DNA of 64,000 nt, from positions 62,001 to 126,000 of the forward strand of contig NZ_BONF01000010.1 of assembly GCF_016862575.1 (NCBI RefSeq), given 5' to 3'. The notes under the pieces are model-generated. The model saw only the letters and a list, made by a program, of their open reading frames with translations. It did no database searches and was not told the DNA's origin. Of the stretch, positions 1 to 64,000 are shown one piece after another. Origin of the DNA: Catellatospora bangladeshensis (GTDB lineage Bacteria; Actinomycetota; Actinomycetes; Mycobacteriales; Micromonosporaceae). The position numbers and the translations under genes were made by a program. Each line of letters opens with the position of its first letter. The stretch's first letter is position 1.

Positions 1-1355
1 CGGCGGCAGTCGTCGGTCTCGGCGTAGCCGCGCATCATCTCGACGCGGGTCAGCTCGATGGTGCGCATCTGCGCGGCCTCCGCGGCCGCCGCCTGGACCG
101 CCTCGGCGACGGTGTGCTCGCCGGTCCACAGCACGCCTTCGCCGGTGGTGAGCGCGGCGGCGGCCTCCTGGAGGAGGTTGACCGAGCGGGTGACGCGGGC
201 GCGGGTGACGTCCAGCTCCTCGACGAGGTCGTCGATGCGCACCGGGCCGCCCGCGGCGTCCAGACCGGTGGCGACGCGGGTGAGCAGGTCCTCGTCGACG
301 GTGCCGGAGGAGAAGAAGCGCGGCAGGCGCAGGTCCTCGGGGCGGAAGTAGAGCACCGCGGTCGCCTGGTCGCCGTCGCGGCCGGCCCGGCCGATCTGCT
401 GGTAGTACGAGTCCAGCGACTCGGCGGGGGCGGCGTGCACCACGAAGCGCACGTTCGGCTTGTCGATGCCCATGCCGAAGGCCGACGTCGCGACCACGAT
501 CACCTTGTCGGAGGCGAGGAACGCGTCGTGCACCTGCGCCCGCTCCGACGCGCTCAGGCCGGCGTGGTACGCGTACGCCTCCTCCCCGGCCTCGCGCAGC
601 GCCTCGGCGTACTCCTCGGTCTCGCCGCGGGTCTGCACGTAGAGCAGGCCCGGCGGGTCCAGCGCGATGATCCGCTCGATGATCTCGCGGCGCTTCTCCC
701 GCTCGGTGACCTCGCGGGACACCTCCAGCCGGATGTTGGGCCGGTCGAAGCCCTTCACCAGCTGCACGGCGTCGCGCATGCGCAGCCGCTCGACGATGTC
801 GGCGCGCACCGGCGGCGAGGCGGTCGCGGTCAGCGCGAGCACGGCCGGGTGGCCGAGCCGCTCGATCACCTCGCCGAGGCGCAGGTAGTCGGGGCGGAAG
901 TCGTGGCCCCACGAGGAGACGCAGTGCGCCTCGTCCACCACGAACAGCGACGGCTTGGCCTCCAGCAGCTCGGCGATGACCTCGTCCTTGGCGAGCTGCT
1001 CCGGGGCGAGGAACAGGAACTCGGCGTCACCGGTCTGCAGCGCCTCGAACGCCTCGCTGTTGGCCCGCGCGCTGCGCGCCGAGTTGACCACGTGCGCGTC
1101 CGGGGCGCCCCGGTCGATGAGGTTCTTCACCTGGTCGCGCTGCAGCGCGATGAGCGGCGAGACCACGATGGTCGGCCCGCCCACGAGCAGCGCGGGCACC
1201 TGGTAGATGGCCGACTTGCCGGACCCGGTCGGCGACACCACGAGCGTGTCCCGCCCCGCGGCCACGTGGACCATCGCCTCCTCCTGCGCCGGGCGCAGCG
1301 TCGTCCACCCGTAAACCTTCGCCGCGACCTCGCGCAGCCGCTCCAGCTCCCCCAC
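1..1355 (-). CDS. recQ: RecQ-family ATP-dependent DNA helicase (C-terminus beyond window)
   Basis: Superfamily 2 3'-5' DNA helicase; family members unwind recombination and fork-repair intermediates in the cytoplasm. The reading frame is open to the window edge, giving about 451 residues without a stop. Visible motifs: Walker A SPTGSGKS (about residues 41-48), a DEAH box followed by the RecQ-typical CVSSWGHD (about 139 onward), TATA (motif III), and a QQIGRAGRDG arginine-finger motif (about 315-323). After the helicase core comes a winged-helix-like stretch, and the frame leaves the window at YAETDDCR, the expected start of the cysteine zinc-binding subdomain. The GTG at 1355 is preferred because GGGGAGGAG lies six bases upstream; an ATG at 1397 is in frame but lacks such a site. 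It is divergent from the GH12 gene. Actinomycete RecQ-like proteins vary in their C-terminal domains, which cannot be seen here. Confidence 0.92.
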   Translation of the reverse strand, partial: MGELERLREVAAKVYGWTTLRPAQEEAMVHVAAGRDTLVVSPTGSGKSAIYQVPALLVGGPTIVVSPLIALQRDQVKNLIDRGAPDAHVVNSARSARANSEAFEALQTGDAEFLFLAPEQLAKDEVIAELLEAKPSLFVVDEAHCVSSWGHDFRPDYLRLGEVIERLGHPAVLALTATASPPVRADIVERLRMRDAVQLVKGFDRPNIRLEVSREVTEREKRREIIERIIALDPPGLLYVQTRGETEEYAEALREAGEEAYAYHAGLSASERAQVHDAFLASDKVIVVATSAFGMGIDKPNVRFVVHAAPAESLDSYYQQIGRAGRDGDQATAVLYFRPEDLRLPRFFSSGTVDEDLLTRVATGLDAAGGPVRIDDLVEELDVTRARVTRSVNLLQEAAAALTTGEGVLWTGEHTVAEAVQAAAAEAAQMRTIELTRVEMMRGYAETDDCR

Positions 1356-1546
1356 CGTGTTCTCCTCCCCGACGGCCCACGCCGCCAAACGCCGCATCCT
1401 CCCACACCCGCGCGCCCCGGCCCGTTGATCAAGGATTACCGGGCCGGAGGGGCAACAGAACCGTTGCCCGCGTGTAACTTCCACGCAAACGACTTCTGTC
1501 AATGGTTCTGTTTACACACAGTTCGACGATGGCCTATGGTGTCCGG

Positions 1547-1560
1547 TGGAAGCGCTCCCA
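1547..1560. promoter_or_regulatory. CebR/CelR-type operator upstream of the GH12 gene
   Basis: TGGAAGCGCTCCCA differs at one position from the 14 bp palindrome TGGGAGCGCTCCCA bound by the LacI-family cellobiose regulators CebR (Streptomyces) and CelR (Thermobifida). It lies 43 bp before the GH12 start codon. Two sister sites occur upstream of the GH5 gene at 55423 and 55580. Assignment is by motif only; the regulator gene is not in this window. Confidence 0.75.
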
Positions 1561-1602
1561 GTCTGGCACCGTCCCCGATCTCCTCCCTGCCCAAGGAGTG
1601 AC

Positions 1603-3282
1603 ATGCACGCCACGACGAGCAGAAAGCATCGCCTCACCACGATCGTGTCAGCCGCCCTGCTGACGATCGCCGCCACCGCCGTGAGCCTGCTCGCGGCCCA
1701 GCCGGCCCAGGCCGCCGTCATCTGCGAGCAGTACGGCACCGTGGTCGCCGGCAACTACGTCATCCAGAACAACCGCTGGGGCACCACCGCCACCCAGTGC
1801 ATCAACACCACCAGCAACGGGTTCAGCATCACCCAGCAGGACGGCGTCGGCAGCACCTCCGGTGCCCCGGTGTCCTACCCGTCCATCTTCCTGGGCTGCC
1901 ACTACAGCAACTGCAGCCCGAGCTCCCCGCTGCCCAAGCAGCTCAGCACCATCGGCACCGCGAGCAGCAGCATCAGCTACTCGTACCCCGGCAGCGGCAC
2001 CTACAACGCCTCGTACGACATCTGGCTGAACGCGGACACCAACGTCTCCGGCGTCCAGGACACCGAGATCATGATCTGGTTCAACCGGCAGGGCAGCATC
2101 CAGCCCATCGGTTCCCAGACCGGCACCGCGAACATCGCCGGGCGCAGCTGGAACGTCTGGACCGGCAACAACGGCGGCAACAACGTGGTGTCCTACCTGT
2201 TCACCGGGTCGGTCATCAACTCGCTGAGCTTCGACGTGATGGACTTCGTCCGCGACACGTTCACCCGCGGCTCGCAGTACGGCAACATCAACTGGTACCT
2301 GACCAGTGTGCAGGCCGGTTTCGAGCCGTGGATCGGCGGCGTGGGCCTGACCGTGAACTCGTTCTCGGCGTCGGTCACCAACGGCGGCGGCACCCAGCCG
2401 CCCGGCACGCCCGGCACCCCGACCGCGTCCAACGTGACCTCCAGCGGCGTCTCGCTGAACTGGTCGGCGTCCTCCGGCACCGTGAGCAGCTACCAGATCG
2501 AGCGGGCCACCGGCGCGTCGAGCACCAGCTTCAGCCAGGTGGGCACGTCCAGCTCGCCGTCGTTCAACGACTCGGGGCTGGCCGCCAACACGACCTACCG
2601 CTACCGGGTCCGGGCGACGAACTCGGCCGGGTCGTCGAGCTACTCCGGCATCGTGAACGTCACCACCACCGGTGGCGGCACACAGGTGCCCGGCACGCCC
2701 GGCACCCCGAGCGCGTCCGGCGTGACCTCCAGCGGCGTCTCGCTGAGCTGGGCGGCGTCGTCGGGCACGGTCAGCGGCTACCAGGTCGAGCGGGCCACCG
2801 GCGCGTCGAGCACCAGCTTCACGCAGGTCGGCACGCCGAGCGGCACCTCGTTCACCGACTCGGGGCTGGCCGCGAACACCACCTACCGGTACCGCGTGCG
2901 CGCCGTGAACTCGGCGGGCTCGTCGGCGTACTCCGGCATCGTGAACGTCACCACCACCGGTGGGGGCGGCGGTGGCGGCTGCACCACGACCGTGGCTCCG
3001 CAGAGCCAGTGGAGCAACGGCTACGTGCTGACCGTGACGGTGACCAACACCGGCTCGTCCGCGATCAGCAGCTGGTCGTCCACGGTGACGCTGCCCTCGG
3101 GCCACGCGCACACCGGCTCCTGGCCGCAGGCCGCCGTGGTCAGCGGCCAGAACGTCACCGAGAACAGCCTGGGCTGGAACGGCACCCTCGCCCCCGGCGC
3201 CAGCACCACCTGGGGCCTCCAGGCGTCCCGCCCCAACAACACCACCACCCTCCCGACCACCTTCTCCTGCACCGCCTCCTGA
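1603..3282 (+). CDS. Secreted GH12 endoglucanase/xyloglucanase with two Fn3 domains and a CBM2
   Basis: Exported beta-1,4-glucan hydrolase of 559 residues. ATG 1603 has AAGGAG seven bases upstream (1593-1598). Residues 1-37 form a Sec signal peptide with a basic start, hydrophobic core and a QPAQA cleavage region. Residues about 40-258 are a GH12 catalytic domain with the nucleophile in EIMIWFN (Glu154) and the acid/base in GFEPW (Glu240). Two fibronectin type III linkers follow, then a CBM2 (from about 462) that begins after a glycine run and has the paired cysteines and spaced tryptophans of cellulose-binding modules. GH12 enzymes attack beta-glucan, carboxymethylcellulose or xyloglucan; which is preferred cannot be read from the sequence. 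A CebR-type operator at 1547 points to induction by cello-oligosaccharides. The two Fn3 units are near-identical tandem copies. Confidence 0.93.
   Translation: MHATTSRKHRLTTIVSAALLTIAATAVSLLAAQPAQAAVICEQYGTVVAGNYVIQNNRWGTTATQCINTTSNGFSITQQDGVGSTSGAPVSYPSIFLGCHYSNCSPSSPLPKQLSTIGTASSSISYSYPGSGTYNASYDIWLNADTNVSGVQDTEIMIWFNRQGSIQPIGSQTGTANIAGRSWNVWTGNNGGNNVVSYLFTGSVINSLSFDVMDFVRDTFTRGSQYGNINWYLTSVQAGFEPWIGGVGLTVNSFSASVTNGGGTQPPGTPGTPTASNVTSSGVSLNWSASSGTVSSYQIERATGASSTSFSQVGTSSSPSFNDSGLAANTTYRYRVRATNSAGSSSYSGIVNVTTTGGGTQVPGTPGTPSASGVTSSGVSLSWAASSGTVSGYQVERATGASSTSFTQVGTPSGTSFTDSGLAANTTYRYRVRAVNSAGSSAYSGIVNVTTTGGGGGGGCTTTVAPQSQWSNGYVLTVTVTNTGSSAISSWSSTVTLPSGHAHTGSWPQAAVVSGQNVTENSLGWNGTLAPGASTTWGLQASRPNNTTTLPTTFSCTAS
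2401..2976 (+). repeat. Tandem duplication encoding two Fn3 domains (288 bp period)
   Basis: Two consecutive 288 bp (96 codon) units, 2401-2688 and 2689-2976, each start with CCCGGCACGCCCGGCACCCC and share long identical DNA stretches, for example the segments encoding ERATGASSTSF. Such DNA-level identity in a linker suggests recent duplication or ongoing conversion. Confidence 0.85.
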
Positions 3283-3320
3283 CACCGTGGGGGTGCGGCT
3301 CCGCCGCGCCCCCACCCCCA

Positions 3321-3396
3321 AGATCGTCCGACTTGCCTGGCACATCGGCGAATGCGCGGTCAAGATACGCCCGATTGCCAGGCAAGACGGATGATC
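3321..3396. repeat. Dispersed 76 bp palindromic element, family B copy 1
   Basis: Arms near TCCGACTTGCCTGGCA and TGCCAGGCAAGACGGA flank a non-symmetric middle. Its reverse complement aligns end to end with the element at 63680-63755, including the middle (CAATCGGGCGTATCTTG is identical), so the whole 76 bp unit is conserved and not only the arms. It lies between the stops of the convergent genes ending at 3282 and 3418 and could act as a bidirectional terminator. Confidence 0.85.
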
Positions 3397-3417
3397 GAGG
3401 GGGTACGCCCCCGCGGC

Positions 3418-3756
3418 TCAGCGGAGTTCGGCGACCGCGCTGGTGCCGTGGCCGGGGCGGGACTCCCACTGCCAGGTCTCGTCGAGGCGGAGGCGGCCGT
3501 CGGGGAGTGTGGACACCAGCGAAACGCAGTGGCCCGTGGACGTGGCACCGTCCAGGTTGAGCTGGGCGTAGCGGAAGTCGAGCCGGTCGCCGTCGCGGGT
3601 GCCGACCAGGAAGCCGCGCCGGATCGCGCCGCCCGCGTACTCGGCCCAGATCTCCCCGTCCTGCTCGTGGTAGGTGAAGACGGTGTCGGTGCCGACCTCG
3701 CCACCGGCCGTCTCGGACACGGCGGCGAAGCGCAGTCCGTCCAATGATCGCGTCAC
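3418..3756 (-). CDS. Small conserved beta-rich protein of unknown function
   Basis: 112 residues. The pattern (a GEVGTDTVFTYHEQDGEIWAEY segment, then GGAIRRGFLVGT and a late ETWQWES) matches a widespread family of small proteins often auto-annotated as N-acetylglutamate synthase. Nothing here resembles a GNAT or ArgA fold, so that name should not be used. No signal peptide or membrane segment. It is convergent with the GH12 gene across a family B palindrome and divergent from the alpha/beta hydrolase. The sequence reads as repeated beta strands, compatible with a small barrel. Role unknown. Confidence 0.75.
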   Translation of the reverse strand: MTRSLDGLRFAAVSETAGGEVGTDTVFTYHEQDGEIWAEYAGGAIRRGFLVGTRDGDRLDFRYAQLNLDGATSTGHCVSLVSTLPDGRLRLDETWQWESRPGHGTSAVAELR

Positions 3757-3847
3757 GAGCGCACCCTAGCCGCCGCGCGTACCGCGTCGTCACGGCCGCC
3801 GCCGGTGTAACGTCGGCCCTCATCGGCCCGAGATCATGGAGGAAGAC

Positions 3848-4627
3848 GTGCGCACCGCCCACATCTCCTGGTCGCGCCACGGCGGCGAGCCGGGCATGCT
3901 GCTCCTGCACGGCTTCTCCGACTCCGGCGCGTGCTGGGACCCGGTCCTGCCGGGGCTGCTCGCGCACGCCGGCGCGGTGACCCTGGACGCGCGCGGGCAC
4001 GGCTCCTCCGGCCTGCCGGACGGGCCCACCGGCACCGCGGCCAACGCCGCCGACGCCGCGCTGGTGCTCGACGCGCTCGGCGCGGGCCCGCTGGTCGTGA
4101 TCGGGCACTCGATGGGCGCGCTGGCCGCCGCCGCGCTGGCCGCCGCCCGGCCGGACCTGGTCCGCGCGCTGGTGCTGGAGGACCCGCCCGGCCCGCACCA
4201 CACCCTGGCCGCCGACGGCATGCCGTCCTGGCTGGCCGAATTGCAGGCGCTGGACCTGCCCGAGCGCATCGCCAAAGGCCGCGCCGACAATCCGGGCTGG
4301 CCGGACGCCGAGTTCGAGCCGTGGGCGGTGAGCAAGGGCGAGTTCGACCCGCGCTTCTACGACCTGCCGTACGAGACCGGCCCGTCCCTGGTCGACTCGC
4401 TGGCCGAGACGGCGTGCCCGACGCTGCTGCTCTACGGCGAGGTGGCCCGGGGCGGCCTGCTGGCTCCCTCGGACGCCGACGACTGTGCCGACGCGGCGGG
4501 CGGGCCGTTCCGCGCCGAGCGGGTCGCGCACGCCGGCCACTGCGTACGCCGCGACGCCCCGGAGGCGTTCCTCGCCGCCGTCGCGCGGTTCCTGAAGCAC
4601 GGCCCCACCCCGGACCTGGCGGGCTAG
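3848..4627 (+). CDS. Alpha/beta hydrolase
   Basis: 259-residue cytoplasmic alpha/beta-fold hydrolase. Motifs: oxyanion HG in LLLHGFSDSG, nucleophile elbow GHSMG, and the catalytic histidine in HAGHCVRRD near the C-terminus. The acid is probably in or after the LLLYGEVARG strand. GTG 3848 is preferred because GGAGGA ends four bases upstream; that GGAGGA overlaps an alternative in-frame ATG at 3836. Substrate unknown; the family covers esterases, epoxide hydrolases and C-C hydrolases. It is followed by three palindromes (4677-4776) before a convergent SDR gene. Confidence 0.8.
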   Translation: MRTAHISWSRHGGEPGMLLLHGFSDSGACWDPVLPGLLAHAGAVTLDARGHGSSGLPDGPTGTAANAADAALVLDALGAGPLVVIGHSMGALAAAALAAARPDLVRALVLEDPPGPHHTLAADGMPSWLAELQALDLPERIAKGRADNPGWPDAEFEPWAVSKGEFDPRFYDLPYETGPSLVDSLAETACPTLLLYGEVARGGLLAPSDADDCADAAGGPFRAERVAHAGHCVRRDAPEAFLAAVARFLKHGPTPDLAG

Positions 4628-4676
4628 CCGGGCGGGCCGCCCCGCGGCACGGACGGCCCCAGCCCTTCCGGCCTTC

Positions 4677-4776
4677 GCAGTTCGGGGAAACTGCAGCGCC
4701 AGCCCCTTCTGCCTTCGCAGTTTCGGGGAAACTGCAGCTTCGCGAGGCGAGGGCGCTGCAGTTTCCCCGAAACTGC
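4677..4776. terminator. Three GCAGTTTC-GGG-GAAACTGC hairpins between convergent genes
   Basis: Units at 4677-4695 (one base lost in the left arm), 4717-4735 (perfect 8 bp stem, GGG loop) and 4758-4776 (the reverse complement, CCC loop). The first two are direct copies and the third is inverted, so units two and three could also pair with each other. They separate the stops at 4627 and 4819 and probably end transcription in both directions. Confidence 0.7.
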
Positions 4777-4818
4777 AGCCGGGCCCAGTCGAGCCCAGTC
4801 GAGCCGAGCGGAGCGGTG

Positions 4819-5757
4819 TCAGGCCGTCAGGGTCTGCTCGGTGATCTCCCATAGCCGCTGGGCGGCGGCCGGGTCCAGCGCGTACGCCGCCACGCCGCCA
4901 CGCGTGCCGGGCCGGTTCGGCCCGGCCGCGTTGCAGTCCTCGAAGTACCGCCCCGTGACACCGGCGACCAGCGGGGAGGCCGCGAGCAGCACGGACGTCG
5001 CGGCGCCCTGCTCGGGCGTCTTCCAGAAGACCTCGGCCGCGTCGAGCTGCGCGCGCAGCCGGACCAGGTCCTCCTCGCTGATGTAGCGCTGCAGGTTGGT
5101 GCTGATCGCGCCCGGCATCAGCGCGTTGACGGTGATCCCGTCGGCGGCCCAGCGCCGCGCCGCCTCGACGGCGAACAGCACGTTCGCGGTCTTCGACTGC
5201 CCGTACGCGGCCCACGGCTCGTACTCGCGCCGCTCGAAGTGGATGTCCTCGAAGACGACGGGCGAGCGCAGGTGCGCCGCGGAGCTGACCGACACGACGC
5301 GGGCGTCACCGGCCGCCGCGAGCGCGCCGTGCAGCCCGCGCGCGAGCGCGAAGTGCCCGAGGTGGTTGGTGGCGAACTGCATCTCCCAGCCCTGCGGGGT
5401 GCGCATCAGCGGCGACGCCATGATCCCGGCGTTGTTCACGAGGATGTGCAGCGGGCCGTCCCAGGCCCCGGCGAACGCGGCGACGGAGTCCTGCTCGGCC
5501 AGGTCGAGCCGGGCGACGTGGATCTCCTTGTTGCCGGTGGACTCGGTGAGGTCCGCGGCGGTGCGGTCACCGGCGGCGGTGTCGCGTACCGCCAGGGTCA
5601 CCTCGGCGCCCGCGGCGGCCAGCGCGCGGGCGGTCTCGACGCCGATGCCGGAGGCGGCGCCGGTCACGACGGCGCGGCGGCCGGTCAGGTCGACGCCCTG
5701 CACGACCTCGGCGGCGGTGGACGTGGCGGAGAACGGCGTGGTGATACGAGTGGTCAT
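4819..5757 (-). CDS. Short-chain dehydrogenase/reductase
   Basis: 312-residue NAD(P)-dependent SDR with the cofactor motif TGAASGIG (about residues 33-40), NNAG (about 108-111), the serine in VVSVSSAAH and the catalytic YGQSK (about 184-188). Length and the N-terminal extension resemble the retinol-dehydrogenase-like or WW-oxidoreductase-like SDRs common in actinomycetes. It is divergent from a TetR regulator, with two palindromic operators in the gap, so it is probably that repressor's target. Substrate unknown; a role in detoxifying a small lipophilic carbonyl or alcohol is inference. Confidence 0.88.
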   Translation of the reverse strand: MTTRITTPFSATSTAAEVVQGVDLTGRRAVVTGAASGIGVETARALAAAGAEVTLAVRDTAAGDRTAADLTESTGNKEIHVARLDLAEQDSVAAFAGAWDGPLHILVNNAGIMASPLMRTPQGWEMQFATNHLGHFALARGLHGALAAAGDARVVSVSSAAHLRSPVVFEDIHFERREYEPWAAYGQSKTANVLFAVEAARRWAADGITVNALMPGAISTNLQRYISEEDLVRLRAQLDAAEVFWKTPEQGAATSVLLAASPLVAGVTGRYFEDCNAAGPNRPGTRGGVAAYALDPAAAQRLWEITEQTLTA

Positions 5758-5813
5758 GATCTTTCCGTCCTGATCGACGATGCCGGAGCAGCCCTTCCGG
5801 TACAGTCAACAAC

Positions 5814-5860
5814 CGGAGGCCCCTCCGTTACGCCTTCCACGCTAACCGGAGGATCCTCCG
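5814..5860. promoter_or_regulatory. Tandem TetR-type operators between SDR and tetR genes
   Basis: Two inverted repeats with CGGAGG/CCTCCG arms: 5814-5827 (arms split by CC) and 5847-5860 (CGGAGGATCCTCCG, perfect). Their centres are 33 bp apart, about three helical turns. They lie 57 bp or more from the SDR start and 63 bp or more from the tetR start, so one regulator could control both. Confidence 0.75.
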
Positions 5861-5922
5861 CTTTGCAAGCGATCCGCGCGTACGCACCATGAGCCGCGTC
5901 ACCCGCGACGAGAGGAGGAGCC

Positions 5923-6492
5923 GTGACCGCCCCCAGGCCGCTGCGCGCCGACGCCCAGCGCAACCGCGACCGGCTGCTCGAGGTCGCCGCCCAGGCGTTC
6001 GCCCACGACGGGCCCCAGGTCTCCCTCGACGCCGTCGCCAAGCAGGCCGGTGTCGGCATCGGCACCCTCTACCGGCACTTCCCCACCCGCGAGGCGCTGA
6101 TCGAGGCGGCCTACCGGCAGGAGCTGGCCCGGCTGTGCGACGCCGTGCCCGGCCTGCTCGCCGACCTGCCCCCCGACCGGGCCCTGCGCACCTGGATGGA
6201 CCTGTTCTTCGAGTACCTGAGCACCAAACGCGGCATGGCCGACGCGCTGCGCGCCGTGATCGCCTCCGGCGGCGACCCGTACGCGCACAGCCGCGAGCGG
6301 CTCGTAGGCGCCATCACCGCCCTGCTGGCGGCCGCGGTGGCGGCGGGCGCCATACGCGACGACATCGCCCCCGACGATGTGCTGATCGGCCTCGGCGGGG
6401 TGTCCCTGGCCACCGCCGACCAGGCCCGGCCCGGCCAGGCGGGACGCCTGCTCGACCTGCTCATGGACGGCCTGCGCTACCGCCCGCGCTGA
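5923..6492 (+). CDS. TetR-family transcriptional regulator
   Basis: 189-residue one-component repressor. An N-terminal helix-turn-helix (VSLDAVAKQAGVGIGTLYRHF, about residues 32-52) is followed by a helical ligand-binding domain of the type often found next to SDR genes. GTG 5923 is preceded by AGGAGGAG at good spacing. It is divergent from the SDR at 5757, and two CGGAGG palindromes in between are the probable binding sites, suggesting autoregulation plus control of the SDR. A short hairpin follows the stop. Ligand unknown. Confidence 0.9.
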   Translation: MTAPRPLRADAQRNRDRLLEVAAQAFAHDGPQVSLDAVAKQAGVGIGTLYRHFPTREALIEAAYRQELARLCDAVPGLLADLPPDRALRTWMDLFFEYLSTKRGMADALRAVIASGGDPYAHSRERLVGAITALLAAAVAAGAIRDDIAPDDVLIGLGGVSLATADQARPGQAGRLLDLLMDGLRYRPR

Positions 6493-6498
6493 CCGGGG

Positions 6499-6518
6499 CG
6501 TTCGGGCGGAAACGCCGG
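6499..6518. terminator. Short hairpin after tetR
   Basis: GGCGTT and AACGCC arms around an eight-base loop lie seven bases after the tetR stop and before the convergent HD-domain gene. Weak, short stem. Confidence 0.4.
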
Positions 6519-6621
6519 AGAGGGCACGGCCGGACCGGCCCTCCCCAGCGCGCCCGCCTACCGGAAGCCATCTTGGCGAATCGCCGCTTCCGGCCGGCCC
6601 GAGCGGCGAGTGAGGACCGGC

Positions 6622-7242
6622 CTATCCGCGGGACACGGCCTGGATCGGGTGCCGGGACTGGAATGCCAGGCGGGCGTCCGCGTGCTCGGCCAGCGCGTCC
6701 AGGATGCCGTCGAGGCGGAGGAACGCCTCCCACGGCGGCTCCCCGGAGGCCGCGCACAGCCGGGCCGTGAAGGCGTCCTCCAGCTCGGGCACACGCCTGC
6801 CCTTCCAGACCTTGTCCGCGAGCACCACCAGGAGATCCTCCACGGTGAGCAGGTCATACGCCGTGGCGCCGTGATCGCGGGCGAAGCGGGCCAGGCGCGG
6901 GTCCACGCCGCGCTCCAGGAGCAGCTCGTATCCGGCGTACTCGTGCGCCGAACCCGGCTCCGACAGCTCCGCAAGGTGCCGCACCTTACCGATGTCGTGC
7001 GTGGCCGCGCCGAAGCGGACCTCGGCGGCGTCGCAGACCAGGGAGGGGTATGCGGCCACGACCTGCTCAACGAGGCCGGCCGCCACGTCGTGCACCGCGC
7101 GCAGGTGCGCGGCGAGCCGTGGCGGTGCGTCCAGCGCGGACAGCATGGCGGCCACCTCGCCGGGCAGCGGGCGCAGCGGCGGGTCGGCATCCTCGGTGAG
7201 TGCGAGTTCGATCGCGCGGCGGTGCGGGGAGGTCGGCGTCAC
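6622..7242 (-). CDS. HD-domain protein, probable metal-dependent phosphohydrolase
   Basis: About 206 residues from GTG 7242; ATG codons at 7272 and 7290 are in frame and no start has a convincing ribosome site. The HD signature is visible: a histidine in HLRAVHDVAAGL, the THDIGK metal pair, then HEYAGY and DHGA histidines and a later aspartate in VVLADKVWKG. HD proteins remove phosphate from nucleotides or hydrolyse related esters; this one most resembles stand-alone HD hydrolases and its substrate is unknown. It is convergent with tetR and lies downstream of a broken phosphotransferase gene. Confidence 0.75.
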   Translation of the reverse strand: MTPTSPHRRAIELALTEDADPPLRPLPGEVAAMLSALDAPPRLAAHLRAVHDVAAGLVEQVVAAYPSLVCDAAEVRFGAATHDIGKVRHLAELSEPGSAHEYAGYELLLERGVDPRLARFARDHGATAYDLLTVEDLLVVLADKVWKGRRVPELEDAFTARLCAASGEPPWEAFLRLDGILDALAEHADARLAFQSRHPIQAVSRG

Positions 7243-7304
7243 CCGCGAAAGGTTAGCTGCCCGACGGCGCATACGAGCTGCGCCGGACAAGGGCCGCGAG
7301 CGGG

Positions 7305-7621
7305 TCAGCCCACCAGTTCCAGCAGCCGGACCGCCTGGTGTTGCAGCGTGCCGGGCGGATTACGGCGGGCAGCGCCGTTGCCGGGCAGCAGCCAGTAACA
7401 CCACAGGGCCGCGAACACGCCCCGTGACCAGCGCAGCCGGTCGGGGTCGACGGCGAACCCGGCGAGGAACCCGGTCCAGTCGGTGTCGCGCGAGGACAGA
7501 TGCTCGATCAGCGTGCCCAGTTCGTAGGCGACGTCCCGAGGCGCCCGCGTCCTCGAAGTCGATGATGCGCGTATCGCTTGACCAGGACGCCGCCGTCCAC
7601 GGACAGCTCATGGGTCTGCAT
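7305..7621 (-). pseudogene. Remnant of an aminoglycoside-phosphotransferase-like gene
   Basis: No single frame is open, but three frames together read as a family member with its middle missing. The ATG at 7621 begins MQTHELSVDGGVLVKRY, a typical N-terminus. Directly after it, in another frame, comes RIIDFEDAGAS, the metal-binding end of the kinase fold. A further shift gives DVAYELGTLIEHLSSRDTDW, running to LLELVG and the stop at 7305. At least two frame changes and an internal deletion of roughly 150 codons (judged from usual family length) explain this. Upstream lies an intact but dissimilar phosphotransferase. Confidence 0.82.
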
Positions 7622-7734
7622 CCGGGCAGCCTAGCGGCGTTGCGGCAGGCGCGGGCGCCTCCTCGTCCGGATCAGGCGGCCGCCCTCCGGCGGTGGAGCT
7701 CCTCCGCCGGGCTGCCGGAAAGCGCCGCTGCGAG

Positions 7735-7788
7735 GTTAGGAAGGGCACCTTCCTCTACGTATTGCGTTAACAAGGTGCCCTTCCTTAG
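7735..7788. repeat. Dispersed 3'-end palindrome, family A copy 1
   Basis: Inverted arms AAGGGCACCTT and AAGGTGCCCTT around a conserved spacer resembling TCTACGTATTGCGTTAA. The repeat supplies the TAA stop (7785-7787) of the phosphotransferase on the minus strand. See copies at 26057, 29407, 31927, 36269, 38839 and 40820. Confidence 0.9.
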
Positions 7789-8759
7789 GTCAAGGAGGTG
7801 ATGATCTCGGTGAGGAGGGTGAAGGACTTGGTGTCGTCGGCGGTGCCGGTGTGGGGGTGGCGGAAGCGGGCCAGGTCTACGGCGATGTCGGCGAGGGTCC
7901 AGCGCTCGCGGTAGAGGTCCAGCAGGGACGGGCTGGGGGTGTGGCCGGTGGCGTGGGCGTACGCGGTGAGCACTGACTCGTCGTCGGCGGCGAGCAGCCA
8001 CAGGTCGCGTTCGGGTGGGGCGAGCAGGGCGGTGTCCCAGTCGATGAGGCGCCAGCCGTCGGGGGTGAGCATGGTGTTGCCGGGGTGGGGCTCGCCGTGG
8101 GTGAGCACGGCCGGTGTGTCGCGGTGCTGCTCGACCAGGTTTTCGTAGCGGGCGAGCAGGTCGCGGACCGGCTTGGCGTGCGCGGCCAGCAGGCGGGCGG
8201 CGCGGTGGGCGTACGGGCCGCAGTCCGGGGTGTCACCGGTGAGGGTCGCGTGGAGGCCGTCGAGGTGAGGCACGGTGAAGTCGTCGCGCAGGGCGTCGCG
8301 GCGCGCGGCGGCCGGTGCGGTGTGCACGGCGACCACCATCTCCAGGACGGCTTCCCGGTGACCGGGTGCGGTGTACTCGCCCCAGCCGAAGCTCTGCCCG
8401 TCGACGTGCGGGTACAGCGCGGCGGCGAAGTCCCCGGCCACCCGCACCAGCGGCTCGCCGCCCCGCGCGGGCAACGGCGCGACGGCGAACGCCAGGCCGC
8501 TGTCGCGCAGACCGCGCGCCACGGACAGAGCCGCCCGCAGCCGCCGGAAGGCGCCGTCGAGCGACTCGGTGCCCGTGCGCCTGCGGTGCAGTTCGTCGAC
8601 GGTGAGGAACCACCTCCTGCCCGCGGCGTCGGCGACGGACCAGTGGTGGCTGCCCCAGCCCACCGGCTGGTACGCCAGCGTCACCGGCCCGATCCCCCAC
8701 CCCTCGTCCAGGGCGGCGACGAGTCTGTCCTCGGCCAGGTCAGCGGGGCGCGTCAGCAT
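7785..8759 (-). CDS. Phosphotransferase (aminoglycoside/choline-kinase-like fold)
   Basis: 324 residues. The catalytic loop HGEPHPGN and the metal-binding IDWDT place it in the APH/choline kinase superfamily, which transfers the ATP gamma phosphate to hydroxyls of antibiotics or small metabolites. The wider pattern (WDTALLAPPERDLWLL) resembles spectinomycin- or viomycin-phosphotransferase-like proteins, but most such chromosomal genes have no proven resistance role. ATG 8759 starts MLTRPADLAEDR; a longer in-frame start at 8780 has no better ribosome site. The stop codon lies inside family A repeat copy 1, which probably terminates the transcript. Confidence 0.85.
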   Translation of the reverse strand: MLTRPADLAEDRLVAALDEGWGIGPVTLAYQPVGWGSHHWSVADAAGRRWFLTVDELHRRRTGTESLDGAFRRLRAALSVARGLRDSGLAFAVAPLPARGGEPLVRVAGDFAAALYPHVDGQSFGWGEYTAPGHREAVLEMVVAVHTAPAAARRDALRDDFTVPHLDGLHATLTGDTPDCGPYAHRAARLLAAHAKPVRDLLARYENLVEQHRDTPAVLTHGEPHPGNTMLTPDGWRLIDWDTALLAPPERDLWLLAADDESVLTAYAHATGHTPSPSLLDLYRERWTLADIAVDLARFRHPHTGTADDTKSFTLLTEIITSLT

Positions 8760-8980
8760 GTCCGCCACCCTACGAACCACCCGGCCAAGGTCAACCGAAT
8801 TCGTCGCAGGCGGCCCGACCCAGTCTCATTTCTGACTCACCGCGCGTCCAGGGTGTTGGATCGATCATGCACATGCGGGCGCTGAACAGCGCGTTAACAG
8901 AGTCGTGGGGACGCTGCGCCACGTACCGCAACCTGGGACGGAGACTGCCCGCCCGCACCGCCGGTCTATATGGTCACCGC

Positions 8981-9982
8981 ATGGATCTATGGGTCGCGGT
9001 AGCCGGGTTCGGCGTCGGTGTCGTGGTCGGACTCACCGGCATGGGCGGCGGCGCGCTGATGACCCCGCTGCTGGTGCTGGTGTTCGGGGTGCCGCCGCTG
9101 AGCGCGGTCTCCAGTGACCTGGTGGCCGGCGCGATCATGAAGCCGTTCGGCGGGGCGGTGCACTGGCGGCGCGGCACCGTGGACCGGCGGCTGGTGCTGT
9201 GGCTGTGCGCGGGCAGCATCCCGGCCGCGTTCTGCGGCGTGTTCGTCGCGAAGGCGTTCGACAGCGAGGGTGCGTCGCAGGTCATCCAGTCGCTGCTCGG
9301 CGCCGCGCTGCTGCTCGCCGCGTCCGGGCTGGTGCTCAAGGCCTGGTTCGGGCTGCGCGAGCAGGCCCGTGCGGCAGCGGATCCCGCTCAGGGGGCCGTC
9401 GCGGGCGACCCGGCGCCTGTTCGCGTACGCATAATTCCGACCGTGCTGGTCGGAGCAGTGGGCGGGCTGGTGGTCGGGGTGACCTCGGTCGGCTCCGGCT
9501 CGCTGATCGTGATCGCACTGATGGCGCTCTATCCGGCGCTGCGGCCGCAGCAGCTCGTCGGCACCGACCTGGTGCAGGCGGTGCCGCTGGTCGCCGCCGC
9601 CGCGCTGGCCCACCTGCTGTTCGGCGACTTCCAGCTCGCGCTGACGGCGGCCCTGATCGCCGGCGCGGTGCCCGGCGTGCTGCTCGGCGCGGCCGTATCG
9701 TCCCGCGCTCCGGGCGGCCTGATCCGCTTCGCGCTGACCGTGGTTCTCACCGCCAGCGGCCTGAAGCTGCTCGGCGCGAGCACCCTCGCCGTCGGCATCA
9801 CCACCGCCGCCCTGCTCGCGGTCCTCCCCGCCCTATGGCTGCTCGCCCGCCACCGCCTCGGCCTCACCGCCGCCGACCCAGCCACTCCTCCCGCTGTCGT
9901 CCGCCAGCCCGACGGCCCCCCGGCCGGCGCGGCTCTCCAGGAGTCGCGCCGTCAGGGAACAGCGGAAGCCGCACCTCGTTAG
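8981..9982 (+). CDS. TauE/SafE-family membrane permease
   Basis: 333-residue inner-membrane protein of the TauE/SafE (DUF81) family, thought to export sulfite or sulfonates. Two homologous halves are visible, each opening with a glycine-rich helix: GLTGMGGGALMTPLL near residue 20 and VGVTSVGSGSLIVIAL near residue 170. About eight hydrophobic segments are present, with an Ala/Pro-rich cytoplasmic tail. ATG 8981 starts exactly at the first membrane helix; longer in-frame extensions upstream are not membrane-like. The 220 bp before it back to the divergent phosphotransferase shows no clear operator. Its last codons overlap the stop of the convergent sigma-factor gene. Cargo unknown. Confidence 0.87.
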   Translation: MDLWVAVAGFGVGVVVGLTGMGGGALMTPLLVLVFGVPPLSAVSSDLVAGAIMKPFGGAVHWRRGTVDRRLVLWLCAGSIPAAFCGVFVAKAFDSEGASQVIQSLLGAALLLAASGLVLKAWFGLREQARAAADPAQGAVAGDPAPVRVRIIPTVLVGAVGGLVVGVTSVGSGSLIVIALMALYPALRPQQLVGTDLVQAVPLVAAAALAHLLFGDFQLALTAALIAGAVPGVLLGAAVSSRAPGGLIRFALTVVLTASGLKLLGASTLAVGITTAALLAVLPALWLLARHRLGLTAADPATPPAVVRQPDGPPAGAALQESRRQGTAEAAPR

Positions 9983-10902
9983 GACTGGGCCCAGGGGGTG
10001 GGGGCCGGGGCTGGGCGCGGCGGCACGAGGGCGCGGAGTTTGTCAGGATTGCTGAGGAGCTGGAGGCCGACGATGTGGCCGCCTTCGGACTCCCAGGTGA
10101 GCAGCTGCCAGCCGGGTCCGAGCAGGACGATCGCGGCCGGGCCGCCGTTGACCTCGGCGACGCGCCACTCCACCCGGCTCGCCTTCGCGGTGATGCCGGT
10201 GATGAAGCGGGCCACCTTCGGCGCGCCGACGACCGGGTTGAGCGCGGCGCGGACCTTGCCGCCACCGTCGCTCCACAGCACCACCTCGTCGGCCAGCAAC
10301 TCCTCCAGCGCGCCACGGTCACCCGTGCTGGCCGCGGCCAGGAAGCGTTCCACCAGGGCCCGGTGCTCGACCGTGTCCACCGCGAACCGGCTGCGGTCCT
10401 CGCCGACGTGGTCGGCGGCGCGGCGGTGCAGCTGGCGGGCGTTGGCCTCGGTCAGCCCCAGCGTCTGCGCGATCTCGGCGTAGGGCAGCTCGAACGTCTC
10501 GCGCAGCAGGTACACCGCGCGCTCCGGCGGGGTGAGCCGCTCCAGCAGGCGCAGCGCGGCCAGCGACAGCGTCTCGCGCTGCTGCGCCGTCTCGGCCGGG
10601 TCGGCGACCTGCTGCCCGATCGGGGCCGGCTCGGGCAGCCAGGTGCCGGGGTAGGTCTCCCGGCGGCGTCGCGCCGAGCGCAGCTGGTCCAGCGCCAGCC
10701 GGGTGGTGACGGTGACCAGCCAGCCGCGCGGATCGGCGATGGCCGCCCGGTCCGCGTCGTGCCAGCGCAGCCAGGTCTCCTGCAGCACGTCCTCGGCGTC
10801 CCACCAGCTGCCGAGCATTCGGTACGCCAACCCGAGCAGCACCGGGCGGTGCTGCTCGAATCCGTCCGAGTTCACGGCGCGCGCCTCGATGACGGCGGAC
10901 AT
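9979..10902 (-). CDS. ECF41-type sigma factor with SnoaL-like C-terminal domain
   Basis: 307 residues. Sigma region 2 (HRPVLLGLAYRMLGSWWDAEDVLQ, from about residue 17) and region 4 (LTPPERAVYLLRETFELPYAEIAQ, about 125-150) are followed by a SnoaL-like domain. This layout defines ECF41 factors, in which the C-terminal domain replaces a separate anti-sigma factor and tunes activity. Its ATG overlaps the TGA of the upstream AhpD-like gene (TGATG), so the two are translationally coupled, the classic ECF41 partnership. An ECF41-like promoter (TGTCACA, 17 bases, CGTC) precedes the pair, indicating autoregulation. The inducing signal is unknown for the group. Confidence 0.92.
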   Translation of the reverse strand: MSAVIEARAVNSDGFEQHRPVLLGLAYRMLGSWWDAEDVLQETWLRWHDADRAAIADPRGWLVTVTTRLALDQLRSARRRRETYPGTWLPEPAPIGQQVADPAETAQQRETLSLAALRLLERLTPPERAVYLLRETFELPYAEIAQTLGLTEANARQLHRRAADHVGEDRSRFAVDTVEHRALVERFLAAASTGDRGALEELLADEVVLWSDGGGKVRAALNPVVGAPKVARFITGITAKASRVEWRVAEVNGGPAAIVLLGPGWQLLTWESEGGHIVGLQLLSNPDKLRALVPPRPAPAPTPWAQS

Positions 10903-11339
10903 CACAGCACCGGTTCCAGCCGGGTGGTCACGCCGATGCGGTTCCACAGGTTGATGAGTCCGATCGCGAGGATCAAGTCGGCGACCTCCTTGTCGGTGAA
11001 GGCGGCGCGGGCGGTGTCCCAGACCTCGTCGGAGACGCCGTGCTCACCGAGCCGGGTCACCTCGTCGGTCAGGCCGAGCGCGGCCCGCTCGCGGGCGTCG
11101 AAGCCGGGGAACTCCCGCCAGGTGCCGACCCCGAGCACGCGGCGTACGTCCTCGCCGTGCTTGAGCAGGTCGCCGCCGTGCAGGTCGACGCAGTACGCGC
11201 AGCCGTTCAGCAGAGACGCGCGCAGCTTGACCAGGTCCAGCAGCCGGGAGTCCAGCTGGTGGCGCAGGTACTTCTCCAGCCCCAGCACGGCGCGGTAGCC
11301 CTCCGGCGCGACCTCGCCCACGTTCATCCGCTGGCTCAT
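10902..11339 (-). CDS. AhpD-like / carboxymuconolactone decarboxylase family protein
   Basis: 145 residues with the alkylhydroperoxidase-type redox motif in NGCAYCVDLH (CxxC plus histidine) and a C-terminal LWNRIGVTTRL typical of this all-helical family. Members reduce peroxides with thiol donors or act on lactones. ATG 11339 gives a nine-base spacing to GGAAGGG; an ATG at 11348 sits too close to that site. It is the first gene of the operon with the ECF41 sigma factor, and in this family the sigma factor activates exactly this gene. Confidence 0.9.
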   Translation of the reverse strand: MSQRMNVGEVAPEGYRAVLGLEKYLRHQLDSRLLDLVKLRASLLNGCAYCVDLHGGDLLKHGEDVRRVLGVGTWREFPGFDARERAALGLTDEVTRLGEHGVSDEVWDTARAAFTDKEVADLILAIGLINLWNRIGVTTRLEPVL

Positions 11340-11398
11340 CAGGCACATCCCTTCCGTTCTCCAGTTTCACGGAGACCGCAGGCCCCCGTCCCGGGAAC

Positions 11399-11426
11399 GA
11401 CGGGACAGGCGGGCCCGGATGTGACA
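11399..11426 (-). promoter_or_regulatory. ECF41-type promoter
   Basis: On the minus strand TGTCACA (11426-11420) and CGTC (11402-11399) are separated by 17 bases, the published form of ECF41 target promoters. It lies 60 bp upstream of the AhpD-like start, consistent with self-activation of the operon. Confidence 0.8.
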
Positions 11427-11465
11427 GATCGCCACCGGCTGGGACATACGTCACAGCCGGGCGGG

Positions 11466-11882
11466 TCAGCGCAGCGCGGGTTCGGCCAGGGACGCTTCAG
11501 CGAGCATCGCACGGCAGGCGGCTGCGCAGGCCACGCAGGCGTCGGCGGCCGCGGCGCAGCTCGGCCGGCGGTCCGCGTGCGCCCGGCACTCGCTCGCGCA
11601 CACGTCGCAGACCGTCGCGCACGCCTCCAGCACGGAGCGGACCAGCTCGGGATGGTTGCCGCGGAAGCGGTCCAGGATCTCGCCGGCGGTGGCGCACATG
11701 TCGGCGGTGTCGAGGTTCGTGCGGATGCAGATCACCAGCTCCGCCACGGCAGAATCACCCAGGCACGCGTCGGCGCAGGCGTTGCACGCCTCGGCGCACA
11801 GGTTGCACGCGCGTACGCATGCCGCCCGGGTGTCGTGCCGGAGATCCTCCTCGTCGCGGTACATCGGGGTCATCGGCTGCAT
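11466..11882 (-). CDS. Cysteine-rich four-helix copper-storage-like protein (DUF326/Csp)
   Basis: 138 residues with 16 cysteines in CxxC and CxxxC spacing (ACVRACNLCAEACNACADAC, later VCDVCASEC and ACVACAAAC), the pattern of Csp proteins, in which cysteines line the core of a four-helix bundle and bind many Cu(I) ions. No signal peptide, so it should be the cytosolic (Csp3-like) type, protecting the cell from free copper or storing it. ATG 11882 has GGAGG six bases upstream. It lies just after the AhpD-like operon promoter on the same strand as wrbA upstream (40 bp gap), so wrbA and this gene may be co-transcribed. Metal binding is inferred from the family. Confidence 0.85.
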   Translation of the reverse strand: MQPMTPMYRDEEDLRHDTRAACVRACNLCAEACNACADACLGDSAVAELVICIRTNLDTADMCATAGEILDRFRGNHPELVRSVLEACATVCDVCASECRAHADRRPSCAAAADACVACAAACRAMLAEASLAEPALR

Positions 11883-11922
11883 GGCTCGCCTCCAGATGAT
11901 CGATCGTACGCGCGCGGACCGC

Positions 11923-12531
11923 TCAGCCGAGCAGCTTCGCGGTGATCGTGGTGAGACGGCGGCCCTGGTAGCGGGCGGCGGCGAGCGTCGCGTCGTCCGG
12001 TTTGGCACCCTGCGTGCCCGCCGCCCACGAGGTGCCGTACGGGTTGCCGCCGGACGCGTACACCGTGTCGTCGGTGTAGCCGGGTGGGACGATGATGCAG
12101 CCCCAGTGGTAGAAGACGTTGTTGAGGGACAGGATCGTGCTCTCCATGCCCCCGTGCACGTTGACCGCCGAGGTGAAGGCGGTGACCGTCTTGTCGGCGA
12201 GCTTGCCGGCCTGCCACAGCCCGCCCGTGGTGTCGAGGAACTGCTTGAGCTGGGCCGTGGTGTTGCCGAACCGGGTCGGGGTGCCGAAGGCGTACCCGTC
12301 GGCCCATTCCAGATCGGCCAGCGCCGCCTCGGCCACGTCCCGGGCGGTGGTGTCGACGTGCTCGCGCCAGGCCGGGTTGGCGTCGATGGCGCTGTCCGGC
12401 GCCAGCTCGGCGACCCGCCGCAGCCGTACCTCGGCCCCGGCGTCGCGGGCGCCCTCGGCGACGGCCTCCGCCAGCCGGTGCACGGACCCGGTGGCGGAGT
12501 AGTAGATGACGGCGATCTTCACGTCAGGCAT
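11923..12531 (-). CDS. wrbA: WrbA-type NAD(P)H:quinone oxidoreductase
   Basis: 202-residue FMN flavodoxin-like protein. It has the phosphate-binding loop YYSATGSVHRLA (about residues 10-21), the GTPTRFGN loop (about 80) and the long C-terminal segment with SGGNPYGTSWAAG characteristic of WrbA. The enzyme reduces quinones by two electrons, limiting radical formation in the cytoplasm. ATG 12531 starts MPDVKIAVIYYS; the upstream in-frame extension is not flavodoxin-like. The neighbourhood (copper-binding Csp protein, AhpD-like peroxidase) suggests a small stress module. Confidence 0.9.
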   Translation of the reverse strand: MPDVKIAVIYYSATGSVHRLAEAVAEGARDAGAEVRLRRVAELAPDSAIDANPAWREHVDTTARDVAEAALADLEWADGYAFGTPTRFGNTTAQLKQFLDTTGGLWQAGKLADKTVTAFTSAVNVHGGMESTILSLNNVFYHWGCIIVPPGYTDDTVYASGGNPYGTSWAAGTQGAKPDDATLAAARYQGRRLTTITAKLLG

Positions 12532-12630
12532 GGTCCTGACGATATCCACGGACGACCGGCCGTATGCCTGGTTCGCCGAATACAACGGGCGCCCGCGCAC
12601 ACGGCACGAGCGCCCGTGCCTTCACCGACC

Positions 12631-12689
12631 CGCCTTTGCTCTGCTTACAAATACGCAACCGATGCGTATTTGTAAGCAGAGCAAAGGCG
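12631..12689. terminator. Perfect 26 bp stem hairpin after the DHA2 transporter gene
   Basis: Left arm 12631-12656 and right arm 12664-12689 are exact reverse complements around a seven-base loop (AACCGAT). The arms are less GC-rich than the surroundings (TACAAATACGC at the tip). It lies just past the transporter stop at 12695 on the minus strand and 100 bp before wrbA, so it should block read-through into wrbA. Confidence 0.8.
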
Positions 12690-12694
12690 CTGGG

Positions 12695-14353
12695 TCAGCC
12701 CACCCGCAGCGGCTCGTCAGGACGCTTGCCGGCGCCCGGAGCAGCGTCACCGGCATCCTCGGCGCCGAGGTCGGCGCTGTCGGCGGCGGCGCTCTCCTGA
12801 GCCAGGCGGTCGGCGCCGCTGAGCGTGCTGAGCGGCTTCTCCTTGATGAACAGCACCACGATGAGCGCCAGCGCGGCGAACGGGGCGCCGATCAGGAACA
12901 GGTCCGCGGTGGCGACGCCGTAGATCTCCGCGATGATCGCCCGGACCGCGGGCGGCAGCGCGGCCAGGTCGGGGACCTGGGTCGAGCCGCCACCGGCCGC
13001 GGCGGGGCCGAACTTCTCCACCGACAGGTCGGTGATCCGGTTGGCCATGACCGCGCCCAGCGCGCTCACCCCGATGGCACCACCCATGCTGCGGAAGAAG
13101 GTCAGCACGGAGGTGGCCACGCCCAGCTCGTGTGCGGGCACGTCGTTCTGCGCGGCGAGCACCAGGTTCTGCATGAGCAGGCCGACGCCGATGCCGAGCA
13201 CCGCCATGTACGCCGACAGCACCGGCACGCTGGTGGTGTGGTCGATGGTGCCGAGCAGCACCATGCCCGCGGTCATGATGAAGCCGCCCGCGACCAGGTA
13301 GATCTTCCACTTGCCGTACTTGGTGATCAGGCCGCCCGCAACGGTGGACGACACCAGCAGACCGAAGATCATCGGCAGGCTCATCAGGCCCGCGACGGTC
13401 GGCGACTTGCCCAGCGAGATCTGGAAGTACTGCGACAGGAACACCGCGCCGCCCATCATCGCCAGACCTACCAGCACGCTGGCGATGATGGTCAGGGCGA
13501 CCGTGCGGTTGCGGAACAGGTTGAGCGGGATGATCGGTTCGGCGGCCCGCGATTCGACGAGCACGGCCAGGGCCAGCAGCACGACACCGACGCTCACCAG
13601 CAGCGCGGTCCAGCCCGACGCCCAGGCGAACTTCTGCCCGGCCAGCGTCGACCAGACCAGCAGCGTGGACACGCCCGCGGTGATCAGGAACGCGCCCGCG
13701 TAGTCGATCTTCACCTTGCCGGGCGGGGTCGGCGGCAGGTGCAGGGTGCGCTGCAGCAGGTAGATCGAAAGCAGCGTGAACGGGACGCCGATCAGGAACG
13801 TCCAGCGCCAGCCGAGCCAGTCCGTGTCGACGATGACGCCGCCGATCAGCGGACCGGCGATGGTGCCGATGCCGAACACGGCGCCGAAGATGCCGGAGTA
13901 GCGGCCCATCTCGCGCGGCGGGATCATCGCCGCCATCACGATCATGGCGAGCGCGGTCATGCCTCCCGCGCCGACGCCCTGCACCAGCCGGCTGACGAGC
14001 AGGGTCTCCACGTTCTGGGAGAGACCGGCGATGAGCGAGCCGACCACGAACAGGCCGAGCGAGAGCTGGATGAGCAGCTTCTTGCTGTAGAGGTCGGCCG
14101 CCTTTCCCCACAGCGGGACGGTGGCCGTCATCGCCAGCAGCTCGATGGTGACGATCCAGGTGTAGACGGACTGGCTGCCGTGAAGCGCGCCGATGATGCG
14201 GGGCAGCGCGTTGGCGACGATCGTCGACGCCAGGATGGACACGAACATGCCGAGCATCAGCCCGGACAGTGCCTGCATCACCTCCCGCCGCGACATGGAG
14301 GTGGGCTCGGCGCCCCGGTCCGCCTGGTCGGGCGGGTTGGCGGTGGTGGTCAT
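12695..14353 (-). CDS. DHA2-family (EmrB/QacA) drug efflux transporter, MFS
   Basis: 552 residues with about 14 hydrophobic segments. It has the MFS loop motif in WGKAADLYSKK (after helix 2), a LVQGVGAGGM helix-4 motif and the antiporter motif C pattern GIFGAVFGIGTIAGPLIGG in helix 5. Proton-driven export of lipophilic drugs across the inner membrane is the family role. ATG 14353 has GAGGAAACG just upstream. It lies 76 bp behind a tetR gene on the same strand, the usual arrangement for a repressor co-transcribed with its pump; an operator precedes tetR. A 26 bp stem hairpin follows. A C-terminal tail of about 60 residues is charged and proline-rich. Confidence 0.93.
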   Translation of the reverse strand: MTTTANPPDQADRGAEPTSMSRREVMQALSGLMLGMFVSILASTIVANALPRIIGALHGSQSVYTWIVTIELLAMTATVPLWGKAADLYSKKLLIQLSLGLFVVGSLIAGLSQNVETLLVSRLVQGVGAGGMTALAMIVMAAMIPPREMGRYSGIFGAVFGIGTIAGPLIGGVIVDTDWLGWRWTFLIGVPFTLLSIYLLQRTLHLPPTPPGKVKIDYAGAFLITAGVSTLLVWSTLAGQKFAWASGWTALLVSVGVVLLALAVLVESRAAEPIIPLNLFRNRTVALTIIASVLVGLAMMGGAVFLSQYFQISLGKSPTVAGLMSLPMIFGLLVSSTVAGGLITKYGKWKIYLVAGGFIMTAGMVLLGTIDHTTSVPVLSAYMAVLGIGVGLLMQNLVLAAQNDVPAHELGVATSVLTFFRSMGGAIGVSALGAVMANRITDLSVEKFGPAAAGGGSTQVPDLAALPPAVRAIIAEIYGVATADLFLIGAPFAALALIVVLFIKEKPLSTLSGADRLAQESAAADSADLGAEDAGDAAPGAGKRPDEPLRVG

Positions 14354-14429
14354 TCGTTTCCTCACGTGATGTTTCGACCGGGTGAGGATCACCCGGGGGT
14401 ACGGGGGTCGGGGCGGGCCGCGCCGGGGA

Positions 14430-15056
14430 TCAAACGGCGCGGTCGGGCAGCCCCGCGGCCAGGTCGGTGAAGGCCTCGTCGACGAGCGCGCCCAGCGACA
14501 GCCGGCCGCCCGCCTCCATCCAGCGGGTCGCGGCGACCCGGAAGGCCGCGCCGGTGGTGGCGACGACCAGCGCCGGATAGCCGTGGGCGAGGGGGTCGAC
14601 GCCCAGGTGCGCGGCGATCACCTCGGTGGTCACCCGCTCGGCCTCGGCGCCGCTGAGCACCAGCCTGGGCAGCAGCTGCGGGCTGCGGTGGACCACCTCC
14701 ATGCGCAGGAACCAGTGGTCGCGGTCCGCCTCCATCGCCGCGACGACCAGCAGCACCGCGCGGCGGACCGCCTCCAGCACCGGCATCGCCGGCAGCAGCG
14801 AGGCCAGCCGCACGCGCATCGCGTCCACCTCGACCAGGTGGTCGCCGAGCACGGCGTCCTCCTTGGAGGCGAAGTAGTTGAAGAACGTGCGCGGCGAGAC
14901 GCCGGCCGCGGCGCTGATGTCGTCCACGGTCACCTGGTCGAACCCGCGCTCGGCGCACAGCCGCAGGGCCGCGCCGGTCAGCGCGGCCCGGGTCTGCTGC
15001 TTGCGCAGGTCGCGCCGGCCCAGCGGGGCGGCGTCGGAGTGCACGTCGGGAACCAC
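14430..15056 (-). CDS. TetR-family regulator of the adjacent efflux pump
   Basis: 208 residues. Helix-turn-helix VTVDDISAAAGVSPRTFFNYF (about residues 43-63) plus a helical C-terminal domain of the type found in TetR regulators of MFS pumps. It precedes the DHA2 transporter on the same strand. A perfect 9-5-9 palindrome lies 16-39 bp upstream of its start, so it most likely represses its own promoter and thereby the pump until a drug-like ligand binds. Confidence 0.9.
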   Translation of the reverse strand: MVPDVHSDAAPLGRRDLRKQQTRAALTGAALRLCAERGFDQVTVDDISAAAGVSPRTFFNYFASKEDAVLGDHLVEVDAMRVRLASLLPAMPVLEAVRRAVLLVVAAMEADRDHWFLRMEVVHRSPQLLPRLVLSGAEAERVTTEVIAAHLGVDPLAHGYPALVVATTGAAFRVAATRWMEAGGRLSLGALVDEAFTDLAAGLPDRAV

Positions 15057-15072
15057 GGCACGATTGAAGCGC

Positions 15073-15095
15073 GAACTTGCAGCGACTGCAAGTTC
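15073..15095. promoter_or_regulatory. TetR operator GAACTTGCA-N5-TGCAAGTTC
   Basis: Perfect inverted repeat, nine-base arms and five-base spacer, placed in the promoter region directly upstream of the tetR-efflux operon. The size is typical of TetR operators. Confidence 0.82.
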
Positions 15096-15298
15096 ATTTC
15101 CGGCGGCGCGTGCCGTGTAATCGGATTGCCCCGGGCACGCGCGGGCCGCTAGCGTCTGGCGCGTGACTGCCGGGTCGGCCCAGTGCCGTGATCAGAACAG
15201 GCATCCGGCTGTGCCGTGATCGCCCGGCGGGCCCGCGGCCCGCCCTCCTTCGCTCGACGCCCGCCTAAGCGGAGCCTGCCGAGGAAGGAGGTGAGCGC

Positions 15299-15505
15299 AT
15301 GTCCCGCTTCGAGGAACTCAACGCCGGGGACGTCCTGGTCGGCCAGGTCGTCTCGATCGTGCCCTTCGGCGCCTTCGTCAGGATCGCCGACGACGCCGAC
15401 GGCCTGCTGTACGGCGAGACCGGGCCGCAGGTCGGTTCGAGCGTCACGGTACGGATCCTGGAGATCGACCGTGAGAAGCGCCGCGCCAGCCTGACGCTGG
15501 TGTGA
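15299..15505 (+). CDS. Single S1-domain RNA-binding mini-protein
   Basis: 68 residues forming one complete S1/OB-fold: GDVLVGQVVSIVPFGAFVRI, then GLLYGETGP, VGSSVTVRILEID and REKRRASLTL. Single S1 domains bind RNA; free-standing ones are often ribosome- or RNase-associated, but the role here is unknown. The ATG is preceded by AAGGAGGTGA, a near-perfect Shine-Dalgarno, suggesting high expression. In the 240 bp upstream the string GTGCCGTGATC occurs twice. A strong hairpin follows the gene. Confidence 0.85.
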   Translation: MSRFEELNAGDVLVGQVVSIVPFGAFVRIADDADGLLYGETGPQVGSSVTVRILEIDREKRRASLTLV

Positions 15506-15510
15506 CGTGA

Positions 15511-15544
15511 CGGGGGAGGCGGCCCGGTGCGGCCGCCTCCCCCG
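15511..15544. terminator. Strong hairpin between S1 protein and nitroreductase genes
   Basis: CGGGGGAGGCGGCC and GGCCGCCTCCCCCG (14 bp stem, six-base loop) sit six bases after the S1-gene stop and four bases from the convergent nitroreductase stop at 15548. Probably bidirectional. Confidence 0.8.
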
Positions 15545-15547
15545 TGC

Positions 15548-16522
15548 TCACCCCTCCAGGACCTCCTCGAACAACCGGCGCACGGTCCGCGGCGGCTCGC
15601 CCGGCGGCGCGTGCCCGACGCGCACCGCCAGCTGCGGGTAGCCGCCGTCCGGCAGCAGCCGGCGCAGCTCGTCCCGGGTCACCGACAGCTCGGTGACGTC
15701 GCTGATCGGCGCCGTGCCCAGCCCCGCGCCCACGGCGGTCAGCAGCACCGCCGACAGCGCCTCACCGGCCCGCAGCCAGTCCCCCGGCCCGTCGTGCTCG
15801 GTGAACACCACCGCGTAGCGGGCGCCCCGGTCCGTGTCCGGCCCCGCCGCCAGCGTCGGCCCGCCGAACGGCGCGAAGTCGCGTACCGGCACCCGGCGCG
15901 GCACCGCCCGCACCGTGCCCGCGGTGTCGACCCCGTCGCCGCTCCACGGCGGCCGGTGGGTCCAGTCGGCCAGCTCGGCCCGGTATCCCGGGTCGGCCAT
16001 CCGCAGCGCCCCCGCGCGGACCGCGCTCAGCGCGAGCACGGCGAGCTCGCCGTCGCCCACCAGCTGCAGGTCGGCGCCCTGTGCCCGGGCCGCCGCGACC
16101 AGCTCCGCGCACACCTCGGCTGCCACCGGCCGCTCGGTGAACGCACGCCGGTCGGTGCGCCGGCGCGGGATGGCCGCGAACGCGCCCCGCTCCGCGGCGG
16201 TGGGCTCGTGCGGCCCGGTCAGGGCCAGCTCGGCGAGCAGGTCCGGGTCCTCCGGGCCGGGCATCCGGCGCACGTCCACCGCGTAGCCGGCCATCGCCAG
16301 CGCCACCCGGGCGTGGTGCAGCGCGACGCCGCAGCTGACCGTCAGCAGGCGGGCGTCGGGGTCGGCCACCAGCAGCTGGCGCTGGCGGTCGGCGTACAGC
16401 CGCAGCCGGCCGGGCCCGGCGACCCAGCGCCACGGCTGCGTGTTGAAGATGGAGGGAGCGGCGAGCGCGGTCCGGGCCGCGTCACGCAGCACCTCGTCAG
16501 GTAGGGATTCGTCGGCTCGCAT
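15548..16522 (-). CDS. acg: Acg-type nitroreductase-family protein (DosR-regulon type)
   Basis: 324 residues resembling the Acg/Rv2032 group: a duplicated, shortened nitroreductase fold with FNTQPWRW near residue 27, RRRTDRRAF near 123, and the C-terminal GAGLGTAPISDV. Mycobacterial Acg proteins bind FMN but are degenerate as enzymes and may sequester flavin. ATG 16522 begins MRADESLPDEV. It is divergent from the dosR-like gene across a 131 bp gap holding a DosR box at 16605, so it is probably a direct DosR target, as in Mycobacterium tuberculosis. Confidence 0.85.
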   Translation of the reverse strand: MRADESLPDEVLRDAARTALAAPSIFNTQPWRWVAGPGRLRLYADRQRQLLVADPDARLLTVSCGVALHHARVALAMAGYAVDVRRMPGPEDPDLLAELALTGPHEPTAAERGAFAAIPRRRTDRRAFTERPVAAEVCAELVAAARAQGADLQLVGDGELAVLALSAVRAGALRMADPGYRAELADWTHRPPWSGDGVDTAGTVRAVPRRVPVRDFAPFGGPTLAAGPDTDRGARYAVVFTEHDGPGDWLRAGEALSAVLLTAVGAGLGTAPISDVTELSVTRDELRRLLPDGGYPQLAVRVGHAPPGEPPRTVRRLFEEVLEG

Positions 16523-16604
16523 GAGTCCACTGTGCGCGCGCTCACAGCACCGGGTGCAGGGCCGCCGGTAGTGCGCCGATGGGCCGTGGGTCACCTTCCC
16601 GGCC

Positions 16605-16618
16605 GGGACTTAGGTCCC
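16605..16618. promoter_or_regulatory. DosR box
   Basis: GGGACTTAGGTCCC matches the core of the mycobacterial DosR consensus GGGACTWWAGTCCC with one substitution. It lies 83-96 bp upstream of the acg start and 36-49 bp upstream of the dosR start and could serve both. Confidence 0.8.
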
Positions 16619-16653
16619 TTCCGGCGTGGCACCTGAGCGGGCAGACTGCAGGG

Positions 16654-19450
<2,797 letters not shown>

Positions 19451-19549
19451 GACCCACCCCCGGCTAAGCCACCCTCAACTCCAGGGTGACCCGCCCTTCG
19501 CCGCGCGCCCAGGGCCGTTGGACCCGTGCGGGCGGGACCCGTCACGAAC

Positions 19550-20407
19550 TCAGGCGCGGGCGACCAGGACCGGGCAGGCGGCGTGGTGCAGCAGCTGCTG
19601 GCTGACCGAGCCGAGCAGCAGGCCGGTGAAGCCGCCCCGGCCGCGGGCGCCGACCACCACGAGCTGCGCCTGCTCGCTGAGCCGGACCAGCTCCTGCCCG
19701 GCCCGCCCGGAGATCACCTCGGCGCGGACCCGGACCTCGGGATGGCGGCCCCGGCAGGCGTCGAGCGCGTCCTGGAGCACCTCCAGCTCCTCCTTGCGAG
19801 CGGACTCGGCGTCGTAGAGCTGGGTGGCGGCCAGGCCCGGCGACTCCCGCCACGCCTTCACCGCGACCAGGTCGGCGCCGCGCCGCGCCGCCTCCCGGAA
19901 CGCCGCCTCGACCGCCGGATTGGCGCCGGCCGAGCCGTCGCAGCCGACCAGCACCGGCCCGGTCGGGTCCGTGCGGCCCCGCACCACCAGCACCGGCGTC
20001 GTACTGTGCGCGGTGACCTGGACCGCGACGGAGCCCAGCAGCAGCCCGCTGAAGCCGCCCAGGCCGCGGTCGCCGAGCACCACCAGCGCCGCCTCCCGCG
20101 CCTCGCGCAGCAGCACCGGCGCGGGCGCCCCGGTGACCAGCTCGGTGGCGATCTCCAGGCCGGGTGTCTCGTCCGTCGCGGCGGCGGCCGCCAGCTCCAG
20201 GACCCGCTCCGCGTCGTGGCGCAGGCCGCCCTGCGGCACCGCCTCGGACGCACCGGTGTCCACGTGCATCAGGGGCCAGATGAAGGCGTGCACGATCCGC
20301 AGCGGGCAGCGGCGCCAGCCCGCCTCCCGCGCGGCGGCGCGCACCGCGCGCAGGGCCGAATCCGATCCGTCCACCCCGGCCACGACCGGGCCGTTTCGCT
20401 CGTTCAT
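19550..20407 (-). CDS. Tandem universal stress protein (two UspA domains)
   Basis: 285 residues with two Usp domains. Each has the ATP-binding signature G-2X-G-9X-G(S/T): GDRGLGGFSGLLLGS in the first and GARGRGGFTGLLLGS in the second, so both are predicted to bind ATP. Tandem Usps of this kind (such as Rv2623, Rv2005c) belong to the DosR regulon and slow growth in hypoxia. ATG 20407 is preceded by GGAGG. It lies 100 bp upstream of the CBS gene on the same strand. Confidence 0.93.
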   Translation of the reverse strand: MNERNGPVVAGVDGSDSALRAVRAAAREAGWRRCPLRIVHAFIWPLMHVDTGASEAVPQGGLRHDAERVLELAAAAATDETPGLEIATELVTGAPAPVLLREAREAALVVLGDRGLGGFSGLLLGSVAVQVTAHSTTPVLVVRGRTDPTGPVLVGCDGSAGANPAVEAAFREAARRGADLVAVKAWRESPGLAATQLYDAESARKEELEVLQDALDACRGRHPEVRVRAEVISGRAGQELVRLSEQAQLVVVGARGRGGFTGLLLGSVSQQLLHHAACPVLVARA

Positions 20408-20455
20408 CACGGGACCTCCGTCTTCCATTGTCGGTCTGGCAGGGCCTTGACGACG

Positions 20456-20491
20456 GCGGTACGGCCCACCTGGCCAGGTGGGCCGTACCGC
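20456..20491. terminator. Perfect 18 bp stem palindrome
   Basis: A 36-base exact palindrome (arms GCGGTACGGCCCACCTGG and its complement) lies nine bases past the stop of the minus-strand membrane protein at 20500 and before the Usp gene. It probably terminates the former, giving the Usp gene its own promoter. Confidence 0.75.
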
Positions 20492-20499
20492 GGGGAGGC

Positions 20500-21138
20500 T
20501 CAGGCGGCGACGGGGGTGCGCTCCGGAGCCTCCACCGGGGCGAAGGCCTCGGTGCGCGGGGTGCGCCAGGCGTGCACGAAGCCCGCGGCGGCCAGCAGCG
20601 CCATCACCAGCGCGGCGAGGAAGGCGACCAGCGCGGCCTGCCCGGCCTTGACCCCGAATTCGCTGAACCCGTAGGTGGTCAGCAGCAGCCCGCGCAGCGT
20701 CTCGCCCTTGAACAGCGTCTCCCGCTGGGCGGTGACCTCGGCCAGCTGCTGCTGCAGGGCGGTCACGTCCGTACCGTTCTTCTGCGCCTCGGCGATCTGC
20801 GCCCGCAGCGCCGACTGCGGCTCGCCCATGTCGGCGTACGTCTTGCCGCCCGCGATGCCCTTCAGGTGCAGGCCGATGAACTCGTTGGCGTACACCTCGG
20901 CCTGCTTGCCGGTGGTCATCGGCTTGCCGGCGTTCTCGACCAGGCCCGGCTGCTTGCGCTCCTCGTCGGTCAGCGTGTCCAGGGTCTTGAAGGTGATGTT
21001 CTGCTCGGCCAGCTGGCGGCCCACGTAGTCGTTGGCGAAGTCCGCGTTGGCCTGCAGCACGAGGCCCGCGACGGCGAGCAGGAGCGCGATGGCCACGCCG
21101 CCGAGGCTGAACATGAGGTCGAGGGTCCTGCGCTTCAT
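20500..21138 (-). CDS. Two-helix membrane protein with an extracytoplasmic domain
   Basis: 212 residues. One membrane helix near residues 8-28, an extracytoplasmic domain of about 120 residues rich in polar helices (ALQQQLAEVTAQRETLF looks coiled-coil), a second helix near 165-190 and a short Pro/Glu-rich tail. This layout occurs in an actinomycete family of unknown function often found beside stress and energy genes. AAGGAG precedes ATG 21138. It is divergent from the hydrolase at 21345, with DosR-box-like sequences between, so membership in the same regulon is plausible but unproven. Confidence 0.65.
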   Translation of the reverse strand: MKRRTLDLMFSLGGVAIALLLAVAGLVLQANADFANDYVGRQLAEQNITFKTLDTLTDEERKQPGLVENAGKPMTTGKQAEVYANEFIGLHLKGIAGGKTYADMGEPQSALRAQIAEAQKNGTDVTALQQQLAEVTAQRETLFKGETLRGLLLTTYGFSEFGVKAGQAALVAFLAALVMALLAAAGFVHAWRTPRTEAFAPVEAPERTPVAA

Positions 21139-21230
21139 GGTTTCCGTCTCCTTAGGACGTCTGCTGCCGTGTGTCCTCAGCGTCCCTTTTCACCGGTGGC
21201 CCGGGGCAGGGCGCGACGGCCCGACCCGGC

Positions 21231-21267
21231 GGGACCAAAGTCACCGGCCCGCGGGGACCCATTGCCC
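21231..21267. promoter_or_regulatory. Candidate tandem DosR boxes upstream of hydrolase gene
   Basis: GGGACCAAAGTCAC (21231-21244) matches 12 of 14 positions of the DosR core. GGGACCCATTGCCC (21254-21267) is a weaker match, with its centre 23 bp away, similar to paired boxes in mycobacteria. They lie 78-114 bp upstream of the hydrolase start. Confidence 0.5.
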
Positions 21268-21344
21268 GCCCGGCGGCCGAGCTGAGCCGATTCCCGGACG
21301 TACGCCGGGCCCGCGGCGCACAGTGGAACGGACGGGAGGTGGCG

Positions 21345-22301
21345 GTGGGCCTGGACGAGACCACGTTCGCGACCACGGCGCACCCGCCGGACGCGGTGGC
21401 GTTCGAGGCGGAGACGGCCCGGATCGTTCGCGAGACGCCCTGGCCGCCCGCGAGCGCCGCGCAGTTCCGGGTCCTGGCCCGCGAGCTGCTGATCGCCCGC
21501 GCACCCGGCGGGGAGTTCTACCGCTCGCCCCACGCCACGGATCTCGCGATCCCGGTCGGCTCCGGCACGATGGCGGCCCGGGTGTTCCGCTCCACCACGC
21601 CCACGGGCCTGTTCGTGCACCTGCACGGCGGCGGGTGGACCGTCGGCGCCGCCGACGAGCAGGACGGCTACCTGGAGGATCTGGTACGCGGCACCGGCCA
21701 GACCGTGGTCAGCCTGGACTACCCGCTCGCTCCGGAGCGGCCGTACCCCGGCCAGCTCGACGACTGCGAGGCGGCGGTGCGGTGGCTGCTCGGCCACCCG
21801 GGCGAGTTCGGCGTGAACGCGGTGACCTGCGGCGGGGAGTCCTCCGGCGCCAACCTGGCGCTGGCCGTGGCGCTGCGGCTGCGCGACCGGCCGGCGGAAC
21901 GGCCGCTGCGCGCGCTGAACCTCTGCTACGGCCCGTACGACCTGACGCTGACGCCCAGCGCCCGTGCCTGGGGCGAACGCGGCGGGGTGCTCACCACCGA
22001 ACGCATCCGCTGGTACACCGAGCAGTACGTGCCCGACCCCGCCCGCCGCGCCGATCCCGACGTGTCCCCGCTCTACGCCGAGCTGCCCGGACTGCCGCCG
22101 ATCCTGCTCACGGTCGGCACCGAGGATCCGCTGCGCGACGACACGCTTTTCCTGTACGCCCGCCTGCTGGCCGCCCGCACGCCGGTGAAGCTGCTGGTGG
22201 TGCCCGGCGCGGGACACGTCTTCAACCTGGTGCCGCTGTCGCTGACCTGGCCCGCCAACGCGCACGCGCACCGCTTCCTCGCCGCAGCGCTGGCCGGCTG
22301 A
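21345..22301 (+). CDS. HSL-type alpha/beta hydrolase (esterase/lipase family IV)
   Basis: 318 residues. The HLHGGGW oxyanion-hole motif and GGESSG nucleophile elbow define the hormone-sensitive-lipase family. The acid is in GTEDPLRDD and the histidine in GAGHVFNL. GTG 21345 is chosen because GGGAGGT lies just upstream; longer frames run back to 21171 without support. Family members hydrolyse short to medium acyl esters. Candidate DosR boxes upstream tie it to the neighbouring dormancy-type genes. Substrate unknown; cytoplasmic. Confidence 0.85.
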   Translation: MGLDETTFATTAHPPDAVAFEAETARIVRETPWPPASAAQFRVLARELLIARAPGGEFYRSPHATDLAIPVGSGTMAARVFRSTTPTGLFVHLHGGGWTVGAADEQDGYLEDLVRGTGQTVVSLDYPLAPERPYPGQLDDCEAAVRWLLGHPGEFGVNAVTCGGESSGANLALAVALRLRDRPAERPLRALNLCYGPYDLTLTPSARAWGERGGVLTTERIRWYTEQYVPDPARRADPDVSPLYAELPGLPPILLTVGTEDPLRDDTLFLYARLLAARTPVKLLVVPGAGHVFNLVPLSLTWPANAHAHRFLAAALAG

Positions 22302-22573
22302 CCCCTTCCCGCGCGGCATGCGCGAGCGAATCTTCATGCAGCTCAGCCGTTGCGGCAACCGGAAAGGGTCGTCCAGCTCTCGCTGTCGGCCGGCGGTGGT
22401 GGGATGATCTGCGCGCCGCTCGCACGGCACCGCTCGGGGGACGGGATCGTGCGACCCTCGTAACCCCGTGTCTCCACACCGGCAGCGACCGCTCCGATGT
22501 GGATGCTCGCCGGGCGCAGGGGCCCCGCGCCGCGGGAGCGCCGGCGCGTACGACTCGGCGAGGGAGGAACGCT

Positions 22574-23047
22574 GTGACGCGGGCAGAAGCCGGCGCATTC
22601 AAGATTCTCAAGGGACTCGGCATCGCGGTCCTGAGCGTGGTGGCGCTCGTACTGGTCGCGGTGTACTGGGAGCCGGTGCTCGACACCATCGTGGCGACCT
22701 GGAACTACCTGATCGACCGGATCCCGACCGACGGCGGGCAGCGCACCGCCGTGCTCGTCTACCTGATCGCGGCGGTGGTGCTGGGCATCCTGTTCTCGCA
22801 GGCCGGCCACTTCACCGCGTACGGCATCGCGATGGGCCTGGTGCCGCTGCTGTGGGTGCTGTTCTGGGAGGGCTTCCCGCCGCTCGGCCTGCACCCGGTG
22901 TGGACGTCGAACATGGGCATCACCCACCTGAGCCCGAGCCAGGTCGCCCTGTGGGCGGTGGTCGCGGCCGTGGTCACCACGCTGGTGTTCGTGCCACTGG
23001 AGTACCGGGAGAAGTTCCAGCGCCACCGCCGCGCGCGCCGGGGCTGA
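22574..23047 (+). CDS. Small integral membrane protein
   Basis: 157 residues with four hydrophobic segments: VLSVVALVLVAVYW, VLVYLIAAVVLGILF, GIAMGLVPLLWVLFW and VALWAVVAAVVTTLVFV, ending in a basic tail. GTG 22574 is preceded by AGGGAGGA. No family motif recognised. The 272 bp before it hold no gene or obvious operator. A 13 bp stem hairpin follows. Confidence 0.65.
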   Translation: MTRAEAGAFKILKGLGIAVLSVVALVLVAVYWEPVLDTIVATWNYLIDRIPTDGGQRTAVLVYLIAAVVLGILFSQAGHFTAYGIAMGLVPLLWVLFWEGFPPLGLHPVWTSNMGITHLSPSQVALWAVVAAVVTTLVFVPLEYREKFQRHRRARRG

Positions 23048-23056
23048 GACAAGCCG

Positions 23057-23087
23057 AGGCGGGTGGTGCGCAGGGCACCACCCGCCT
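23057..23087. terminator. Hairpin between convergent genes
   Basis: AGGCGGGTGGTGC and GCACCACCCGCCT, a 13 bp stem with a five-base loop, between the stops at 23047 and 23140. Confidence 0.75.
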
Positions 23088-23139
23088 GGCCCGGTCCGGC
23101 ACCCGAGGCTACGCGAGTGCCGGCTCGGTCTGGGGTTCC

Positions 23140-23397
23140 TCAGACGTAGGTGACGGTGTCGAGGTACACGTACTCGTCGTCACGGACCATGAGGTGAGGG
23201 GCCGTCACGGTCTCCTCCTGCACACCGCGCTGCCCGCCGCGGATCACGACCGCGGACTCGGGCGAGGTGTCGGAGACGATGCCCGCCTGCCACGCACGCT
23301 CGCGATAGACCCAGACCCGGTCGCCGGGCTGGTACGAGTCGGTGGCCGCGATCTCGTCAGGAGATCGGCGCGCGGGGTTGATCCGGGGAGCTGGCAT
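23140..23397 (-). CDS. Small hypothetical protein with an SH3/Tudor-like stretch
   Basis: 85 residues. The central segment DRVWVYRERAWQAGIVSD followed by short beta-strand-like stretches looks like a small barrel of the Tudor/KOW type, but no named family is recognised. ATG 23397 (MPAPRINPARRSP) has GAGG five bases upstream. The long upstream region (23398-23767) carries repeated TGCAA motifs and is probably its promoter. Function unknown. Confidence 0.6.
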   Translation of the reverse strand: MPAPRINPARRSPDEIAATDSYQPGDRVWVYRERAWQAGIVSDTSPESAVVIRGGQRGVQEETVTAPHLMVRDDEYVYLDTVTYV

Positions 23398-23767
23398 TCG
23401 TGCCTCACTGCGGCGAACGTGCTCGCGGATGGGAAATCGGAAGCAGGGCCGTCCCAATGTACGGGATGGCGGTGTTTCCGTGAAGCCGGCCGGTCAGGGA
23501 TGGGATCCCGGCCGCCCGCCCGGAGCTGTGGAGTCCACACCTTCCGGGCCACAGATGCAAGTGCCACTATGCAAACCAGACCTTGCGTTTGCGACTCCCA
23601 TCATGCAAGCGAACCCGTGACCGCGCAAGCGCTCTGGGTACCTGTCCGTGACGTCCAGGAACGTGGGACGCACGCTGCGTCACCTACCTGGTGTAACGCG
23701 CCCGACACATCCCATGGACGCGCAGTTTTCCGAGGACCGCCGTCCACATGCTGAGAACAGGGTAGGC
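23398..23767. other. Gene-free 370 bp with clustered TGCAA motifs
   Basis: No coding frame is convincing. From 23555 to 23632 six copies of TGCAA, CGCAA or their complements occur (near 23556, 23570, 23583, 23589, 23604 and 23624). A palindrome TGTGGAGTCCACA lies at 23527-23539. Local GC content is lower than in the neighbouring genes. It looks like a regulatory region shared by, or belonging to, one of the flanking minus-strand genes. Confidence 0.5.
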
Positions 23768-24646
23768 TCACCGTCCCGCCTCGGCGGGCGCCGCCGTGGC
23801 GGTGGCGCCCTCCGCCGGGCCGCCGCGCAGCTCGCCGAACCGGGCCAGCGCCAGCGCGCCGCCCACCGCGAGCAGGAAGCCGCCCACCGCCACCGGCGCC
23901 CAGCCCGCCCGCGCCTCGTCCCCGAGCACCAGCACGCCGACGACCGCGGGCAGCACCGTCTCGCCCACCACCATCGCCGCCGTCGCCGTGGTGACCGCCC
24001 CGGCCGACAGCGCCATCGTCCACAGCACGAGCGCGATCAGGCTCGACACCGCCACCAGGTAGGTGGCCGGCTCGCGCAGCAGCCGCACCGGGTCCAGCTC
24101 CGGCAGCGTCCGCGCGGCCAGCGCCAGCACGCCGAAGCACAGGCCCGCGCACAGGCCCAGGATCGGCGTACGCCATCTGCCCGGCAGCCGCCCCGCCAAA
24201 AAACCCAGCACGGCCAGCCCCAGCAGGCTCGCCCCGAGCGCGGTGTAGAAGTCGGTGTGCGCGCGGGTCGCCCCCTCCGGGCCCGCCGAGCAGCCCAGCA
24301 GCGCGAGGCCGAGACACACGGCCCCCACGGCGAGCTTCTCGCCCCGCCCCAGCCGCTCCTTCATCACCACGGTCGCCGCGATCGCGGTGACGGCCAGCGC
24401 CGACGCGACCGCCGCCTGCACCAGGAACAGCGGCAGGTGGCGTAACGCGACCAGCTCGAAGCCGAAACCGAGCAGGTCCAGCCCGGTGCCGGCCAGGAAC
24501 GGCACTGTCAGCCAGGCCCGCACCAGCGAACGCGGGTCCTCCTGGCTGACCGGGCCCACCCTCCGCATGCCCACGGCCTGCATCACCGAGGACAGGCCGA
24601 AGCAGACGGCCGCCAGCAAGGCCCCGATCATGCTCACCACCAGCAC
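23768..24646 (-). CDS. EamA/DMT-superfamily permease-like membrane protein
   Basis: 292 residues with about nine to ten hydrophobic helices in two halves. The first half contains FVLQAAVASALAVT-like helix text and a conserved VVMKERLGRGEKLAV loop; the second contains VVGETVLPAVVGVLVLGDEAR, resembling the paired EamA domain ends. DMT transporters move small metabolites; some actinomycete members of this subgroup are annotated as magnesium-transporter-like (NIPA type). Cargo unknown. It is divergent from the fucosidase gene. Confidence 0.75.
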   Translation of the reverse strand: MLVVSMIGALLAAVCFGLSSVMQAVGMRRVGPVSQEDPRSLVRAWLTVPFLAGTGLDLLGFGFELVALRHLPLFLVQAAVASALAVTAIAATVVMKERLGRGEKLAVGAVCLGLALLGCSAGPEGATRAHTDFYTALGASLLGLAVLGFLAGRLPGRWRTPILGLCAGLCFGVLALAARTLPELDPVRLLREPATYLVAVSSLIALVLWTMALSAGAVTTATAAMVVGETVLPAVVGVLVLGDEARAGWAPVAVGGFLLAVGGALALARFGELRGGPAEGATATAAPAEAGR

Positions 24647-24722
24647 CGGTTCATCGTTTCACGGCACCCGGCCCCGATCCCGGGGTTCGACGCCGCGCGC
24701 CGTTTCCTATACGATCGCTCGC

Positions 24723-24738
24723 TAGTAACCGTTTACTA
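24723..24738. promoter_or_regulatory. LacI-type operator before the fucosidase gene
   Basis: TAGTAACCGTTTACTA is a 16 bp palindrome with one mismatched pair and a central CG, the shape of LacI-family operators. It ends five bases before the GAGGAG ribosome site of the fucosidase gene, so bound repressor would block initiation. Confidence 0.65.
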
Positions 24739-24752
24739 TGCCGAGGAGCGCC

Positions 24753-26009
24753 ATGCCCACCCTGCCCACGCCGGGACAGATCGCCTGGCAGGAGGCCGGC
24801 TTCGGCATGTTCCTGCACTTCGGCATCAACACGTTCCACGGCCGGGAGTGGAGCGACGGCACCCTCGACCCGGCGACGTTCGACCCCTCGGCGCTGGACG
24901 CCGCCCAGTGGGTCGACGTCGCACGGCGCGCCGGTGCGCGATACCTGGTCCTGACGGCCAAGCACCACGACGGCTTCTGCCTGTGGCCGACCCGCACGAC
25001 CGCCTACTCGGTGGCCTCGTCACCCTGGCGGAACGGACGCGGGGACGTCGTCGGCGAACTGTCCGCCGCCTGCCGGGACGCCGGGATGCCGCTCGGGCTC
25101 TACCTGTCCCCGTGGGACCGCAACGCCGCCTGCTACCCCGACCCGGCCGCCTACGACGCGTTCTACGTCGCCCAGCTCACCGAGCTGTGCACGCGCTACG
25201 GCCCGCTGTACGAGCTGTGGTTCGACGGCGCGGGTTCGGAGGGCCGCGCCTACGACTGGGACGCGATCATGCGGGTGGTCGACACCCACCAGCCCGGCGC
25301 GATGGTGTTCAACATGGGCCGCCCGACCATCCGCTGGGTCGGCAACGAGGACGGCCTCGCCGCCGACCCGTGCCACTACACGGTCGACCGGCTGGGCCGC
25401 TCGATGTTCACCGCCGACCAGGACACCCTCGACGGCGCCCGCTACCTCCCACCCGAGTGCGACGTCCCGATCCGGGCGCACTGGTTCTGGCAGCCCGACG
25501 ACCGCGACACCCTCAAGAGCACCGAGCACCTGCTGGCCGTCTGGTATCGCTCGGTCGGCCTCGGCGCGGGCCTGCTGCTCAACGTGCCCCCGGACCGGCG
25601 CGGCCGGCTCGACGACGCCGACACCGCCCGCCTGCTGGAGGTCGCCGCCGAGCTGCGCCGCCGCTTCGCCGACCCCGTCCCCGCCCGCCTGACCCACGAA
25701 TCCGGCCGGGTGACCGCCGACTTCCCCACCGAGATCGACCTCGACCACCTCGAACTCCGCGAAGACCTCACCGCCGGCCAGCGCGTCGACGCCCACCAGG
25801 TCCACCAGGGCGACACCCCGGTCGCGTCCGGGCGCACCGTCGGCGTACGCCGCTGGCACGCCTTCCCCGCGATCCGCACCCGCCGCCTCACCATCACCCT
25901 CGACGACCCCCACGCCCGCCTCACGGCCGTCACCGCCTTCCACACCGGCCACGAGTCCCTGCCCGCCCTCCAACCCCAACCCTCGCTTCAGCCCTCGAAA
26001 ATGGACTGA
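24753..26009 (+). CDS. GH29 alpha-L-fucosidase, probably intracellular
   Basis: 418 residues. The GH29 barrel is recognised by GMFLHFGINTF near the N-terminus, the AKHHDGFCLWPT histidine pair (about 70-80) and LWFDGA with nucleophile Asp158. Retaining hydrolysis of alpha-linked fucose from oligosaccharides is the family reaction. There is no signal peptide, so it should act on imported fucosylated sugars (such as xyloglucan fragments), fitting the secreted glucanases in this window. ATG 24753 has GAGGAG six bases upstream; ATG 24738 is in frame but overlaps the operator. The C-terminal 80 residues form a small beta domain. Confidence 0.92.
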   Translation: MPTLPTPGQIAWQEAGFGMFLHFGINTFHGREWSDGTLDPATFDPSALDAAQWVDVARRAGARYLVLTAKHHDGFCLWPTRTTAYSVASSPWRNGRGDVVGELSAACRDAGMPLGLYLSPWDRNAACYPDPAAYDAFYVAQLTELCTRYGPLYELWFDGAGSEGRAYDWDAIMRVVDTHQPGAMVFNMGRPTIRWVGNEDGLAADPCHYTVDRLGRSMFTADQDTLDGARYLPPECDVPIRAHWFWQPDDRDTLKSTEHLLAVWYRSVGLGAGLLLNVPPDRRGRLDDADTARLLEVAAELRRRFADPVPARLTHESGRVTADFPTEIDLDHLELREDLTAGQRVDAHQVHQGDTPVASGRTVGVRRWHAFPAIRTRRLTITLDDPHARLTAVTAFHTGHESLPALQPQPSLQPSKMD

Positions 26010-26056
26010 TCCGCCGACCACCAGGCGGCCCTCCCACCGCGTCCCACCTGACGACG

Positions 26057-26108
26057 AAGGAAGGGCACCTTCTTATCGTTTTCCGTGGTAGAAGGTGCCC
26101 TTCTTAAC
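26057..26108. repeat. Family A palindrome copy 2
   Basis: AAGGGCACCTT and AAGGTGCCCTT arms with the variant spacer CTTATCGTTTTCCGTGGTAG, almost identical to copy 3. It lies 48 bp after the fucosidase stop and 17 bp before the acyltransferase start, the only copy close to a 5' end. Confidence 0.9.
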
Positions 26109-26124
26109 GAAGGGAACCCGTGGC

Positions 26125-27402
26125 ATGGCCACCGAACAAGCGACCCCGGGCACGGCCGCGCCGGCCGGTCGCCGCCCGGAGCTGGACGCGATCCGCACGC
26201 TGGTCGTGGTCGGGCTGATCTTCTTCCACTCCGCGCTGGTCTTCGACGAGCGCGACGACTACTACGTCAAGAACGCCGACACCACCGAGGTCACCACGGT
26301 CATCGCCGGGCTCGCCGTGGTGTGGGCGATGCCGCTGCTGTTCCTGATCGCCGGGTACGGCGCACGGCACTCGCTGCGCCGCCGCGGGCCGGGCGGGTTC
26401 GCCGCCGAGCGGCTGCGGCGGCTGGGCGTGCCGCTGCTGTTCGCCGCCGTCGCGCTGCTGCCGATCCCGCAGTGGCTGCGGCTGCGCGCCGCCGATCCGG
26501 GCTACGACGAACCCTACTGGCGCTTCCTCCCGCGCTTTCTCGACGTGCGGTTCCAGCCGGACGAGTTCCCGTTCCTGCTGGGCGGGGAGCACTTCGAGTC
26601 CGGCCACCTGTGGTTCGTGGTGATGCTGCTGGCGTGGGCGCTGCTGCTGGCGGCGGCGGTCCGGCTGCTGCCGCCCGCCCCGCTGCGGCGCCTCCAGGGA
26701 CGGGCGGCCGCAGCGGTCGCCCGCCGGGGCGTCATCCTGCTGCCCGCGCTGCCACTCGCGCTGATCTGCGCCTTCGACGGTATGGAGGAGGGCTACGCCG
26801 GCTGGAGCCGCTGGGCCTACCTGCTGTTCTTCGCCTACGGCACGCTGCTCGCGGGCGACGAGCGCTTCCGCGCGGCGATGCGCCGCGACGCCGTGCCCGC
26901 GGCCGTGCTGGGCGCGGCGCTCATGCTGGCCGGCATGCCGCTGTTCCTGTCCCTCGAGGACGGCGACCCGTTCAGCGACCTGACCGGCGTCGCCATGACG
27001 GCGCGCTTCCTCTACGGCATCACCGGCTGGTGCTGGGTCATGGCCATCCTCGGACTGCTCGACCGCCGCCGCAGCCCGGACAGCGCGTCGGCGCGAGCCG
27101 AGCCGGACCGCCCGGCGGCCGACGGTGACCCCGGAACCGGCAGCGCGGCCGGGCCCGGCCAGGCGCCGACCGGCGTCGGCCGCCGGGTCTACGCCTACCT
27201 CGCCCTCGGCGCGCTGCCGATCTACATCCTGCACCAGCCGATCGTGGTGGCCGTCGCCTACGTCGTGGTCTCCTGGCCGGCGCCGATCCTCGTCAAGTAC
27301 GCCGCCCTGGTCACGATCGCGCTGCTGCTGACCATCGGGGCGTACGAGTTCCTGGTGCGCCGGACCCGCATCACCAGGTTCCTTTTTGGAATGCGTCCAT
27401 AA
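26125..27402 (+). CDS. Acyltransferase-3 family membrane protein
   Basis: 425 residues with about ten membrane helices. The N-terminal RRPELDAIRTLVVVGLIFFHS with its helix-1 histidine and the later LFLIAGYGARHSLRRR mark the acyltransferase 3 (NodX/OafA-like) family, which transfers acyl groups to carbohydrates or other extracytoplasmic acceptors. A hydrophilic 40-residue Ala/Pro/Gly-rich insertion precedes the last helices. ATG 26125 lies just downstream of repeat copy 2. Acceptor unknown. Confidence 0.82.
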   Translation: MATEQATPGTAAPAGRRPELDAIRTLVVVGLIFFHSALVFDERDDYYVKNADTTEVTTVIAGLAVVWAMPLLFLIAGYGARHSLRRRGPGGFAAERLRRLGVPLLFAAVALLPIPQWLRLRAADPGYDEPYWRFLPRFLDVRFQPDEFPFLLGGEHFESGHLWFVVMLLAWALLLAAAVRLLPPAPLRRLQGRAAAAVARRGVILLPALPLALICAFDGMEEGYAGWSRWAYLLFFAYGTLLAGDERFRAAMRRDAVPAAVLGAALMLAGMPLFLSLEDGDPFSDLTGVAMTARFLYGITGWCWVMAILGLLDRRRSPDSASARAEPDRPAADGDPGTGSAAGPGQAPTGVGRRVYAYLALGALPIYILHQPIVVAVAYVVVSWPAPILVKYAALVTIALLLTIGAYEFLVRRTRITRFLFGMRP

Positions 27403-27434
27403 CGGACTGGCAGGCAGAAGATAGGGTGCACCAC

Positions 27435-28337
27435 ATGTCATCAGCGATCAAGGTCGAGGAGCTGCGCAAGTCGTACGGCGAACTGCGCGCCGTCGACGGC
27501 ATCTCCTTCGAGGTACAGGCCGGGGAGTTCTTCGGCATCCTCGGCCCGAACGGGGCGGGCAAGACCACCACCCTGGAGATGGTCGAGGGTCTCCGCCAGC
27601 CCGACTCCGGCACGGTCAGCCTGTTCGGCGAGAGCCCCTGGCCGCGCAACCCGCGCCTGCTCCCCCGGATCGGCGTACAGCTGCAGGCCAGCGCGTTCTT
27701 CGAGCGGCTGACCGCGCGCGAACAGATCCGCACCTTCGCCTCCCTCTACGGCGTGCCCGCACGCAAGGCCGACGAGTGGCTCGGCGTGGTCGGCCTGGAG
27801 GACATGGCCGACAAGCGCAACGAGGACCTGTCCGGCGGCCAGCAGCAGCGGCTGTCCATCGCCTGCGCCCTGGCGCACGGCCCCGACCTGGTGTTCCTCG
27901 ACGAGCCGACCTCGGGTCTGGACCCGCAGGCGCGCCGCAATCTGTGGGACGTGCTGCGCGACATCAACTCCCAGGGCCGCACCGTCGTGCTGACCACGCA
28001 CTACCTCGACGAGGCCGAGTCGCTGTGCGACCGGGTCGCCATCATGGACCACGGCCGCATCCTGGAGTCGGGTCCGCCCGCGTCGCTGGTGCGCGACCTG
28101 GACGCGCCGACCCGCATCTCCATCGAGAGCGGCGTGCTCACCGCCGACGCCGCGCGCACGCTGGCCGACGGCGTCGAGGTGTCCGACGACGGGGTTTCGC
28201 TGACCCTCGCGACGCGTACCCCCGCCCCGGTCCTGTCCGCCCTGGCGGAGCGGGACGCGCTGCGCGGCCTGTCGGTGCGCGGCGCCACCCTGGAAGACGT
28301 CTTCCTGCACCTCACCGGAAGGGAGTACCGCGCGTGA
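27435..28337 (+). CDS. ABC-2-type exporter ATP-binding protein (DrrA-like)
   Basis: 300 residues. Walker A GPNGAGKT, Q-loop VQLQ, ABC signature LSGGQQQR, Walker B LVFLDEPTSGLD and switch histidine TTHY are all present, so it should be ATPase-competent. The C-terminal 80 residues match the regulatory extension of DrrA-type exporters. ATG 27435 gives MSSAIKVEEL; GTG 27426 is possible. Its TGA overlaps the GTG of the permease gene (GTGA), so the two are translationally coupled. Substrate unknown; the class exports drugs, lipids or peptides. Confidence 0.92.
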   Translation: MSSAIKVEELRKSYGELRAVDGISFEVQAGEFFGILGPNGAGKTTTLEMVEGLRQPDSGTVSLFGESPWPRNPRLLPRIGVQLQASAFFERLTAREQIRTFASLYGVPARKADEWLGVVGLEDMADKRNEDLSGGQQQRLSIACALAHGPDLVFLDEPTSGLDPQARRNLWDVLRDINSQGRTVVLTTHYLDEAESLCDRVAIMDHGRILESGPPASLVRDLDAPTRISIESGVLTADAARTLADGVEVSDDGVSLTLATRTPAPVLSALAERDALRGLSVRGATLEDVFLHLTGREYRA

Positions 28338-29401
28338 CCGGTTTCGTCAGCCTCTCGGCGGCGATGGCCCGCGGGTTCTTCCGCGACCGCACCGCCATGT
28401 TCTTCACCATCCTGTTCCCGCTGATGTTCCTCGTGCTCTTCGGCGGCCTGTTCAAGGACAGCGGCGCGTCGAAGACGGACGTGCTGCAGATCGGCTCGGT
28501 GCCGGTGCTGGAGCAGCTGCCCGCCGAGGCCGCGGCCGGGATCGGCCAGGTGCTCGCCGTCGAGCGCACCGACGACCGCGCGGACGCGCTGGAGCAGGTA
28601 CGCAAGGGCGACAAGGCCGCCGCGCTGGAGCAGGTCGGCGGCGAGCTGATCGTGCACTACTCGGCCGCGGACCAGGTCAAGTCGGCCACCGTGCAGGGCA
28701 TCCTGGAGTCGCTCGTACAGGAGGCGAACCTGGCCGCCGCCGGGGTCACCACGCCAGCGCTGAAGCTGAGCGCCAAACCGGTCGAGGACGAGTCGCTCAA
28801 GGCCATCCAGTACATGACGCCGGGCCTGCTGGGCTGGGCCATCGCCACCGGCGCCACGTTCGGCGCGGCGCTGACGCTGGTCACCTGGCGGCAGAAGAAG
28901 ATCCTGCGCCGCCTGCGGCTGTCCCCGGTGCCGGTGACCTCGATCATCAGCGCCCGGGTCTCGGTCAGCATCGTCATCGCGCTGGTCCAGTCGGCCATCT
29001 TCATCGGCGTGGCGCTGCTGCCCTACTTCGGGCTCCAGCTGGCCGACCAGTGGTGGGGCTTCATCCCCATCATGATCGCCGGCACGCTCGCCTTCCTGTC
29101 GATCGGCCTGCTGGCCGGTGCCGTCGCCAAGACCGCCGAGGCGGCCAGCGCCATCGCCAACCTGATCACCCTGCCGATGGCGTTCCTGTCCGGCGCGTTC
29201 TTCCCGCTCGAAGGCGCCCCGGAGTGGCTGCGTACCGTCTCGGAGTTCCTGCCCCTCAAGCACCTGGTGTCGTCCATGCAGGACGTGATGGTCCGCGGCG
29301 AGGCGTTCTCCGTGACCCTCCCGGACATCGGCATCCTGCTCGGCTTCACCGTCGTCCTCTCGGCGGCCGCCGCCGCCCTCTTCCGCTGGGACGACGCCTA
29401 G
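28334..29401 (+). CDS. ABC-2-type exporter permease
   Basis: 355 residues. One N-terminal helix (AMFFTILFPLMFLVLFGGLF), an extracytoplasmic segment of about 130 residues, then five helices including the typical LPMAFLSGAFFPLEGAPEWL signature of ABC-2 permeases. It partners the ATPase encoded just upstream, with a four-base overlap. The gene ends six bases before family A repeat copy 3, which separates it from a convergent gene. Confidence 0.9.
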   Translation: MTGFVSLSAAMARGFFRDRTAMFFTILFPLMFLVLFGGLFKDSGASKTDVLQIGSVPVLEQLPAEAAAGIGQVLAVERTDDRADALEQVRKGDKAAALEQVGGELIVHYSAADQVKSATVQGILESLVQEANLAAAGVTTPALKLSAKPVEDESLKAIQYMTPGLLGWAIATGATFGAALTLVTWRQKKILRRLRLSPVPVTSIISARVSVSIVIALVQSAIFIGVALLPYFGLQLADQWWGFIPIMIAGTLAFLSIGLLAGAVAKTAEAASAIANLITLPMAFLSGAFFPLEGAPEWLRTVSEFLPLKHLVSSMQDVMVRGEAFSVTLPDIGILLGFTVVLSAAAAALFRWDDA

Positions 29402-29406
29402 AACAC

Positions 29407-29458
29407 AAGGAAGGGCACCTTCTTATCGTTTTCCGTAGTAGAAGGTGCCCTTCTTAAC
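29407..29458. repeat. Family A palindrome copy 3
   Basis: Almost identical to copy 2 (spacer CTTATCGTTTTCCGTAGTAG). Between convergent genes; it supplies the TAA stop (29454-29456) of the minus-strand NUDIX-GNAT gene. Confidence 0.9.
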
Positions 29459-30419
29459 CTCCGAGGGCGCGGGCCCGCTCGAAGACGCACAGCGCGTGAC
29501 GGTGTACCCCCTCGCCGGGGTCGAAGTCGAAAGCCCGCCGGAACCCGGCCTTCTCGCAGGCCCGCACCGAGGCGGTGTTAGCCGTCGCCGGGTCCGCCAC
29601 CACGAACCTGTTCCCCGGGAACCGCACCGGCACCACGTCGCGGACGTACTCCCAGATCAGCCTGGTGCCGAAGCCCCGGCCGGCGAGCGACGGCTCACCC
29701 ACCGCGTAGTCGATCGACACGCAGTCCGCGCCGTCACGGGTCACCCAGCGGGCCGTCTCCAGGTAGTCGTCCTGCGCGGCGAGCGGCGTCGACTGGATGA
29801 AGCCGACCGGCCGCCCGTCCAGCAGCACCACGTCCACCGCCGTCGGCGACACCCCGTCGATGCGCGGACCGTACTTCCCCTCGGCCGCCGCCACATCCGC
29901 CGGGACCTGCGCCCACCAGCGGCTCACATGCTCAGCCTGCAACCACCGCACCAGGTCCGGCAGGTCCGCCCGCGCCAGCGGCCGGAAGGTCAGCGGCGAC
30001 AGGTCCATCCCCAGCGCCCGCCGGTAGCGCCCGGCAACGTGCCGTGGCTGCACCAGCTCGGCCACCCGCTCCGGCCGCGCCCAGACGAACCGGTCGTGCT
30101 CGCCGTTCAGCACCACCTCGGCGTCCGCCCCGGCCTCGGCGGCGAACAGCGCCCAGCTGCCGGACAGGTCCACGGGCACCGGCACGAGCCCGGTCAGCCC
30201 CGTCTCCTCCCGCAGCTCCCGCACCGCCGTGGCCAGCAGCGCCTCCCCTGGCTCACGGCCTCCGGCCGGCGCGGTCCACGCCCACGGCCCGGCGTCGTCA
30301 GGCTCGTAACGCGTACGGTGCATGAGCAGCACCGGGCCGTCGGCGCGCCGCACCACCACGGTCGCGCCCAGCGGCCACTCCCCGGTGTCCCCGATCCGGG
30401 ACGCCTCCGGTCGCGCCAT
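29454..30419 (-). CDS. NUDIX hydrolase-GNAT acetyltransferase fusion
   Basis: 321 residues in two enzyme domains. Residues about 15-135 form a NUDIX domain with an exact box (GGREPGEALLATAV, then RELREETGL) for hydrolysing nucleoside diphosphate derivatives. Residues about 145-315 form a GNAT domain of the AAC(6')-Ib/IucB-like type, with HVSRWW near its start and the acetyl-CoA loop VGEPSLAGRGFGTRLI. ATG 30419 is followed by a good NUDIX start; AAGGAG lies further upstream. The two activities in one chain suggest a shared substrate, perhaps a nucleotide-linked amino sugar or antibiotic, but that is inference. The stop is inside repeat copy 3. Confidence 0.85.
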   Translation of the reverse strand: MARPEASRIGDTGEWPLGATVVVRRADGPVLLMHRTRYEPDDAGPWAWTAPAGGREPGEALLATAVRELREETGLTGLVPVPVDLSGSWALFAAEAGADAEVVLNGEHDRFVWARPERVAELVQPRHVAGRYRRALGMDLSPLTFRPLARADLPDLVRWLQAEHVSRWWAQVPADVAAAEGKYGPRIDGVSPTAVDVVLLDGRPVGFIQSTPLAAQDDYLETARWVTRDGADCVSIDYAVGEPSLAGRGFGTRLIWEYVRDVVPVRFPGNRFVVADPATANTASVRACEKAGFRRAFDFDPGEGVHRHALCVFERARALGG

Positions 30420-30629
30420 CTCACGCCGCTCCTTCCAGCCCACCGCCGCCACCAGCGGTCCTCGACCACCCGGCCGTACGACGATCCGTCGAGATCGCCG
30501 AAGTGCCTCCCACCTGCGACGGCGGTCTGTGCGAGTTTCGCGGCAGCGCCAGGAGCAGCAGATCGGCCCGTCTTCCGTAGCGGAAAACGCCTCCATTAAC
30601 GCACGCCTCCTCGGCTACCGTGCCTACCT

Positions 30630-31211
30630 GTGATCAGGACATCGCTGCGCGGCCGACTCGACGAGCTCGCCCCCCGTGTGCGCGCGTACCGCAGGCTGCG
30701 GGGCTACGACGAGAGCAGCCGGGTGACGATCGAGCAGCTCGACAGGCTCGAATCGCAGCTCGGCCTGCGGCTGCCGGAGGAGTATCACGCCTTCCTCACC
30801 CGCTTCGGCACCGGCGGGTTCGGCCTGCTCACCCCCGGCGAGGTCTACCTGCGCAGCCGGTGCGACATGAGCGGTGAACGGGCGTACGTGTCGTTGCCAT
30901 TCGCGGTGACCGACGGCCACGGCCTCGGCTGCTGCCCGGAGGACGAGATGCTCCACGGCTCCGTGCCTATCGCCGAGAACGGCTGCGCGTTCTACACCGC
31001 GCTCGCGGTGACCTCGGCGTCAGCCGGTACGGTCTGGCGCAACGACTACGCCGTCCCCGGGGCGGACGACTTGTTCTGCTGGGCCCCCGCCGGCATCACC
31101 CAGACGGATCCGGTGACGCCGCTCGGCTTCCTGTCCTGGATCGAGCAGATCGTGGCGTACCGCGTGCCCCGGCGCCCGCGGCGATGGTTCCTGCCGCGCC
31201 GCCTGCGCTGA
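30630..31211 (+). CDS. SMI1/KNR4-family protein, paralogue 1
   Basis: 193 residues. The SMI1/KNR4 core is visible as ESQLGLRLPEEYHAFLTRFGTGGFGL followed by beta strands and a WIEQIV end. In bacteria these proteins are usually immunity proteins against nuclease or deaminase toxins. The GTG start has no strong ribosome site. It is followed by a paralogue with about 60% identity in the same order, and both end in a basic tail (RRWFLPRRLR and RLWFLPRWLR). No toxin gene is in the neighbourhood. Confidence 0.82.
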   Translation: MIRTSLRGRLDELAPRVRAYRRLRGYDESSRVTIEQLDRLESQLGLRLPEEYHAFLTRFGTGGFGLLTPGEVYLRSRCDMSGERAYVSLPFAVTDGHGLGCCPEDEMLHGSVPIAENGCAFYTALAVTSASAGTVWRNDYAVPGADDLFCWAPAGITQTDPVTPLGFLSWIEQIVAYRVPRRPRRWFLPRRLR

Positions 31212-31324
31212 TCCGATCCCGCGCCCTCGCGTCCTCGCCTGGGCGAGACGAAACAACTGCTCGTCGCACCGTCCGCGGAGAAAGTGCCCTGTCCACGCAA
31301 GCCTGTTCCGCTACCGTCGTCGCT

Positions 31325-31903
31325 GTGCTCGAGACCTCGCTGACCCGCCGACTCGACGAAGTCGCCCCCGAAGTGGACGCGTACCGTCGGCGCTGGGGTT
31401 ACGGCGAGGGCAGCCGGGTGACGGCCGAGCAGCTCGACCAGCTCGAAGCCCGGCTCGGCCTGCCGCTGCCCGAGGAGTACCGCGCTTTCCTCATCCGCTT
31501 CGGCACCGGCGGCTTCGACCTGCTCACCCCCGAGCGGGTCCTCCACAAGAGCCAGTGCGACTACGGTGGCTGGAACCACGTGACGCTTCCGTTCGCGTTG
31601 GCGGACGGCCACGGCCTCAGCTGCTGCCGGGACGACCAACTGCTCAACGGCACGGTGGTCATCACCGAGGGCGGATGCGCGTTCTACACCGTGCTCGCGG
31701 TCACCTCGGTTTCGGCTGGCACCGTGTGGTGCAACGACTACGCACCGCCCGGGTCCGACGACGAGTTCTGCTGGGCGCCCCCGGGTCTCCCACAGTCGGA
31801 CCCGGTGCCGCCGCTCGGCTTCCTGTCCTGGATCGAGCAGATCCTGACGCGCCGGGCGACCGGCCGTCCGCGGCTGTGGTTCCTGCCGCGCTGGCTGCGC
31901 TGA
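31325..31903 (+). CDS. SMI1/KNR4-family protein, paralogue 2
   Basis: 192 residues, GTG start 31325. It aligns along its whole length with the preceding gene: EARLGLPLPEEYRAFLIRFG, then CAFYTVLAVTSVSAGTVW and PPLGFLSWIEQI. The four or so conserved cysteines (SCC, GGCAFY, FCW) are shared by both copies. The pair looks like a tandem duplication that has since diverged, as expected for immunity genes matching different toxin variants. Repeat copy 4 follows and separates it from a convergent response-regulator gene. Confidence 0.82.
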   Translation: MLETSLTRRLDEVAPEVDAYRRRWGYGEGSRVTAEQLDQLEARLGLPLPEEYRAFLIRFGTGGFDLLTPERVLHKSQCDYGGWNHVTLPFALADGHGLSCCRDDQLLNGTVVITEGGCAFYTVLAVTSVSAGTVWCNDYAPPGSDDEFCWAPPGLPQSDPVPPLGFLSWIEQILTRRATGRPRLWFLPRWLR

Positions 31904-31926
31904 TGCCCAGCCCTCGCCCGGGATGG

Positions 31927-31979
31927 GTTAAGAAGGGCACCTTCTACTACGCATAGCGTTAAGAAGGTGCCCTTCCTTT
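31927..31979. repeat. Family A palindrome copy 4
   Basis: AAGGGCACCTT and AAGGTGCCCTT arms with spacer CTACTACGCATAGCGTTAAG. Between convergent genes; its last base is the last base of the response-regulator TGA (31979-31981, minus strand). Confidence 0.9.
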
Positions 31980-32623
31980 CAGGCGTTGAGGTATGCCAGG
32001 ACGGCGAGGACGCGGCGGTTGTCGTCGTCGGAGGGGGCCAGGTCGAGCTTGGTGAAGATGCTGTTGGTGTGCTTGCCGACGGCGCTGTCGGAGAGGAACA
32101 GCTGCTGGGCGATGGCGGCGTTGGAGCGGCCCTCCGCCATGAGCGCCAGCACCTCGCGCTCACGGGGAGTGAGCCGGGCCAGGGGCGCGTTGCGGACCGG
32201 CTGGCGCATCAGCTTCGCGATGACCTCCGGGTCCATGGCCGTGCCACCGGCCGCTACGCGGCGGACGGCGTCGAGGAACTGGTCGGCGTTGAAGACGCGG
32301 TCCTTGAGCAGGTAGCCGATGCCACCGGTGCCGTCGGCGAGCAGCTCGCGGGCGTACAGCTGCTCGACGTGCTGGGACAGCACCAGCACCGGCAGGCCGG
32401 GCACCTGGCGGCGGGCGTCCAGCGCCGCGCGCAGCCCCTCGTCGGTGTTCGTGGGCGGCAGCCGCACGTCCACCACCGCCACGTCAGGACGGTGCGCCAG
32501 CAGCGCGGTGAGCAGGTCCGGGCCGGTCTCCACGGCGGCGGCGACGGTGCACCCGTGCGCCTCCAGCAGGCGGACCAGTCCCTCTCTCAGGAGGTAGAGG
32601 TCCTCGGCGAGGACAACACGCAC
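31979..32623 (-). CDS. NarL/LuxR-family response regulator
   Basis: 214 residues. Receiver with the acidic pair in LAEDLY and phospho-acceptor Asp52 (VVDVRLPP), then a LuxR-type helix-turn-helix (SNAAIAQQLFLSDSAVGKHTNSIFTKL). The GTG start at 32623 lies 37 bp inside the histidine-kinase gene, in another frame, with GGAGA just upstream, so the pair is translationally coupled. The divergent ABC exporter at 34772 is a plausible target. Confidence 0.92.
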   Translation of the reverse strand: MRVVLAEDLYLLREGLVRLLEAHGCTVAAAVETGPDLLTALLAHRPDVAVVDVRLPPTNTDEGLRAALDARRQVPGLPVLVLSQHVEQLYARELLADGTGGIGYLLKDRVFNADQFLDAVRRVAAGGTAMDPEVIAKLMRQPVRNAPLARLTPREREVLALMAEGRSNAAIAQQLFLSDSAVGKHTNSIFTKLDLAPSDDDNRRVLAVLAYLNA

Positions 32624-34647
32624 GGTATCTCCATCGTCAGCACGGTCGGGCCGCCCTGCGGGCTGTGCAGGGCCAGGGTTCCGTCGAATGTAGCGAGCCG
32701 CCGGCGCAGCCCGCGCAGGCCGCTGCCCCGGGCCGGGTCGGCGCCGCCGTGGCCGTCGTCGGTGACGGTGACCCGCAGCAGGCCGCCTACGTGGCGGATG
32801 TCGACGCCGACCCGGTGCGCGCCGGCGTGCCGGGCGGCGTTGGCCAGCGCCTCGGCGACGGCGAAGTACGCCGCGGTGGCGATCGGGGCGGGGGGCTGAC
32901 CGGGCAGCTCGGCGTGCACGTCGACGGGCAGCGCCGCGTCCAGCGCGAGCGCGCGTACGGCGTCGACCAGGCCGCGTTCGGCGAGCACCGGCGGGTGGAT
33001 GCCGCGGACCAGGTCGCGCAGGTCGGACAGGGCCGCGGCGGACGTCTCCCGGGCCTGGGCGAGCAGCTCCCGGGCGGCGGCGGGGTCGCGGTCCATGAGC
33101 TGCTCGACCGTGCCGAGGCTGAGGCCGACGGCGACGAGCCGGGCCTGTGCGCCGTCGTGCAGGTCGCGCTCGATGCGGCGCAGCTCGGCGCTCTGCGCGT
33201 CGACGGCGTCGGCGCGGGTCTGCGCCAGGTGCTCGACCCGTTCGCTGAGCCGCGCGGTGCGGCCGGGCGCGAGCAGCAGCAACGCCCAGCCGACGATCGT
33301 GTACAGCACCGGCCGGGCCAGCACCACCCCGAGCAGGCCGAGGAGCAGCCCGACCGGCACCGAGACCCAGCCCGGCACGGCGGCCAGCGCCGGGAAGGCG
33401 AGGGCCAGCAGCTGCCAGCAGTACCAGGGACTGACCCAGAACCCGGTGATCAGAAACAGCGGCAGCCCCCACAGCGGCCAGAACAGCGCCTGCCAGAACA
33501 GCCCGAAGTAGCCGACGCCGATCAGCGCCCCGGGCAGCACCGCGCAGAGCGCGACGAGCGGCGCGGTCGCCATCCAGGCCAGGTCGCGCCAGGTCGCCGG
33601 GTCGCCGAGCACCCAGGGGAAGAACCCGGCCCGGATCGCGCCGTCGCGGGTCGCGTACAGGCTCCGCCCGACCCGGTAGCGCCCGTCCGGGCCGGGCTCA
33701 CCGAGCGGCTCCCGCGGCCGGTACGGGTCGGGCAGCTCCACGCCGCCCCACTTCGCGCACAGCCGCCGGTACTGATTCATCATGGGCCGGACGGCGTAGC
33801 TGATCCAGGCGATGCCGAACCCGCCGCTGACCATGGTCAGCAGCAGCGTCAGCGCGAACACGGCGAACCCGGTCAGCGACAGCCCGAGCAGCAGCACCGC
33901 CTTCCAGGTGTCGTGCCCGCCGCGGCGCAGCCACTCGCCGAACCCCGAGGTGTGCCACCAGCTGCGGCTCGCGTGCCCGAGCCAGTAGCGGGACCACAGC
34001 CCGTGGGCCCGCAGCAGCATCGGCCCGGCCAGCGCACCGGCGGCGACGGCGGCCAGCCCCGCCGCGACCGCGAGCCACGTCGGACGGCCGTCCAGCACGC
34101 CGCCCCAGGACGTCGCGGCCGTCGGCAGCCAGGACCACGTCCCGCCGCCCGCCGCGGCCTCACTCCCCGATGCGGCCGCGGCGCTCACCCCGGCCGCTCC
34201 CGCGAGCGCGGCCACCCCGGCGACGATCAGCAGCGGCCCGAGCAGCGCGGGCACCGCCCCGAGCGGCGCGAGCAGCACCAGCCAGCCCCAGTCCCGCGCG
34301 GTGGCCGGGTCGTCGGACAGCCACTTCATGCGCAGGAAGAAGCGGGGGTACGCGGGCGACTTGAACAGCTGCCCGTCGTGCTCGTACCAGCCGTCGGCGC
34401 GCTGCGCCGGCACCGGCGCGGATCCGCTCTGGTAGGGCGTCTCCACCGCCACCCCGCCCCAGGCCAGCGCCAGCCGCCGGGAGAACCCGGTGAGCCGGCG
34501 GCAGACGCCCACGGCGGCCGGGTACGTGATCACCACGGCGACCGAGGCCATCAGGGGCACTGACGCGGCGAGCCCGGCCACCGCGAGCAGCGCGAGGGCC
34601 AGCAGGCGGAGCGGGGCGAGGGCGTACGACCGGATCATGCCCGCCAT
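32587..34647 (-). CDS. Sensor histidine kinase with a large membrane domain
   Basis: About 686 residues (ATG 34647; ATG 34638 also possible). Residues 1-400 carry about seven to eight membrane helices with soluble loops, a membrane 'sensor' layout known from NarL-partner kinases of actinomycetes. Two loops are similar to each other (CRRLTGFSRRLALAWGGV and YRRLCAKWGGVELPDPY), suggesting an internal repeat. Then come HisKA_3 with the phospho-acceptor in RRIERDLHDGAQARLVAVG and a HATPase with NAARHAGAHR and DDGHGG. It overlaps the response-regulator gene by 37 bp and is divergent from an ABC-2 exporter. Stimulus unknown; a cell-envelope or drug signal is inference. Confidence 0.88.
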   Translation of the reverse strand: MAGMIRSYALAPLRLLALALLAVAGLAASVPLMASVAVVITYPAAVGVCRRLTGFSRRLALAWGGVAVETPYQSGSAPVPAQRADGWYEHDGQLFKSPAYPRFFLRMKWLSDDPATARDWGWLVLLAPLGAVPALLGPLLIVAGVAALAGAAGVSAAAASGSEAAAGGGTWSWLPTAATSWGGVLDGRPTWLAVAAGLAAVAAGALAGPMLLRAHGLWSRYWLGHASRSWWHTSGFGEWLRRGGHDTWKAVLLLGLSLTGFAVFALTLLLTMVSGGFGIAWISYAVRPMMNQYRRLCAKWGGVELPDPYRPREPLGEPGPDGRYRVGRSLYATRDGAIRAGFFPWVLGDPATWRDLAWMATAPLVALCAVLPGALIGVGYFGLFWQALFWPLWGLPLFLITGFWVSPWYCWQLLALAFPALAAVPGWVSVPVGLLLGLLGVVLARPVLYTIVGWALLLLAPGRTARLSERVEHLAQTRADAVDAQSAELRRIERDLHDGAQARLVAVGLSLGTVEQLMDRDPAAARELLAQARETSAAALSDLRDLVRGIHPPVLAERGLVDAVRALALDAALPVDVHAELPGQPPAPIATAAYFAVAEALANAARHAGAHRVGVDIRHVGGLLRVTVTDDGHGGADPARGSGLRGLRRRLATFDGTLALHSPQGGPTVLTMEIPCVLSSPRTSTS

Positions 34648-34771
34648 CGTCGCCGATCGGCCGGATGCGGCGCACTGGCCCCAGGTGCCTGAAGGGGGTG
34701 GGGTTTTGTGCACCCCCGCTCGGCAGTCAGCGTCATACCGGCCGTGGCGCGCCGAATCTAGCGTCTTCGGC

Positions 34772-35506
34772 ATGGCAGTCATCGAAGTTAGCGGACTCAC
34801 CAAACGATACGGCGACCGCACGGTCGTGAACGGCGTCTCGTTCACCGTCGCCGAGGGCGAGATCTTCGGCATCCTCGGCGAGAACGGCGCCGGCAAGACC
34901 ACCACCGTCGAGTGCATCGCGGGCCTGCGCAGCCCCGACGGCGGCGCGATCAGCGTGCTCGGCCTGGACGCGCGGCGCGACCACGAGCGGCTGCGCGGCC
35001 TGGTCGGCGTGCAGCTGCAGGAGAGCCAGCTGCAGGACCGGCTGCGCGTCGGCGAGGCGCTGCAGCTGTACGCGTCCTTCTACCCCGACCCCGCCGACTG
35101 GCGCGAGCTGCTCGCCTCGGTCGGCCTCACCGAGCAGGTGAACACCCCGTACGCGAAGCTGTCCGGCGGGCAGAAGCAGCGGTTGTCGATCGCGCTGGCC
35201 CTGATCGGCAACCCGCGCGTGGCGATCCTGGACGAGCTGACCACCGGCCTGGACCCGCGGGCCCGGCGCGAGATCTGGAAGCTGATCCGCGCGATCCGCG
35301 ACCGCGGGGTGACCGTGCTGCTGGTGACGCACTTCATGGACGAGGCCGAGCGGCTGTGCGACCGGCTGGCCGTGCTGGTCGACGGCGGCCTGGCCGCGCT
35401 GGACACCCCGGCCGGGCTGATCGCGGGCGTCGGCGACGTCGACGGCTACCGCGCCAACCTCGAGGACGCGTTCCTCGCCCTGACCGCCCCCTCCCACGAC
35501 AGCTGA
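34772..35506 (+). CDS. ABC-2 exporter ATP-binding protein
   Basis: 244 residues. Walker A GENGAGKT, Q-loop VQLQESQLQ, signature LSGGQKQR, Walker B VAILDELTTGLD (the usual DEPT reads DELT) and switch VTHF. It lacks most of the C-terminal extension seen in the paralogue at 27435. Followed after 13 bases by its permease and divergent from the two-component genes, so probably regulated by them. Confidence 0.9.
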   Translation: MAVIEVSGLTKRYGDRTVVNGVSFTVAEGEIFGILGENGAGKTTTVECIAGLRSPDGGAISVLGLDARRDHERLRGLVGVQLQESQLQDRLRVGEALQLYASFYPDPADWRELLASVGLTEQVNTPYAKLSGGQKQRLSIALALIGNPRVAILDELTTGLDPRARREIWKLIRAIRDRGVTVLLVTHFMDEAERLCDRLAVLVDGGLAALDTPAGLIAGVGDVDGYRANLEDAFLALTAPSHDS

Positions 35507-35519
35507 CCAGGAGCTCGCC

Positions 35520-36263
35520 ATGTCCGCCCTGTCCCGCCTGACCGGCACCGAGGCCCGCCTCTTCCTGCGCGAGCCGGTCGGCGCCTTCTTCGCCCTGGCC
35601 TTCCCCGCGGTGCTCGTCGTGGTGCTCGGCAACGCCATCCCGGCCTTCAGTGAACCGTCGGCCGACTTCGACGGCGAACGGCCGATCAACCTCTACTTGC
35701 CCGTGGTGCTGGCGCTGGCCATCGGCACGGTCACCATGACCAGCCTGCTCGGCGTGCTCGCGCAGTACCGCGAGCGCGGCGTGCTGCGCCGCCTGGCCAC
35801 CACCCCGGTCAAGCCGTCCGCGCTGATCGGCGCGCAGCTCGGCGTGAACGTGGCCGCGCTGCTCGTCGGCTCGGCGCTGATGATGATCGCGGCGGCGGTC
35901 GCGTTCGGCAGCCGCGGCCCCGAGAGCTGGCCCGCGCTGCTGGTGGCGTTCGTGCTGGGCGCCGCCGCGATGACCGGCGTAGCGCTGCTGATCGCCGCCG
36001 TCGCCCCGAACGCCCGCGCCTCGGCCGGCATCGGCACGCTGGTGTACTTCCCGATGCTGTTCTTCGCCGGCGTCTGGACCCCCGGCCCGATGATGCCGGA
36101 CGCGGCGCAGCGCATCGCCGACTTCACCCCGCTCGGCGCGGCCTCCCAGGCTATGCAGGCCGCCTGGTCCGGCGACTGGCCCCAGCCCCTGCACCTGGCC
36201 GTCACCGCCGGCTACGCCCTCGTCACCTGCGCCCTCGCCAGCCGCCTCTTCCGCTGGCAGTAA
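35520..36263 (+). CDS. ABC-2-type exporter permease
   Basis: 247 residues with six predicted helices; AFFALAFPAVLVVVLGNAIP near the N-terminus and YFPMLFFAGVWTPGP near residue 180 are typical ABC-2 features. GGAGCTCGCC precedes the ATG. It forms the exporter with the ATPase encoded upstream. Substrate unknown. The stop is six bases from repeat copy 5. Confidence 0.9.
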   Translation: MSALSRLTGTEARLFLREPVGAFFALAFPAVLVVVLGNAIPAFSEPSADFDGERPINLYLPVVLALAIGTVTMTSLLGVLAQYRERGVLRRLATTPVKPSALIGAQLGVNVAALLVGSALMMIAAAVAFGSRGPESWPALLVAFVLGAAAMTGVALLIAAVAPNARASAGIGTLVYFPMLFFAGVWTPGPMMPDAAQRIADFTPLGAASQAMQAAWSGDWPQPLHLAVTAGYALVTCALASRLFRWQ

Positions 36264-36268
36264 CCCCG

Positions 36269-36321
36269 AAAGGAAGGGCACCTTCTTAACGCTATGCGTA
36301 GAAGAAGGTGCCCTTCTTAAC
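36269..36321. repeat. Family A palindrome copy 5
   Basis: AAGGGCACCTT and AAGGTGCCCTT arms with spacer CTTAACGCTATGCGTAGAAG, the reverse complement of the copy 4 spacer type. Between convergent genes. Confidence 0.9.
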
Positions 36322-36342
36322 GTCCCGGGGGTGGACGGCGGA

Positions 36343-36585
36343 TCACATCGGCGGCGGCGGGACCGGGTCGCTCTCCTCGACGACCCGCCGGTCGACCGGC
36401 GTGTTGGTCACCACGGTGCGGCGGCGGCCGCTCCAGATGACGGTGGTCAGGATCAGCCCGGCGGCGCCGACGGCCATCAGGATCCAGCCGACCACGTCCA
36501 GGTCGAGACCGCTGATGCTCACGTCGAGCGCGAAGGTGAGGATCGCCCCGACGGCGATCAGGAACAAGCTCGCGCCGATACCCAT
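36343..36585 (-). CDS. DUF6458-like small membrane protein
   Basis: 80 residues with two helices (ASLFLIAVGAILTFAL and VGWILMAVGAAGLILTTVIW), then a WSGRRRTVVT boundary and a proline-rich tail. This matches a small two-helix family common in actinomycetes, without known function. AAGGAGG precedes the ATG. Confidence 0.8.
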   Translation of the reverse strand: MGIGASLFLIAVGAILTFALDVSISGLDLDVVGWILMAVGAAGLILTTVIWSGRRRTVVTNTPVDRRVVEESDPVPPPPM

Positions 36586-36622
36586 GTCAGCCTCCTTCCG
36601 GCGAGTGCTCGCCTCGGGGCCG

Positions 36623-37843
36623 CTATACCCGCCCGTGCCCGCCGTGAACCTCCTCCGCCGCGGCCGGGCGATGGTGGTCCAGCACCGCGTGCGGATCCGG
36701 GTGCTGCCCCGCCGGGTCGGCGTGGACCAGCGCCGCCGTCAGCTTCGGCACCGCGTGCAGGAGCCGGTGCTCGGCGTCCACCGCGATCGCGTGGGCCCGC
36801 GCCAGATTCAGCCCGGCGTCCACCTCGACCGCGCACTCGGCGCGCAGCCGGTGCCCGATCCAGCGCAGCCGCACCTCGCCCACGCCCAGCACGCCCGGGG
36901 TGTCGCGCAGCGTCTGCTCCACCGTGTCGACCAGCTTCGGGTCGACCGCGTCCATCAGCCGCCGGTACACCTCCCGCGCGGCGTCCTTGAGCACCACCAG
37001 GATCGCCACCGTGATCAGCAGGCCCACCGCGGGGTCGGCCCACCACCAGCCCAGCGCCGCGCCCCCCGCGCCGAGCAGCACCGCCAGCGAGGTGAATCCG
37101 TCGGTACGCGCATGCAGGCCGTCCGCGACGAGCGCCGCCGAGCCGATGCGCCGCCCGACCACGATCCGGTAGCGCGCCACCAGCTCGTTGCCCGCGAACC
37201 CGACCAGTGCCGCCGCGGCGACGTACGGCAGGTGCCGCACCTCCTGCGGGTCCAGCAGGCGGCGCACCGCCTCGTACCCGGCGAACGCGGCGGAGGCGGC
37301 GATGGTGAGCACGATGAAGATGCCCGCGAGGTCCTCGGCCCGGCCGTAGCCGTACGTGTACGACCGGGTCGGGCTGCGCCTGCCCAGCACGAACGCGACG
37401 CCGAGCGGCACGGCGGTCAGCGCGTCGGCGACGTTGTGCAGCGTGTCGCCGAGCAGGGCGACGGAGTGCGAGAAGTACACGATGACGGCCTGTAGGACGG
37501 CGGTGACGCCGAGCACGACCAGGGAGATCCACAGCGCGCGCAGGCCCTCACGGGACGACTCCATCGCCGAGTCCACCTTGTCGGCGGCGTCGTGTGAGTG
37601 CGGGCTGACGAGGTGCCCGACCTGGTGCCGCAGCCGGGCGAGGAGACCGCCGTGAGCGTGCTCGCCCTCGTGCCCGTGGCCGTGCCCGTCGCCGCGCCCG
37701 TCGCCGTGGCTGTGGCTGTGGCCATCGTGCTCGTGACCGTCGTGGCCGTGTGGGTGGCCGTGATCGTGGTCAGCGGTCGGGGCGGAGCCGTGGGCATGAC
37801 CGTGGGTTTCGTCGCCGTGCTGGTGGTCGTGACCCGCACCCAT
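36623..37843 (-). CDS. Cation diffusion facilitator (zinc-type) with a histidine-rich N-terminus
   Basis: 406 residues. The first 65 residues are a His/Asp/Gly-rich tail (HDHGHPHGHDGHEHDGHSHS), a probable metal-binding chaperone region. Six membrane helices follow with the transport-site motifs HNVAD (helix 2) and HARTD (helix 5), then the C-terminal ferredoxin-like cytoplasmic domain (VLGVGEVRLRWIGHRLRAECAVEV). The His/Asp pairs indicate proton-driven Zn(II) export, with Cd or Co possible. No metal-regulator gene is adjacent. Confidence 0.92.
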   Translation of the reverse strand: MGAGHDHQHGDETHGHAHGSAPTADHDHGHPHGHDGHEHDGHSHSHGDGRGDGHGHGHEGEHAHGGLLARLRHQVGHLVSPHSHDAADKVDSAMESSREGLRALWISLVVLGVTAVLQAVIVYFSHSVALLGDTLHNVADALTAVPLGVAFVLGRRSPTRSYTYGYGRAEDLAGIFIVLTIAASAAFAGYEAVRRLLDPQEVRHLPYVAAAALVGFAGNELVARYRIVVGRRIGSAALVADGLHARTDGFTSLAVLLGAGGAALGWWWADPAVGLLITVAILVVLKDAAREVYRRLMDAVDPKLVDTVEQTLRDTPGVLGVGEVRLRWIGHRLRAECAVEVDAGLNLARAHAIAVDAEHRLLHAVPKLTAALVHADPAGQHPDPHAVLDHHRPAAAEEVHGGHGRV

Positions 37844-37934
37844 GCCGTGCCTCCCGCCCTCCGGCGCGGGGAGTCTCCCGCGCTCGGCTCATCTCATCTG
37901 CGTATACCACCGGCGGCGCGCCCCATGCCGCGAC

Positions 37935-38774
37935 TCACCGGCCGGCCGTGATGCGGTCGGCGAGGCGTACCACGGCGTCCATGACCTGATCACCCTCGAA
38001 CAGCACCGCGTCGTTATGATCGGCGCCCTCCACCACCGTGACCTCCACCGGCCCGGCGGCCGCGGCGGCCACCGCGCGGCTCTGGTCCGGCGGCACGACG
38101 GAGTCCGCGGTGCCGTAGACGACCGCCGTCGGCACGTCGATCTTCGCGATCTGCTCCGCCAGCGGGAAGCGGTCCCGCAGCATGGCCCGCACCGGCAGGA
38201 ACGGGTAGTGCGCTGCGGCGGTCGCGGCCAGGTCCGTGAACGGCGAGCGCAGCAGCAGCCCCGCGGGCGGATGCTCGGCCGCCAGCCCGGTCACCACGGC
38301 CCCGCCCAGGCTCTCTCCGAAGTAGATCAGCCGGTCCGGCCGCACCCCAGCGTCGTCCACCAGATAGCGGTACGCCGCCCGCACGTCCTCGGCGAGCCCC
38401 TGCTCGGACGGGCTGCCCGGATTCCCGCCGTACCCGCGATAGTCGAACAGCAGCACGGTGAACCCGCGCTCGGCCAGCTCCGCCGCGACGGAGGCCCGCC
38501 CGGCCCGGTTGCCGCCGTTACCGTTCGCCACCAGCACGGTCACGCCGCGGTCCGGCCCCGTCGGCGGCACCAGCCACGCGCCGAGGGAGAGCCCATCGCT
38601 GGTACGCAGCGTGACGTCGCGGGCCCCGGGCAGCGCGGCGGCGGCCGGGCCGGGCGAGGACGCGTCGGGCAGGTAGATGAGCCGCCGTTGCAGCAGCCAC
38701 AGCGCCGTCACCAGCAACGCGACGATCAGCAGAACGATCAGCGCGGGCCGGATCAGCGTGGATGCCTTCAGCAC
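37935..38774 (-). CDS. Membrane-anchored alpha/beta hydrolase (ABHD17/ABHD13-like)
   Basis: 279 residues. An N-terminal helix (LIVLLIVALLVTALWLL) followed by QRRLIYLPD and a serine hydrolase domain with YRGYGGN, nucleophile elbow FGESLGG, acid in GTADSVVP and histidine in GADHND. This layout matches the BEM46/ABHD13-17 group, which hydrolyses acyl esters at the membrane. Substrate unknown. It lies downstream of the FAD monooxygenase gene on the same strand, separated by repeat copy 6. Confidence 0.85.
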   Translation of the reverse strand: MLKASTLIRPALIVLLIVALLVTALWLLQRRLIYLPDASSPGPAAAALPGARDVTLRTSDGLSLGAWLVPPTGPDRGVTVLVANGNGGNRAGRASVAAELAERGFTVLLFDYRGYGGNPGSPSEQGLAEDVRAAYRYLVDDAGVRPDRLIYFGESLGGAVVTGLAAEHPPAGLLLRSPFTDLAATAAAHYPFLPVRAMLRDRFPLAEQIAKIDVPTAVVYGTADSVVPPDQSRAVAAAAAGPVEVTVVEGADHNDAVLFEGDQVMDAVVRLADRITAGR

Positions 38775-38838
38775 CGCACCATTGTCCCGCCCGAATGCCG
38801 CTTCCGGAACGGCAGCCGAGCGCTCCTGCCAGTGAGAC

Positions 38839-38891
38839 GTTAAGAAGGTGCCCTTCCTCTACGTAAAGCGTTAAGAAGGTGCCCTTCCTTT
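38839..38891. repeat. Family A palindrome copy 6 (arms in direct orientation)
   Basis: Two direct copies of TTAAGAAGGTGCCCTTCCT around CTACGTAAAGCG; one arm is flipped relative to copies 1-5. The repeat runs to the first base of the FAD-monooxygenase TGA (38891-38893, minus strand). Confidence 0.88.
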
Positions 38892-40048
38892 CAGTAGGTG
38901 GGCAGGTGCAGGGCGGTGGTGCGGTCGTCCGCCTCGCGGAGCATCAGGTCGCGGAAGTAGGGCCGGTTGAGCAGGCTGTTGCGCAGGCGGGCGGCCCAGG
39001 CGCGGCGTGGGGCGAGGAAGCGGCCGGTGTTCTGTCCGCCTTGTCGACCGCGCTCGGCGTAGCCGCGCAGCAGTCGCTCGTACCGGCCGAACGCGACGGT
39101 GTGGTCGCCGTCGGCGGCCAGCTCACCTGCCAGCACGTACGCGCCGACGATCGCGTTGCCCGCGCCCATGCCGCCGATGGTGGCCCCGCACGCGGCGTCG
39201 CCGAGCAGCGCGATCCGGCCCTGTGACCAGGGGGTGACGTCGATCCGGCAGATCGCGTCGAAGTACAGGTCGGTGGCGTCGGGCAGCGCCGCGAGCAGGC
39301 GTGGAGTGTGCCAGCCCATGCCCGCGAGCGCCCTGGCGATCAGCTCGCGCTGCCGGGCCGTGTCACGGCGGTCGTAGTCCAGCTCGGGTGACGCGAAGGC
39401 CACGAAGGCGCCCGCCCGCGCCCGATCGCGGTGGTCGCCGCCGACGCTCGCCATCCGGCCGGGTTCGTTGTAGAGCAGGCTGGTCCGGCCCAGCCCGGGA
39501 AAGCCCGGCACCGCCCAGGTCGCCACGTAGTAGCCCTGGTGGCGCAGGTAGCGCTCGTGCGGGCCCCAGGCCAGCCGCCGCACCGCCGAGCGCACCCCGT
39601 CCGCGCCGACGACCAGGTCGAACACGGCCCGCTCACCGGAGGCGAAGCCGACCTCGACCCCGTCGGGGGTCTGCGCGAGCGCGGTCACCGAGTCGTCGAA
39701 CCGGTACGCGGCCCACGGCGCGCTGTGCTCGTACAGGATCCTGCCCAGGTCGCCGCGCAGCACCTCCAGCTCGCCTCCGGCGAAGTCGGCGGGCAGCTCC
39801 ATCAGCCGGCGGTCCTGCGCGTCGACGAAGCGCATCGGCGAGCCGCCGGTCTGCACCTCGCGCAGTTCGTCGAGCACTCCCATGCGCTCCAGCACGGTCA
39901 GGTGCGCGCCCCGGAAGTCGACCGCCCCGCCGCCGGTGCGCGGCCCGGACGCGACCTCCACCACGGTGGGCCGGAACCCGGCCCGGCCGAGCCAGTACGC
40001 CAGGGCCGGTCCGGCGATGCCGGCCCCCGAGATCAACACGCTGCGCAT
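38891..40048 (-). CDS. FAD-dependent aromatic-type monooxygenase (PHBH family)
   Basis: 385 residues. The ADP-binding GAGIAGPALAYWLGRAG (residues 8-24), a DGVRSAVRR segment that resembles the DG motif, and GDAACGATIGGMGAGNAI (about residues 280-297) are the three FAD contacts of p-hydroxybenzoate-hydroxylase-like enzymes, which use NADPH and O2 to hydroxylate or epoxidise substrates; Tet(X)-like and Rif-monooxygenase-like drug inactivators also fall here. GGGGAGG precedes ATG 40048. It is divergent from a tetR gene with two palindromes between, suggesting substrate-induced control. Confidence 0.9.
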   Translation of the reverse strand: MRSVLISGAGIAGPALAYWLGRAGFRPTVVEVASGPRTGGGAVDFRGAHLTVLERMGVLDELREVQTGGSPMRFVDAQDRRLMELPADFAGGELEVLRGDLGRILYEHSAPWAAYRFDDSVTALAQTPDGVEVGFASGERAVFDLVVGADGVRSAVRRLAWGPHERYLRHQGYYVATWAVPGFPGLGRTSLLYNEPGRMASVGGDHRDRARAGAFVAFASPELDYDRRDTARQRELIARALAGMGWHTPRLLAALPDATDLYFDAICRIDVTPWSQGRIALLGDAACGATIGGMGAGNAIVGAYVLAGELAADGDHTVAFGRYERLLRGYAERGRQGGQNTGRFLAPRRAWAARLRNSLLNRPYFRDLMLREADDRTTALHLPTY

Positions 40049-40065
40049 GACGCCTCCCCAGAATT

Positions 40066-40110
40066 GTGTCCGGCGGACACCGTTTCTAACTGTGTATGCT
40101 AGACACAGTT
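40066..40110. promoter_or_regulatory. Paired palindromic operators between monooxygenase and tetR genes
   Basis: GTGTCCGGCGGACAC (40066-40080) and AACTGTGT-N7-ACACAGTT (40088-40110) lie back to back in the 81 bp divergent gap. Both are perfect in the arms and share a GTGTC/TGTGT-like edge. They are the probable sites for the TetR regulator. Confidence 0.75.
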
Positions 40111-40129
40111 TTGTGAGGAGGGCAATCGG

Positions 40130-40840
40130 GTGACGTCGGACTTCCTGTGGGCGGTACGCGCCCAGCCCACGCGCGGCCCGAAACCCGCGCTCACCCTGGA
40201 CCGGATCGCCGAGGCCGCCGTCGCTGTCGCCGACGCCGAGGGGCTCGCCGCCGTGTCCATGCAGCGCGTCGCCGCCGATCTCGGCTTCACCAAGATGTCG
40301 CTCTACCGCTACCTGCCCGGCAAGGCCGAGCTGGTGGCCCTCATGGTCGAGCACGCCGTCGGCGCCCCGCCCGAGCTGGACCCCGCCGACTGGCGCACCG
40401 CTCTGCGCGACTGGGCCCACCACCTGCTCGCCGCGTACGTGCGTCACCCCTGGGCACTGGAGGCGACCGTCGGCCCCCGCCCCCTCGGCCCGCACGAGCT
40501 GGGCTGGATGGAACACGCCCTCGCCGCACTGTCCGGCACCGGCCTGTCCGGCACCGAACGCCTCGACACCATCGCCGTGCTGTCCGGCCACGTCCGCATG
40601 ATCGCCCAGCAGGCCGCCGCCGCCCGCCACCCCGACGCGCAGTTCAGCGCCGGCATCACCGCCGCCCTGACCGGCCACGCCGACCGCTTCCCCGCCCTGG
40701 CCGCGACCATGACCGCCGCCGCCACCGAATCCGGCCACGACCAGGCCTTCGAGTTCGGCCTCGCCCGCCTCCTCGACGGCCTCCACACCCTCATAAGAGG
40801 AAGAACACCCTCCAAACACAAAGGAAGGGCACCTTCTTAA
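40130..40840 (+). CDS. TetR-family regulator
   Basis: 236 residues. HTH VSMQRVAADLGFTKMSLYRYL (about residues 44-64) with a C-terminal domain of the TetR_C_33 type. GTG 40130 has GAGGAGGGC upstream. The reading frame continues into repeat copy 7, so the last residues (KGRAPS) and the stop are repeat-encoded. It is probably the repressor of the divergent monooxygenase gene. Confidence 0.9.
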   Translation: MTSDFLWAVRAQPTRGPKPALTLDRIAEAAVAVADAEGLAAVSMQRVAADLGFTKMSLYRYLPGKAELVALMVEHAVGAPPELDPADWRTALRDWAHHLLAAYVRHPWALEATVGPRPLGPHELGWMEHALAALSGTGLSGTERLDTIAVLSGHVRMIAQQAAAARHPDAQFSAGITAALTGHADRFPALAATMTAAATESGHDQAFEFGLARLLDGLHTLIRGRTPSKHKGRAPS

Positions 40841-40872
40841 CGCTATGAGTAGAGGAAGGGCACCTTCTTAAC
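40820..40872. repeat. Family A palindrome copy 7 (arms in direct orientation)
   Basis: Two direct copies of GGAAGGGCACCTTCTTAAC around GCTATGAGTAGA, the mirror image of copy 6. It contains the tetR stop codon (40838-40840). Confidence 0.88.
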
Positions 40873-40979
40873 CTGAGGCCGCCCGATCTCGCCCACGACC
40901 CGATACGCGGACCCCGGTCTGGGCGCACCGCGCAGGAAACCCCGGCGACACATCCGGGCCGTCCGGTTACCGTCGAGCG

Positions 40980-41777
40980 GTGCGAGTGACCGGAAGCGAG
41001 CTGCGCCCACTGGCCGAGCTGGCCTACCGGCAGGCCAGGCGGGGCGGCGGCAGCGAGTCCGTGCGGCTGCCACTGCAGCGGCTCGCCGTGGACCGGGTCC
41101 CCGCCGGCTGCGACGGTGTGCTCGTCACCGGCGATCTGCAGGGCGTGGCCCCGTCCCCGTACGGCGGCCCCGAGGTGCTGCTCGGCGTCGCCCTCGCCGA
41201 CCACCTCACGGTCTGGGCCGAGCAGGGCCTCCTCCCGCCCCCGCACCGGCTGGCCGTGGTGCTCGCCGGCGACCTCTACTCCGCGCCGACCGCCGACGTA
41301 CGCGGCGCCACCGGCGAGGTCAGCGAGGTGTGGCTGGCCTTCGCCGCGGCCGGCTGCACGCTGGTCACCGGCGTGCTCGGCAACCACGACGTGCTCCCCG
41401 AGGACGCCCTCGCGGGCCTCGACCCGGCCCCCGCCCCGCTCGACGGCGACACGATCATGTTCGGCGGCGTGCGGTTCGCGGGCGTCGGCCACATCATCGG
41501 CGACCCCGCCCGCCCCGGCCGCCGCGCCGAATCCGTCCAGCTCGGCACCCTCGACGCCGTGCTCAAGACCGGACCCGACCTGCTGATCCTCCACGAAGGA
41601 CCGCCCGGTCGCGCGCCCGGCCAGCGAGGCAACCAGGCCATCGGCGACCGGATCGCCCGCGCCGCTCCCCGGCTGACCGTGTGCGGCCACATGCACTGGC
41701 CGCAGCCGCTGTCACCACTCGACACCGGGCACGTGCTGAACGTGGACTCCCGAGCCGTCCTGCTACAGGCTTCCTGA
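40980..41777 (+). CDS. Calcineurin-like metallophosphoesterase
   Basis: 265 residues, cytoplasmic. Metal-binding motifs in order: TGDLQG, AGDLYS, GNHD (about residue 140), a histidine in LHEGPP and GHMHW near the end. The exact substrate class (nucleotide, phosphoester or protein) cannot be told. GTG 40980 is the start; the frame opens with VRVTGSELRPL. Convergent with the anchored protein at 41877, with a short hairpin between. Confidence 0.85.
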   Translation: MRVTGSELRPLAELAYRQARRGGGSESVRLPLQRLAVDRVPAGCDGVLVTGDLQGVAPSPYGGPEVLLGVALADHLTVWAEQGLLPPPHRLAVVLAGDLYSAPTADVRGATGEVSEVWLAFAAAGCTLVTGVLGNHDVLPEDALAGLDPAPAPLDGDTIMFGGVRFAGVGHIIGDPARPGRRAESVQLGTLDAVLKTGPDLLILHEGPPGRAPGQRGNQAIGDRIARAAPRLTVCGHMHWPQPLSPLDTGHVLNVDSRAVLLQAS

Positions 41778-41813
41778 TCCCGGCGCGGTGCACACCATCG
41801 CCACCGCTCGCGA

Positions 41814-41841
41814 CTTCCAGGTTGCCCTCGCAACCCAGAAG
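41814..41841. terminator. Possible hairpin between convergent genes
   Basis: GGTTGC-CCTC-GCAACC (41820-41835) extended by partly pairing TTC/GAA flanks. Short stem; assigned mainly by position. Confidence 0.4.
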
Positions 41842-41876
41842 TTGCCGTCGCGTGCCGGACATGTGCTCCCGGCCGG

Positions 41877-43097
41877 TCAGCGGACCGGGTCCGTGGTCCA
41901 GCCGGCCTGGTCGGCGGGCTCGGCCAGCGCGTGCAGGTCCGGCTGCGCGAGCACCTGGACGTGCCGGTAGAAGCCCTCCAGGCCGCCCGCACCGAGCAGG
42001 GCCGCGATCTCGCCGTCACTCGCGCCGAGCGACACGTACGGCCCCGGGTCGCCGTAGACCGCGAGCGCCTTGCCGCCGCCGGGAAGGTCCTGGCGGATGG
42101 CACGGTGACCGTCGACGGTGGCGTTGCTGTGGTCGCCCGTCCAGCCGTACCCGGGGATGATCCCGGTGACCCCCACCGAGAGCACGCCCTGCGCGAGCCC
42201 TTTCGGGTCCGGGCAATAGTCCCCGGCGGCGAAGACGAGCGACCCGGTCCAGCCCACCTTGGACTGTTCGGTGACCCATGCCGCGGCCAGGCGCAGGCCC
42301 TCGGCGGGCGGTGGCACGGCCAGCGGGAAGCGCAGCGATGCGGTGCCGAAACGCAGGTCGCCGGCGATCCTGGCGAGCGCGGCGAGCTCCGCGGCGGTGT
42401 CCTCGCGGGTCGGGGTCAGTTCCTGACCGACGATCTCAGCCCAGGCGCCGGGCGCATACTCCCAGCGCAGCGCACCGTCGGTCCAGGTCGCCGGACGGCC
42501 GCGCACCGCGGGCGCCACCGCCGGGGCGGCCGCGGCCGGTTCCACCGAGCGCGGCATCGCGCCCGCGGCCAGCGAGCAGTCGCGGTGCGGCGGCACCCCT
42601 TGCGGGAAGAACGTCACCAGGACCCTCGCGCCGATGCTGCTCTTGGGCAGCCCAGCCTCCATGGCGTACGCGCCGTGCGGCCCGGCCTGAACGATCGTGG
42701 TCCGCGGCACCATGCCGCCCGGCAGCCACCCGAACCGGGCGAAGCGCACCACCGGGTCGAACGACGCGGGCGCCGCCGTGGGCGGCGTGGTGGTGAACGG
42801 AGTCGCCGGCACGGGCGGTTCGACCGCAGCGGCTGACCAGCGCGTCTCCGGTGCGGCGGCTCCGGTGGCCGGGGTGCCGGCCACCGTGCCGGCCCGCACG
42901 GCACCGAAGGCCACCGCGGCGACGAGCACCCCGGCCGCCGCGATCCGCCGGCCGGACAGCCCTCGTCGCGAGCCGCTGCGACCCGCCTGGGCGACCTGCG
43001 CCGCCGTGGTTCCGTCGGCCGGCGCGGGCGCCCCATCCGGGATCAGCGGCGCGGCGGGCACACCGGCGGAGGAGGGGGGTTCGGGCAGCCGGGTCAT
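41877..43097 (-). CDS. Single-pass membrane-anchored protein of unknown function
   Basis: 406 residues. A Pro/Ala-rich cytoplasmic head (1-50), one membrane helix (RRIAAAGVLVAAVAFGAVRAG, about 50-70), an Ala/Pro/Thr linker and a folded extracytoplasmic part of about 280 residues with two cysteines (HRDCSLAAG and DYCPDPKG). The topology resembles anti-sigma or envelope proteins of Micromonosporaceae, but no zinc-finger or named domain is visible. Two TTGAGCG palindromes lie 52-101 bp upstream of the start. Confidence 0.6.
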   Translation of the reverse strand: MTRLPEPPSSAGVPAAPLIPDGAPAPADGTTAAQVAQAGRSGSRRGLSGRRIAAAGVLVAAVAFGAVRAGTVAGTPATGAAAPETRWSAAAVEPPVPATPFTTTPPTAAPASFDPVVRFARFGWLPGGMVPRTTIVQAGPHGAYAMEAGLPKSSIGARVLVTFFPQGVPPHRDCSLAAGAMPRSVEPAAAAPAVAPAVRGRPATWTDGALRWEYAPGAWAEIVGQELTPTREDTAAELAALARIAGDLRFGTASLRFPLAVPPPAEGLRLAAAWVTEQSKVGWTGSLVFAAGDYCPDPKGLAQGVLSVGVTGIIPGYGWTGDHSNATVDGHRAIRQDLPGGGKALAVYGDPGPYVSLGASDGEIAALLGAGGLEGFYRHVQVLAQPDLHALAEPADQAGWTTDPVR

Positions 43098-43148
43098 GTC
43101 GGGCTCCGGAGATCGAGGAGTGAGCGCGCCGGGCGAGCCGACGCCGTC

Positions 43149-43198
43149 TTGAGCGATCGCTCAAACGACACGATAGCCACAGTTGAGCGTTCGCTCAA
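43149..43198. promoter_or_regulatory. Tandem TTGAGCG-N2-CGCTCAA operators
   Basis: TTGAGCGATCGCTCAA (43149-43164, perfect) and TTGAGCGTTCGCTCAA (43183-43198), centres 34 bp apart, lie between the divergent genes starting at 43097 and 43286. The form is typical of TetR-family operators in actinomycetes, yet no regulator gene is adjacent. Confidence 0.75.
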
Positions 43199-43285
43199 GA
43201 GGCTCATGACCTGCGGCTCCAGGACGTCTGCCCAGTTCCGGATCGGATCCGTTTCATCCCACGCCAGACGGGTAACGTCGCTCAC

Positions 43286-45079
43286 ATGCCGCTGCGCATC
43301 GAGGACTACGCGGTCATCGGCGACACCCAGACGGCCGCACTGGTCGGCCGGGACGGGTCGATCGACTGGCTCTGCCTGCCCCGCTTCGACTCCGGAGCCA
43401 TCTTCGCCGCCCTGCTCGGCACCCCCGAGCACGGCCGCTGGCAGATCGCGCCCGCGACGCAGGTGCGCGCCGTACGGCGGCGCTACCGGGGCGACACGCT
43501 GGTGCTGGAGACCGAGTTCGACACCGACGAGGGCACCGTCCGGCTGGTCGACTTCATGCCGCCCCGCGGCGAGGCCGCCGACGTGGTGCGCATCGTCGAG
43601 GGCGTCAGCGGCCGCGTGCCCATGCGGATGGACCTGCGCCTGCGCTTCGACTACGGCCACGTGGTGCCCTGGGTGCGCCGCGTCGACGCCGACCTGGTCG
43701 CCATCGCCGGGCCGGACGCGGTGTGGCTGCGTACCCCCGTCGCCCTGCACGGGGAGAACCTGGCCACCGTCGCCGACTTCAGCGTCGGCGCCGGCTTCCA
43801 CGTGCCGTTCGTGCTGACCTGGCGCGAGTCGCACCTGCCCACTCCGCACCCGGTCGACCCGATCGTGGCCCTGGAGGGCACCGTCTCGTACTGGCAGGAG
43901 TGGATCGCCGCCTGCACCTACGACGGCCCGTGGCGCGACGCGGTGGTGCGCTCGCTGCTCACCCTCAAGGCGCTGACCTACGGCCCGACCGGCGGCATCG
44001 TCGCCGCGGCGACCACCTCGCTGCCGGAGGAGCTGGGCGGCGTACGCAACTGGGACTACCGCTACTGCTGGCTGCGCGACGCCACGATCACCCTGCAGTC
44101 GCTCATGTACTGCGGCTTCGTCGAGGAGGCCCGGTCCTGGCGGGCCTGGCTGCTGCGCGCGATCGCGGGCGACCCCTCCAAGCTCCAGATCATGTACGGC
44201 GTCGCGGGCGAGCGCCTGCTCACCGAGCGCATCGCGGAGTGGCTGCCCGGCTACTGCGGCAGCCCGGTGCGCATCGGCAACGCCGCTTCGGAGCAGTTCC
44301 AGCTCGACGTGTACGGCGAGGTCATGGACGCGCTGCACCAGGCGCGCAAGGCCGGCATCGAGCACGAGCAGCCGTCCTGGGATCTGCAGCTGGCGCTGAT
44401 GAGCTTCCTGTCGGACAACTGGACCCGCCCGGATGACGGCATCTGGGAGGTACGCGGCGGCTCGCAGCAGTTCACCCACTCGAAGCTGATGGCGTGGGTG
44501 GCGGCCGACCGCTCGGTGAAGGCTGTCGAGCAGTTCGGCCGGACCGGACCGGTGGCCCGGTGGCGCGAGCTGCGCGACGAGATCGCGCGGGACATCCTCA
44601 CCCACGGCTTCGACGCGCGCCGCAACACGTTCACGCAGTTCTACGGCTCGACCGAGCTGGACGCGTCGCTGCTGATGATGCCGCTGGTCGGTTTCCTGCC
44701 CGCGACCGACCCACGGGTGCGCGGCACGGTCGCCGCGATCGAGCGCGAGCTGCTGCAGGACGGTTTCGTGCAGCGCTACACGCAGCGCCCGGAGAACCTG
44801 GTGGACGGGCTCCCGCCGGGCGAGGGCGCGTTCCTGGCCTGCACCTTCTGGCTGGCGCAGAACTACGCGCTGATGGGCCGGGTCGGCGAGGCGCGCGAGC
44901 TGTTCGAGCGGATGCTGGACCTGCGCAACGACGTGGGCCTGCTGGCCGAGGAGTACGACCCGGACGCCCGGCGGCTGGTCGGCAACTTCCCGCAGGCGTT
45001 CAGCCACGTGCCGCTGATCGACACCGCCCGCCACCTGACCGACGCCGCGGGGCCGGCGGAGAACCGGCCCCGCGAGTGA
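43286..45079 (+). CDS. GH15 family glucoamylase/trehalase-like glycoside hydrolase
   Basis: 597 residues. The N-terminal super-sandwich (MPLRIEDYAVIGDTQTAALVGRDGSIDWLCLPRFDS) and the (alpha/alpha)6 barrel with NWDYRYCWLRDA, PDDGIWEVRGG (general acid region, near residue 390) and a late LLAEEYDP (base region) match cytosolic GH15 enzymes, including mycobacterial-type trehalases. Inverting hydrolysis of alpha-glucosidic bonds, with trehalose the likeliest substrate, is the family role. No signal peptide. The paired upstream operators suggest TetR-type control. Confidence 0.92.
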   Translation: MPLRIEDYAVIGDTQTAALVGRDGSIDWLCLPRFDSGAIFAALLGTPEHGRWQIAPATQVRAVRRRYRGDTLVLETEFDTDEGTVRLVDFMPPRGEAADVVRIVEGVSGRVPMRMDLRLRFDYGHVVPWVRRVDADLVAIAGPDAVWLRTPVALHGENLATVADFSVGAGFHVPFVLTWRESHLPTPHPVDPIVALEGTVSYWQEWIAACTYDGPWRDAVVRSLLTLKALTYGPTGGIVAAATTSLPEELGGVRNWDYRYCWLRDATITLQSLMYCGFVEEARSWRAWLLRAIAGDPSKLQIMYGVAGERLLTERIAEWLPGYCGSPVRIGNAASEQFQLDVYGEVMDALHQARKAGIEHEQPSWDLQLALMSFLSDNWTRPDDGIWEVRGGSQQFTHSKLMAWVAADRSVKAVEQFGRTGPVARWRELRDEIARDILTHGFDARRNTFTQFYGSTELDASLLMMPLVGFLPATDPRVRGTVAAIERELLQDGFVQRYTQRPENLVDGLPPGEGAFLACTFWLAQNYALMGRVGEARELFERMLDLRNDVGLLAEEYDPDARRLVGNFPQAFSHVPLIDTARHLTDAAGPAENRPRE

Positions 45080-45080
45080 G

Positions 45081-46352
45081 TCAGCTCCCGACCGGCCGGA
45101 AGTAGTTCTTGCCGCCGAGGAAGGCGGCCTTCTTGCCGATCACCGCGCCGTGGCTGTCGGCGGTGCGGAAGTGGATGCCGGCCCACACCCGCGCGTCGAT
45201 GATCTCCTTACGCGCCTCGGAGAACCGGGTGAAGCTGCGCGTCGTCCCGGTCACGGCGTTGAACCCGGAGAACGCGACCTGGTCGGTGCCGAAGAAGTCG
45301 GTGAGCGCCCAGGTCCAGGCGGAGATGTTGCACGAGTGCCCGGACGAGTGCTCGTACCACGGCGGCGTGTCCAGCAGCGGGGTCCACGCCGGGTCCGGGT
45401 CGGTGGCCGGGTTGCCGTCGGTGTCCGCCTCGCGGATCGCGGTCACCGGCCGCCAGGACTTCCAGTGCGCCTTGTCGTTGTGGCAGGCGATCACCGCGTC
45501 GGCGGTGGCCATGCCGACCCGCGCGAACAGCCGGGCGCTGTCGGCGGCCGACAGGCCGTGCCCGGTGGCCAGGCCGCGCAGCATCGCCTCCTGGGGCACC
45601 GCGGCCCACCACCGGGCCGCGTCGGTCTGGTCGGCGGTACGCGTCGCGCTGGTGCGTGAGCCGACCGCCTTGACCTCGTTGAAGTCCTCCGTGTACGCCT
45701 CGCTGGTGAGCGCGTTCGGCCCGTCGGAGCGCAGCGCGGCCGCGTCCGGGATGGTGAACGGTTTGACGTTGCCGGCCCACGGCGCCGGGTCCACGGCGAA
45801 CGCGGGCGGCGTCGGCCGCCACCGGCCGGGCTCGGTGCCGATGACGACCTCGGTGGGCACGCCCCGGCCGTCGCCCTGCCGCGCCGTGATCATCGCGGTG
45901 GCGGCCTGCTCGCCGTCGGTGATGCCGCCCAGCTTGGCCGGGCCCTCGGGCACCGCGGCGAGCGCGGCGTCGTACTTCGCCTGCAGCGCCGCGGCCTGCC
46001 CCGGGAACAGGTGGGCGAGCATCCGGAACGCGGCCGTGGCCGCCGCCGCGTCGACCGAGTCCCCGGGCTGCGACTCGACCTGCACCAGGTACGGCGTGTG
46101 GGTACGGGTGATGCCGTTGACCGCGTCGTACACGGCCCCGTGCACCATGGCCCGGTTGATCAGGGCGACGTGCGGCACGAACGGGCCCGCGTTGCGGATC
46201 GCCTCCTCGGTGTGCTGGTTCCACACGACGACGGCGTTGGGCGCGGCCGTGCCGGACGCGCGGGCCGGTTCGGACGGACCGGCCGGGAGCAGGGCCGCGG
46301 TTGCCGCGGCGGCGGTGGCGAGGACTGCACTGACACGGGGACGGAGCCGCAT
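45081..46352 (-). CDS. Secreted vanadium-haloperoxidase-related PAP2-family protein
   Basis: 423 residues with a Sec signal (residues 1-33, PARASG). The three vanadate/phosphate-binding motifs are present: KSWRP, HSSGHS and RVWAGIHFRTAD. The fold is shared by vanadium haloperoxidases and acid phosphatases, so either halogenation/peroxidation or phosphate-ester hydrolysis is possible; proteins of this actinomycete group are usually untested. GGAGAG precedes ATG 46352. A hairpin lies upstream, isolating it from the LURP-like gene. Confidence 0.85.
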   Translation of the reverse strand: MRLRPRVSAVLATAAAATAALLPAGPSEPARASGTAAPNAVVVWNQHTEEAIRNAGPFVPHVALINRAMVHGAVYDAVNGITRTHTPYLVQVESQPGDSVDAAAATAAFRMLAHLFPGQAAALQAKYDAALAAVPEGPAKLGGITDGEQAATAMITARQGDGRGVPTEVVIGTEPGRWRPTPPAFAVDPAPWAGNVKPFTIPDAAALRSDGPNALTSEAYTEDFNEVKAVGSRTSATRTADQTDAARWWAAVPQEAMLRGLATGHGLSAADSARLFARVGMATADAVIACHNDKAHWKSWRPVTAIREADTDGNPATDPDPAWTPLLDTPPWYEHSSGHSCNISAWTWALTDFFGTDQVAFSGFNAVTGTTRSFTRFSEARKEIIDARVWAGIHFRTADSHGAVIGKKAAFLGGKNYFRPVGS

Positions 46353-46373
46353 GTTCTCTCCTGGGTACGCGCG

Positions 46374-46396
46374 GGCCGGCCCGGGGTGGGCCGGCC
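46374..46396. terminator. GC-rich hairpin before the haloperoxidase-like gene
   Basis: GGCCGGCCC-GGGGT-GGGCCGGCC, nine-pair stem, between the minus-strand genes ending at 46472 and starting at 46352. It may terminate the upstream gene or shape the 5' leader of the downstream one. Confidence 0.5.
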
Positions 46397-46471
46397 GAGA
46401 CGTGTCCATTGTGCAGGCATTTGATCCGAAAACGAACTACCCGATAGGCGGGTTCGGCGGAAAAGCGCAGG

Positions 46472-47008
46472 TCAGCCGCCGCTTGAGGCCTGCCGGAGGG
46501 CCCGCACCGCGCTGCGCAGGCACTGCGCCAGGCAGATCGCCTCCAGCGCCGTCATCACCGGCCGGTCCAGCGTGAACTCGTACGAGTCCGGGTTGAAGGA
46601 GAACACCCCGGTCGTCGGCGTGATCCGGGCGAACGCCCGGCCGCCCGCGGCCAGCTCGAACCGCCGGTCCGACCACATGCTCGTCTTCAGCACCTCGACG
46701 GTGTGCCCGTTCGCCAGCGTGGCGACCGCCCCGTGCACGGGCCGCCACAGCCCCAGCCGCAGCTCGACCACCCGGCCGCCGGAAGGGCCGGTCACCCCGT
46801 AGGTGCGCGCCATCATGCCGTGCGTGCGACCCTCCGCCACCACCGTGTCGCGCGGGTCCAGGATCTCGAAGCGCTGCCGCATCGTCCAGAAGTGGTACCG
46901 CACCTTCGCCACGACGTGCCCGTTCGCGAGCATGACCGGCGACGTCCCGGTCTGCAGGATCTTGTCCGGCAGGTACAGGGTGCCCGTGAACGGGTCGAGG
47001 AGGCCCAT
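46472..47008 (-). CDS. LURP-one/tubby-like (phospholipid scramblase-fold) protein
   Basis: 178 residues. Beta-strand-rich text (RYHFWTMRQRFEILDPRDTVVAEGRT, then FELAAGGRAFARI and GVFSFNPDSYEF) follows the LURP-one/tubby C-terminal fold. Bacterial members are common but without assigned function; the fold binds lipids or acts as a membrane-associated scaffold. ATG 47008 (MGLLDPFTGTLYL) is chosen as the first residue of the fold. Divergent from the VWA gene. Confidence 0.75.
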   Translation of the reverse strand: MGLLDPFTGTLYLPDKILQTGTSPVMLANGHVVAKVRYHFWTMRQRFEILDPRDTVVAEGRTHGMMARTYGVTGPSGGRVVELRLGLWRPVHGAVATLANGHTVEVLKTSMWSDRRFELAAGGRAFARITPTTGVFSFNPDSYEFTLDRPVMTALEAICLAQCLRSAVRALRQASSGG

Positions 47009-47133
47009 ACCGTGCACCGTAGGCGGTCCGGGCAAGCTGTCCGGGGTCCGGGCACATCGGCCGTCGCCCATATCGGTTACCGTCGTCACACAGATGTCAC
47101 CCCTGTCGCCATTGGATGATCGGAGCCTGCCCG

Positions 47134-49026
47134 GTGTCCTCTCCAGCTGACCCGGGCGGCGGGCCCGCGCGGCGGGACGGCCCGGACCGGGAGATGGTGT
47201 CGTTCGTCGCGGTCAGCCTGCTCAGCCTGGTCACCGTGCTGGCACAGGGGGTGCCGGACACGTTCCTGCAGTGGTTCGGCGCGGTGGTGGGCGCGCTGGC
47301 CGGCGGGGTCGCCGCGCAGTCCGCCGTGGTGGCGCGGCTGCTCGACCGGGGTTTCGACGTGATCCGGGTGATGCGCACGGTGCGCTGGGAGCGGTTCCGC
47401 TGGGTGCTCACCATGCTCGCGCGCACCGTGCTGGGCCTGCTCGTCGCGCTGGCCCTGGTGCTGGTGCTGCCGCGGGCCGTGGACTGGGTGCGGCTGCGCC
47501 TCGACGGCTGCCCCCCGCCGGTGGCCCTGCGGCTGGTGACCACCCCGGAGCAGCTGCCGACCGCGCGGGACCTGGCCGACGCGTTCGCCGCGAGCACCGC
47601 CGACGGCAACAAGGGCTGCCGCGCCGCGGCCGTCTTCGTGTACGCCGCCGACCCGGTGCTGACCGCCGAGGCCGTCCGGCTCGGCTGGGCCGCCGAGCAC
47701 CTGCTCGCCCTGGGCCCGCGGCCCGAGCTGTGGCTGCCCGGCTCGACCTACTTCACGGCGGGCCTGGCCGGCCTGCCGGTGGCCGTGGAGATGCGCCCGG
47801 TCGCGGCGACGCCCGTGGTGCTGGCGCTGCCCGAGGGCGCGGAGGTGGGCGCCGGTCCGCGTACCCGCACCTGGAGCCAGCTGCTCCAGTCGAGCCGCCG
47901 CTACGACTGGTCCGTGGCCCGCCCCGATCCGGCGGTCTCGTTCACCGGCGAGCTGGCGACCCACGCGCTGTACGCCGGACTCGACGGCCTCACCCCGGCG
48001 GAGCTGGAACGCCAGCTCGCGGGCGGGCTGGACCGCGGCGGCTACCCGCTCGGCGACGAGTTGAGCCTGCTGTGCCGGCACGCGTCGTCGGCCGGCGGCG
48101 CCGTGACCAGCCTGATCGTCACCGAGCAGCAGCTGCTGCGCTACCAGCGGGACCGGGAGCTGGGCGACGCCTGCCCGCCCGGCGGCCGCCGCCCGGCGCT
48201 GCGCGCGGTGTACCCGTCCGACACCCTCGGCCTCGACTTCCCCGCCGTGCGCATCGGCTGGGCCGACGCCTCGCCCGAGCAGGACACCCAGGCGCGCGCC
48301 TTCCTGTCCTGGCTGGACACCCCGGGCGGGCGGGCCGCGCTGGCGGCGGGCGGGCTGCGCACCCCGCACCCCGGCGGCGACCTGCCCGCGGTCGAGTTCG
48401 AGAGCACGCCGCCGTCGGCCTCCAGCCTCGCCACGACCATGGACTCCTACGACCGGGCCCGGCGGCCCGGCCGGGTGCTGCTGGCGCTGGACACCTCCGG
48501 CTCCATGGCCGCGCCGGTCGCCGACGGCGGCCGCAGCCGCTACGACGTGGCCGCCGCGGGCATCGCGAACACGCTGCGGCTGCGCGGCCCGGCCGACGAG
48601 TTCGGGCTGTGGGCCTTCCCGCACGTGGGCGGCGCGCGCCAGGTGTTCCCCATCGAGAACCGGCAGCTCGCCGAGGCTCAGGTCGAGGACGCGCTGCGGC
48701 GCATCCGGCCGCAGGGCCCCACCCCGCTCTACCGCACCATCGCCGACGCCGTGCCCGCCGTGCGGACCGACACCGACGCCGTGCAGGCCCTGGTCGTGCT
48801 GACCGACGGCGAGGACACCGGCTCGGGGCTGAGCCGCCGCCAGCTCGTGGACCGGGTACGCGGCCAGGGCGTGCGCGTGTTCGTCGTCGCGGTCGGCGAG
48901 GCGAGCTGCGGCGGCGCGCTCGCCGAGGTGGCCGGGGCGACCGGCGGGACCTGCCGCCAGGCCAGCTTCGCCGACCTGGAGGCCACGGTGTCCGACATCT
49001 TCTCTCTGCTGTGGAAAGGGGCGTGA
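47134..49026 (+). CDS. Membrane protein with solute-binding-like and VWA domains
   Basis: 630 residues. Two to three N-terminal helices (VSFVAVSLLSLVTVL, VVGALAGGVAAQSAVV, VLGLLVALALVLVLP), then an extracytoplasmic region of about 300 residues resembling a type 2 periplasmic binding protein, then a von Willebrand A domain (about 460-625) with an intact MIDAS (LALDTSGSMA) and VVLTDGED. GTG 47134 has GGAG at good spacing; ATG 47116 is the longer option. The TGA overlaps the GTG of the next gene. Substrate-binding-plus-VWA proteins are known in actinomycetes, but their role is not established. Confidence 0.82.
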   Translation: MSSPADPGGGPARRDGPDREMVSFVAVSLLSLVTVLAQGVPDTFLQWFGAVVGALAGGVAAQSAVVARLLDRGFDVIRVMRTVRWERFRWVLTMLARTVLGLLVALALVLVLPRAVDWVRLRLDGCPPPVALRLVTTPEQLPTARDLADAFAASTADGNKGCRAAAVFVYAADPVLTAEAVRLGWAAEHLLALGPRPELWLPGSTYFTAGLAGLPVAVEMRPVAATPVVLALPEGAEVGAGPRTRTWSQLLQSSRRYDWSVARPDPAVSFTGELATHALYAGLDGLTPAELERQLAGGLDRGGYPLGDELSLLCRHASSAGGAVTSLIVTEQQLLRYQRDRELGDACPPGGRRPALRAVYPSDTLGLDFPAVRIGWADASPEQDTQARAFLSWLDTPGGRAALAAGGLRTPHPGGDLPAVEFESTPPSASSLATTMDSYDRARRPGRVLLALDTSGSMAAPVADGGRSRYDVAAAGIANTLRLRGPADEFGLWAFPHVGGARQVFPIENRQLAEAQVEDALRRIRPQGPTPLYRTIADAVPAVRTDTDAVQALVVLTDGEDTGSGLSRRQLVDRVRGQGVRVFVVAVGEASCGGALAEVAGATGGTCRQASFADLEATVSDIFSLLWKGA

Positions 49027-50366
49027 CCGTGTCGAGTGAGCTGCTGGACGGCATGTTCGACGCCGCCCGCCGGCGCCGGGGCACGCTCACGGGCCTGGGC
49101 GGCGTGGCCGCCGGGCTCGTCGTCGGCTACCTCGCCGCCGTCCTGCTGGCGGCGCCCGCACCGGACCCGGCCGCCCTGGAGCCGGGCGAGCTGGTGGTGC
49201 TGAGCGGGGCCGACGAGAGCACCGGTGCGCAGCGCCGCGCGCTGATCGAGCAGTGGAACGCCGATCCGCGCCTGCCCGACGCGCGGCTCGTCGAGGTCAG
49301 CGGCGGCGCGGACGCGCACCGGGCGGAGATGGTCCGGCGCGCCCAGGCCGGGGACAGGACCGTCGACATCTACAACCTGGACGTCACCTGGACCGCCGAG
49401 TTCGCCGACGCGGGCTGGATCCGCCCGCTGGACGAGACCGTCACCGACACCTCGGGCTTCCTGGAGAAGCCGCTGGCGACCTGCCGCTACCACGACAGGC
49501 TTTGGGCGCTGCCGTTCAACACCGACGCGGGCCTGCTCTTCTACCACGCAGACCTGACCGGCGACGAGCCGCCGACGAACCTGGCGGGCATCCGTACCGT
49601 CACCAACGAGGTGTTCGCCCGCCCCGGCGGTCCGCCCGCCGGGCTGGAGGCGGGCTACACCGGGCAGCTGCGCGACTACGAGGGCCTCACCGTGAACGCG
49701 CTGGAGGCGATCTGGGCGGCCGGTGGCGAGGTGGTCGACGCCGACGGCGAGGTGGTCGTCGACTCCCCCGCGACCCGGGCCGCGCTGACGCAGCTCGCGC
49801 TCGGCATGACCGAGGGCAACCCGCGTACGGTGCTGCCCGCCTCGCTGGGCTTCGACGAGCGGGCGGGCACGCTGGCCTTCCAGGAGCGCCGGGTGCTGTT
49901 CATGCGCAACTGGCCGGTGGCCTACGGCCAGCTCGTCGCGGCCGAGGCCGGGGCCGCGCCGCTGCGCATCGGCACCCAGCCGATCACCGACTCGGTGCTG
50001 GGCGGGCAGAACCTGGCCATCGCGTCGGGCAGCGACCAGCCCGAGGCGGCGCGGCGGCTGATCGAGTTCCTGACCGGCGAGCGCAGCCAGCAGCTGCTGT
50101 TCGAGCGGGGCGGCTTCGCGGCCACCCGCGAGCTGATCTACCGCGACGCGGCGGTGCGCAAGGCGTTCCCCTACGCCGACGACCTGCTCACGGCGGTGCG
50201 GGCGGCCCGGCTGCGGCCGGTGACCCCGCGCTACGCGCAGTTCAGCGAGGTGTTCCGGCGCGGGGTGGGGTACGCGCTGCGCCACGGCGGGCAGCTGCCG
50301 GACGGGTTCGCCGACGCGCTGCGCGCGGCCCTGTCCGGAACGCCGGGCGGCCCGAGACTCCCCTGA
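49023..50366 (+). CDS. Membrane-anchored family-1 solute-binding-like protein
   Basis: 447 residues. A single N-terminal helix (LTGLGGVAAGLVVGYLAAVLL) replaces the usual lipoprotein signal. The rest looks like a sugar-type extracellular binding protein: LVVLSGADEST at the first strand, PFNTDAGLLFYHADL in the hinge region and FMRNWPVAYG further on. No ABC permease or ATPase gene is nearby, so uptake in the ordinary sense is not supported. Coupled by a GTGA overlap to the VWA protein, with which it probably forms a complex on the outer face of the membrane. Confidence 0.82.
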   Translation: MTVSSELLDGMFDAARRRRGTLTGLGGVAAGLVVGYLAAVLLAAPAPDPAALEPGELVVLSGADESTGAQRRALIEQWNADPRLPDARLVEVSGGADAHRAEMVRRAQAGDRTVDIYNLDVTWTAEFADAGWIRPLDETVTDTSGFLEKPLATCRYHDRLWALPFNTDAGLLFYHADLTGDEPPTNLAGIRTVTNEVFARPGGPPAGLEAGYTGQLRDYEGLTVNALEAIWAAGGEVVDADGEVVVDSPATRAALTQLALGMTEGNPRTVLPASLGFDERAGTLAFQERRVLFMRNWPVAYGQLVAAEAGAAPLRIGTQPITDSVLGGQNLAIASGSDQPEAARRLIEFLTGERSQQLLFERGGFAATRELIYRDAAVRKAFPYADDLLTAVRAARLRPVTPRYAQFSEVFRRGVGYALRHGGQLPDGFADALRAALSGTPGGPRLP

Positions 50367-50427
50367 CGGAGGGAGTCCCGGGCCGGGGCCGCGGCTCCCC
50401 TGGCGGGAGGAACCGCGGCCGGGCCGG

Positions 50428-53232
50428 TCACGCCGGCGGGGTGCCCCAGGAGAGCACGCCGCCGACGTAGCCGGGGATCGCGGGCGCGTCCGCGAACGCG
50501 GTGTTCGTGCCGCGGCTGTAGTCGTTCAGCTCGTTGAACGCGCTCCAGTCGGACTTGTGCAGGCGCAGCTGGATCTCGCCGGTCGAGGCCCCGGCGGCGA
50601 GCGTGCCGCCGGTGAAGGTGACCTCGACGTAGGTGTCCGCGCCGGTCACCGGGCTGGACAGGTTCACCACGGTGGTGCGCACGTTCGCGCAGCCGAGCTG
50701 GGCCCAGTCGCAGTAGACGCTGACCCCGCTCGCGCCGTCCCGGTTCAGGTAGTACCGGGCGGTGACCGTGGTCAGGCCGACGGACGAGGTCGAGCTGTTG
50801 ACCACCTGGAGCCCGAACCGGATCGAGTTGTCCGCCGGGGCGCTGTCGTTGTTCTTGTAACGCACGGTCAGCGCACCGCCGGTGGGCGCGGGCAGCGTGG
50901 TCGCGGTGATCGGCCCCGCCGCCGCCGACTGGTCCCCGGCGGTGTTGCGGGCGCGCACCGTGTACGAGTACGCGGTGTTCGGGCTCAGCCCCGTGTCGGT
51001 GTACGACGTCCCCGTCACCACGGCCACCTGCACGCCGCCGCGGGAGACCGCGTAGCTCGCGGCTCCGGTCACCGGATCCCAGCTGATGGTGACCGAGCTG
51101 CTGGTCGTCGCCGTGGTGCGCAGGTTCTGCGGCGGCGACGGGGGCACTACGTCCCCCGGCTGGGTCGTGCCGGTGACCGCCGCCGAGGCGGCCGAGACGT
51201 TCCCGGCGGCGTCGCGAGCACGCACCGTGTACTGGTACGCCGTGGCCGGGGTCAGCCCGCTGTCGGTGTAGGACGTGGTCGCGGCCGTGCCGAGCAGGGT
51301 CGTGCCGCGGTACACGTCGTACCCGGTCACGCCGACGTTGTCGGTGGACGCGTCCCACGCCAACGCCACGCTGTTCTGCGTGGTCCCGGTGACCCGCGGG
51401 TTGGCGGGCACGGTCGGCGCGGCGGTGTCCACCGGCTGGCCGCCGACCAGGTAGTCGGTGGTCGCGTCGAGGTAGGTGGCGACCCAGACCAGCGGCGCGT
51501 TCCAGTTGATCGTGTTCTCCTTGGAGCCCCACGCGTCGGGCGCGGTGTTCTTCGGCGCGTACGACTTCGCCGCCGGGCGGCCCGTGGGCGTGGCCGGATC
51601 GTTGATCAGCTCGTTGTTCGGCCCGCCGGCCAGCCACCCCTTCGGGTACGCCAGCCCCGGGTACCTACCCCACGCCCAGCGGTCGTGCAGGTCGGTCTCG
51701 TAGAACTCGCCGTAGCCGGTGACGTAGGACAGCCGCATGGCGTTGTTGCCCATCAGGTAGTCCATCGACCGGTTCAGCGCCTTGAGGTAACCGAGGTTGC
51801 TCGACAGGTCGAACGCGACGCCGAGCACCAGCATCCGGTTGGCGATGAACGAGTTCGAGCCCCACGGGTACGCCGACGCGCCGCTGATCAGCGACGGGTA
51901 GCCCTCGCCGTTGAGCGTGGTGACGATCTGGTCCGCGAACGCGCGCACGTTCGCCCGCATCGTGGTCAGATCCGCGGCGGGCAGGTCGTTGCTCACGCTG
52001 ACCAGCGACAGCGTGCCGGTCGCGGCCACCTCGGCCCAGTCGAACTGCCCCATCTCCCGGTAGTGCGGCGAGCCGGTCACCGCGCTCCGGTAACCGCCGA
52101 CCGCGCTGTCGGACCGCTTGAGCGCGGTCAGGTACAGCTCGGCGGCCGCGGCGTACCGGTCGTCGCTGTTCTTGGTGTCGCCGTAGTCGCCGCCGCCCTC
52201 GGCGTCGGAGGCCGTGGCGTAGTCCACGTTCGGCTGCGCCTCGGCCCTGGTCCAGGCGTCCTTCGCGCTCGACCACAGCGTGCTCGCCCGCGCCGCGTCG
52301 TACGGCGCCAGCACCCGCGCGAGCTGCGCGTTGGTCCGCGCGACGGCGTACGTCGCGTTGGTCGACGGGCCCATCGCCGACCGCGCCAGCCCGTTCTCCT
52401 GGTCGACCGAGGTCACCGGGAACGCGCTCCACGCGTGGTTGTGCACCTTGTGCGAGGCCAGGCCGCTCGACGGCAGCAGGCCCGACATCCAGCGCGAGCC
52501 GAACTCGACCTCGTCCAGGATGTCCGGCCGCCCGTTGGCCAGCTCCGGGATCGCCAGCGACCCGTCCGGGTACGCCGTCGGCCGCCGCTCCAGCAGGTTG
52601 AGCAGCGTCCACGCCGACACCGCGTGGTTGACCGCGTAGATGCCGAAGTCGCCCGCGTCGGCCCAGGAGTAGCGCACGTTGAGCCGCTGGCTGCCGCACC
52701 AGCTGTTGTAGCAGGGCGCCGACTCGTCGCCGGGGTGCAGCGCGGCGTGCGCGTGCCCGGCGTTCTGCAGGTACTGGCCCTCGACGGCGCTGCCCATGCG
52801 GTGGAAGTAGAAGTACTGCATGGCCTCCTTGCCGAGGGCCGGGTAGAGCGAGCTGGCCGAGATCGAGAACGGCACGCTGGTGCCCGCGCCGTCGACCCAC
52901 AGCACGTAGCTGCCGGGCGTGGTCAGCGCGCTGAAGTCGGCCTTGTGCACGGTGTCGCCGGAGGCACGGTCACTGCCGTACACGGTGGTGGTGCCGGAGG
53001 CGACGACGGCACCGCCGGAGGCCTGGCGCACCTGCCAGGCGCGGGCGCTACCGCCGGTCACCACCGTAGCGATCTTGTCGGCGCCGGTGAGGTAGCCGAT
53101 CTGGTTCACGCGGACCGGGCTGGTGTCCACGTCGGCGGACGCGGGCGCGGTCGGCAGCAGCGGGAAGAGCAGGGCGGCGACGGCGGCCGCGGCGATCGCC
53201 GCGCGCACGTGCCGGGACGGGAGGCGTCTCAT
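50428..53232 (-). CDS. Secreted GH9 cellulase with Ig-like, two Fn3 and CBM3 domains
   Basis: 934 residues. Signal peptide 1-33 (APASA). CelD-type Ig-like domain about 38-125 (SPVRVNQIGYL). GH9 (alpha/alpha)6 barrel about 130-620 with the catalytic base region ADAGDFG (Asp192, Asp195) and the acid-bearing GSKENTINWNAP near 595. Two Fn3 domains, then CBM3 at the C-terminus (LTVRYKNNDSAPADNSIRFG to YVGGVLSWGT), which binds crystalline cellulose. AGGAG precedes ATG 53232. It lies downstream of the GH5 gene in the same direction but behind two strong hairpins, and has no CebR-type site of its own in the 180 bp gap. Confidence 0.94.
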   Translation of the reverse strand: MRRLPSRHVRAAIAAAAVAALLFPLLPTAPASADVDTSPVRVNQIGYLTGADKIATVVTGGSARAWQVRQASGGAVVASGTTTVYGSDRASGDTVHKADFSALTTPGSYVLWVDGAGTSVPFSISASSLYPALGKEAMQYFYFHRMGSAVEGQYLQNAGHAHAALHPGDESAPCYNSWCGSQRLNVRYSWADAGDFGIYAVNHAVSAWTLLNLLERRPTAYPDGSLAIPELANGRPDILDEVEFGSRWMSGLLPSSGLASHKVHNHAWSAFPVTSVDQENGLARSAMGPSTNATYAVARTNAQLARVLAPYDAARASTLWSSAKDAWTRAEAQPNVDYATASDAEGGGDYGDTKNSDDRYAAAAELYLTALKRSDSAVGGYRSAVTGSPHYREMGQFDWAEVAATGTLSLVSVSNDLPAADLTTMRANVRAFADQIVTTLNGEGYPSLISGASAYPWGSNSFIANRMLVLGVAFDLSSNLGYLKALNRSMDYLMGNNAMRLSYVTGYGEFYETDLHDRWAWGRYPGLAYPKGWLAGGPNNELINDPATPTGRPAAKSYAPKNTAPDAWGSKENTINWNAPLVWVATYLDATTDYLVGGQPVDTAAPTVPANPRVTGTTQNSVALAWDASTDNVGVTGYDVYRGTTLLGTAATTSYTDSGLTPATAYQYTVRARDAAGNVSAASAAVTGTTQPGDVVPPSPPQNLRTTATTSSSVTISWDPVTGAASYAVSRGGVQVAVVTGTSYTDTGLSPNTAYSYTVRARNTAGDQSAAAGPITATTLPAPTGGALTVRYKNNDSAPADNSIRFGLQVVNSSTSSVGLTTVTARYYLNRDGASGVSVYCDWAQLGCANVRTTVVNLSSPVTGADTYVEVTFTGGTLAAGASTGEIQLRLHKSDWSAFNELNDYSRGTNTAFADAPAIPGYVGGVLSWGTPPA

Positions 53233-53282
53233 CGGTGGCTCCTGTGATCGGGGGAGGAGTCTGCGGTGGACAGCGAGACAGA

Positions 53283-53371
53283 CCGGCCGGCGGCGGGAAG
53301 GGAGCCTGCCGCCGGCCGGGGTTTCCGGGTGCTCGACGTGATCTCCCCGGCGGAGGCCCGCCGGGGAGATC
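53283..53371. terminator. Two strong hairpins between GH5 and GH9 genes
   Basis: Hairpin 53340-53371 (GATCTCCCCGGCGG, loop AGGC, exact 14 bp stem) and hairpin 53283-53319 (CCGGCCGGCGGC arms, one mismatch). Read from the GH5 gene they come first, so most transcripts should stop before GH9. Confidence 0.75.
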
Positions 53372-53412
53372 CGAGCAGGTGCGGGTCCCGGCACGCCGGG
53401 CCCCGCGAGCCG

Positions 53413-55368
53413 TCACGGGACGGCGAGGGCGCAGCTGGTCACGGTGATCGTGCCGGTGCCGTTCGCGACGAACCCGAACGAGGCCTTGCCCGAGGGCGCC
53501 AGCGCGCCGTTGTGCGGCGCGTTGGTGACGGTGCTGCCGCTGCGGACGCCGTTCCACAGGTTGCTGATCGTCAGCGTCGACGGGATGTTCAGCACCACGG
53601 CCCAGCCGACCGAGCTGCTGGTGCTGGTGTTGGTCACGGTGACCTCACCCTGCATGCCGCCCTGCCAGCTGCCGGTCACCAGCAGGGTCGCGGTGCAGCC
53701 GCCCCCGCCGCCCCCGCCGCCGGAGGTGGTGCCGGTGACCGCCGACGACGCCGCGGAGACGTTGCCCGCCGCGTCGCGCGCCCGCACCGTGTACTGGTAC
53801 GCCGTGGAGGCGGCCAGGCCGGTGTCGGTGTAGGTCAGGCCGGAGACGGTGGCCACCTTGGTGCCCGCGCGGTAGACCTCGTACGCGGTGACGCCGACGT
53901 TGTCGGTGGCCGCGTTCCAGGCCAGCGAGACCGAGCTGCTGGTCACGCCGGTGGTACGCAGGCTCGACGGCGCGGACGGGGCGATGGTGTCGCCGGTGCC
54001 GCCCCCGCCGCCGTACACGTCGGCGAGGTTGTAGCCGGTGCTGCTGCTGGCGCCGCCCAGCCGGACCTGGTGGTCGAGGCTGACGAACTTGTTCTGGTGC
54101 TGCCACAGCGCCGGCTTGAGCAGGTTGAGCTTGGCGGTGTCCCAGGTGGCCCAGTCGTCGAGCAGCAGGCCGCCGGTGTCACCCGAGTTCGGGTTGAGCA
54201 CCCAGAACGTGTGGTGCAGCTTGTTCTCCGCGATCAGGTCGCGCAGCGCGGTCATCCACTTGTCCTGGCGGGCGTCCTGGCCGAGCCGGCCGCCCCACTC
54301 GCCGATCAGCAGCGGCGAGATGTTGTCCTCGTGGAGGTAGAACCAGTTCGGCCGCCACACGTCGTTGGTCAGCGACGCCTTGTCGAACGTGCCCTGGAAC
54401 CACGGCTGCTCGTACACCAGCGGGCCGTAGTCGTGCGGCGAGTACATCAGCTGGTCCTGGTTGGCGCCCAGGTTGACCGGGTAGTCGCGCGCGCCGCGCA
54501 GGTTGCCGCCCCACCAGTTGTAGAAGTAGTTGGGCGTCAGGTCCGGGTCGGTGTTCGGGGAGTTCCAGGTCTCACCCGGCCGCGGGTAGACCTCGATGCC
54601 CTCGCACAGGATCAGCACGTTGGGGTTGATCGCCAGGATCCGGTTGCCCGCCGTCTGGCAGGCGTACTTGAAGTTGTCCTGGTCCGTGCTGTTGTCCCAC
54701 TTGGCCCGCGGCGGCGAGTTGGGCGTGCCGTGCGGCTCGTTCTTGATGTCCATCGCGACGATGGTGTCGTTGTTCTTGTACCGAGCGGTGACCCACTCCC
54801 ACGCCTGGTAGAACTGCTCGGTCGTGATCGTGCCCTTCCACCACACCGGGTAGATGTGGCCGGAGTTGTCGGCCTCGGCGCTGTGCACGTCCAGCATGAC
54901 CTTCAGGCCGAACTGCTCGCACAGCTGCAGCCAGTAGTCGAAGATCTGCAGGTTGTTCTTGCCGGCCAGCTCCGGGTTGGCGTACGTGTTCACGTTCGGC
55001 GCGGCGACCGTCTGGCCGTTCTTCCACTCCAGCAGCAGCTGGGTCGAGATCGGCACCCGGACGATGTTCATGCCGCGGTCGGCCATGCCCTTGGTGATGG
55101 TGGTGATGTTGCCCGACCACAGGCCGTGGAAGACCCGCTCGGAGGCGTTGAAGCCGAACCAGTTGACACCGGTCATCCACACCTGGTTGCCGGCCTCGTC
55201 GAGCACCTTGTTGCCCTGGACGTGCAGCCAGTCCTTCTCCGGCACGGCCGCGGCGGCGGTGGTCGGGGCGAGCACGGCCGCGCCGGCCGCCAGCATGGTC
55301 GCCAGCGTGGCCAGTGCGAGGGGTACGCGCAGCCGGGAGCGGCGCCCCGGCCTTTCTCTGAGTGCCAT
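53413..55368 (-). CDS. Secreted GH5 cellulase with Fn3 and CBM2
   Basis: 651 residues. Signal peptide 1-41 (TTAAAA). GH5 domain about 45-440: MTGVNWFGF, RVPIS, the acid in DIKNEPHG (Glu211) and the nucleophile in LIGEWGG (Glu357), indicating a retaining endo-beta-1,4-glucanase. One Fn3 (about 462-545), a glycine-rich linker and a C-terminal CBM2 (CTATLLVTGSWQGGMQGEVTV onward). ATG 55368 follows GGAAGG. Two CebR-type sites lie at 55423 and 55580, so cellobiose induction is expected. It and the GH12 enzyme probably work together on plant cell-wall glucans. Confidence 0.95.
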   Translation of the reverse strand: MALRERPGRRSRLRVPLALATLATMLAAGAAVLAPTTAAAAVPEKDWLHVQGNKVLDEAGNQVWMTGVNWFGFNASERVFHGLWSGNITTITKGMADRGMNIVRVPISTQLLLEWKNGQTVAAPNVNTYANPELAGKNNLQIFDYWLQLCEQFGLKVMLDVHSAEADNSGHIYPVWWKGTITTEQFYQAWEWVTARYKNNDTIVAMDIKNEPHGTPNSPPRAKWDNSTDQDNFKYACQTAGNRILAINPNVLILCEGIEVYPRPGETWNSPNTDPDLTPNYFYNWWGGNLRGARDYPVNLGANQDQLMYSPHDYGPLVYEQPWFQGTFDKASLTNDVWRPNWFYLHEDNISPLLIGEWGGRLGQDARQDKWMTALRDLIAENKLHHTFWVLNPNSGDTGGLLLDDWATWDTAKLNLLKPALWQHQNKFVSLDHQVRLGGASSSTGYNLADVYGGGGGTGDTIAPSAPSSLRTTGVTSSSVSLAWNAATDNVGVTAYEVYRAGTKVATVSGLTYTDTGLAASTAYQYTVRARDAAGNVSAASSAVTGTTSGGGGGGGGCTATLLVTGSWQGGMQGEVTVTNTSTSSSVGWAVVLNIPSTLTISNLWNGVRSGSTVTNAPHNGALAPSGKASFGFVANGTGTITVTSCALAVP

Positions 55369-55422
55369 GGAGGAACCTTCCGGGAACGGTGACGCCGGTG
55401 GCGATCGGAGCCACCGGCAGGA

Positions 55423-55436
55423 CGGGAGCGCTCCCA
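55423..55436. promoter_or_regulatory. CebR-type operator 1 of the GH5 gene
   Basis: CGGGAGCGCTCCCA contains the full GGGAGCGCTCCC core, centred 61 bp upstream of the GH5 start. It is the closest of three related palindromes in the 356 bp gap before the divergent kinase-like gene. Confidence 0.8.
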
Positions 55437-55579
55437 TCCACGGCCCGGATCGGGCCGCGCTCCCCCGGCCGGGCACCGGGGGCCGCGCGGCCGCGAACAA
55501 CCCGAGGAGGCGGGGCTGATCGGGATCCCGACACCCTTCGCGCGAGGTCCGATGTGGTACGGACATCGACGACAGTGAA

Positions 55580-55593
55580 CGGGAGCGCTCCCA
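55580..55593. promoter_or_regulatory. CebR-type operator 2 of the GH5 gene
   Basis: On the minus strand TGGGAGCGCTCCCG, 13 of 14 bases of the CebR consensus, 157 bp from operator 1 (about 15 helical turns), a distance compatible with looping. Confidence 0.75.
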
Positions 55594-55692
55594 TTTGTGT
55601 TGGAGCGTAAAGGTCCCTTAACCCGCGCGCAACAGTCTCCGTCAATCTCGTCGTTCCCGGCTGCCGGTCGCGTGGTCGAGAACGGGGTTGTC

Positions 55693-55710
55693 CCGGAGAG
55701 CGCTCTCCGG
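55693..55710. promoter_or_regulatory. GAGAGCGCTCTC palindrome before the kinase-like gene
   Basis: CCGGAGAGCGCTCTCCGG is an exact 18 bp palindrome sharing the GAGCGCTC centre with the CebR-type sites but differing in the flanks, so it may serve another LacI-family regulator. It ends 15 bp before the ATG at 55725 and takes the place of a normal ribosome site. Confidence 0.6.
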
Positions 55711-55724
55711 GCATCATCTCCGCC

Positions 55725-56705
55725 ATGCGCAGCATCACCAAGCCGGTCCTGTCCGGCACCGACATCGCCCGGCTCATCCGGGACGGCCTCGGCGAGCAGG
55801 CCGTCGTCACCGGTCACGAGGAGTTCACCGACGGCTTCTTCAACGCCGCCCACGCGGTGCGGCTGGCCGACGGGCGGGAGGTCGTGCTCAAGGTCGCCCC
55901 CGACGCCGGGCTGACCGTGCTGACGTACGAGGTGGACCTGATGCACACCGAGATCGAGTTCTTCCGCCGCGCGGCCGGCGCGGGCGTGCCGCTGCCCCGG
56001 ATGTGGCACGCCGACCCCGAGCGCGGCGTCATGGTCATGGAGCGGCTGCGCGGCGTCTCGTTCGAGCAGGCGAAGAAGACCATGGACCCGGCGCATGTGC
56101 TGGAGATCCGGCGCGAGCTGGGCCGGATCAGCGCCGCGATCACCGCCGTGCCCGGCGAGCGCTTCGGCTACCCGCGCCGCGACGGGCGCACCCGCTCGGG
56201 CTCCTGGCGGGAGTCGTTCCTCCAGTACATCGAGGACATCCTGGGCGACGCGACCGGTTCGGACCGGCCGCTGCCCCGGCCCGCCGCCGAGATCCGCGAG
56301 CTGGTGCACCGGCACGCGCCGCTGCTCGACGAGGTGACCGCCCCGGCGCTGGTCCACTTCGACCTGTGGGACGGCAACGTCTTCGTCGTCGCCGACGGTG
56401 ACGGCTGGCGCGTCGAGGGCATCATCGACGGCGAGCGCGCCTTCTACGGCGACCCGGTCGCCGAGCTGGTCTCGCTGGTCTCGTTCGTGCCCGAGGCCGA
56501 GGCGGCGGCGGTGCTCGACGGTTTCCTGGGCCGGGCGCTGACCCCGTCCGAGCAGATCCGGCTGTGGCTCTACCGCAGCTACCTGTGGCTGATCCTGATC
56601 GCCGAGACGGCGGTGCGCGGCTACCCCGAGAAGGAGAACGCCGAGCTGATGGCCTTCGCCACCGGGATGCTCAGCAGCGACCTGGCCGAGCTGGCCGCGG
56701 TGTGA
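55725..56705 (+). CDS. Phosphotransferase/kinase of the APH fold
   Basis: 326 residues. Catalytic loop HFDLWDGN and metal site IIDGERAFYGDP are those of APH/fructosamine-kinase-like proteins; GREVVLKV supplies the ATP-binding lysine. Substrate unknown: sugar, amino alcohol and antibiotic kinases share this fold. The operator-like palindrome just upstream suggests sugar-responsive control, but this is inference. Confidence 0.85.
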   Translation: MRSITKPVLSGTDIARLIRDGLGEQAVVTGHEEFTDGFFNAAHAVRLADGREVVLKVAPDAGLTVLTYEVDLMHTEIEFFRRAAGAGVPLPRMWHADPERGVMVMERLRGVSFEQAKKTMDPAHVLEIRRELGRISAAITAVPGERFGYPRRDGRTRSGSWRESFLQYIEDILGDATGSDRPLPRPAAEIRELVHRHAPLLDEVTAPALVHFDLWDGNVFVVADGDGWRVEGIIDGERAFYGDPVAELVSLVSFVPEAEAAAVLDGFLGRALTPSEQIRLWLYRSYLWLILIAETAVRGYPEKENAELMAFATGMLSSDLAELAAV

Positions 56706-56783
56706 AAGTTACAGGGGTGACCGCTGTGGCATTCGTGATCACCCTGGCATGGATCAGGCCCGGCTGGGTGTTTGATAGGTGTC

Positions 56784-58442
56784 ATGAGCACTCCGGCGAT
56801 CCTGACCGTGGACGACGATCCCGCCGTCTCCCGGGCGGTGGCACGCGACCTGCGCCGCCACTACGGCGAGACCTACCGCGTGGTGCGGGCCGCCTCCGGG
56901 GCCGAGGCCCTGGACGCGCTGCGTGAGCTGAAGCTGCGCGGCCAGCAGGTGGCCCTGCTGCTGGCCGACTACCGGATGCCGCAGATGAACGGCATCCAGT
57001 TCCTGGAATCGGCGATGGACCTCTACCCGCAGGCCCGCCGGGTGCTGCTGACCGCGTACGCCGACACCGACGCGGCGATCAACGCCATCAACCTCGTCGA
57101 TGTCGACCATTACCTGCTCAAGCCGTGGAATCCGCCGGAGGAGCGCCTCTACCCCGTCTGCGACGAGCTGCTCCAGGCCTGGCAGTCGACCCCGGCAGCA
57201 GCCGCCGCCGAGCTGCGCGTGGTCGGGCACCGCTGGTCCGCGCACTCGTACAAGCTGCGCGACTTCCTGGCCCGCAACCTGGTGCCGTTCCGCTGGTACG
57301 TCGCCGACGACCCGGAGGGGGCCCGGCTGCTGGAGGCGGCCGGGGTCACCGCCGACGACGTGCCGCTCGTGGTCACCACCGAGGGCAAGACGCTGGTCCA
57401 GCCGGACACGGCGACGCTGGCCGGCAACATCGGCCTGACCACCCAGCCCGCGTCCGACTTCTACGACGTGATCGTCATCGGGGCCGGTCCGGCCGGGCTC
57501 GGCTCGGCCGTGTACGCCGCCTCCGAGGGCCTGCGCACGGTGCTCGTCGAGCGCCGGGCCACCGGCGGGCAGGCCGGGCAGAGCAGCCGCATCGAGAACT
57601 ACCTCGGCTTCCCCGACGGCGTCTCCGGCGCGCAGCTCACCGACCGGGCCCGGCGGCAGGCGCTCAAGTTCGGCGCCGAGCTGCTCTCGGCCCGCGAGGT
57701 GACCGCCCTGGAGACCTGCGGCTCCGCCCGGGTGGTGCACTTCGCCGACGGCACCCGCATCGCCGCGCACAGCGTCGTGCTGGCTACAGGTGTGTCGTAC
57801 CGGATGCTCGACGTGCCCGGCTGCGCCGACCTGACCGGCCGCGGGGTGTACTACGGCTCCGCCGCCACCGAGGCTCCCGGCTGCAAGGACCAGGAGGTCT
57901 ACATCGTCGGCGGGGCCAACTCGGCCGGCCAGGCCGCCGTCTACTTCAGCCGGTACGCCAGCCGCGTGCACATCCTCATCCGGGGCGAGGACCTGCGCCG
58001 GTCCATGTCGCGCTACCTGATCGACCAGATCGAGGCCATCGAGAACATCGACGTGCACCCGTTCACGCAGGTCGAGCGCGGCGAGGGCGAGGAGCACCTG
58101 GAACGGCTGGTGCTGACCGACAACCGGACCGGCGACCAGACCGCGGTGGACGCGTCCTACCTGTTCATCTTCATCGGCGCCGAGCCCGGCACCGACTGGC
58201 TCGACGGCGTGATCGACCGCGACCCGCACGGCTTCGTGCTCACCGGCCCGGACCTGCTCGCGGGCGGCAAGCGACCGGCCGGATGGCCGCTGCAGCGCGA
58301 CCCGTACCACCTGGAGTCCAGCGTGCCGGGCGTGTTCGCCGCCGGAGACGTGCGGTCCGACTCGGTCAAGCGCGTCGCCTCCGCCGTCGGCGAGGGCGCG
58401 ATGGCCATCTCACTCGTACACCGCTATCTGGAGGGGCAGTGA
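56784..58442 (+). CDS. Response-regulator receiver fused to FAD-dependent pyridine-nucleotide oxidoreductase
   Basis: 552 residues. Receiver domain 1-125 with the acidic cluster VDDD (9-12), phospho-acceptor Asp62 (LLADYRMPQMNG) and Lys113. A thioredoxin/glutaredoxin-like segment without CxxC spans about 145-220. A thioredoxin-reductase-like domain starts with IVIGAGPAGLGSA and has VYIVGGANSAGQAAVYF for NADPH and GVFAAGDVRSDSVKRVAS for FAD. The TrxR redox motif is missing: the usual CATC position reads GVYYGSAATEAPGC. It therefore cannot do the ordinary dithiol chemistry, although such proteins are often annotated as thioredoxin reductase. Coupled to the kinase gene by a GTGA overlap. Confidence 0.88.
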   Translation: MSTPAILTVDDDPAVSRAVARDLRRHYGETYRVVRAASGAEALDALRELKLRGQQVALLLADYRMPQMNGIQFLESAMDLYPQARRVLLTAYADTDAAINAINLVDVDHYLLKPWNPPEERLYPVCDELLQAWQSTPAAAAAELRVVGHRWSAHSYKLRDFLARNLVPFRWYVADDPEGARLLEAAGVTADDVPLVVTTEGKTLVQPDTATLAGNIGLTTQPASDFYDVIVIGAGPAGLGSAVYAASEGLRTVLVERRATGGQAGQSSRIENYLGFPDGVSGAQLTDRARRQALKFGAELLSAREVTALETCGSARVVHFADGTRIAAHSVVLATGVSYRMLDVPGCADLTGRGVYYGSAATEAPGCKDQEVYIVGGANSAGQAAVYFSRYASRVHILIRGEDLRRSMSRYLIDQIEAIENIDVHPFTQVERGEGEEHLERLVLTDNRTGDQTAVDASYLFIFIGAEPGTDWLDGVIDRDPHGFVLTGPDLLAGGKRPAGWPLQRDPYHLESSVPGVFAAGDVRSDSVKRVASAVGEGAMAISLVHRYLEGQ

Positions 58443-59857
58443 CCACCGAACTCACCCCCGCACTCCTGAGGACCCTGTTCCTCTTCGAGGCCCTAGACGA
58501 CGAGCAGATCGACTGGCTCGCCGAGCACGGCCGGATCGAGTGCATCCCGGCCGGCCCGATCTACACCGAGGGCGACGAGGCGACCTGCTTCTACGTCCTG
58601 CTCACCGGCACCGTCGCGATCAGCCGCCTGGTGCACGGCGACCACGTCGAGGTCAGCCGCACCGACCAGCGCGGCGTGTACGCCGGAGCCATGCAGGCGT
58701 ACCTCGGGGAGCGGGTGCCGCAGCGCTACGCCAACTCGCTGCTGGCCATCAGCGACGTCGAGGTGTTCGTGCTGCCCTCGGAGCAGTTCGCGCACATGAT
58801 GCGCGACTGGTTCCCGATGGCGATGCACCTGCTGGAGGGCCTGTTCTTCGGCATGCGCAGCATGCAGACGGTCATCGGCGAGCGGGAGCGGCTGCTGGCG
58901 CTGGGTTCGCTGTCGGCGGGTCTGACGCACGAGCTGAACAACCCCGCCGCGGCCGCCGTGCGCGCCACCGCGGTGCTGCGCCAGCGGGTCGCCGGGATGC
59001 GGCACAAGCTGTCCCTGATCGCCGACGGCCGGCTGGACGGCACCAAGCTGCGGCAGCTGGTGGACCTGCAGGAGGAGGCGGTCAAGCGGATCGACGCCGC
59101 ACCGCAGCTCACCCCGGTGCAGACGTCCGACGCCGAGGACACCCTTGCCGACTGGCTGGAGGAGCGCGACATCACCGGAGCGTGGGACATCGCCCCGACA
59201 CTGGTCGCGGGCGGCGTGGACCAGGAGTGGCTGCAGCAGGTCTCCGACACGGTCGGCGAGGAGAACTTCGAGTCGGCGGTGCGCTGGCTGACCTACACCC
59301 TGGAGACCGAGCTGCTGATGGGTGAGATCGAGGACTCGGTCACCCGCATCTCCGGCCTGGTCGCCGCCGCCAAGCAGTACTCGCAGCTGGACCGCGCCCC
59401 CTACCAGGAGGTCGACGTCAACGACCTGGTCAAGGCGACGCTGGCCATGTTCGCCGGCAAGCTCGGCAAGGGCGTGAACGTGGTCAAGGAGCTGGACCGC
59501 TCGCTGCCGAAGATCCCCGCGTACGCCGCCGAGCTGAACCAGGTGTGGACCAACCTGATCGACAACGCGCTGGGCGCGATGGGCGGGACCGGCACGCTCA
59601 CCGTGCGCACCGGCCGCGAGAACGGCAACGTCTACGTCGAGGTGGGCGACACGGGGCCGGGCATCGACCCGGTGATCCGGCCGCGCATCTTCGAGCCGTT
59701 CTTCACCACCAAGCCGGTCGGCGAGGGCACCGGCCTGGGCCTGGACATCTCGTACCGGATCGTGGTCAACAAGCACCACGGCGACATCCGGGTGGAGTCC
59801 GCGCCCGGCGACACCCGCTTCCGGGTGCTGCTGCCGATCGAGGCGCCGGCCGAATAG
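58439..59857 (+). CDS. Cytoplasmic histidine kinase with a cyclic-nucleotide-binding-like domain
   Basis: 472 residues. Residues about 10-130 form a Crp/cNMP-type beta barrel (GPIYTEGDEATCFYVLLTGTVAISR). A histidine kinase core follows with phospho-acceptor His164 (LTHELNNPAAAA), N-box NQVWTNLIDNALGAM, DTGPGID and the GEGTGLGLDI G-box. The core is of the HisKA/ATPase type with a long helical insert between H- and N-boxes (about 180-300). No membrane segments. The GTG overlaps the upstream stop, so the receiver-oxidoreductase is the likely phosphorylation partner. Confidence 0.9.
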   Translation: MTTELTPALLRTLFLFEALDDEQIDWLAEHGRIECIPAGPIYTEGDEATCFYVLLTGTVAISRLVHGDHVEVSRTDQRGVYAGAMQAYLGERVPQRYANSLLAISDVEVFVLPSEQFAHMMRDWFPMAMHLLEGLFFGMRSMQTVIGERERLLALGSLSAGLTHELNNPAAAAVRATAVLRQRVAGMRHKLSLIADGRLDGTKLRQLVDLQEEAVKRIDAAPQLTPVQTSDAEDTLADWLEERDITGAWDIAPTLVAGGVDQEWLQQVSDTVGEENFESAVRWLTYTLETELLMGEIEDSVTRISGLVAAAKQYSQLDRAPYQEVDVNDLVKATLAMFAGKLGKGVNVVKELDRSLPKIPAYAAELNQVWTNLIDNALGAMGGTGTLTVRTGRENGNVYVEVGDTGPGIDPVIRPRIFEPFFTTKPVGEGTGLGLDISYRIVVNKHHGDIRVESAPGDTRFRVLLPIEAPAE

Positions 59858-59871
59858 GTCACCTCCCGCCG

Positions 59872-59936
59872 AAGATCGCTGTCTCGTGTCAGAACACGCG
59901 GTTAAACCGCAGGTTGTGACACGTGACAGCGATCTT
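59872..59936. terminator. Long bipartite hairpin between convergent genes
   Basis: AAGATCGCTGTC-T-CGTGTCA pairs with TGACACG-T-GACAGCGATCTT around an inner GCGGT-TAA-ACCGC hairpin, giving about 19 outer pairs. It lies 15 bp from one stop (59857) and 18 bp from the other (59954). Confidence 0.8.
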
Positions 59937-59953
59937 GCCAGTCGGCCGCCAAG

Positions 59954-61306
59954 CTACGCCGTCGCGAACTCCTCCGCCGGGACGGAGCGGATCAGCGCGG
60001 ACAGCTCGGCCGGGCTGGGACCGGACGGGGCGTCGCGGTGCTCCAGCACGGACTGCAGGATCTCCCCCGCGCGTACGGCCGTCGCCGACAGCAGCGACGA
60101 CGTGATGCCGTGCGTGTGCTCGGTGCCGCCCTGCAGGTAGATGCCGCAGCCCAGCTCCGCACCGGTGGACAGCCGGTAGTCGCGCCCGGCGGCCAGGCGG
60201 CCGTGCTCGTCGCGGCGCACGTGCGCGGCCAGCTCACCGAGCAGCGCGGACGGGTCGGCCTGCCGGTAGCCGGTCGCGCAGACCATGATGTCCGCGTCCA
60301 GCTCGCCCTGCTCGCCCGTGATCAGCGAGGAGATCCCGACGCGTACCCGATCGCCAAGATCTTCGGCCCCGGTGACCCGGCTGGCGTTGAACATCCGCAG
60401 CCGCTCCCGGCCCAGCACCTTCTCCTGGTACATCCGCCGGTAGAGGTCGTTGATCAGGTCGAGGTCCACCACGGAGTAGTTGGTGCCCCGGTGGTAGTCG
60501 AGCAGCAGCTGCTTGGTCTGCGCCGGGGCGGTGTAGAAGTCGTCCACGGCGCCCGGGTCGAAGATGCGGTTGGCGAACGGGCTGTCGTCGGCCGGGCTGT
60601 ACCCGTAGCGCGAGAAGACGGAGCACACCTCCGCCTGCGGGAAGCGCTCGTGCAGGAACGCGGTCGCCTCGGCGGCGCTCTGCCCCGCCCCGACCACCAC
60701 GAAGCGCCGCGCGCCGGTCCACTGGTCGACCTGGCGCAGCAGGTCGTGGCTGTGCCATACCCGCGGTGACGGCTGCACGCCCGCGGGCAGCTCGGGACGC
60801 AGGCCGGTCGCGAAGACCACGTTGCGGGCGCGCAGCGCGATCGCGGTACGCGGCCCCTGCGCGATGACGTTGAGGTACGCCGCGCGGCCGTTCTCGTACA
60901 CCGGGTGCACGTCGACGACCTCGTGTCCGTAGCGCACCACGTCGCCGACCTGCCGCGCCGCCCACTCCAGGTAGTCGTGGAACTCGACGCGCAGCGGGAA
61001 CAGGTTCTTGTGGTTGATGAAGTCGATCAGCCGGCCACGGCTGTGCAGGTAGCACAGGAAGCTGTAGCGGCTCGCCGGGTTGCGCAGGGTGACCAGGTCC
61101 TTCATGAACGAGACCTGCATGGTCGCGTCGTCGAGCAGCATGCCGCGGTGCCAGCCGAACTCGGCCTGCCGCTCCAGGAAGACGGCGCTGACCGGGACGG
61201 GACTCTCGTCGGCGGCGATGGCCAGGGCCAGGTTGGACGGCCCGAACCCCACGCCCACGATGTCGTGGATGACGTCTGCACCGGAACCGAGCGTGAAGTC
61301 TGGCAT
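59954..61306 (-). CDS. L-lysine/L-ornithine N-hydroxylase (siderophore biosynthesis)
   Basis: 450 residues, FAD/NADPH flavin N-monooxygenase. Motifs: FAD-binding GVGFGPSNLALA (about 18-29), NADPH-binding VVGAGQSAAEATAFL and the late ATGYRQADPS substrate/FAD motif; DATMQVSFMKDLVTLRNP is typical of the IucD/SidA/PvdA group. The product is N-hydroxylated ornithine or lysine, used for hydroxamate siderophores. A near-perfect DtxR-family iron box lies 48 bp upstream, so it is repressed by iron. The partner synthetase is not in this window. Confidence 0.92.
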   Translation of the reverse strand: MPDFTLGSGADVIHDIVGVGFGPSNLALAIAADESPVPVSAVFLERQAEFGWHRGMLLDDATMQVSFMKDLVTLRNPASRYSFLCYLHSRGRLIDFINHKNLFPLRVEFHDYLEWAARQVGDVVRYGHEVVDVHPVYENGRAAYLNVIAQGPRTAIALRARNVVFATGLRPELPAGVQPSPRVWHSHDLLRQVDQWTGARRFVVVGAGQSAAEATAFLHERFPQAEVCSVFSRYGYSPADDSPFANRIFDPGAVDDFYTAPAQTKQLLLDYHRGTNYSVVDLDLINDLYRRMYQEKVLGRERLRMFNASRVTGAEDLGDRVRVGISSLITGEQGELDADIMVCATGYRQADPSALLGELAAHVRRDEHGRLAAGRDYRLSTGAELGCGIYLQGGTEHTHGITSSLLSATAVRAGEILQSVLEHRDAPSGPSPAELSALIRSVPAEEFATA

Positions 61307-61353
61307 TTCCGTCCTATCCCTAAGCGTCGCCGATAGCCCTCTTGGACTATGAC

Positions 61354-61371
61354 TTAGGTTAGGCTAACCTA
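61354..61371. promoter_or_regulatory. Iron box (DtxR/IdeR/DmdR1 operator)
   Basis: TTAGGTTAGGCTAACCTA equals 18 bases of the 19 bp consensus TTAGGTTAGGCTAACCTAA, with only the last base differing. It sits at promoter distance from the N-hydroxylase start at 61306. Confidence 0.93.
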
Positions 61372-61444
61372 CTGCCCGCGCCTTGCCAATACGGGGTCGT
61401 GGCTGATGCCGGTCGTGAATGGATCGATGATCTATATCGGTAAA

Positions 61445-61463
61445 TTAGGCAAGGCAACCCTCA
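61445..61463. promoter_or_regulatory. Second, weaker iron-box-like site
   Basis: TTAGGCAAGGCAACCCTCA matches 14 of 19 consensus positions, 91 bp from the strong box. It may reinforce repression. Confidence 0.5.
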
Positions 61464-61494
61464 GTGTCAAGCGAGCGCGGCGTTCATTCGCCCG

Positions 61495-62343
61495 TCAATC
61501 GCACAGATGCCGCGGCACCAGCCCGAGCAGTTCCGTCGCGCGGGACAGGTCGAGCGGCACGGCCCGGCCCGGGAACGCGATCCGGCGCGGCACACCCGGG
61601 TGGAAGCGGTCCAGCAGGTCCTCGGTCGGCAGCGCGGCCAGCGTCTGCGGCGCGGCCACCAGGATGACGTGGCAGCCGGTGAGCGGCCGGGTCAGCGCCA
61701 GCAGGTTCGCGGTCGCCGCGTCCCGGTCCTCCAGGTACGCCCACAGCGACCGCGCACCTTCCACCGGCTCGCCGCGGTAGCGCTCGGCATAGACCGGCAG
61801 GCGCTCGGCCAGCCCGCCGAGCAGCGGGAAGCGCAGCACGACGACGGTCATCCCGTACCGCCGGTTGATCATCTCGCCGATCTGCTCGTCGACCTGCTTG
61901 CTCAGCGCGTACGGATCGGCGGCCAGCAGCGGGTGCGCCTCGTCCAGCGGCAGGTAGTGCGGGGCGAGCGGCCGCGGCGCCCAGGCGAACCCGTACGCCG
62001 ACTGGCTGCCGGCCAGCACGGCCCGGGTCACGCCCGCCTGCGCCGCCTCCTCCAGCACCGTGAACGTGCCGCGTGTGTTGCCGCCGAACACCTGCTCGGC
62101 CGTGCCGAGCGTGGGCGCCGGGATCGCGGCGCAGTGCACCACCGCGTCCACGCCCGACAGCGCGTCGCGCACCGCCGCCGCGTCGCCGCTGTCCCCCACC
62201 ACGACCCGGTCCGCCTTCAGATCGCCGGGATCGCGCAGGTCGAACGCGGTGGCGGCGATCCCCTCCCGCGCGAGCAGGTCCAGCGTTACCCGGCCGAGCC
62301 GCCCGGCGGCACCGGTCACCAGCACCCGGTTCACGATCCGCAC
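61495..62343 (-). CDS. NAD-dependent epimerase/dehydratase (extended SDR)
   Basis: 282 residues. TGAAGRLG cofactor motif near residue 10, VDAVVHCAAIP, SQSAYG and the catalytic YALSK (about 145-149). Length and text resemble atypical extended SDRs of the NAD(P)-binding epimerase group; substrate unknown. GTG 62343 or GTG 62334 could be the start. The gene precedes the N-hydroxylase on the same strand, but the iron boxes lie between them, so co-regulation is unlikely. Confidence 0.82.
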   Translation of the reverse strand: MRIVNRVLVTGAAGRLGRVTLDLLAREGIAATAFDLRDPGDLKADRVVVGDSGDAAAVRDALSGVDAVVHCAAIPAPTLGTAEQVFGGNTRGTFTVLEEAAQAGVTRAVLAGSQSAYGFAWAPRPLAPHYLPLDEAHPLLAADPYALSKQVDEQIGEMINRRYGMTVVVLRFPLLGGLAERLPVYAERYRGEPVEGARSLWAYLEDRDAATANLLALTRPLTGCHVILVAAPQTLAALPTEDLLDRFHPGVPRRIAFPGRAVPLDLSRATELLGLVPRHLCD

Positions 62344-62503
62344 CGCCGACTGCCCCGCGCTCCGCTCATGCCTCGTTTCTACCCGGCCGCGCCGATGCCC
62401 GGCCCACCGCCCGACTGTTCAGCGAACCTTCAGGTGGAGGCGGGGCATGCGGTGGAGGCACCGTGGCATGCTGGAGAGTCCGACTTTCAGATGAGGAGTG
62501 CCG

Positions 62504-63679
62504 GTGTCGACTGGCGAGGCCGTACAGGCCGTTCCCGCGCGGCGGTCGCTGCGGCCGCTGCTGTTCGGTCTGGCCGTGACCACGGTCCTGGGCCTGCTGT
62601 TCGGGGTGCCCTGGTGGACGCTGCTCGCGTCCGGCGCGCACTGGCCCACGCCCGTCGTGGTCGGCGGCACCGTGCTGTTCGGCGGGTTCGCGCTGGCCTT
62701 CCCGTTCCTGATGTTCCAGGGCCACTCGCGCGGCAGGGACTGGGCGTCGCGGATCGCGGACACCACCCTCGGCGTGGTCTGGGTGCTGTTCACCTGGGCG
62801 ATCCTGGGCAACGTGCTGCGGGCCGGGCTCGCGCTGGGCGGGGTCGCCGACCCGCTGCGGTCGCGGATCACCGCGGCCGCCGTCGCCGCGGTCTCGCTGG
62901 TGCTGGTCGTCTGGGGGTACGCCGAGGCGATGCGGGTGCCCCGGGTGCGCCGGGTCGAGGTGGCCCTCCCCCGGCTCGGCAAGGGGCTCGACGGCCTGAA
63001 GGTGGTGCTGCTGACCGACACGCACTACGGCCCGATCGAGCGTTCGCGCTGGTCGGCGGGGGTGACCGAGGCGGTCAACGCGCTGGAGCCGGACATCGTC
63101 TGCCACACCGGCGACATCGCCGACGGCACCGTCGCCCAGCGCCGGGCCATGGCCGCCCCGCTCGGCGAGATCAGGGCGAAGCTGGCGCGGGCGTACGTCA
63201 CCGGCAACCACGAGTACTACGGCGAGGCCGAGGGCTGGCTCGGGCACATGGCCGAGCTGGGCTGGGAGTGCCTGCACAACCGGCACCTGGTGGTGGAGCG
63301 CGGCGGCGACCGGCTGATCGTGGCCGGCGTGGACGACATCACGGCCGCCCACTCGCGCACCGGCCACTCCATGGACCACGCGGCCGCCCTCGCCGGCACC
63401 GACCCCGAGCTGCCCGTCCTGCTGCTGGCCCACCAGCCCAAGCAGATCGCCGACGCGGTCCGCCACGGTGTCGACCTCCAGATCTCCGGCCATACCCACG
63501 GCGGCCAGATCTGGCCCTTCCACTACCTGGTCAAGCTGGACCAGCCCGCCGTGCAGGGCCTGACCCGCCACAGCGAGCGCACGCAGCTCTACACCAGCCG
63601 CGGCACCGGCTTCTGGGGCCCGCCCCTGCGCATCTTCGCCCCCAGCGAAATCACCGAACTGACCCTCCGCGCCGCCTGA
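62504..63679 (+). CDS. Integral membrane metallophosphoesterase (YkuE-like)
   Basis: 391 residues. Four N-terminal helices (LLFGLAVTTVLGLLFGVPWW, VVVGGTVLFGGFALAFPFL, VVWVLFTWAILGNVL, AVAAVSLVLVVWGYA), then a calcineurin-like phosphoesterase domain with TDTHYG, TGDIADG, GNHEYY, an AHQPK histidine and GHTHGG. Such proteins act on phosphoesters or pyrophosphates at the membrane; UDP-diacylglucosamine- or undecaprenyl-type substrates are possible but not shown. GTG 62504 has GAGGAG at five-base spacing. Directly followed by family B repeat copy 2. Confidence 0.88.
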   Translation: MSTGEAVQAVPARRSLRPLLFGLAVTTVLGLLFGVPWWTLLASGAHWPTPVVVGGTVLFGGFALAFPFLMFQGHSRGRDWASRIADTTLGVVWVLFTWAILGNVLRAGLALGGVADPLRSRITAAAVAAVSLVLVVWGYAEAMRVPRVRRVEVALPRLGKGLDGLKVVLLTDTHYGPIERSRWSAGVTEAVNALEPDIVCHTGDIADGTVAQRRAMAAPLGEIRAKLARAYVTGNHEYYGEAEGWLGHMAELGWECLHNRHLVVERGGDRLIVAGVDDITAAHSRTGHSMDHAAALAGTDPELPVLLLAHQPKQIADAVRHGVDLQISGHTHGGQIWPFHYLVKLDQPAVQGLTRHSERTQLYTSRGTGFWGPPLRIFAPSEITELTLRAA

Positions 63680-63755
63680 AGATCCTCCGACTTGCCTGGC
63701 AATCGGGCGTATCTTGGGCGCGCATTCGCCCACTTGCCAGGCAAGTCGGATGATC
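63680..63755. repeat. Dispersed 76 bp palindromic element, family B copy 2
   Basis: Same length as copy 1 (3321-3396) and in the opposite orientation. TCCGACTTGCCTGGCA and TGCCAGGCAAGTCGGA are exact arms. It starts at the base after the phosphoesterase stop and ends ten bases before the convergent LigD-type stop at 63766. Confidence 0.9.
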
Positions 63756-63765
63756 GTGCCGGCGG

Positions 63766-64000
63766 TCAGGCGTCGGTGGGGCCGGCTTCGCGTTTGGCTT
63801 TGGCGCGGCGTTTGCCCTCGTGCATGGCCTGGACGCGGGCGATGGGGATGGTGTGGCCCTCCTCGACCAGGTCGGCGGGCAGCGCCTGCGGGGCGGGCAT
63901 GCAGTCCGCCCACGGGTCGCGCTCGGCGACCAGGCCGGGCACGGTGCGCACGGTGAAGTCGGCGGGGGTGACGTTCTCCACCTCGGACCAGGACACCGGG
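63766..64000 (-). CDS. C-terminal part of a LigD-type polymerase/primase domain protein (N-terminus beyond window)
   Basis: 78 codons are visible, open to the window edge. The segment PVSWSEVENVTPADFTVRTVPGLVAERDPWAD matches the C-terminus of the bacterial NHEJ polymerase domain (LigD PolDom), where APV-x-TP-W-x-EV and DFT-R-TVP are conserved. It ends in a Lys/Arg/Ala-rich tail (GKRRAKAKREAG), so no ligase domain follows. An apparent GTG start at 63996 is not a real start because homology continues past it. Role: nucleotide addition during non-homologous end joining with Ku, by family. Confidence 0.7.
   Translation of the reverse strand, partial: PVSWSEVENVTPADFTVRTVPGLVAERDPWADCMPAPQALPADLVEEGHTIPIARVQAMHEGKRRAKAKREAGPTDA

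Follow-up and report, generated by a model that had tools for sequence, protein, structure and literature searches.

A REPIN-like 52-bp hairpin family behind stop codons in Catellatospora, a candidate terminator or mRNA 3'-end element

Introduction

Why does the same palindrome recur behind one gene after another? Catellatospora (Micromonosporaceae) is a soil actinomycete, and seven such palindromes lie in the window, the whole 64,000-nt stretch of C. bangladeshensis DNA that was analyzed. The genome of the window carries a few hundred near-identical 52-base hairpins, most of them within 10 bases of a gene's stop codon. It is rather probable that this REPIN-like, high-copy family of 52-bp (sometimes 85-bp) hairpins is a U-tract-poor terminator and/or a stabilizer of mRNA 3' ends past stops.

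Results

Seven copies in the window

Exact 11-nt arms were found in all seven palindromes that an earlier note on this DNA had listed at gene 3' ends, and all seven belong to one directional 52-bp family:

7735..7786, minus strand: copy 1, short form; the junction forms the stop TAA of the minus-strand gene 7785-8768 (2-nt overlap)
26057..26108, plus strand: copy 2, short form; between two plus-strand genes
29407..29458, plus strand: copy 3, short form; between convergent genes
31927..31978, minus strand: copy 4, short form; adjoins the TGA of the minus-strand ORF ending at 31979
36270..36321, plus strand: copy 5, short form; 6 nt past the TAA of 35520-36263
38839..38890, minus strand: copy 6, short form with GCA right arm; adjoins the TGA of the minus-strand gene 38891-40048
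40821..40872, plus strand: copy 7, short form with GCA right arm; the TAA of the plus-strand ORF 40130-40840 lies inside the copy

Both orientations occurred (plus at 26057, 29407, 36270 and 40821; minus at 7735, 31927 and 38839). The five contacts with stop codons reported before were all present: TAA at copies 1 (junction), 3 (opposite-strand ORF) and 7 (inside), and TGA adjoining copies 4 and 6. Beyond these five, two copies have a same-strand stop shortly upstream: copy 3 a TAG at a distance of 5 nt and copy 5 a TAA at 6 nt. Copy 2 is separated by 47 nt from the stop of 24753-26009 on its left and by 16 nt from the called start of 26125-27402 on its right. Copy 3 follows the TAG of 28334-29401 and gives a TAA to the minus-strand ORF ending at 29454. 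The ORF ending at 31979 was not called by the gene finder, and its end is conserved in relatives. As its TAA lies inside copy 7, the last residues of the ORF 40130-40840 are encoded by the element.

Family sequence and copy number

The directional 52-bp element reads AAGGAAGGGCACCTTCTTAACGCTATGCGTAGARGAAGGTGCCCTTCTTAAC. Its arm, GAAGGGCACCTTC, had 550 exact matches (267 + 283) in the 8.83-Mb genome (G000; 115 contigs, 99.69% complete) and none with the pattern read backwards, so the repetition is not due to chance. Copies were examined in a 1.09-Mb sample (contigs C1, C2, C4, C5 and C6 whole, and C10:1-146000), the contigs being chosen as first listed or window-bearing; the sample is arm-richer than the genome (112 vs. 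62 per Mb). It held 64 copies, 62 with an arm spacing of 31 (short form) and 2 with a spacing of 64 (long form, 85 bp), the latter with 33 extra nt between left arm and center and folding with added stems. Across 61 copies the conserved ends were AAGG and TTAAC, and base composition equaled background immediately outside positions 1-52. Among the copies compared, arms were near-invariant and interiors variable. With one mismatch allowed, arms in the sample occurred as 64 pairs and 31 singles, most of the singles being look-alikes within coding sequence as judged by eye.

Across GTDB genomes at least 38 loci matched a 39-nt core, and all 38 listed were from Catellatospora (the window's own records were possibly excluded). 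Rfam gave no match within the window at the gathering score, and a search of the open-access literature with a limited set of terms found no description of this 52-bp family.

Placement at stop codons

Gene calls came from a home-made coding model (4-base context, 155 training ORFs) and may be wrong in single cases, as with the missed ORF above. The element turns its left (AAGG) end toward a same-strand stop; 41 of the 64 copies begin -3 to +10 nt from such a stop. Where the gap was bounded by a same-strand stop, 41 of 51 copies fell at -3 to +10 nt, against 14.3 ± 2.3 (maximum 21) when each copy was re-placed randomly within its own gap 2000 times. The enrichment at stops that the earlier note had proposed as a check thus holds in the 1.09-Mb sample. 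Among the 48 copies whose left side has a same-strand stop, the median left-end offset was 1 nt. An opposite-strand stop lay -6 to +10 nt from the right end in 15 of 64 copies; 46 had a stop near one or other end and 18 near neither. The stop codon was formed at the element junction (offset -1 or -2) in 8 copies and lay inside the element in 2. By gene context, 61 copies were divided into 29 convergent (one flagged inside a predicted gene), 29 tandem and 3 divergent. Between convergent genes the element would probably act both ways.

Insertion by recognition of stop codons, as suggested earlier, was not borne out: a clean, recent insertion did not turn up, and the position is explained equally well by selection for a terminator slot.

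Hairpin structure and terminator hallmarks

Covariation was analyzed in 88 of 126 distinct short copies, collected by arm similarity (a bias favoring arm pairing) and with window positions 18001-64000 excluded from the collection. For the long hairpin, 41 cells were changed on both sides (21.6 ± 3.5 in shuffles), 84.7% of cells were paired (82.6 ± 0.3) and the covariation score was 0.097 (0.071 ± 0.004), values reached in none of 500 shuffles. There was no excess of pairs with double change (6 vs. 4.2; 37/500 shuffles) or of further pair types (22 vs. 21.8; 291/500). The long hairpin outscored six slid versions on doubly changed cells and covariation score; the number of pairs with double changes was the same or higher in four of the six. 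As judged from this alignment, the hairpin is conserved with compensatory changes, two of the five covariation measures being no better than shuffles. A model of one mini-hairpin per arm was rejected, its covariation not being above shuffles.

Predicted RNA energies of three forward short forms were -34.6, -29.3 and -25.7 kcal/mol (the last with a GCA right arm), and none of 200 shuffles was equally low. The long forms gave -54.0 and -47.7 kcal/mol, and two reverse strands -30.4 and -19.2 kcal/mol. A stable RNA hairpin is thus predicted shortly past the stop codon, a feature of intrinsic terminators. No full-length copy in window positions 25500-41500 passed a scan for a T run after the stem; 5 of 6 matches to the T-run consensus were one-arm sub-hairpins in copies 2, 3 and 7 (2.5 ± 1.5 expected from shuffles).

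Other hairpins at gene 3' ends

Element-free 3' ends in G000 were scored against one simple shuffle each. A hairpin score of at least 30 was found at 83 of 182 convergent ends (0 shuffled) and 96 of 316 tandem ends (5 shuffled), and 60 of the 83 strong convergent-end hairpins began 5-25 nt past the stop. Among 323 strong 3'-end hairpins in the sample, 56 were of the 52-bp family and 49 of other families with at least 4 copies.

Relatives carried unrelated hairpins at the same places. Behind the orthologue of gene 35520-36263 the family element was present in G007 and G005, and strong hairpins with no family arm were present in G001, G002, G010, G006 and G003; the G002 and G010 hairpins are alike. 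Of 90 orthologous 3' ends compared, 66 had the element and 24 did not; a strong unrelated hairpin stood at 14 of the 24 (0/24 shuffled) and none at the other 10. The 24 rows are far from independent: they trace back to 12 query copies, and 15 of them to just three of these. At the 40821 site all four element-free ends had no strong hairpin. At C10:3450 the element in G000 faces a different hairpin in G007, which is 95% identical up to there, the alignment stopping at the last base before the element. Given the 14 of 24 replacements, elements appear to fill a terminator slot.

Probable exchange between copies in two close species

Nearly all element sites are common to G000 and the close species G007. 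A script paired 22 of the 26 copies on C5 and C10 with a same-site G007 copy. The copy at C5:332858 was lost in G007, leaving a remnant; of the other three unpaired copies, G007 had a copy at C5:258510 and C10:93927 (degraded) and none at C10:3450. In the 22 pairs, arms differed at 28 of 770 positions and flanks at 173 of 1710, and same-length interiors (18 pairs) differed at 50 of 339. Interiors were often replaced by another family haplotype. Six pairs had at least 4 interior changes; in all six the G007 core was also present at another site (82-copy pool), against 0 to 0.66% under a null of uniform random changes with no mutation hotspots, and in five of the six both cores were present at least twice. 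Together with a change of length class in 4 of 22 pairs, this haplotype replacement suggests that the linked interior changes arose by short-tract gene conversion between copies. Pure conversion was rejected: combinations at positions 20, 23, 25 and 27 were diverse, so recurrent mutation is also at work. For REPs, gene conversion had already been proposed, going by the title of Higgins 1988 (cited in PMC3116915).

The arms that the earlier note had described as flipped in copies 6 and 7 were compared as well. GCA does replace TGC in their right arms; a free flip of either arm is not seen, the left triplet of 158 short copies from several Catellatospora being GCA in 153, GCG in 3, GCC in 2 and TGC in none. 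The right triplet was TGC in 104, GCA in 48 and other in 6. Because a G precedes GAAGG in 48 of 48 GCA right-arm copies (32 of 104 TGC copies), and 30 of the 48 are identical to left arm plus tail over 19 nt, the GCA right arm is best described, from its sequence, as mostly a direct copy of the left arm that was inherited and spread. It switched in 1 of 22 orthologous pairs, a stable inherited state and not a frequent inversion.

Distribution across genomes

In 10 of 11 Catellatospora genomes each strand had 54 to 284 GCA arms; the exception, G009, had 5 in total, and each of 30 genomes of the order outside the genus had 0-3. The GCC arm occurred 272 times in G009, 231 in G004, 125 in G020 (another genus) and at most 5 times in each of the other 38. 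A covariance model matched 20 of 61 Micromonosporaceae genomes, with at least 78 matches in the three Catellatospora searched and in G020, G056, G061, G063, G070, G076 and G082 (other genera; scored candidates were capped at 96, so that high counts are lower bounds) and 0 to 12 in the congeners G013, G043, G057, G073 and G081. The best matches of weak genomes resemble ordinary hairpins. Presence was patchy even between congeners. At the 30 best-scoring loci of G009, G020, G070 and G082, a left-hand neighbor gene on the same strand was present in 29, and 21 began -3 to +10 nt from its stop, 11 of them at exactly 5 nt. Related strings in Micromonosporaceae, which the earlier note had mentioned, therefore exist as sets with other arm letters, patchy across other genera.

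Search for a spreading partner

The RAYT partner suggested earlier was sought with PF01797, which had no match in G000, nor in G004, G006, G008 or G009. It matched 6 of 11 Catellatospora genomes; no arms lay in the stretches of roughly 3 kb examined at the nine loci in relatives, whose products are 150-157 aa where the frame is whole, a size that points to IS200-like elements. PF07282 (TnpB type) does not follow the family, since all 11 genus genomes have a match, including G009 with its other arm type, and was rejected as partner. A parent IS with arms as its ends was likewise sought: two G002 arms 1.3 kb apart are one copy split in the loop by an IS, which we take from its protein sequence to be IS30-like. 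No parent IS with the same ends was found in the G000 sample and the relatives' stretches compared, and no target-site duplication was seen by eye in the copy flanks listed. At the right end of C5 and the left end of C6 the contig breaks off within an element; the site matching the C5 end is an ordinary short copy in G007, and the C6 end did not map to the stretch compared. Phage origin was rejected, no viral contig having the 30-nt core.

Discussion

Of the earlier dual reading as REP-like element or terminator, the REP-like character, the terminator-like position and the enrichment at stops stand, and the RAYT partner finds no support. Position, structure and replacing hairpins suggest terminator-like action, or a role as an mRNA 3'-end element. 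An RNA hairpin directly past the stop codon would end transcription or protect the transcript; the family may first have spread as a non-autonomous repeat through some spreading activity, and short-tract gene conversion would now be the main route by which copies swap interiors. The copies with no stop near either end (18/64) and the element-free ends with no strong hairpin (10/24) run against the terminator reading. So does the want of a clean U tract.

A selfish REP/MITE-like repeat with no host function, its post-stop insertions merely tolerated, would share the high copy number, the patchiness among congeners and the REPIN-like architecture, and the interrupted G002 copy recalls REPs as IS targets (in the available part of PMC1525189). 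Tolerance predicts an even spread in the gap, however, not 41 of 51 copies beside the stop; between species the arms have changed less than the flanks, compensatory changes are kept and unrelated hairpins stand at the same gene ends in relatives, and we regard this account as unlikely. In E. coli, REPs that lie within 15 nt of a stop reduce translation of the gene before them (cited in PMC12306157, available in part), so a role in translation is conceivable instead. A hairpin behind the stop would then slow ribosome release and tune expression, as the 1-nt median offset would allow; the 15 of 64 copies that also adjoin a convergent gene's stop, and the ordinary hairpins 5-25 nt past stops in G000, fit termination better, which leaves this version quite improbable.

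The palindrome might also matter as DNA, as a binding site for a nucleoid protein, gyrase or recombinase. E. coli REPs bind proteins of these types, and near-invariant arms around a variable interior would suit such a site; yet the element is oriented relative to the upstream stop codon, and hairpins with no arm sequence occupy the same ends in relatives, so a DNA-level role appears very improbable indeed. A bolder proposal, that a RAYT-independent system of the Micromonosporaceae installs ready-made terminator hairpins at stops, with their interiors rewritten through swaps among copies, we hold to be distinctly doubtful; if true, a large share of gene ends would carry interchangeable mobile terminators.

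Should the terminator reading hold, some hundreds of genes in this bacterium would owe their 3' ends to a single repeated element, and unrelated hairpins would take each other's place after a given stop codon, so that terminator turnover could be tested by comparing close species. It also raises the question of how a REPIN-like family spread and stayed uniform with no detectable RAYT.

Comparison with known systems

The following likenesses refer to the available parts of the papers cited. REPINs (Bertels and Rainey, 2011; PMC3116915) are similar in having inverted conserved arms, a less conserved spacer, a hairpin, and high-copy, extragenic, lineage-specific sets. They differ in going with a RAYT gene, whereas G000 has no PF01797, and in being described as random in extragenic space, whereas the Catellatospora copies sit close to stop codons. 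GTAG- and CGTC-tagged REPs (PMC3733652) are likewise short, palindromic and of high copy, and the CGTC class apparently has no dedicated transposase; the Catellatospora ends are AAGG and TTAAC, with no GTAG or CGTC tag. Because RAYT, end tags and random placement were each tested and not found, the family was not filed as a RAYT-associated REP.

Intrinsic terminators with a weak or no U trail (PMC8355165) resemble it in a strong hairpin close to the stop with no clean U tract. In that work most predicted terminator hairpins of 13 genomes lay within 20 nt of the stop, and most of those in M. tuberculosis had no pure U trail; the study saw no sequence conservation near the stop, whereas the Catellatospora sequence recurs hundreds of times. 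The uptake-signal terminators of Neisseria and Pasteurellaceae (Kingsford, 2007; PMC1852404) also form post-gene hairpins from inverted pairs of a short motif. A motif common as single copies, as in DUS/USS, was not found in the sample (64 pairs, 31 singles): the Catellatospora arms are nearly always paired, at a fixed spacing, and the spacer is conserved too.

Repeat and hairpin families other than Family A

At the gene 3′ ends of a 1.09-Mb sample of the C. bangladeshensis genome (contigs C1, C2, C4, C5 and C6 whole, and C10:1-146000), 267 strong hairpins outside Family A were counted, 49 of them with at least 4 copies and 27 with 2-3 copies. Three other hairpin families, of 15, 13 and 11 members, were found at these ends, and a dispersed palindrome family, GCGTTGATCATGAACTT ... 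ACTTCATGATCGACGC, had 5 copies there. The loci were as follows (L017 and L009 are stretches of contig C5 with their own coordinates).

C5:133151-133222, C4:134662-134741 and C1:85616-85683, example loci of the three hairpin families
L017:8756-8818, palindrome GCGTTGATCATGAACTT ... ACTTCATGATCGACGC
L017:12950-13008, additional palindrome family CAGTTTCGGGGAAAGTGC ... GCACTTTCCCCGAAACTG, ~40 bp behind one Family A copy
L009:8290-8595, dispersed repeat of ~60-190 bp

Both palindrome families had numerous matches in two other Catellatospora genomes (G008 and G009), and the dispersed repeat had dozens in a third (G007), on both strands. Within the window, a tandem paralogous gene pair was located at 30678-31903 (30678-31211 and 31373-31903; DNA ~79% identical), and a 288-nt stretch was tandemly duplicated at 2376-2951 (86% identity).

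Family A-like elements in related genomes

Both arm types were present in the Catellatospora genome G004 (156 GCA and 231 GCC arms; stated contamination of this assembly, 6%), as if two element populations coexisted in it. In G002, of the same genus, one Family A copy was split by an IS lying in its loop (L165:10254-11593, in the coordinates of that stretch), and the 413-aa transposase of this IS is, we presume from its protein sequence, IS30-like.
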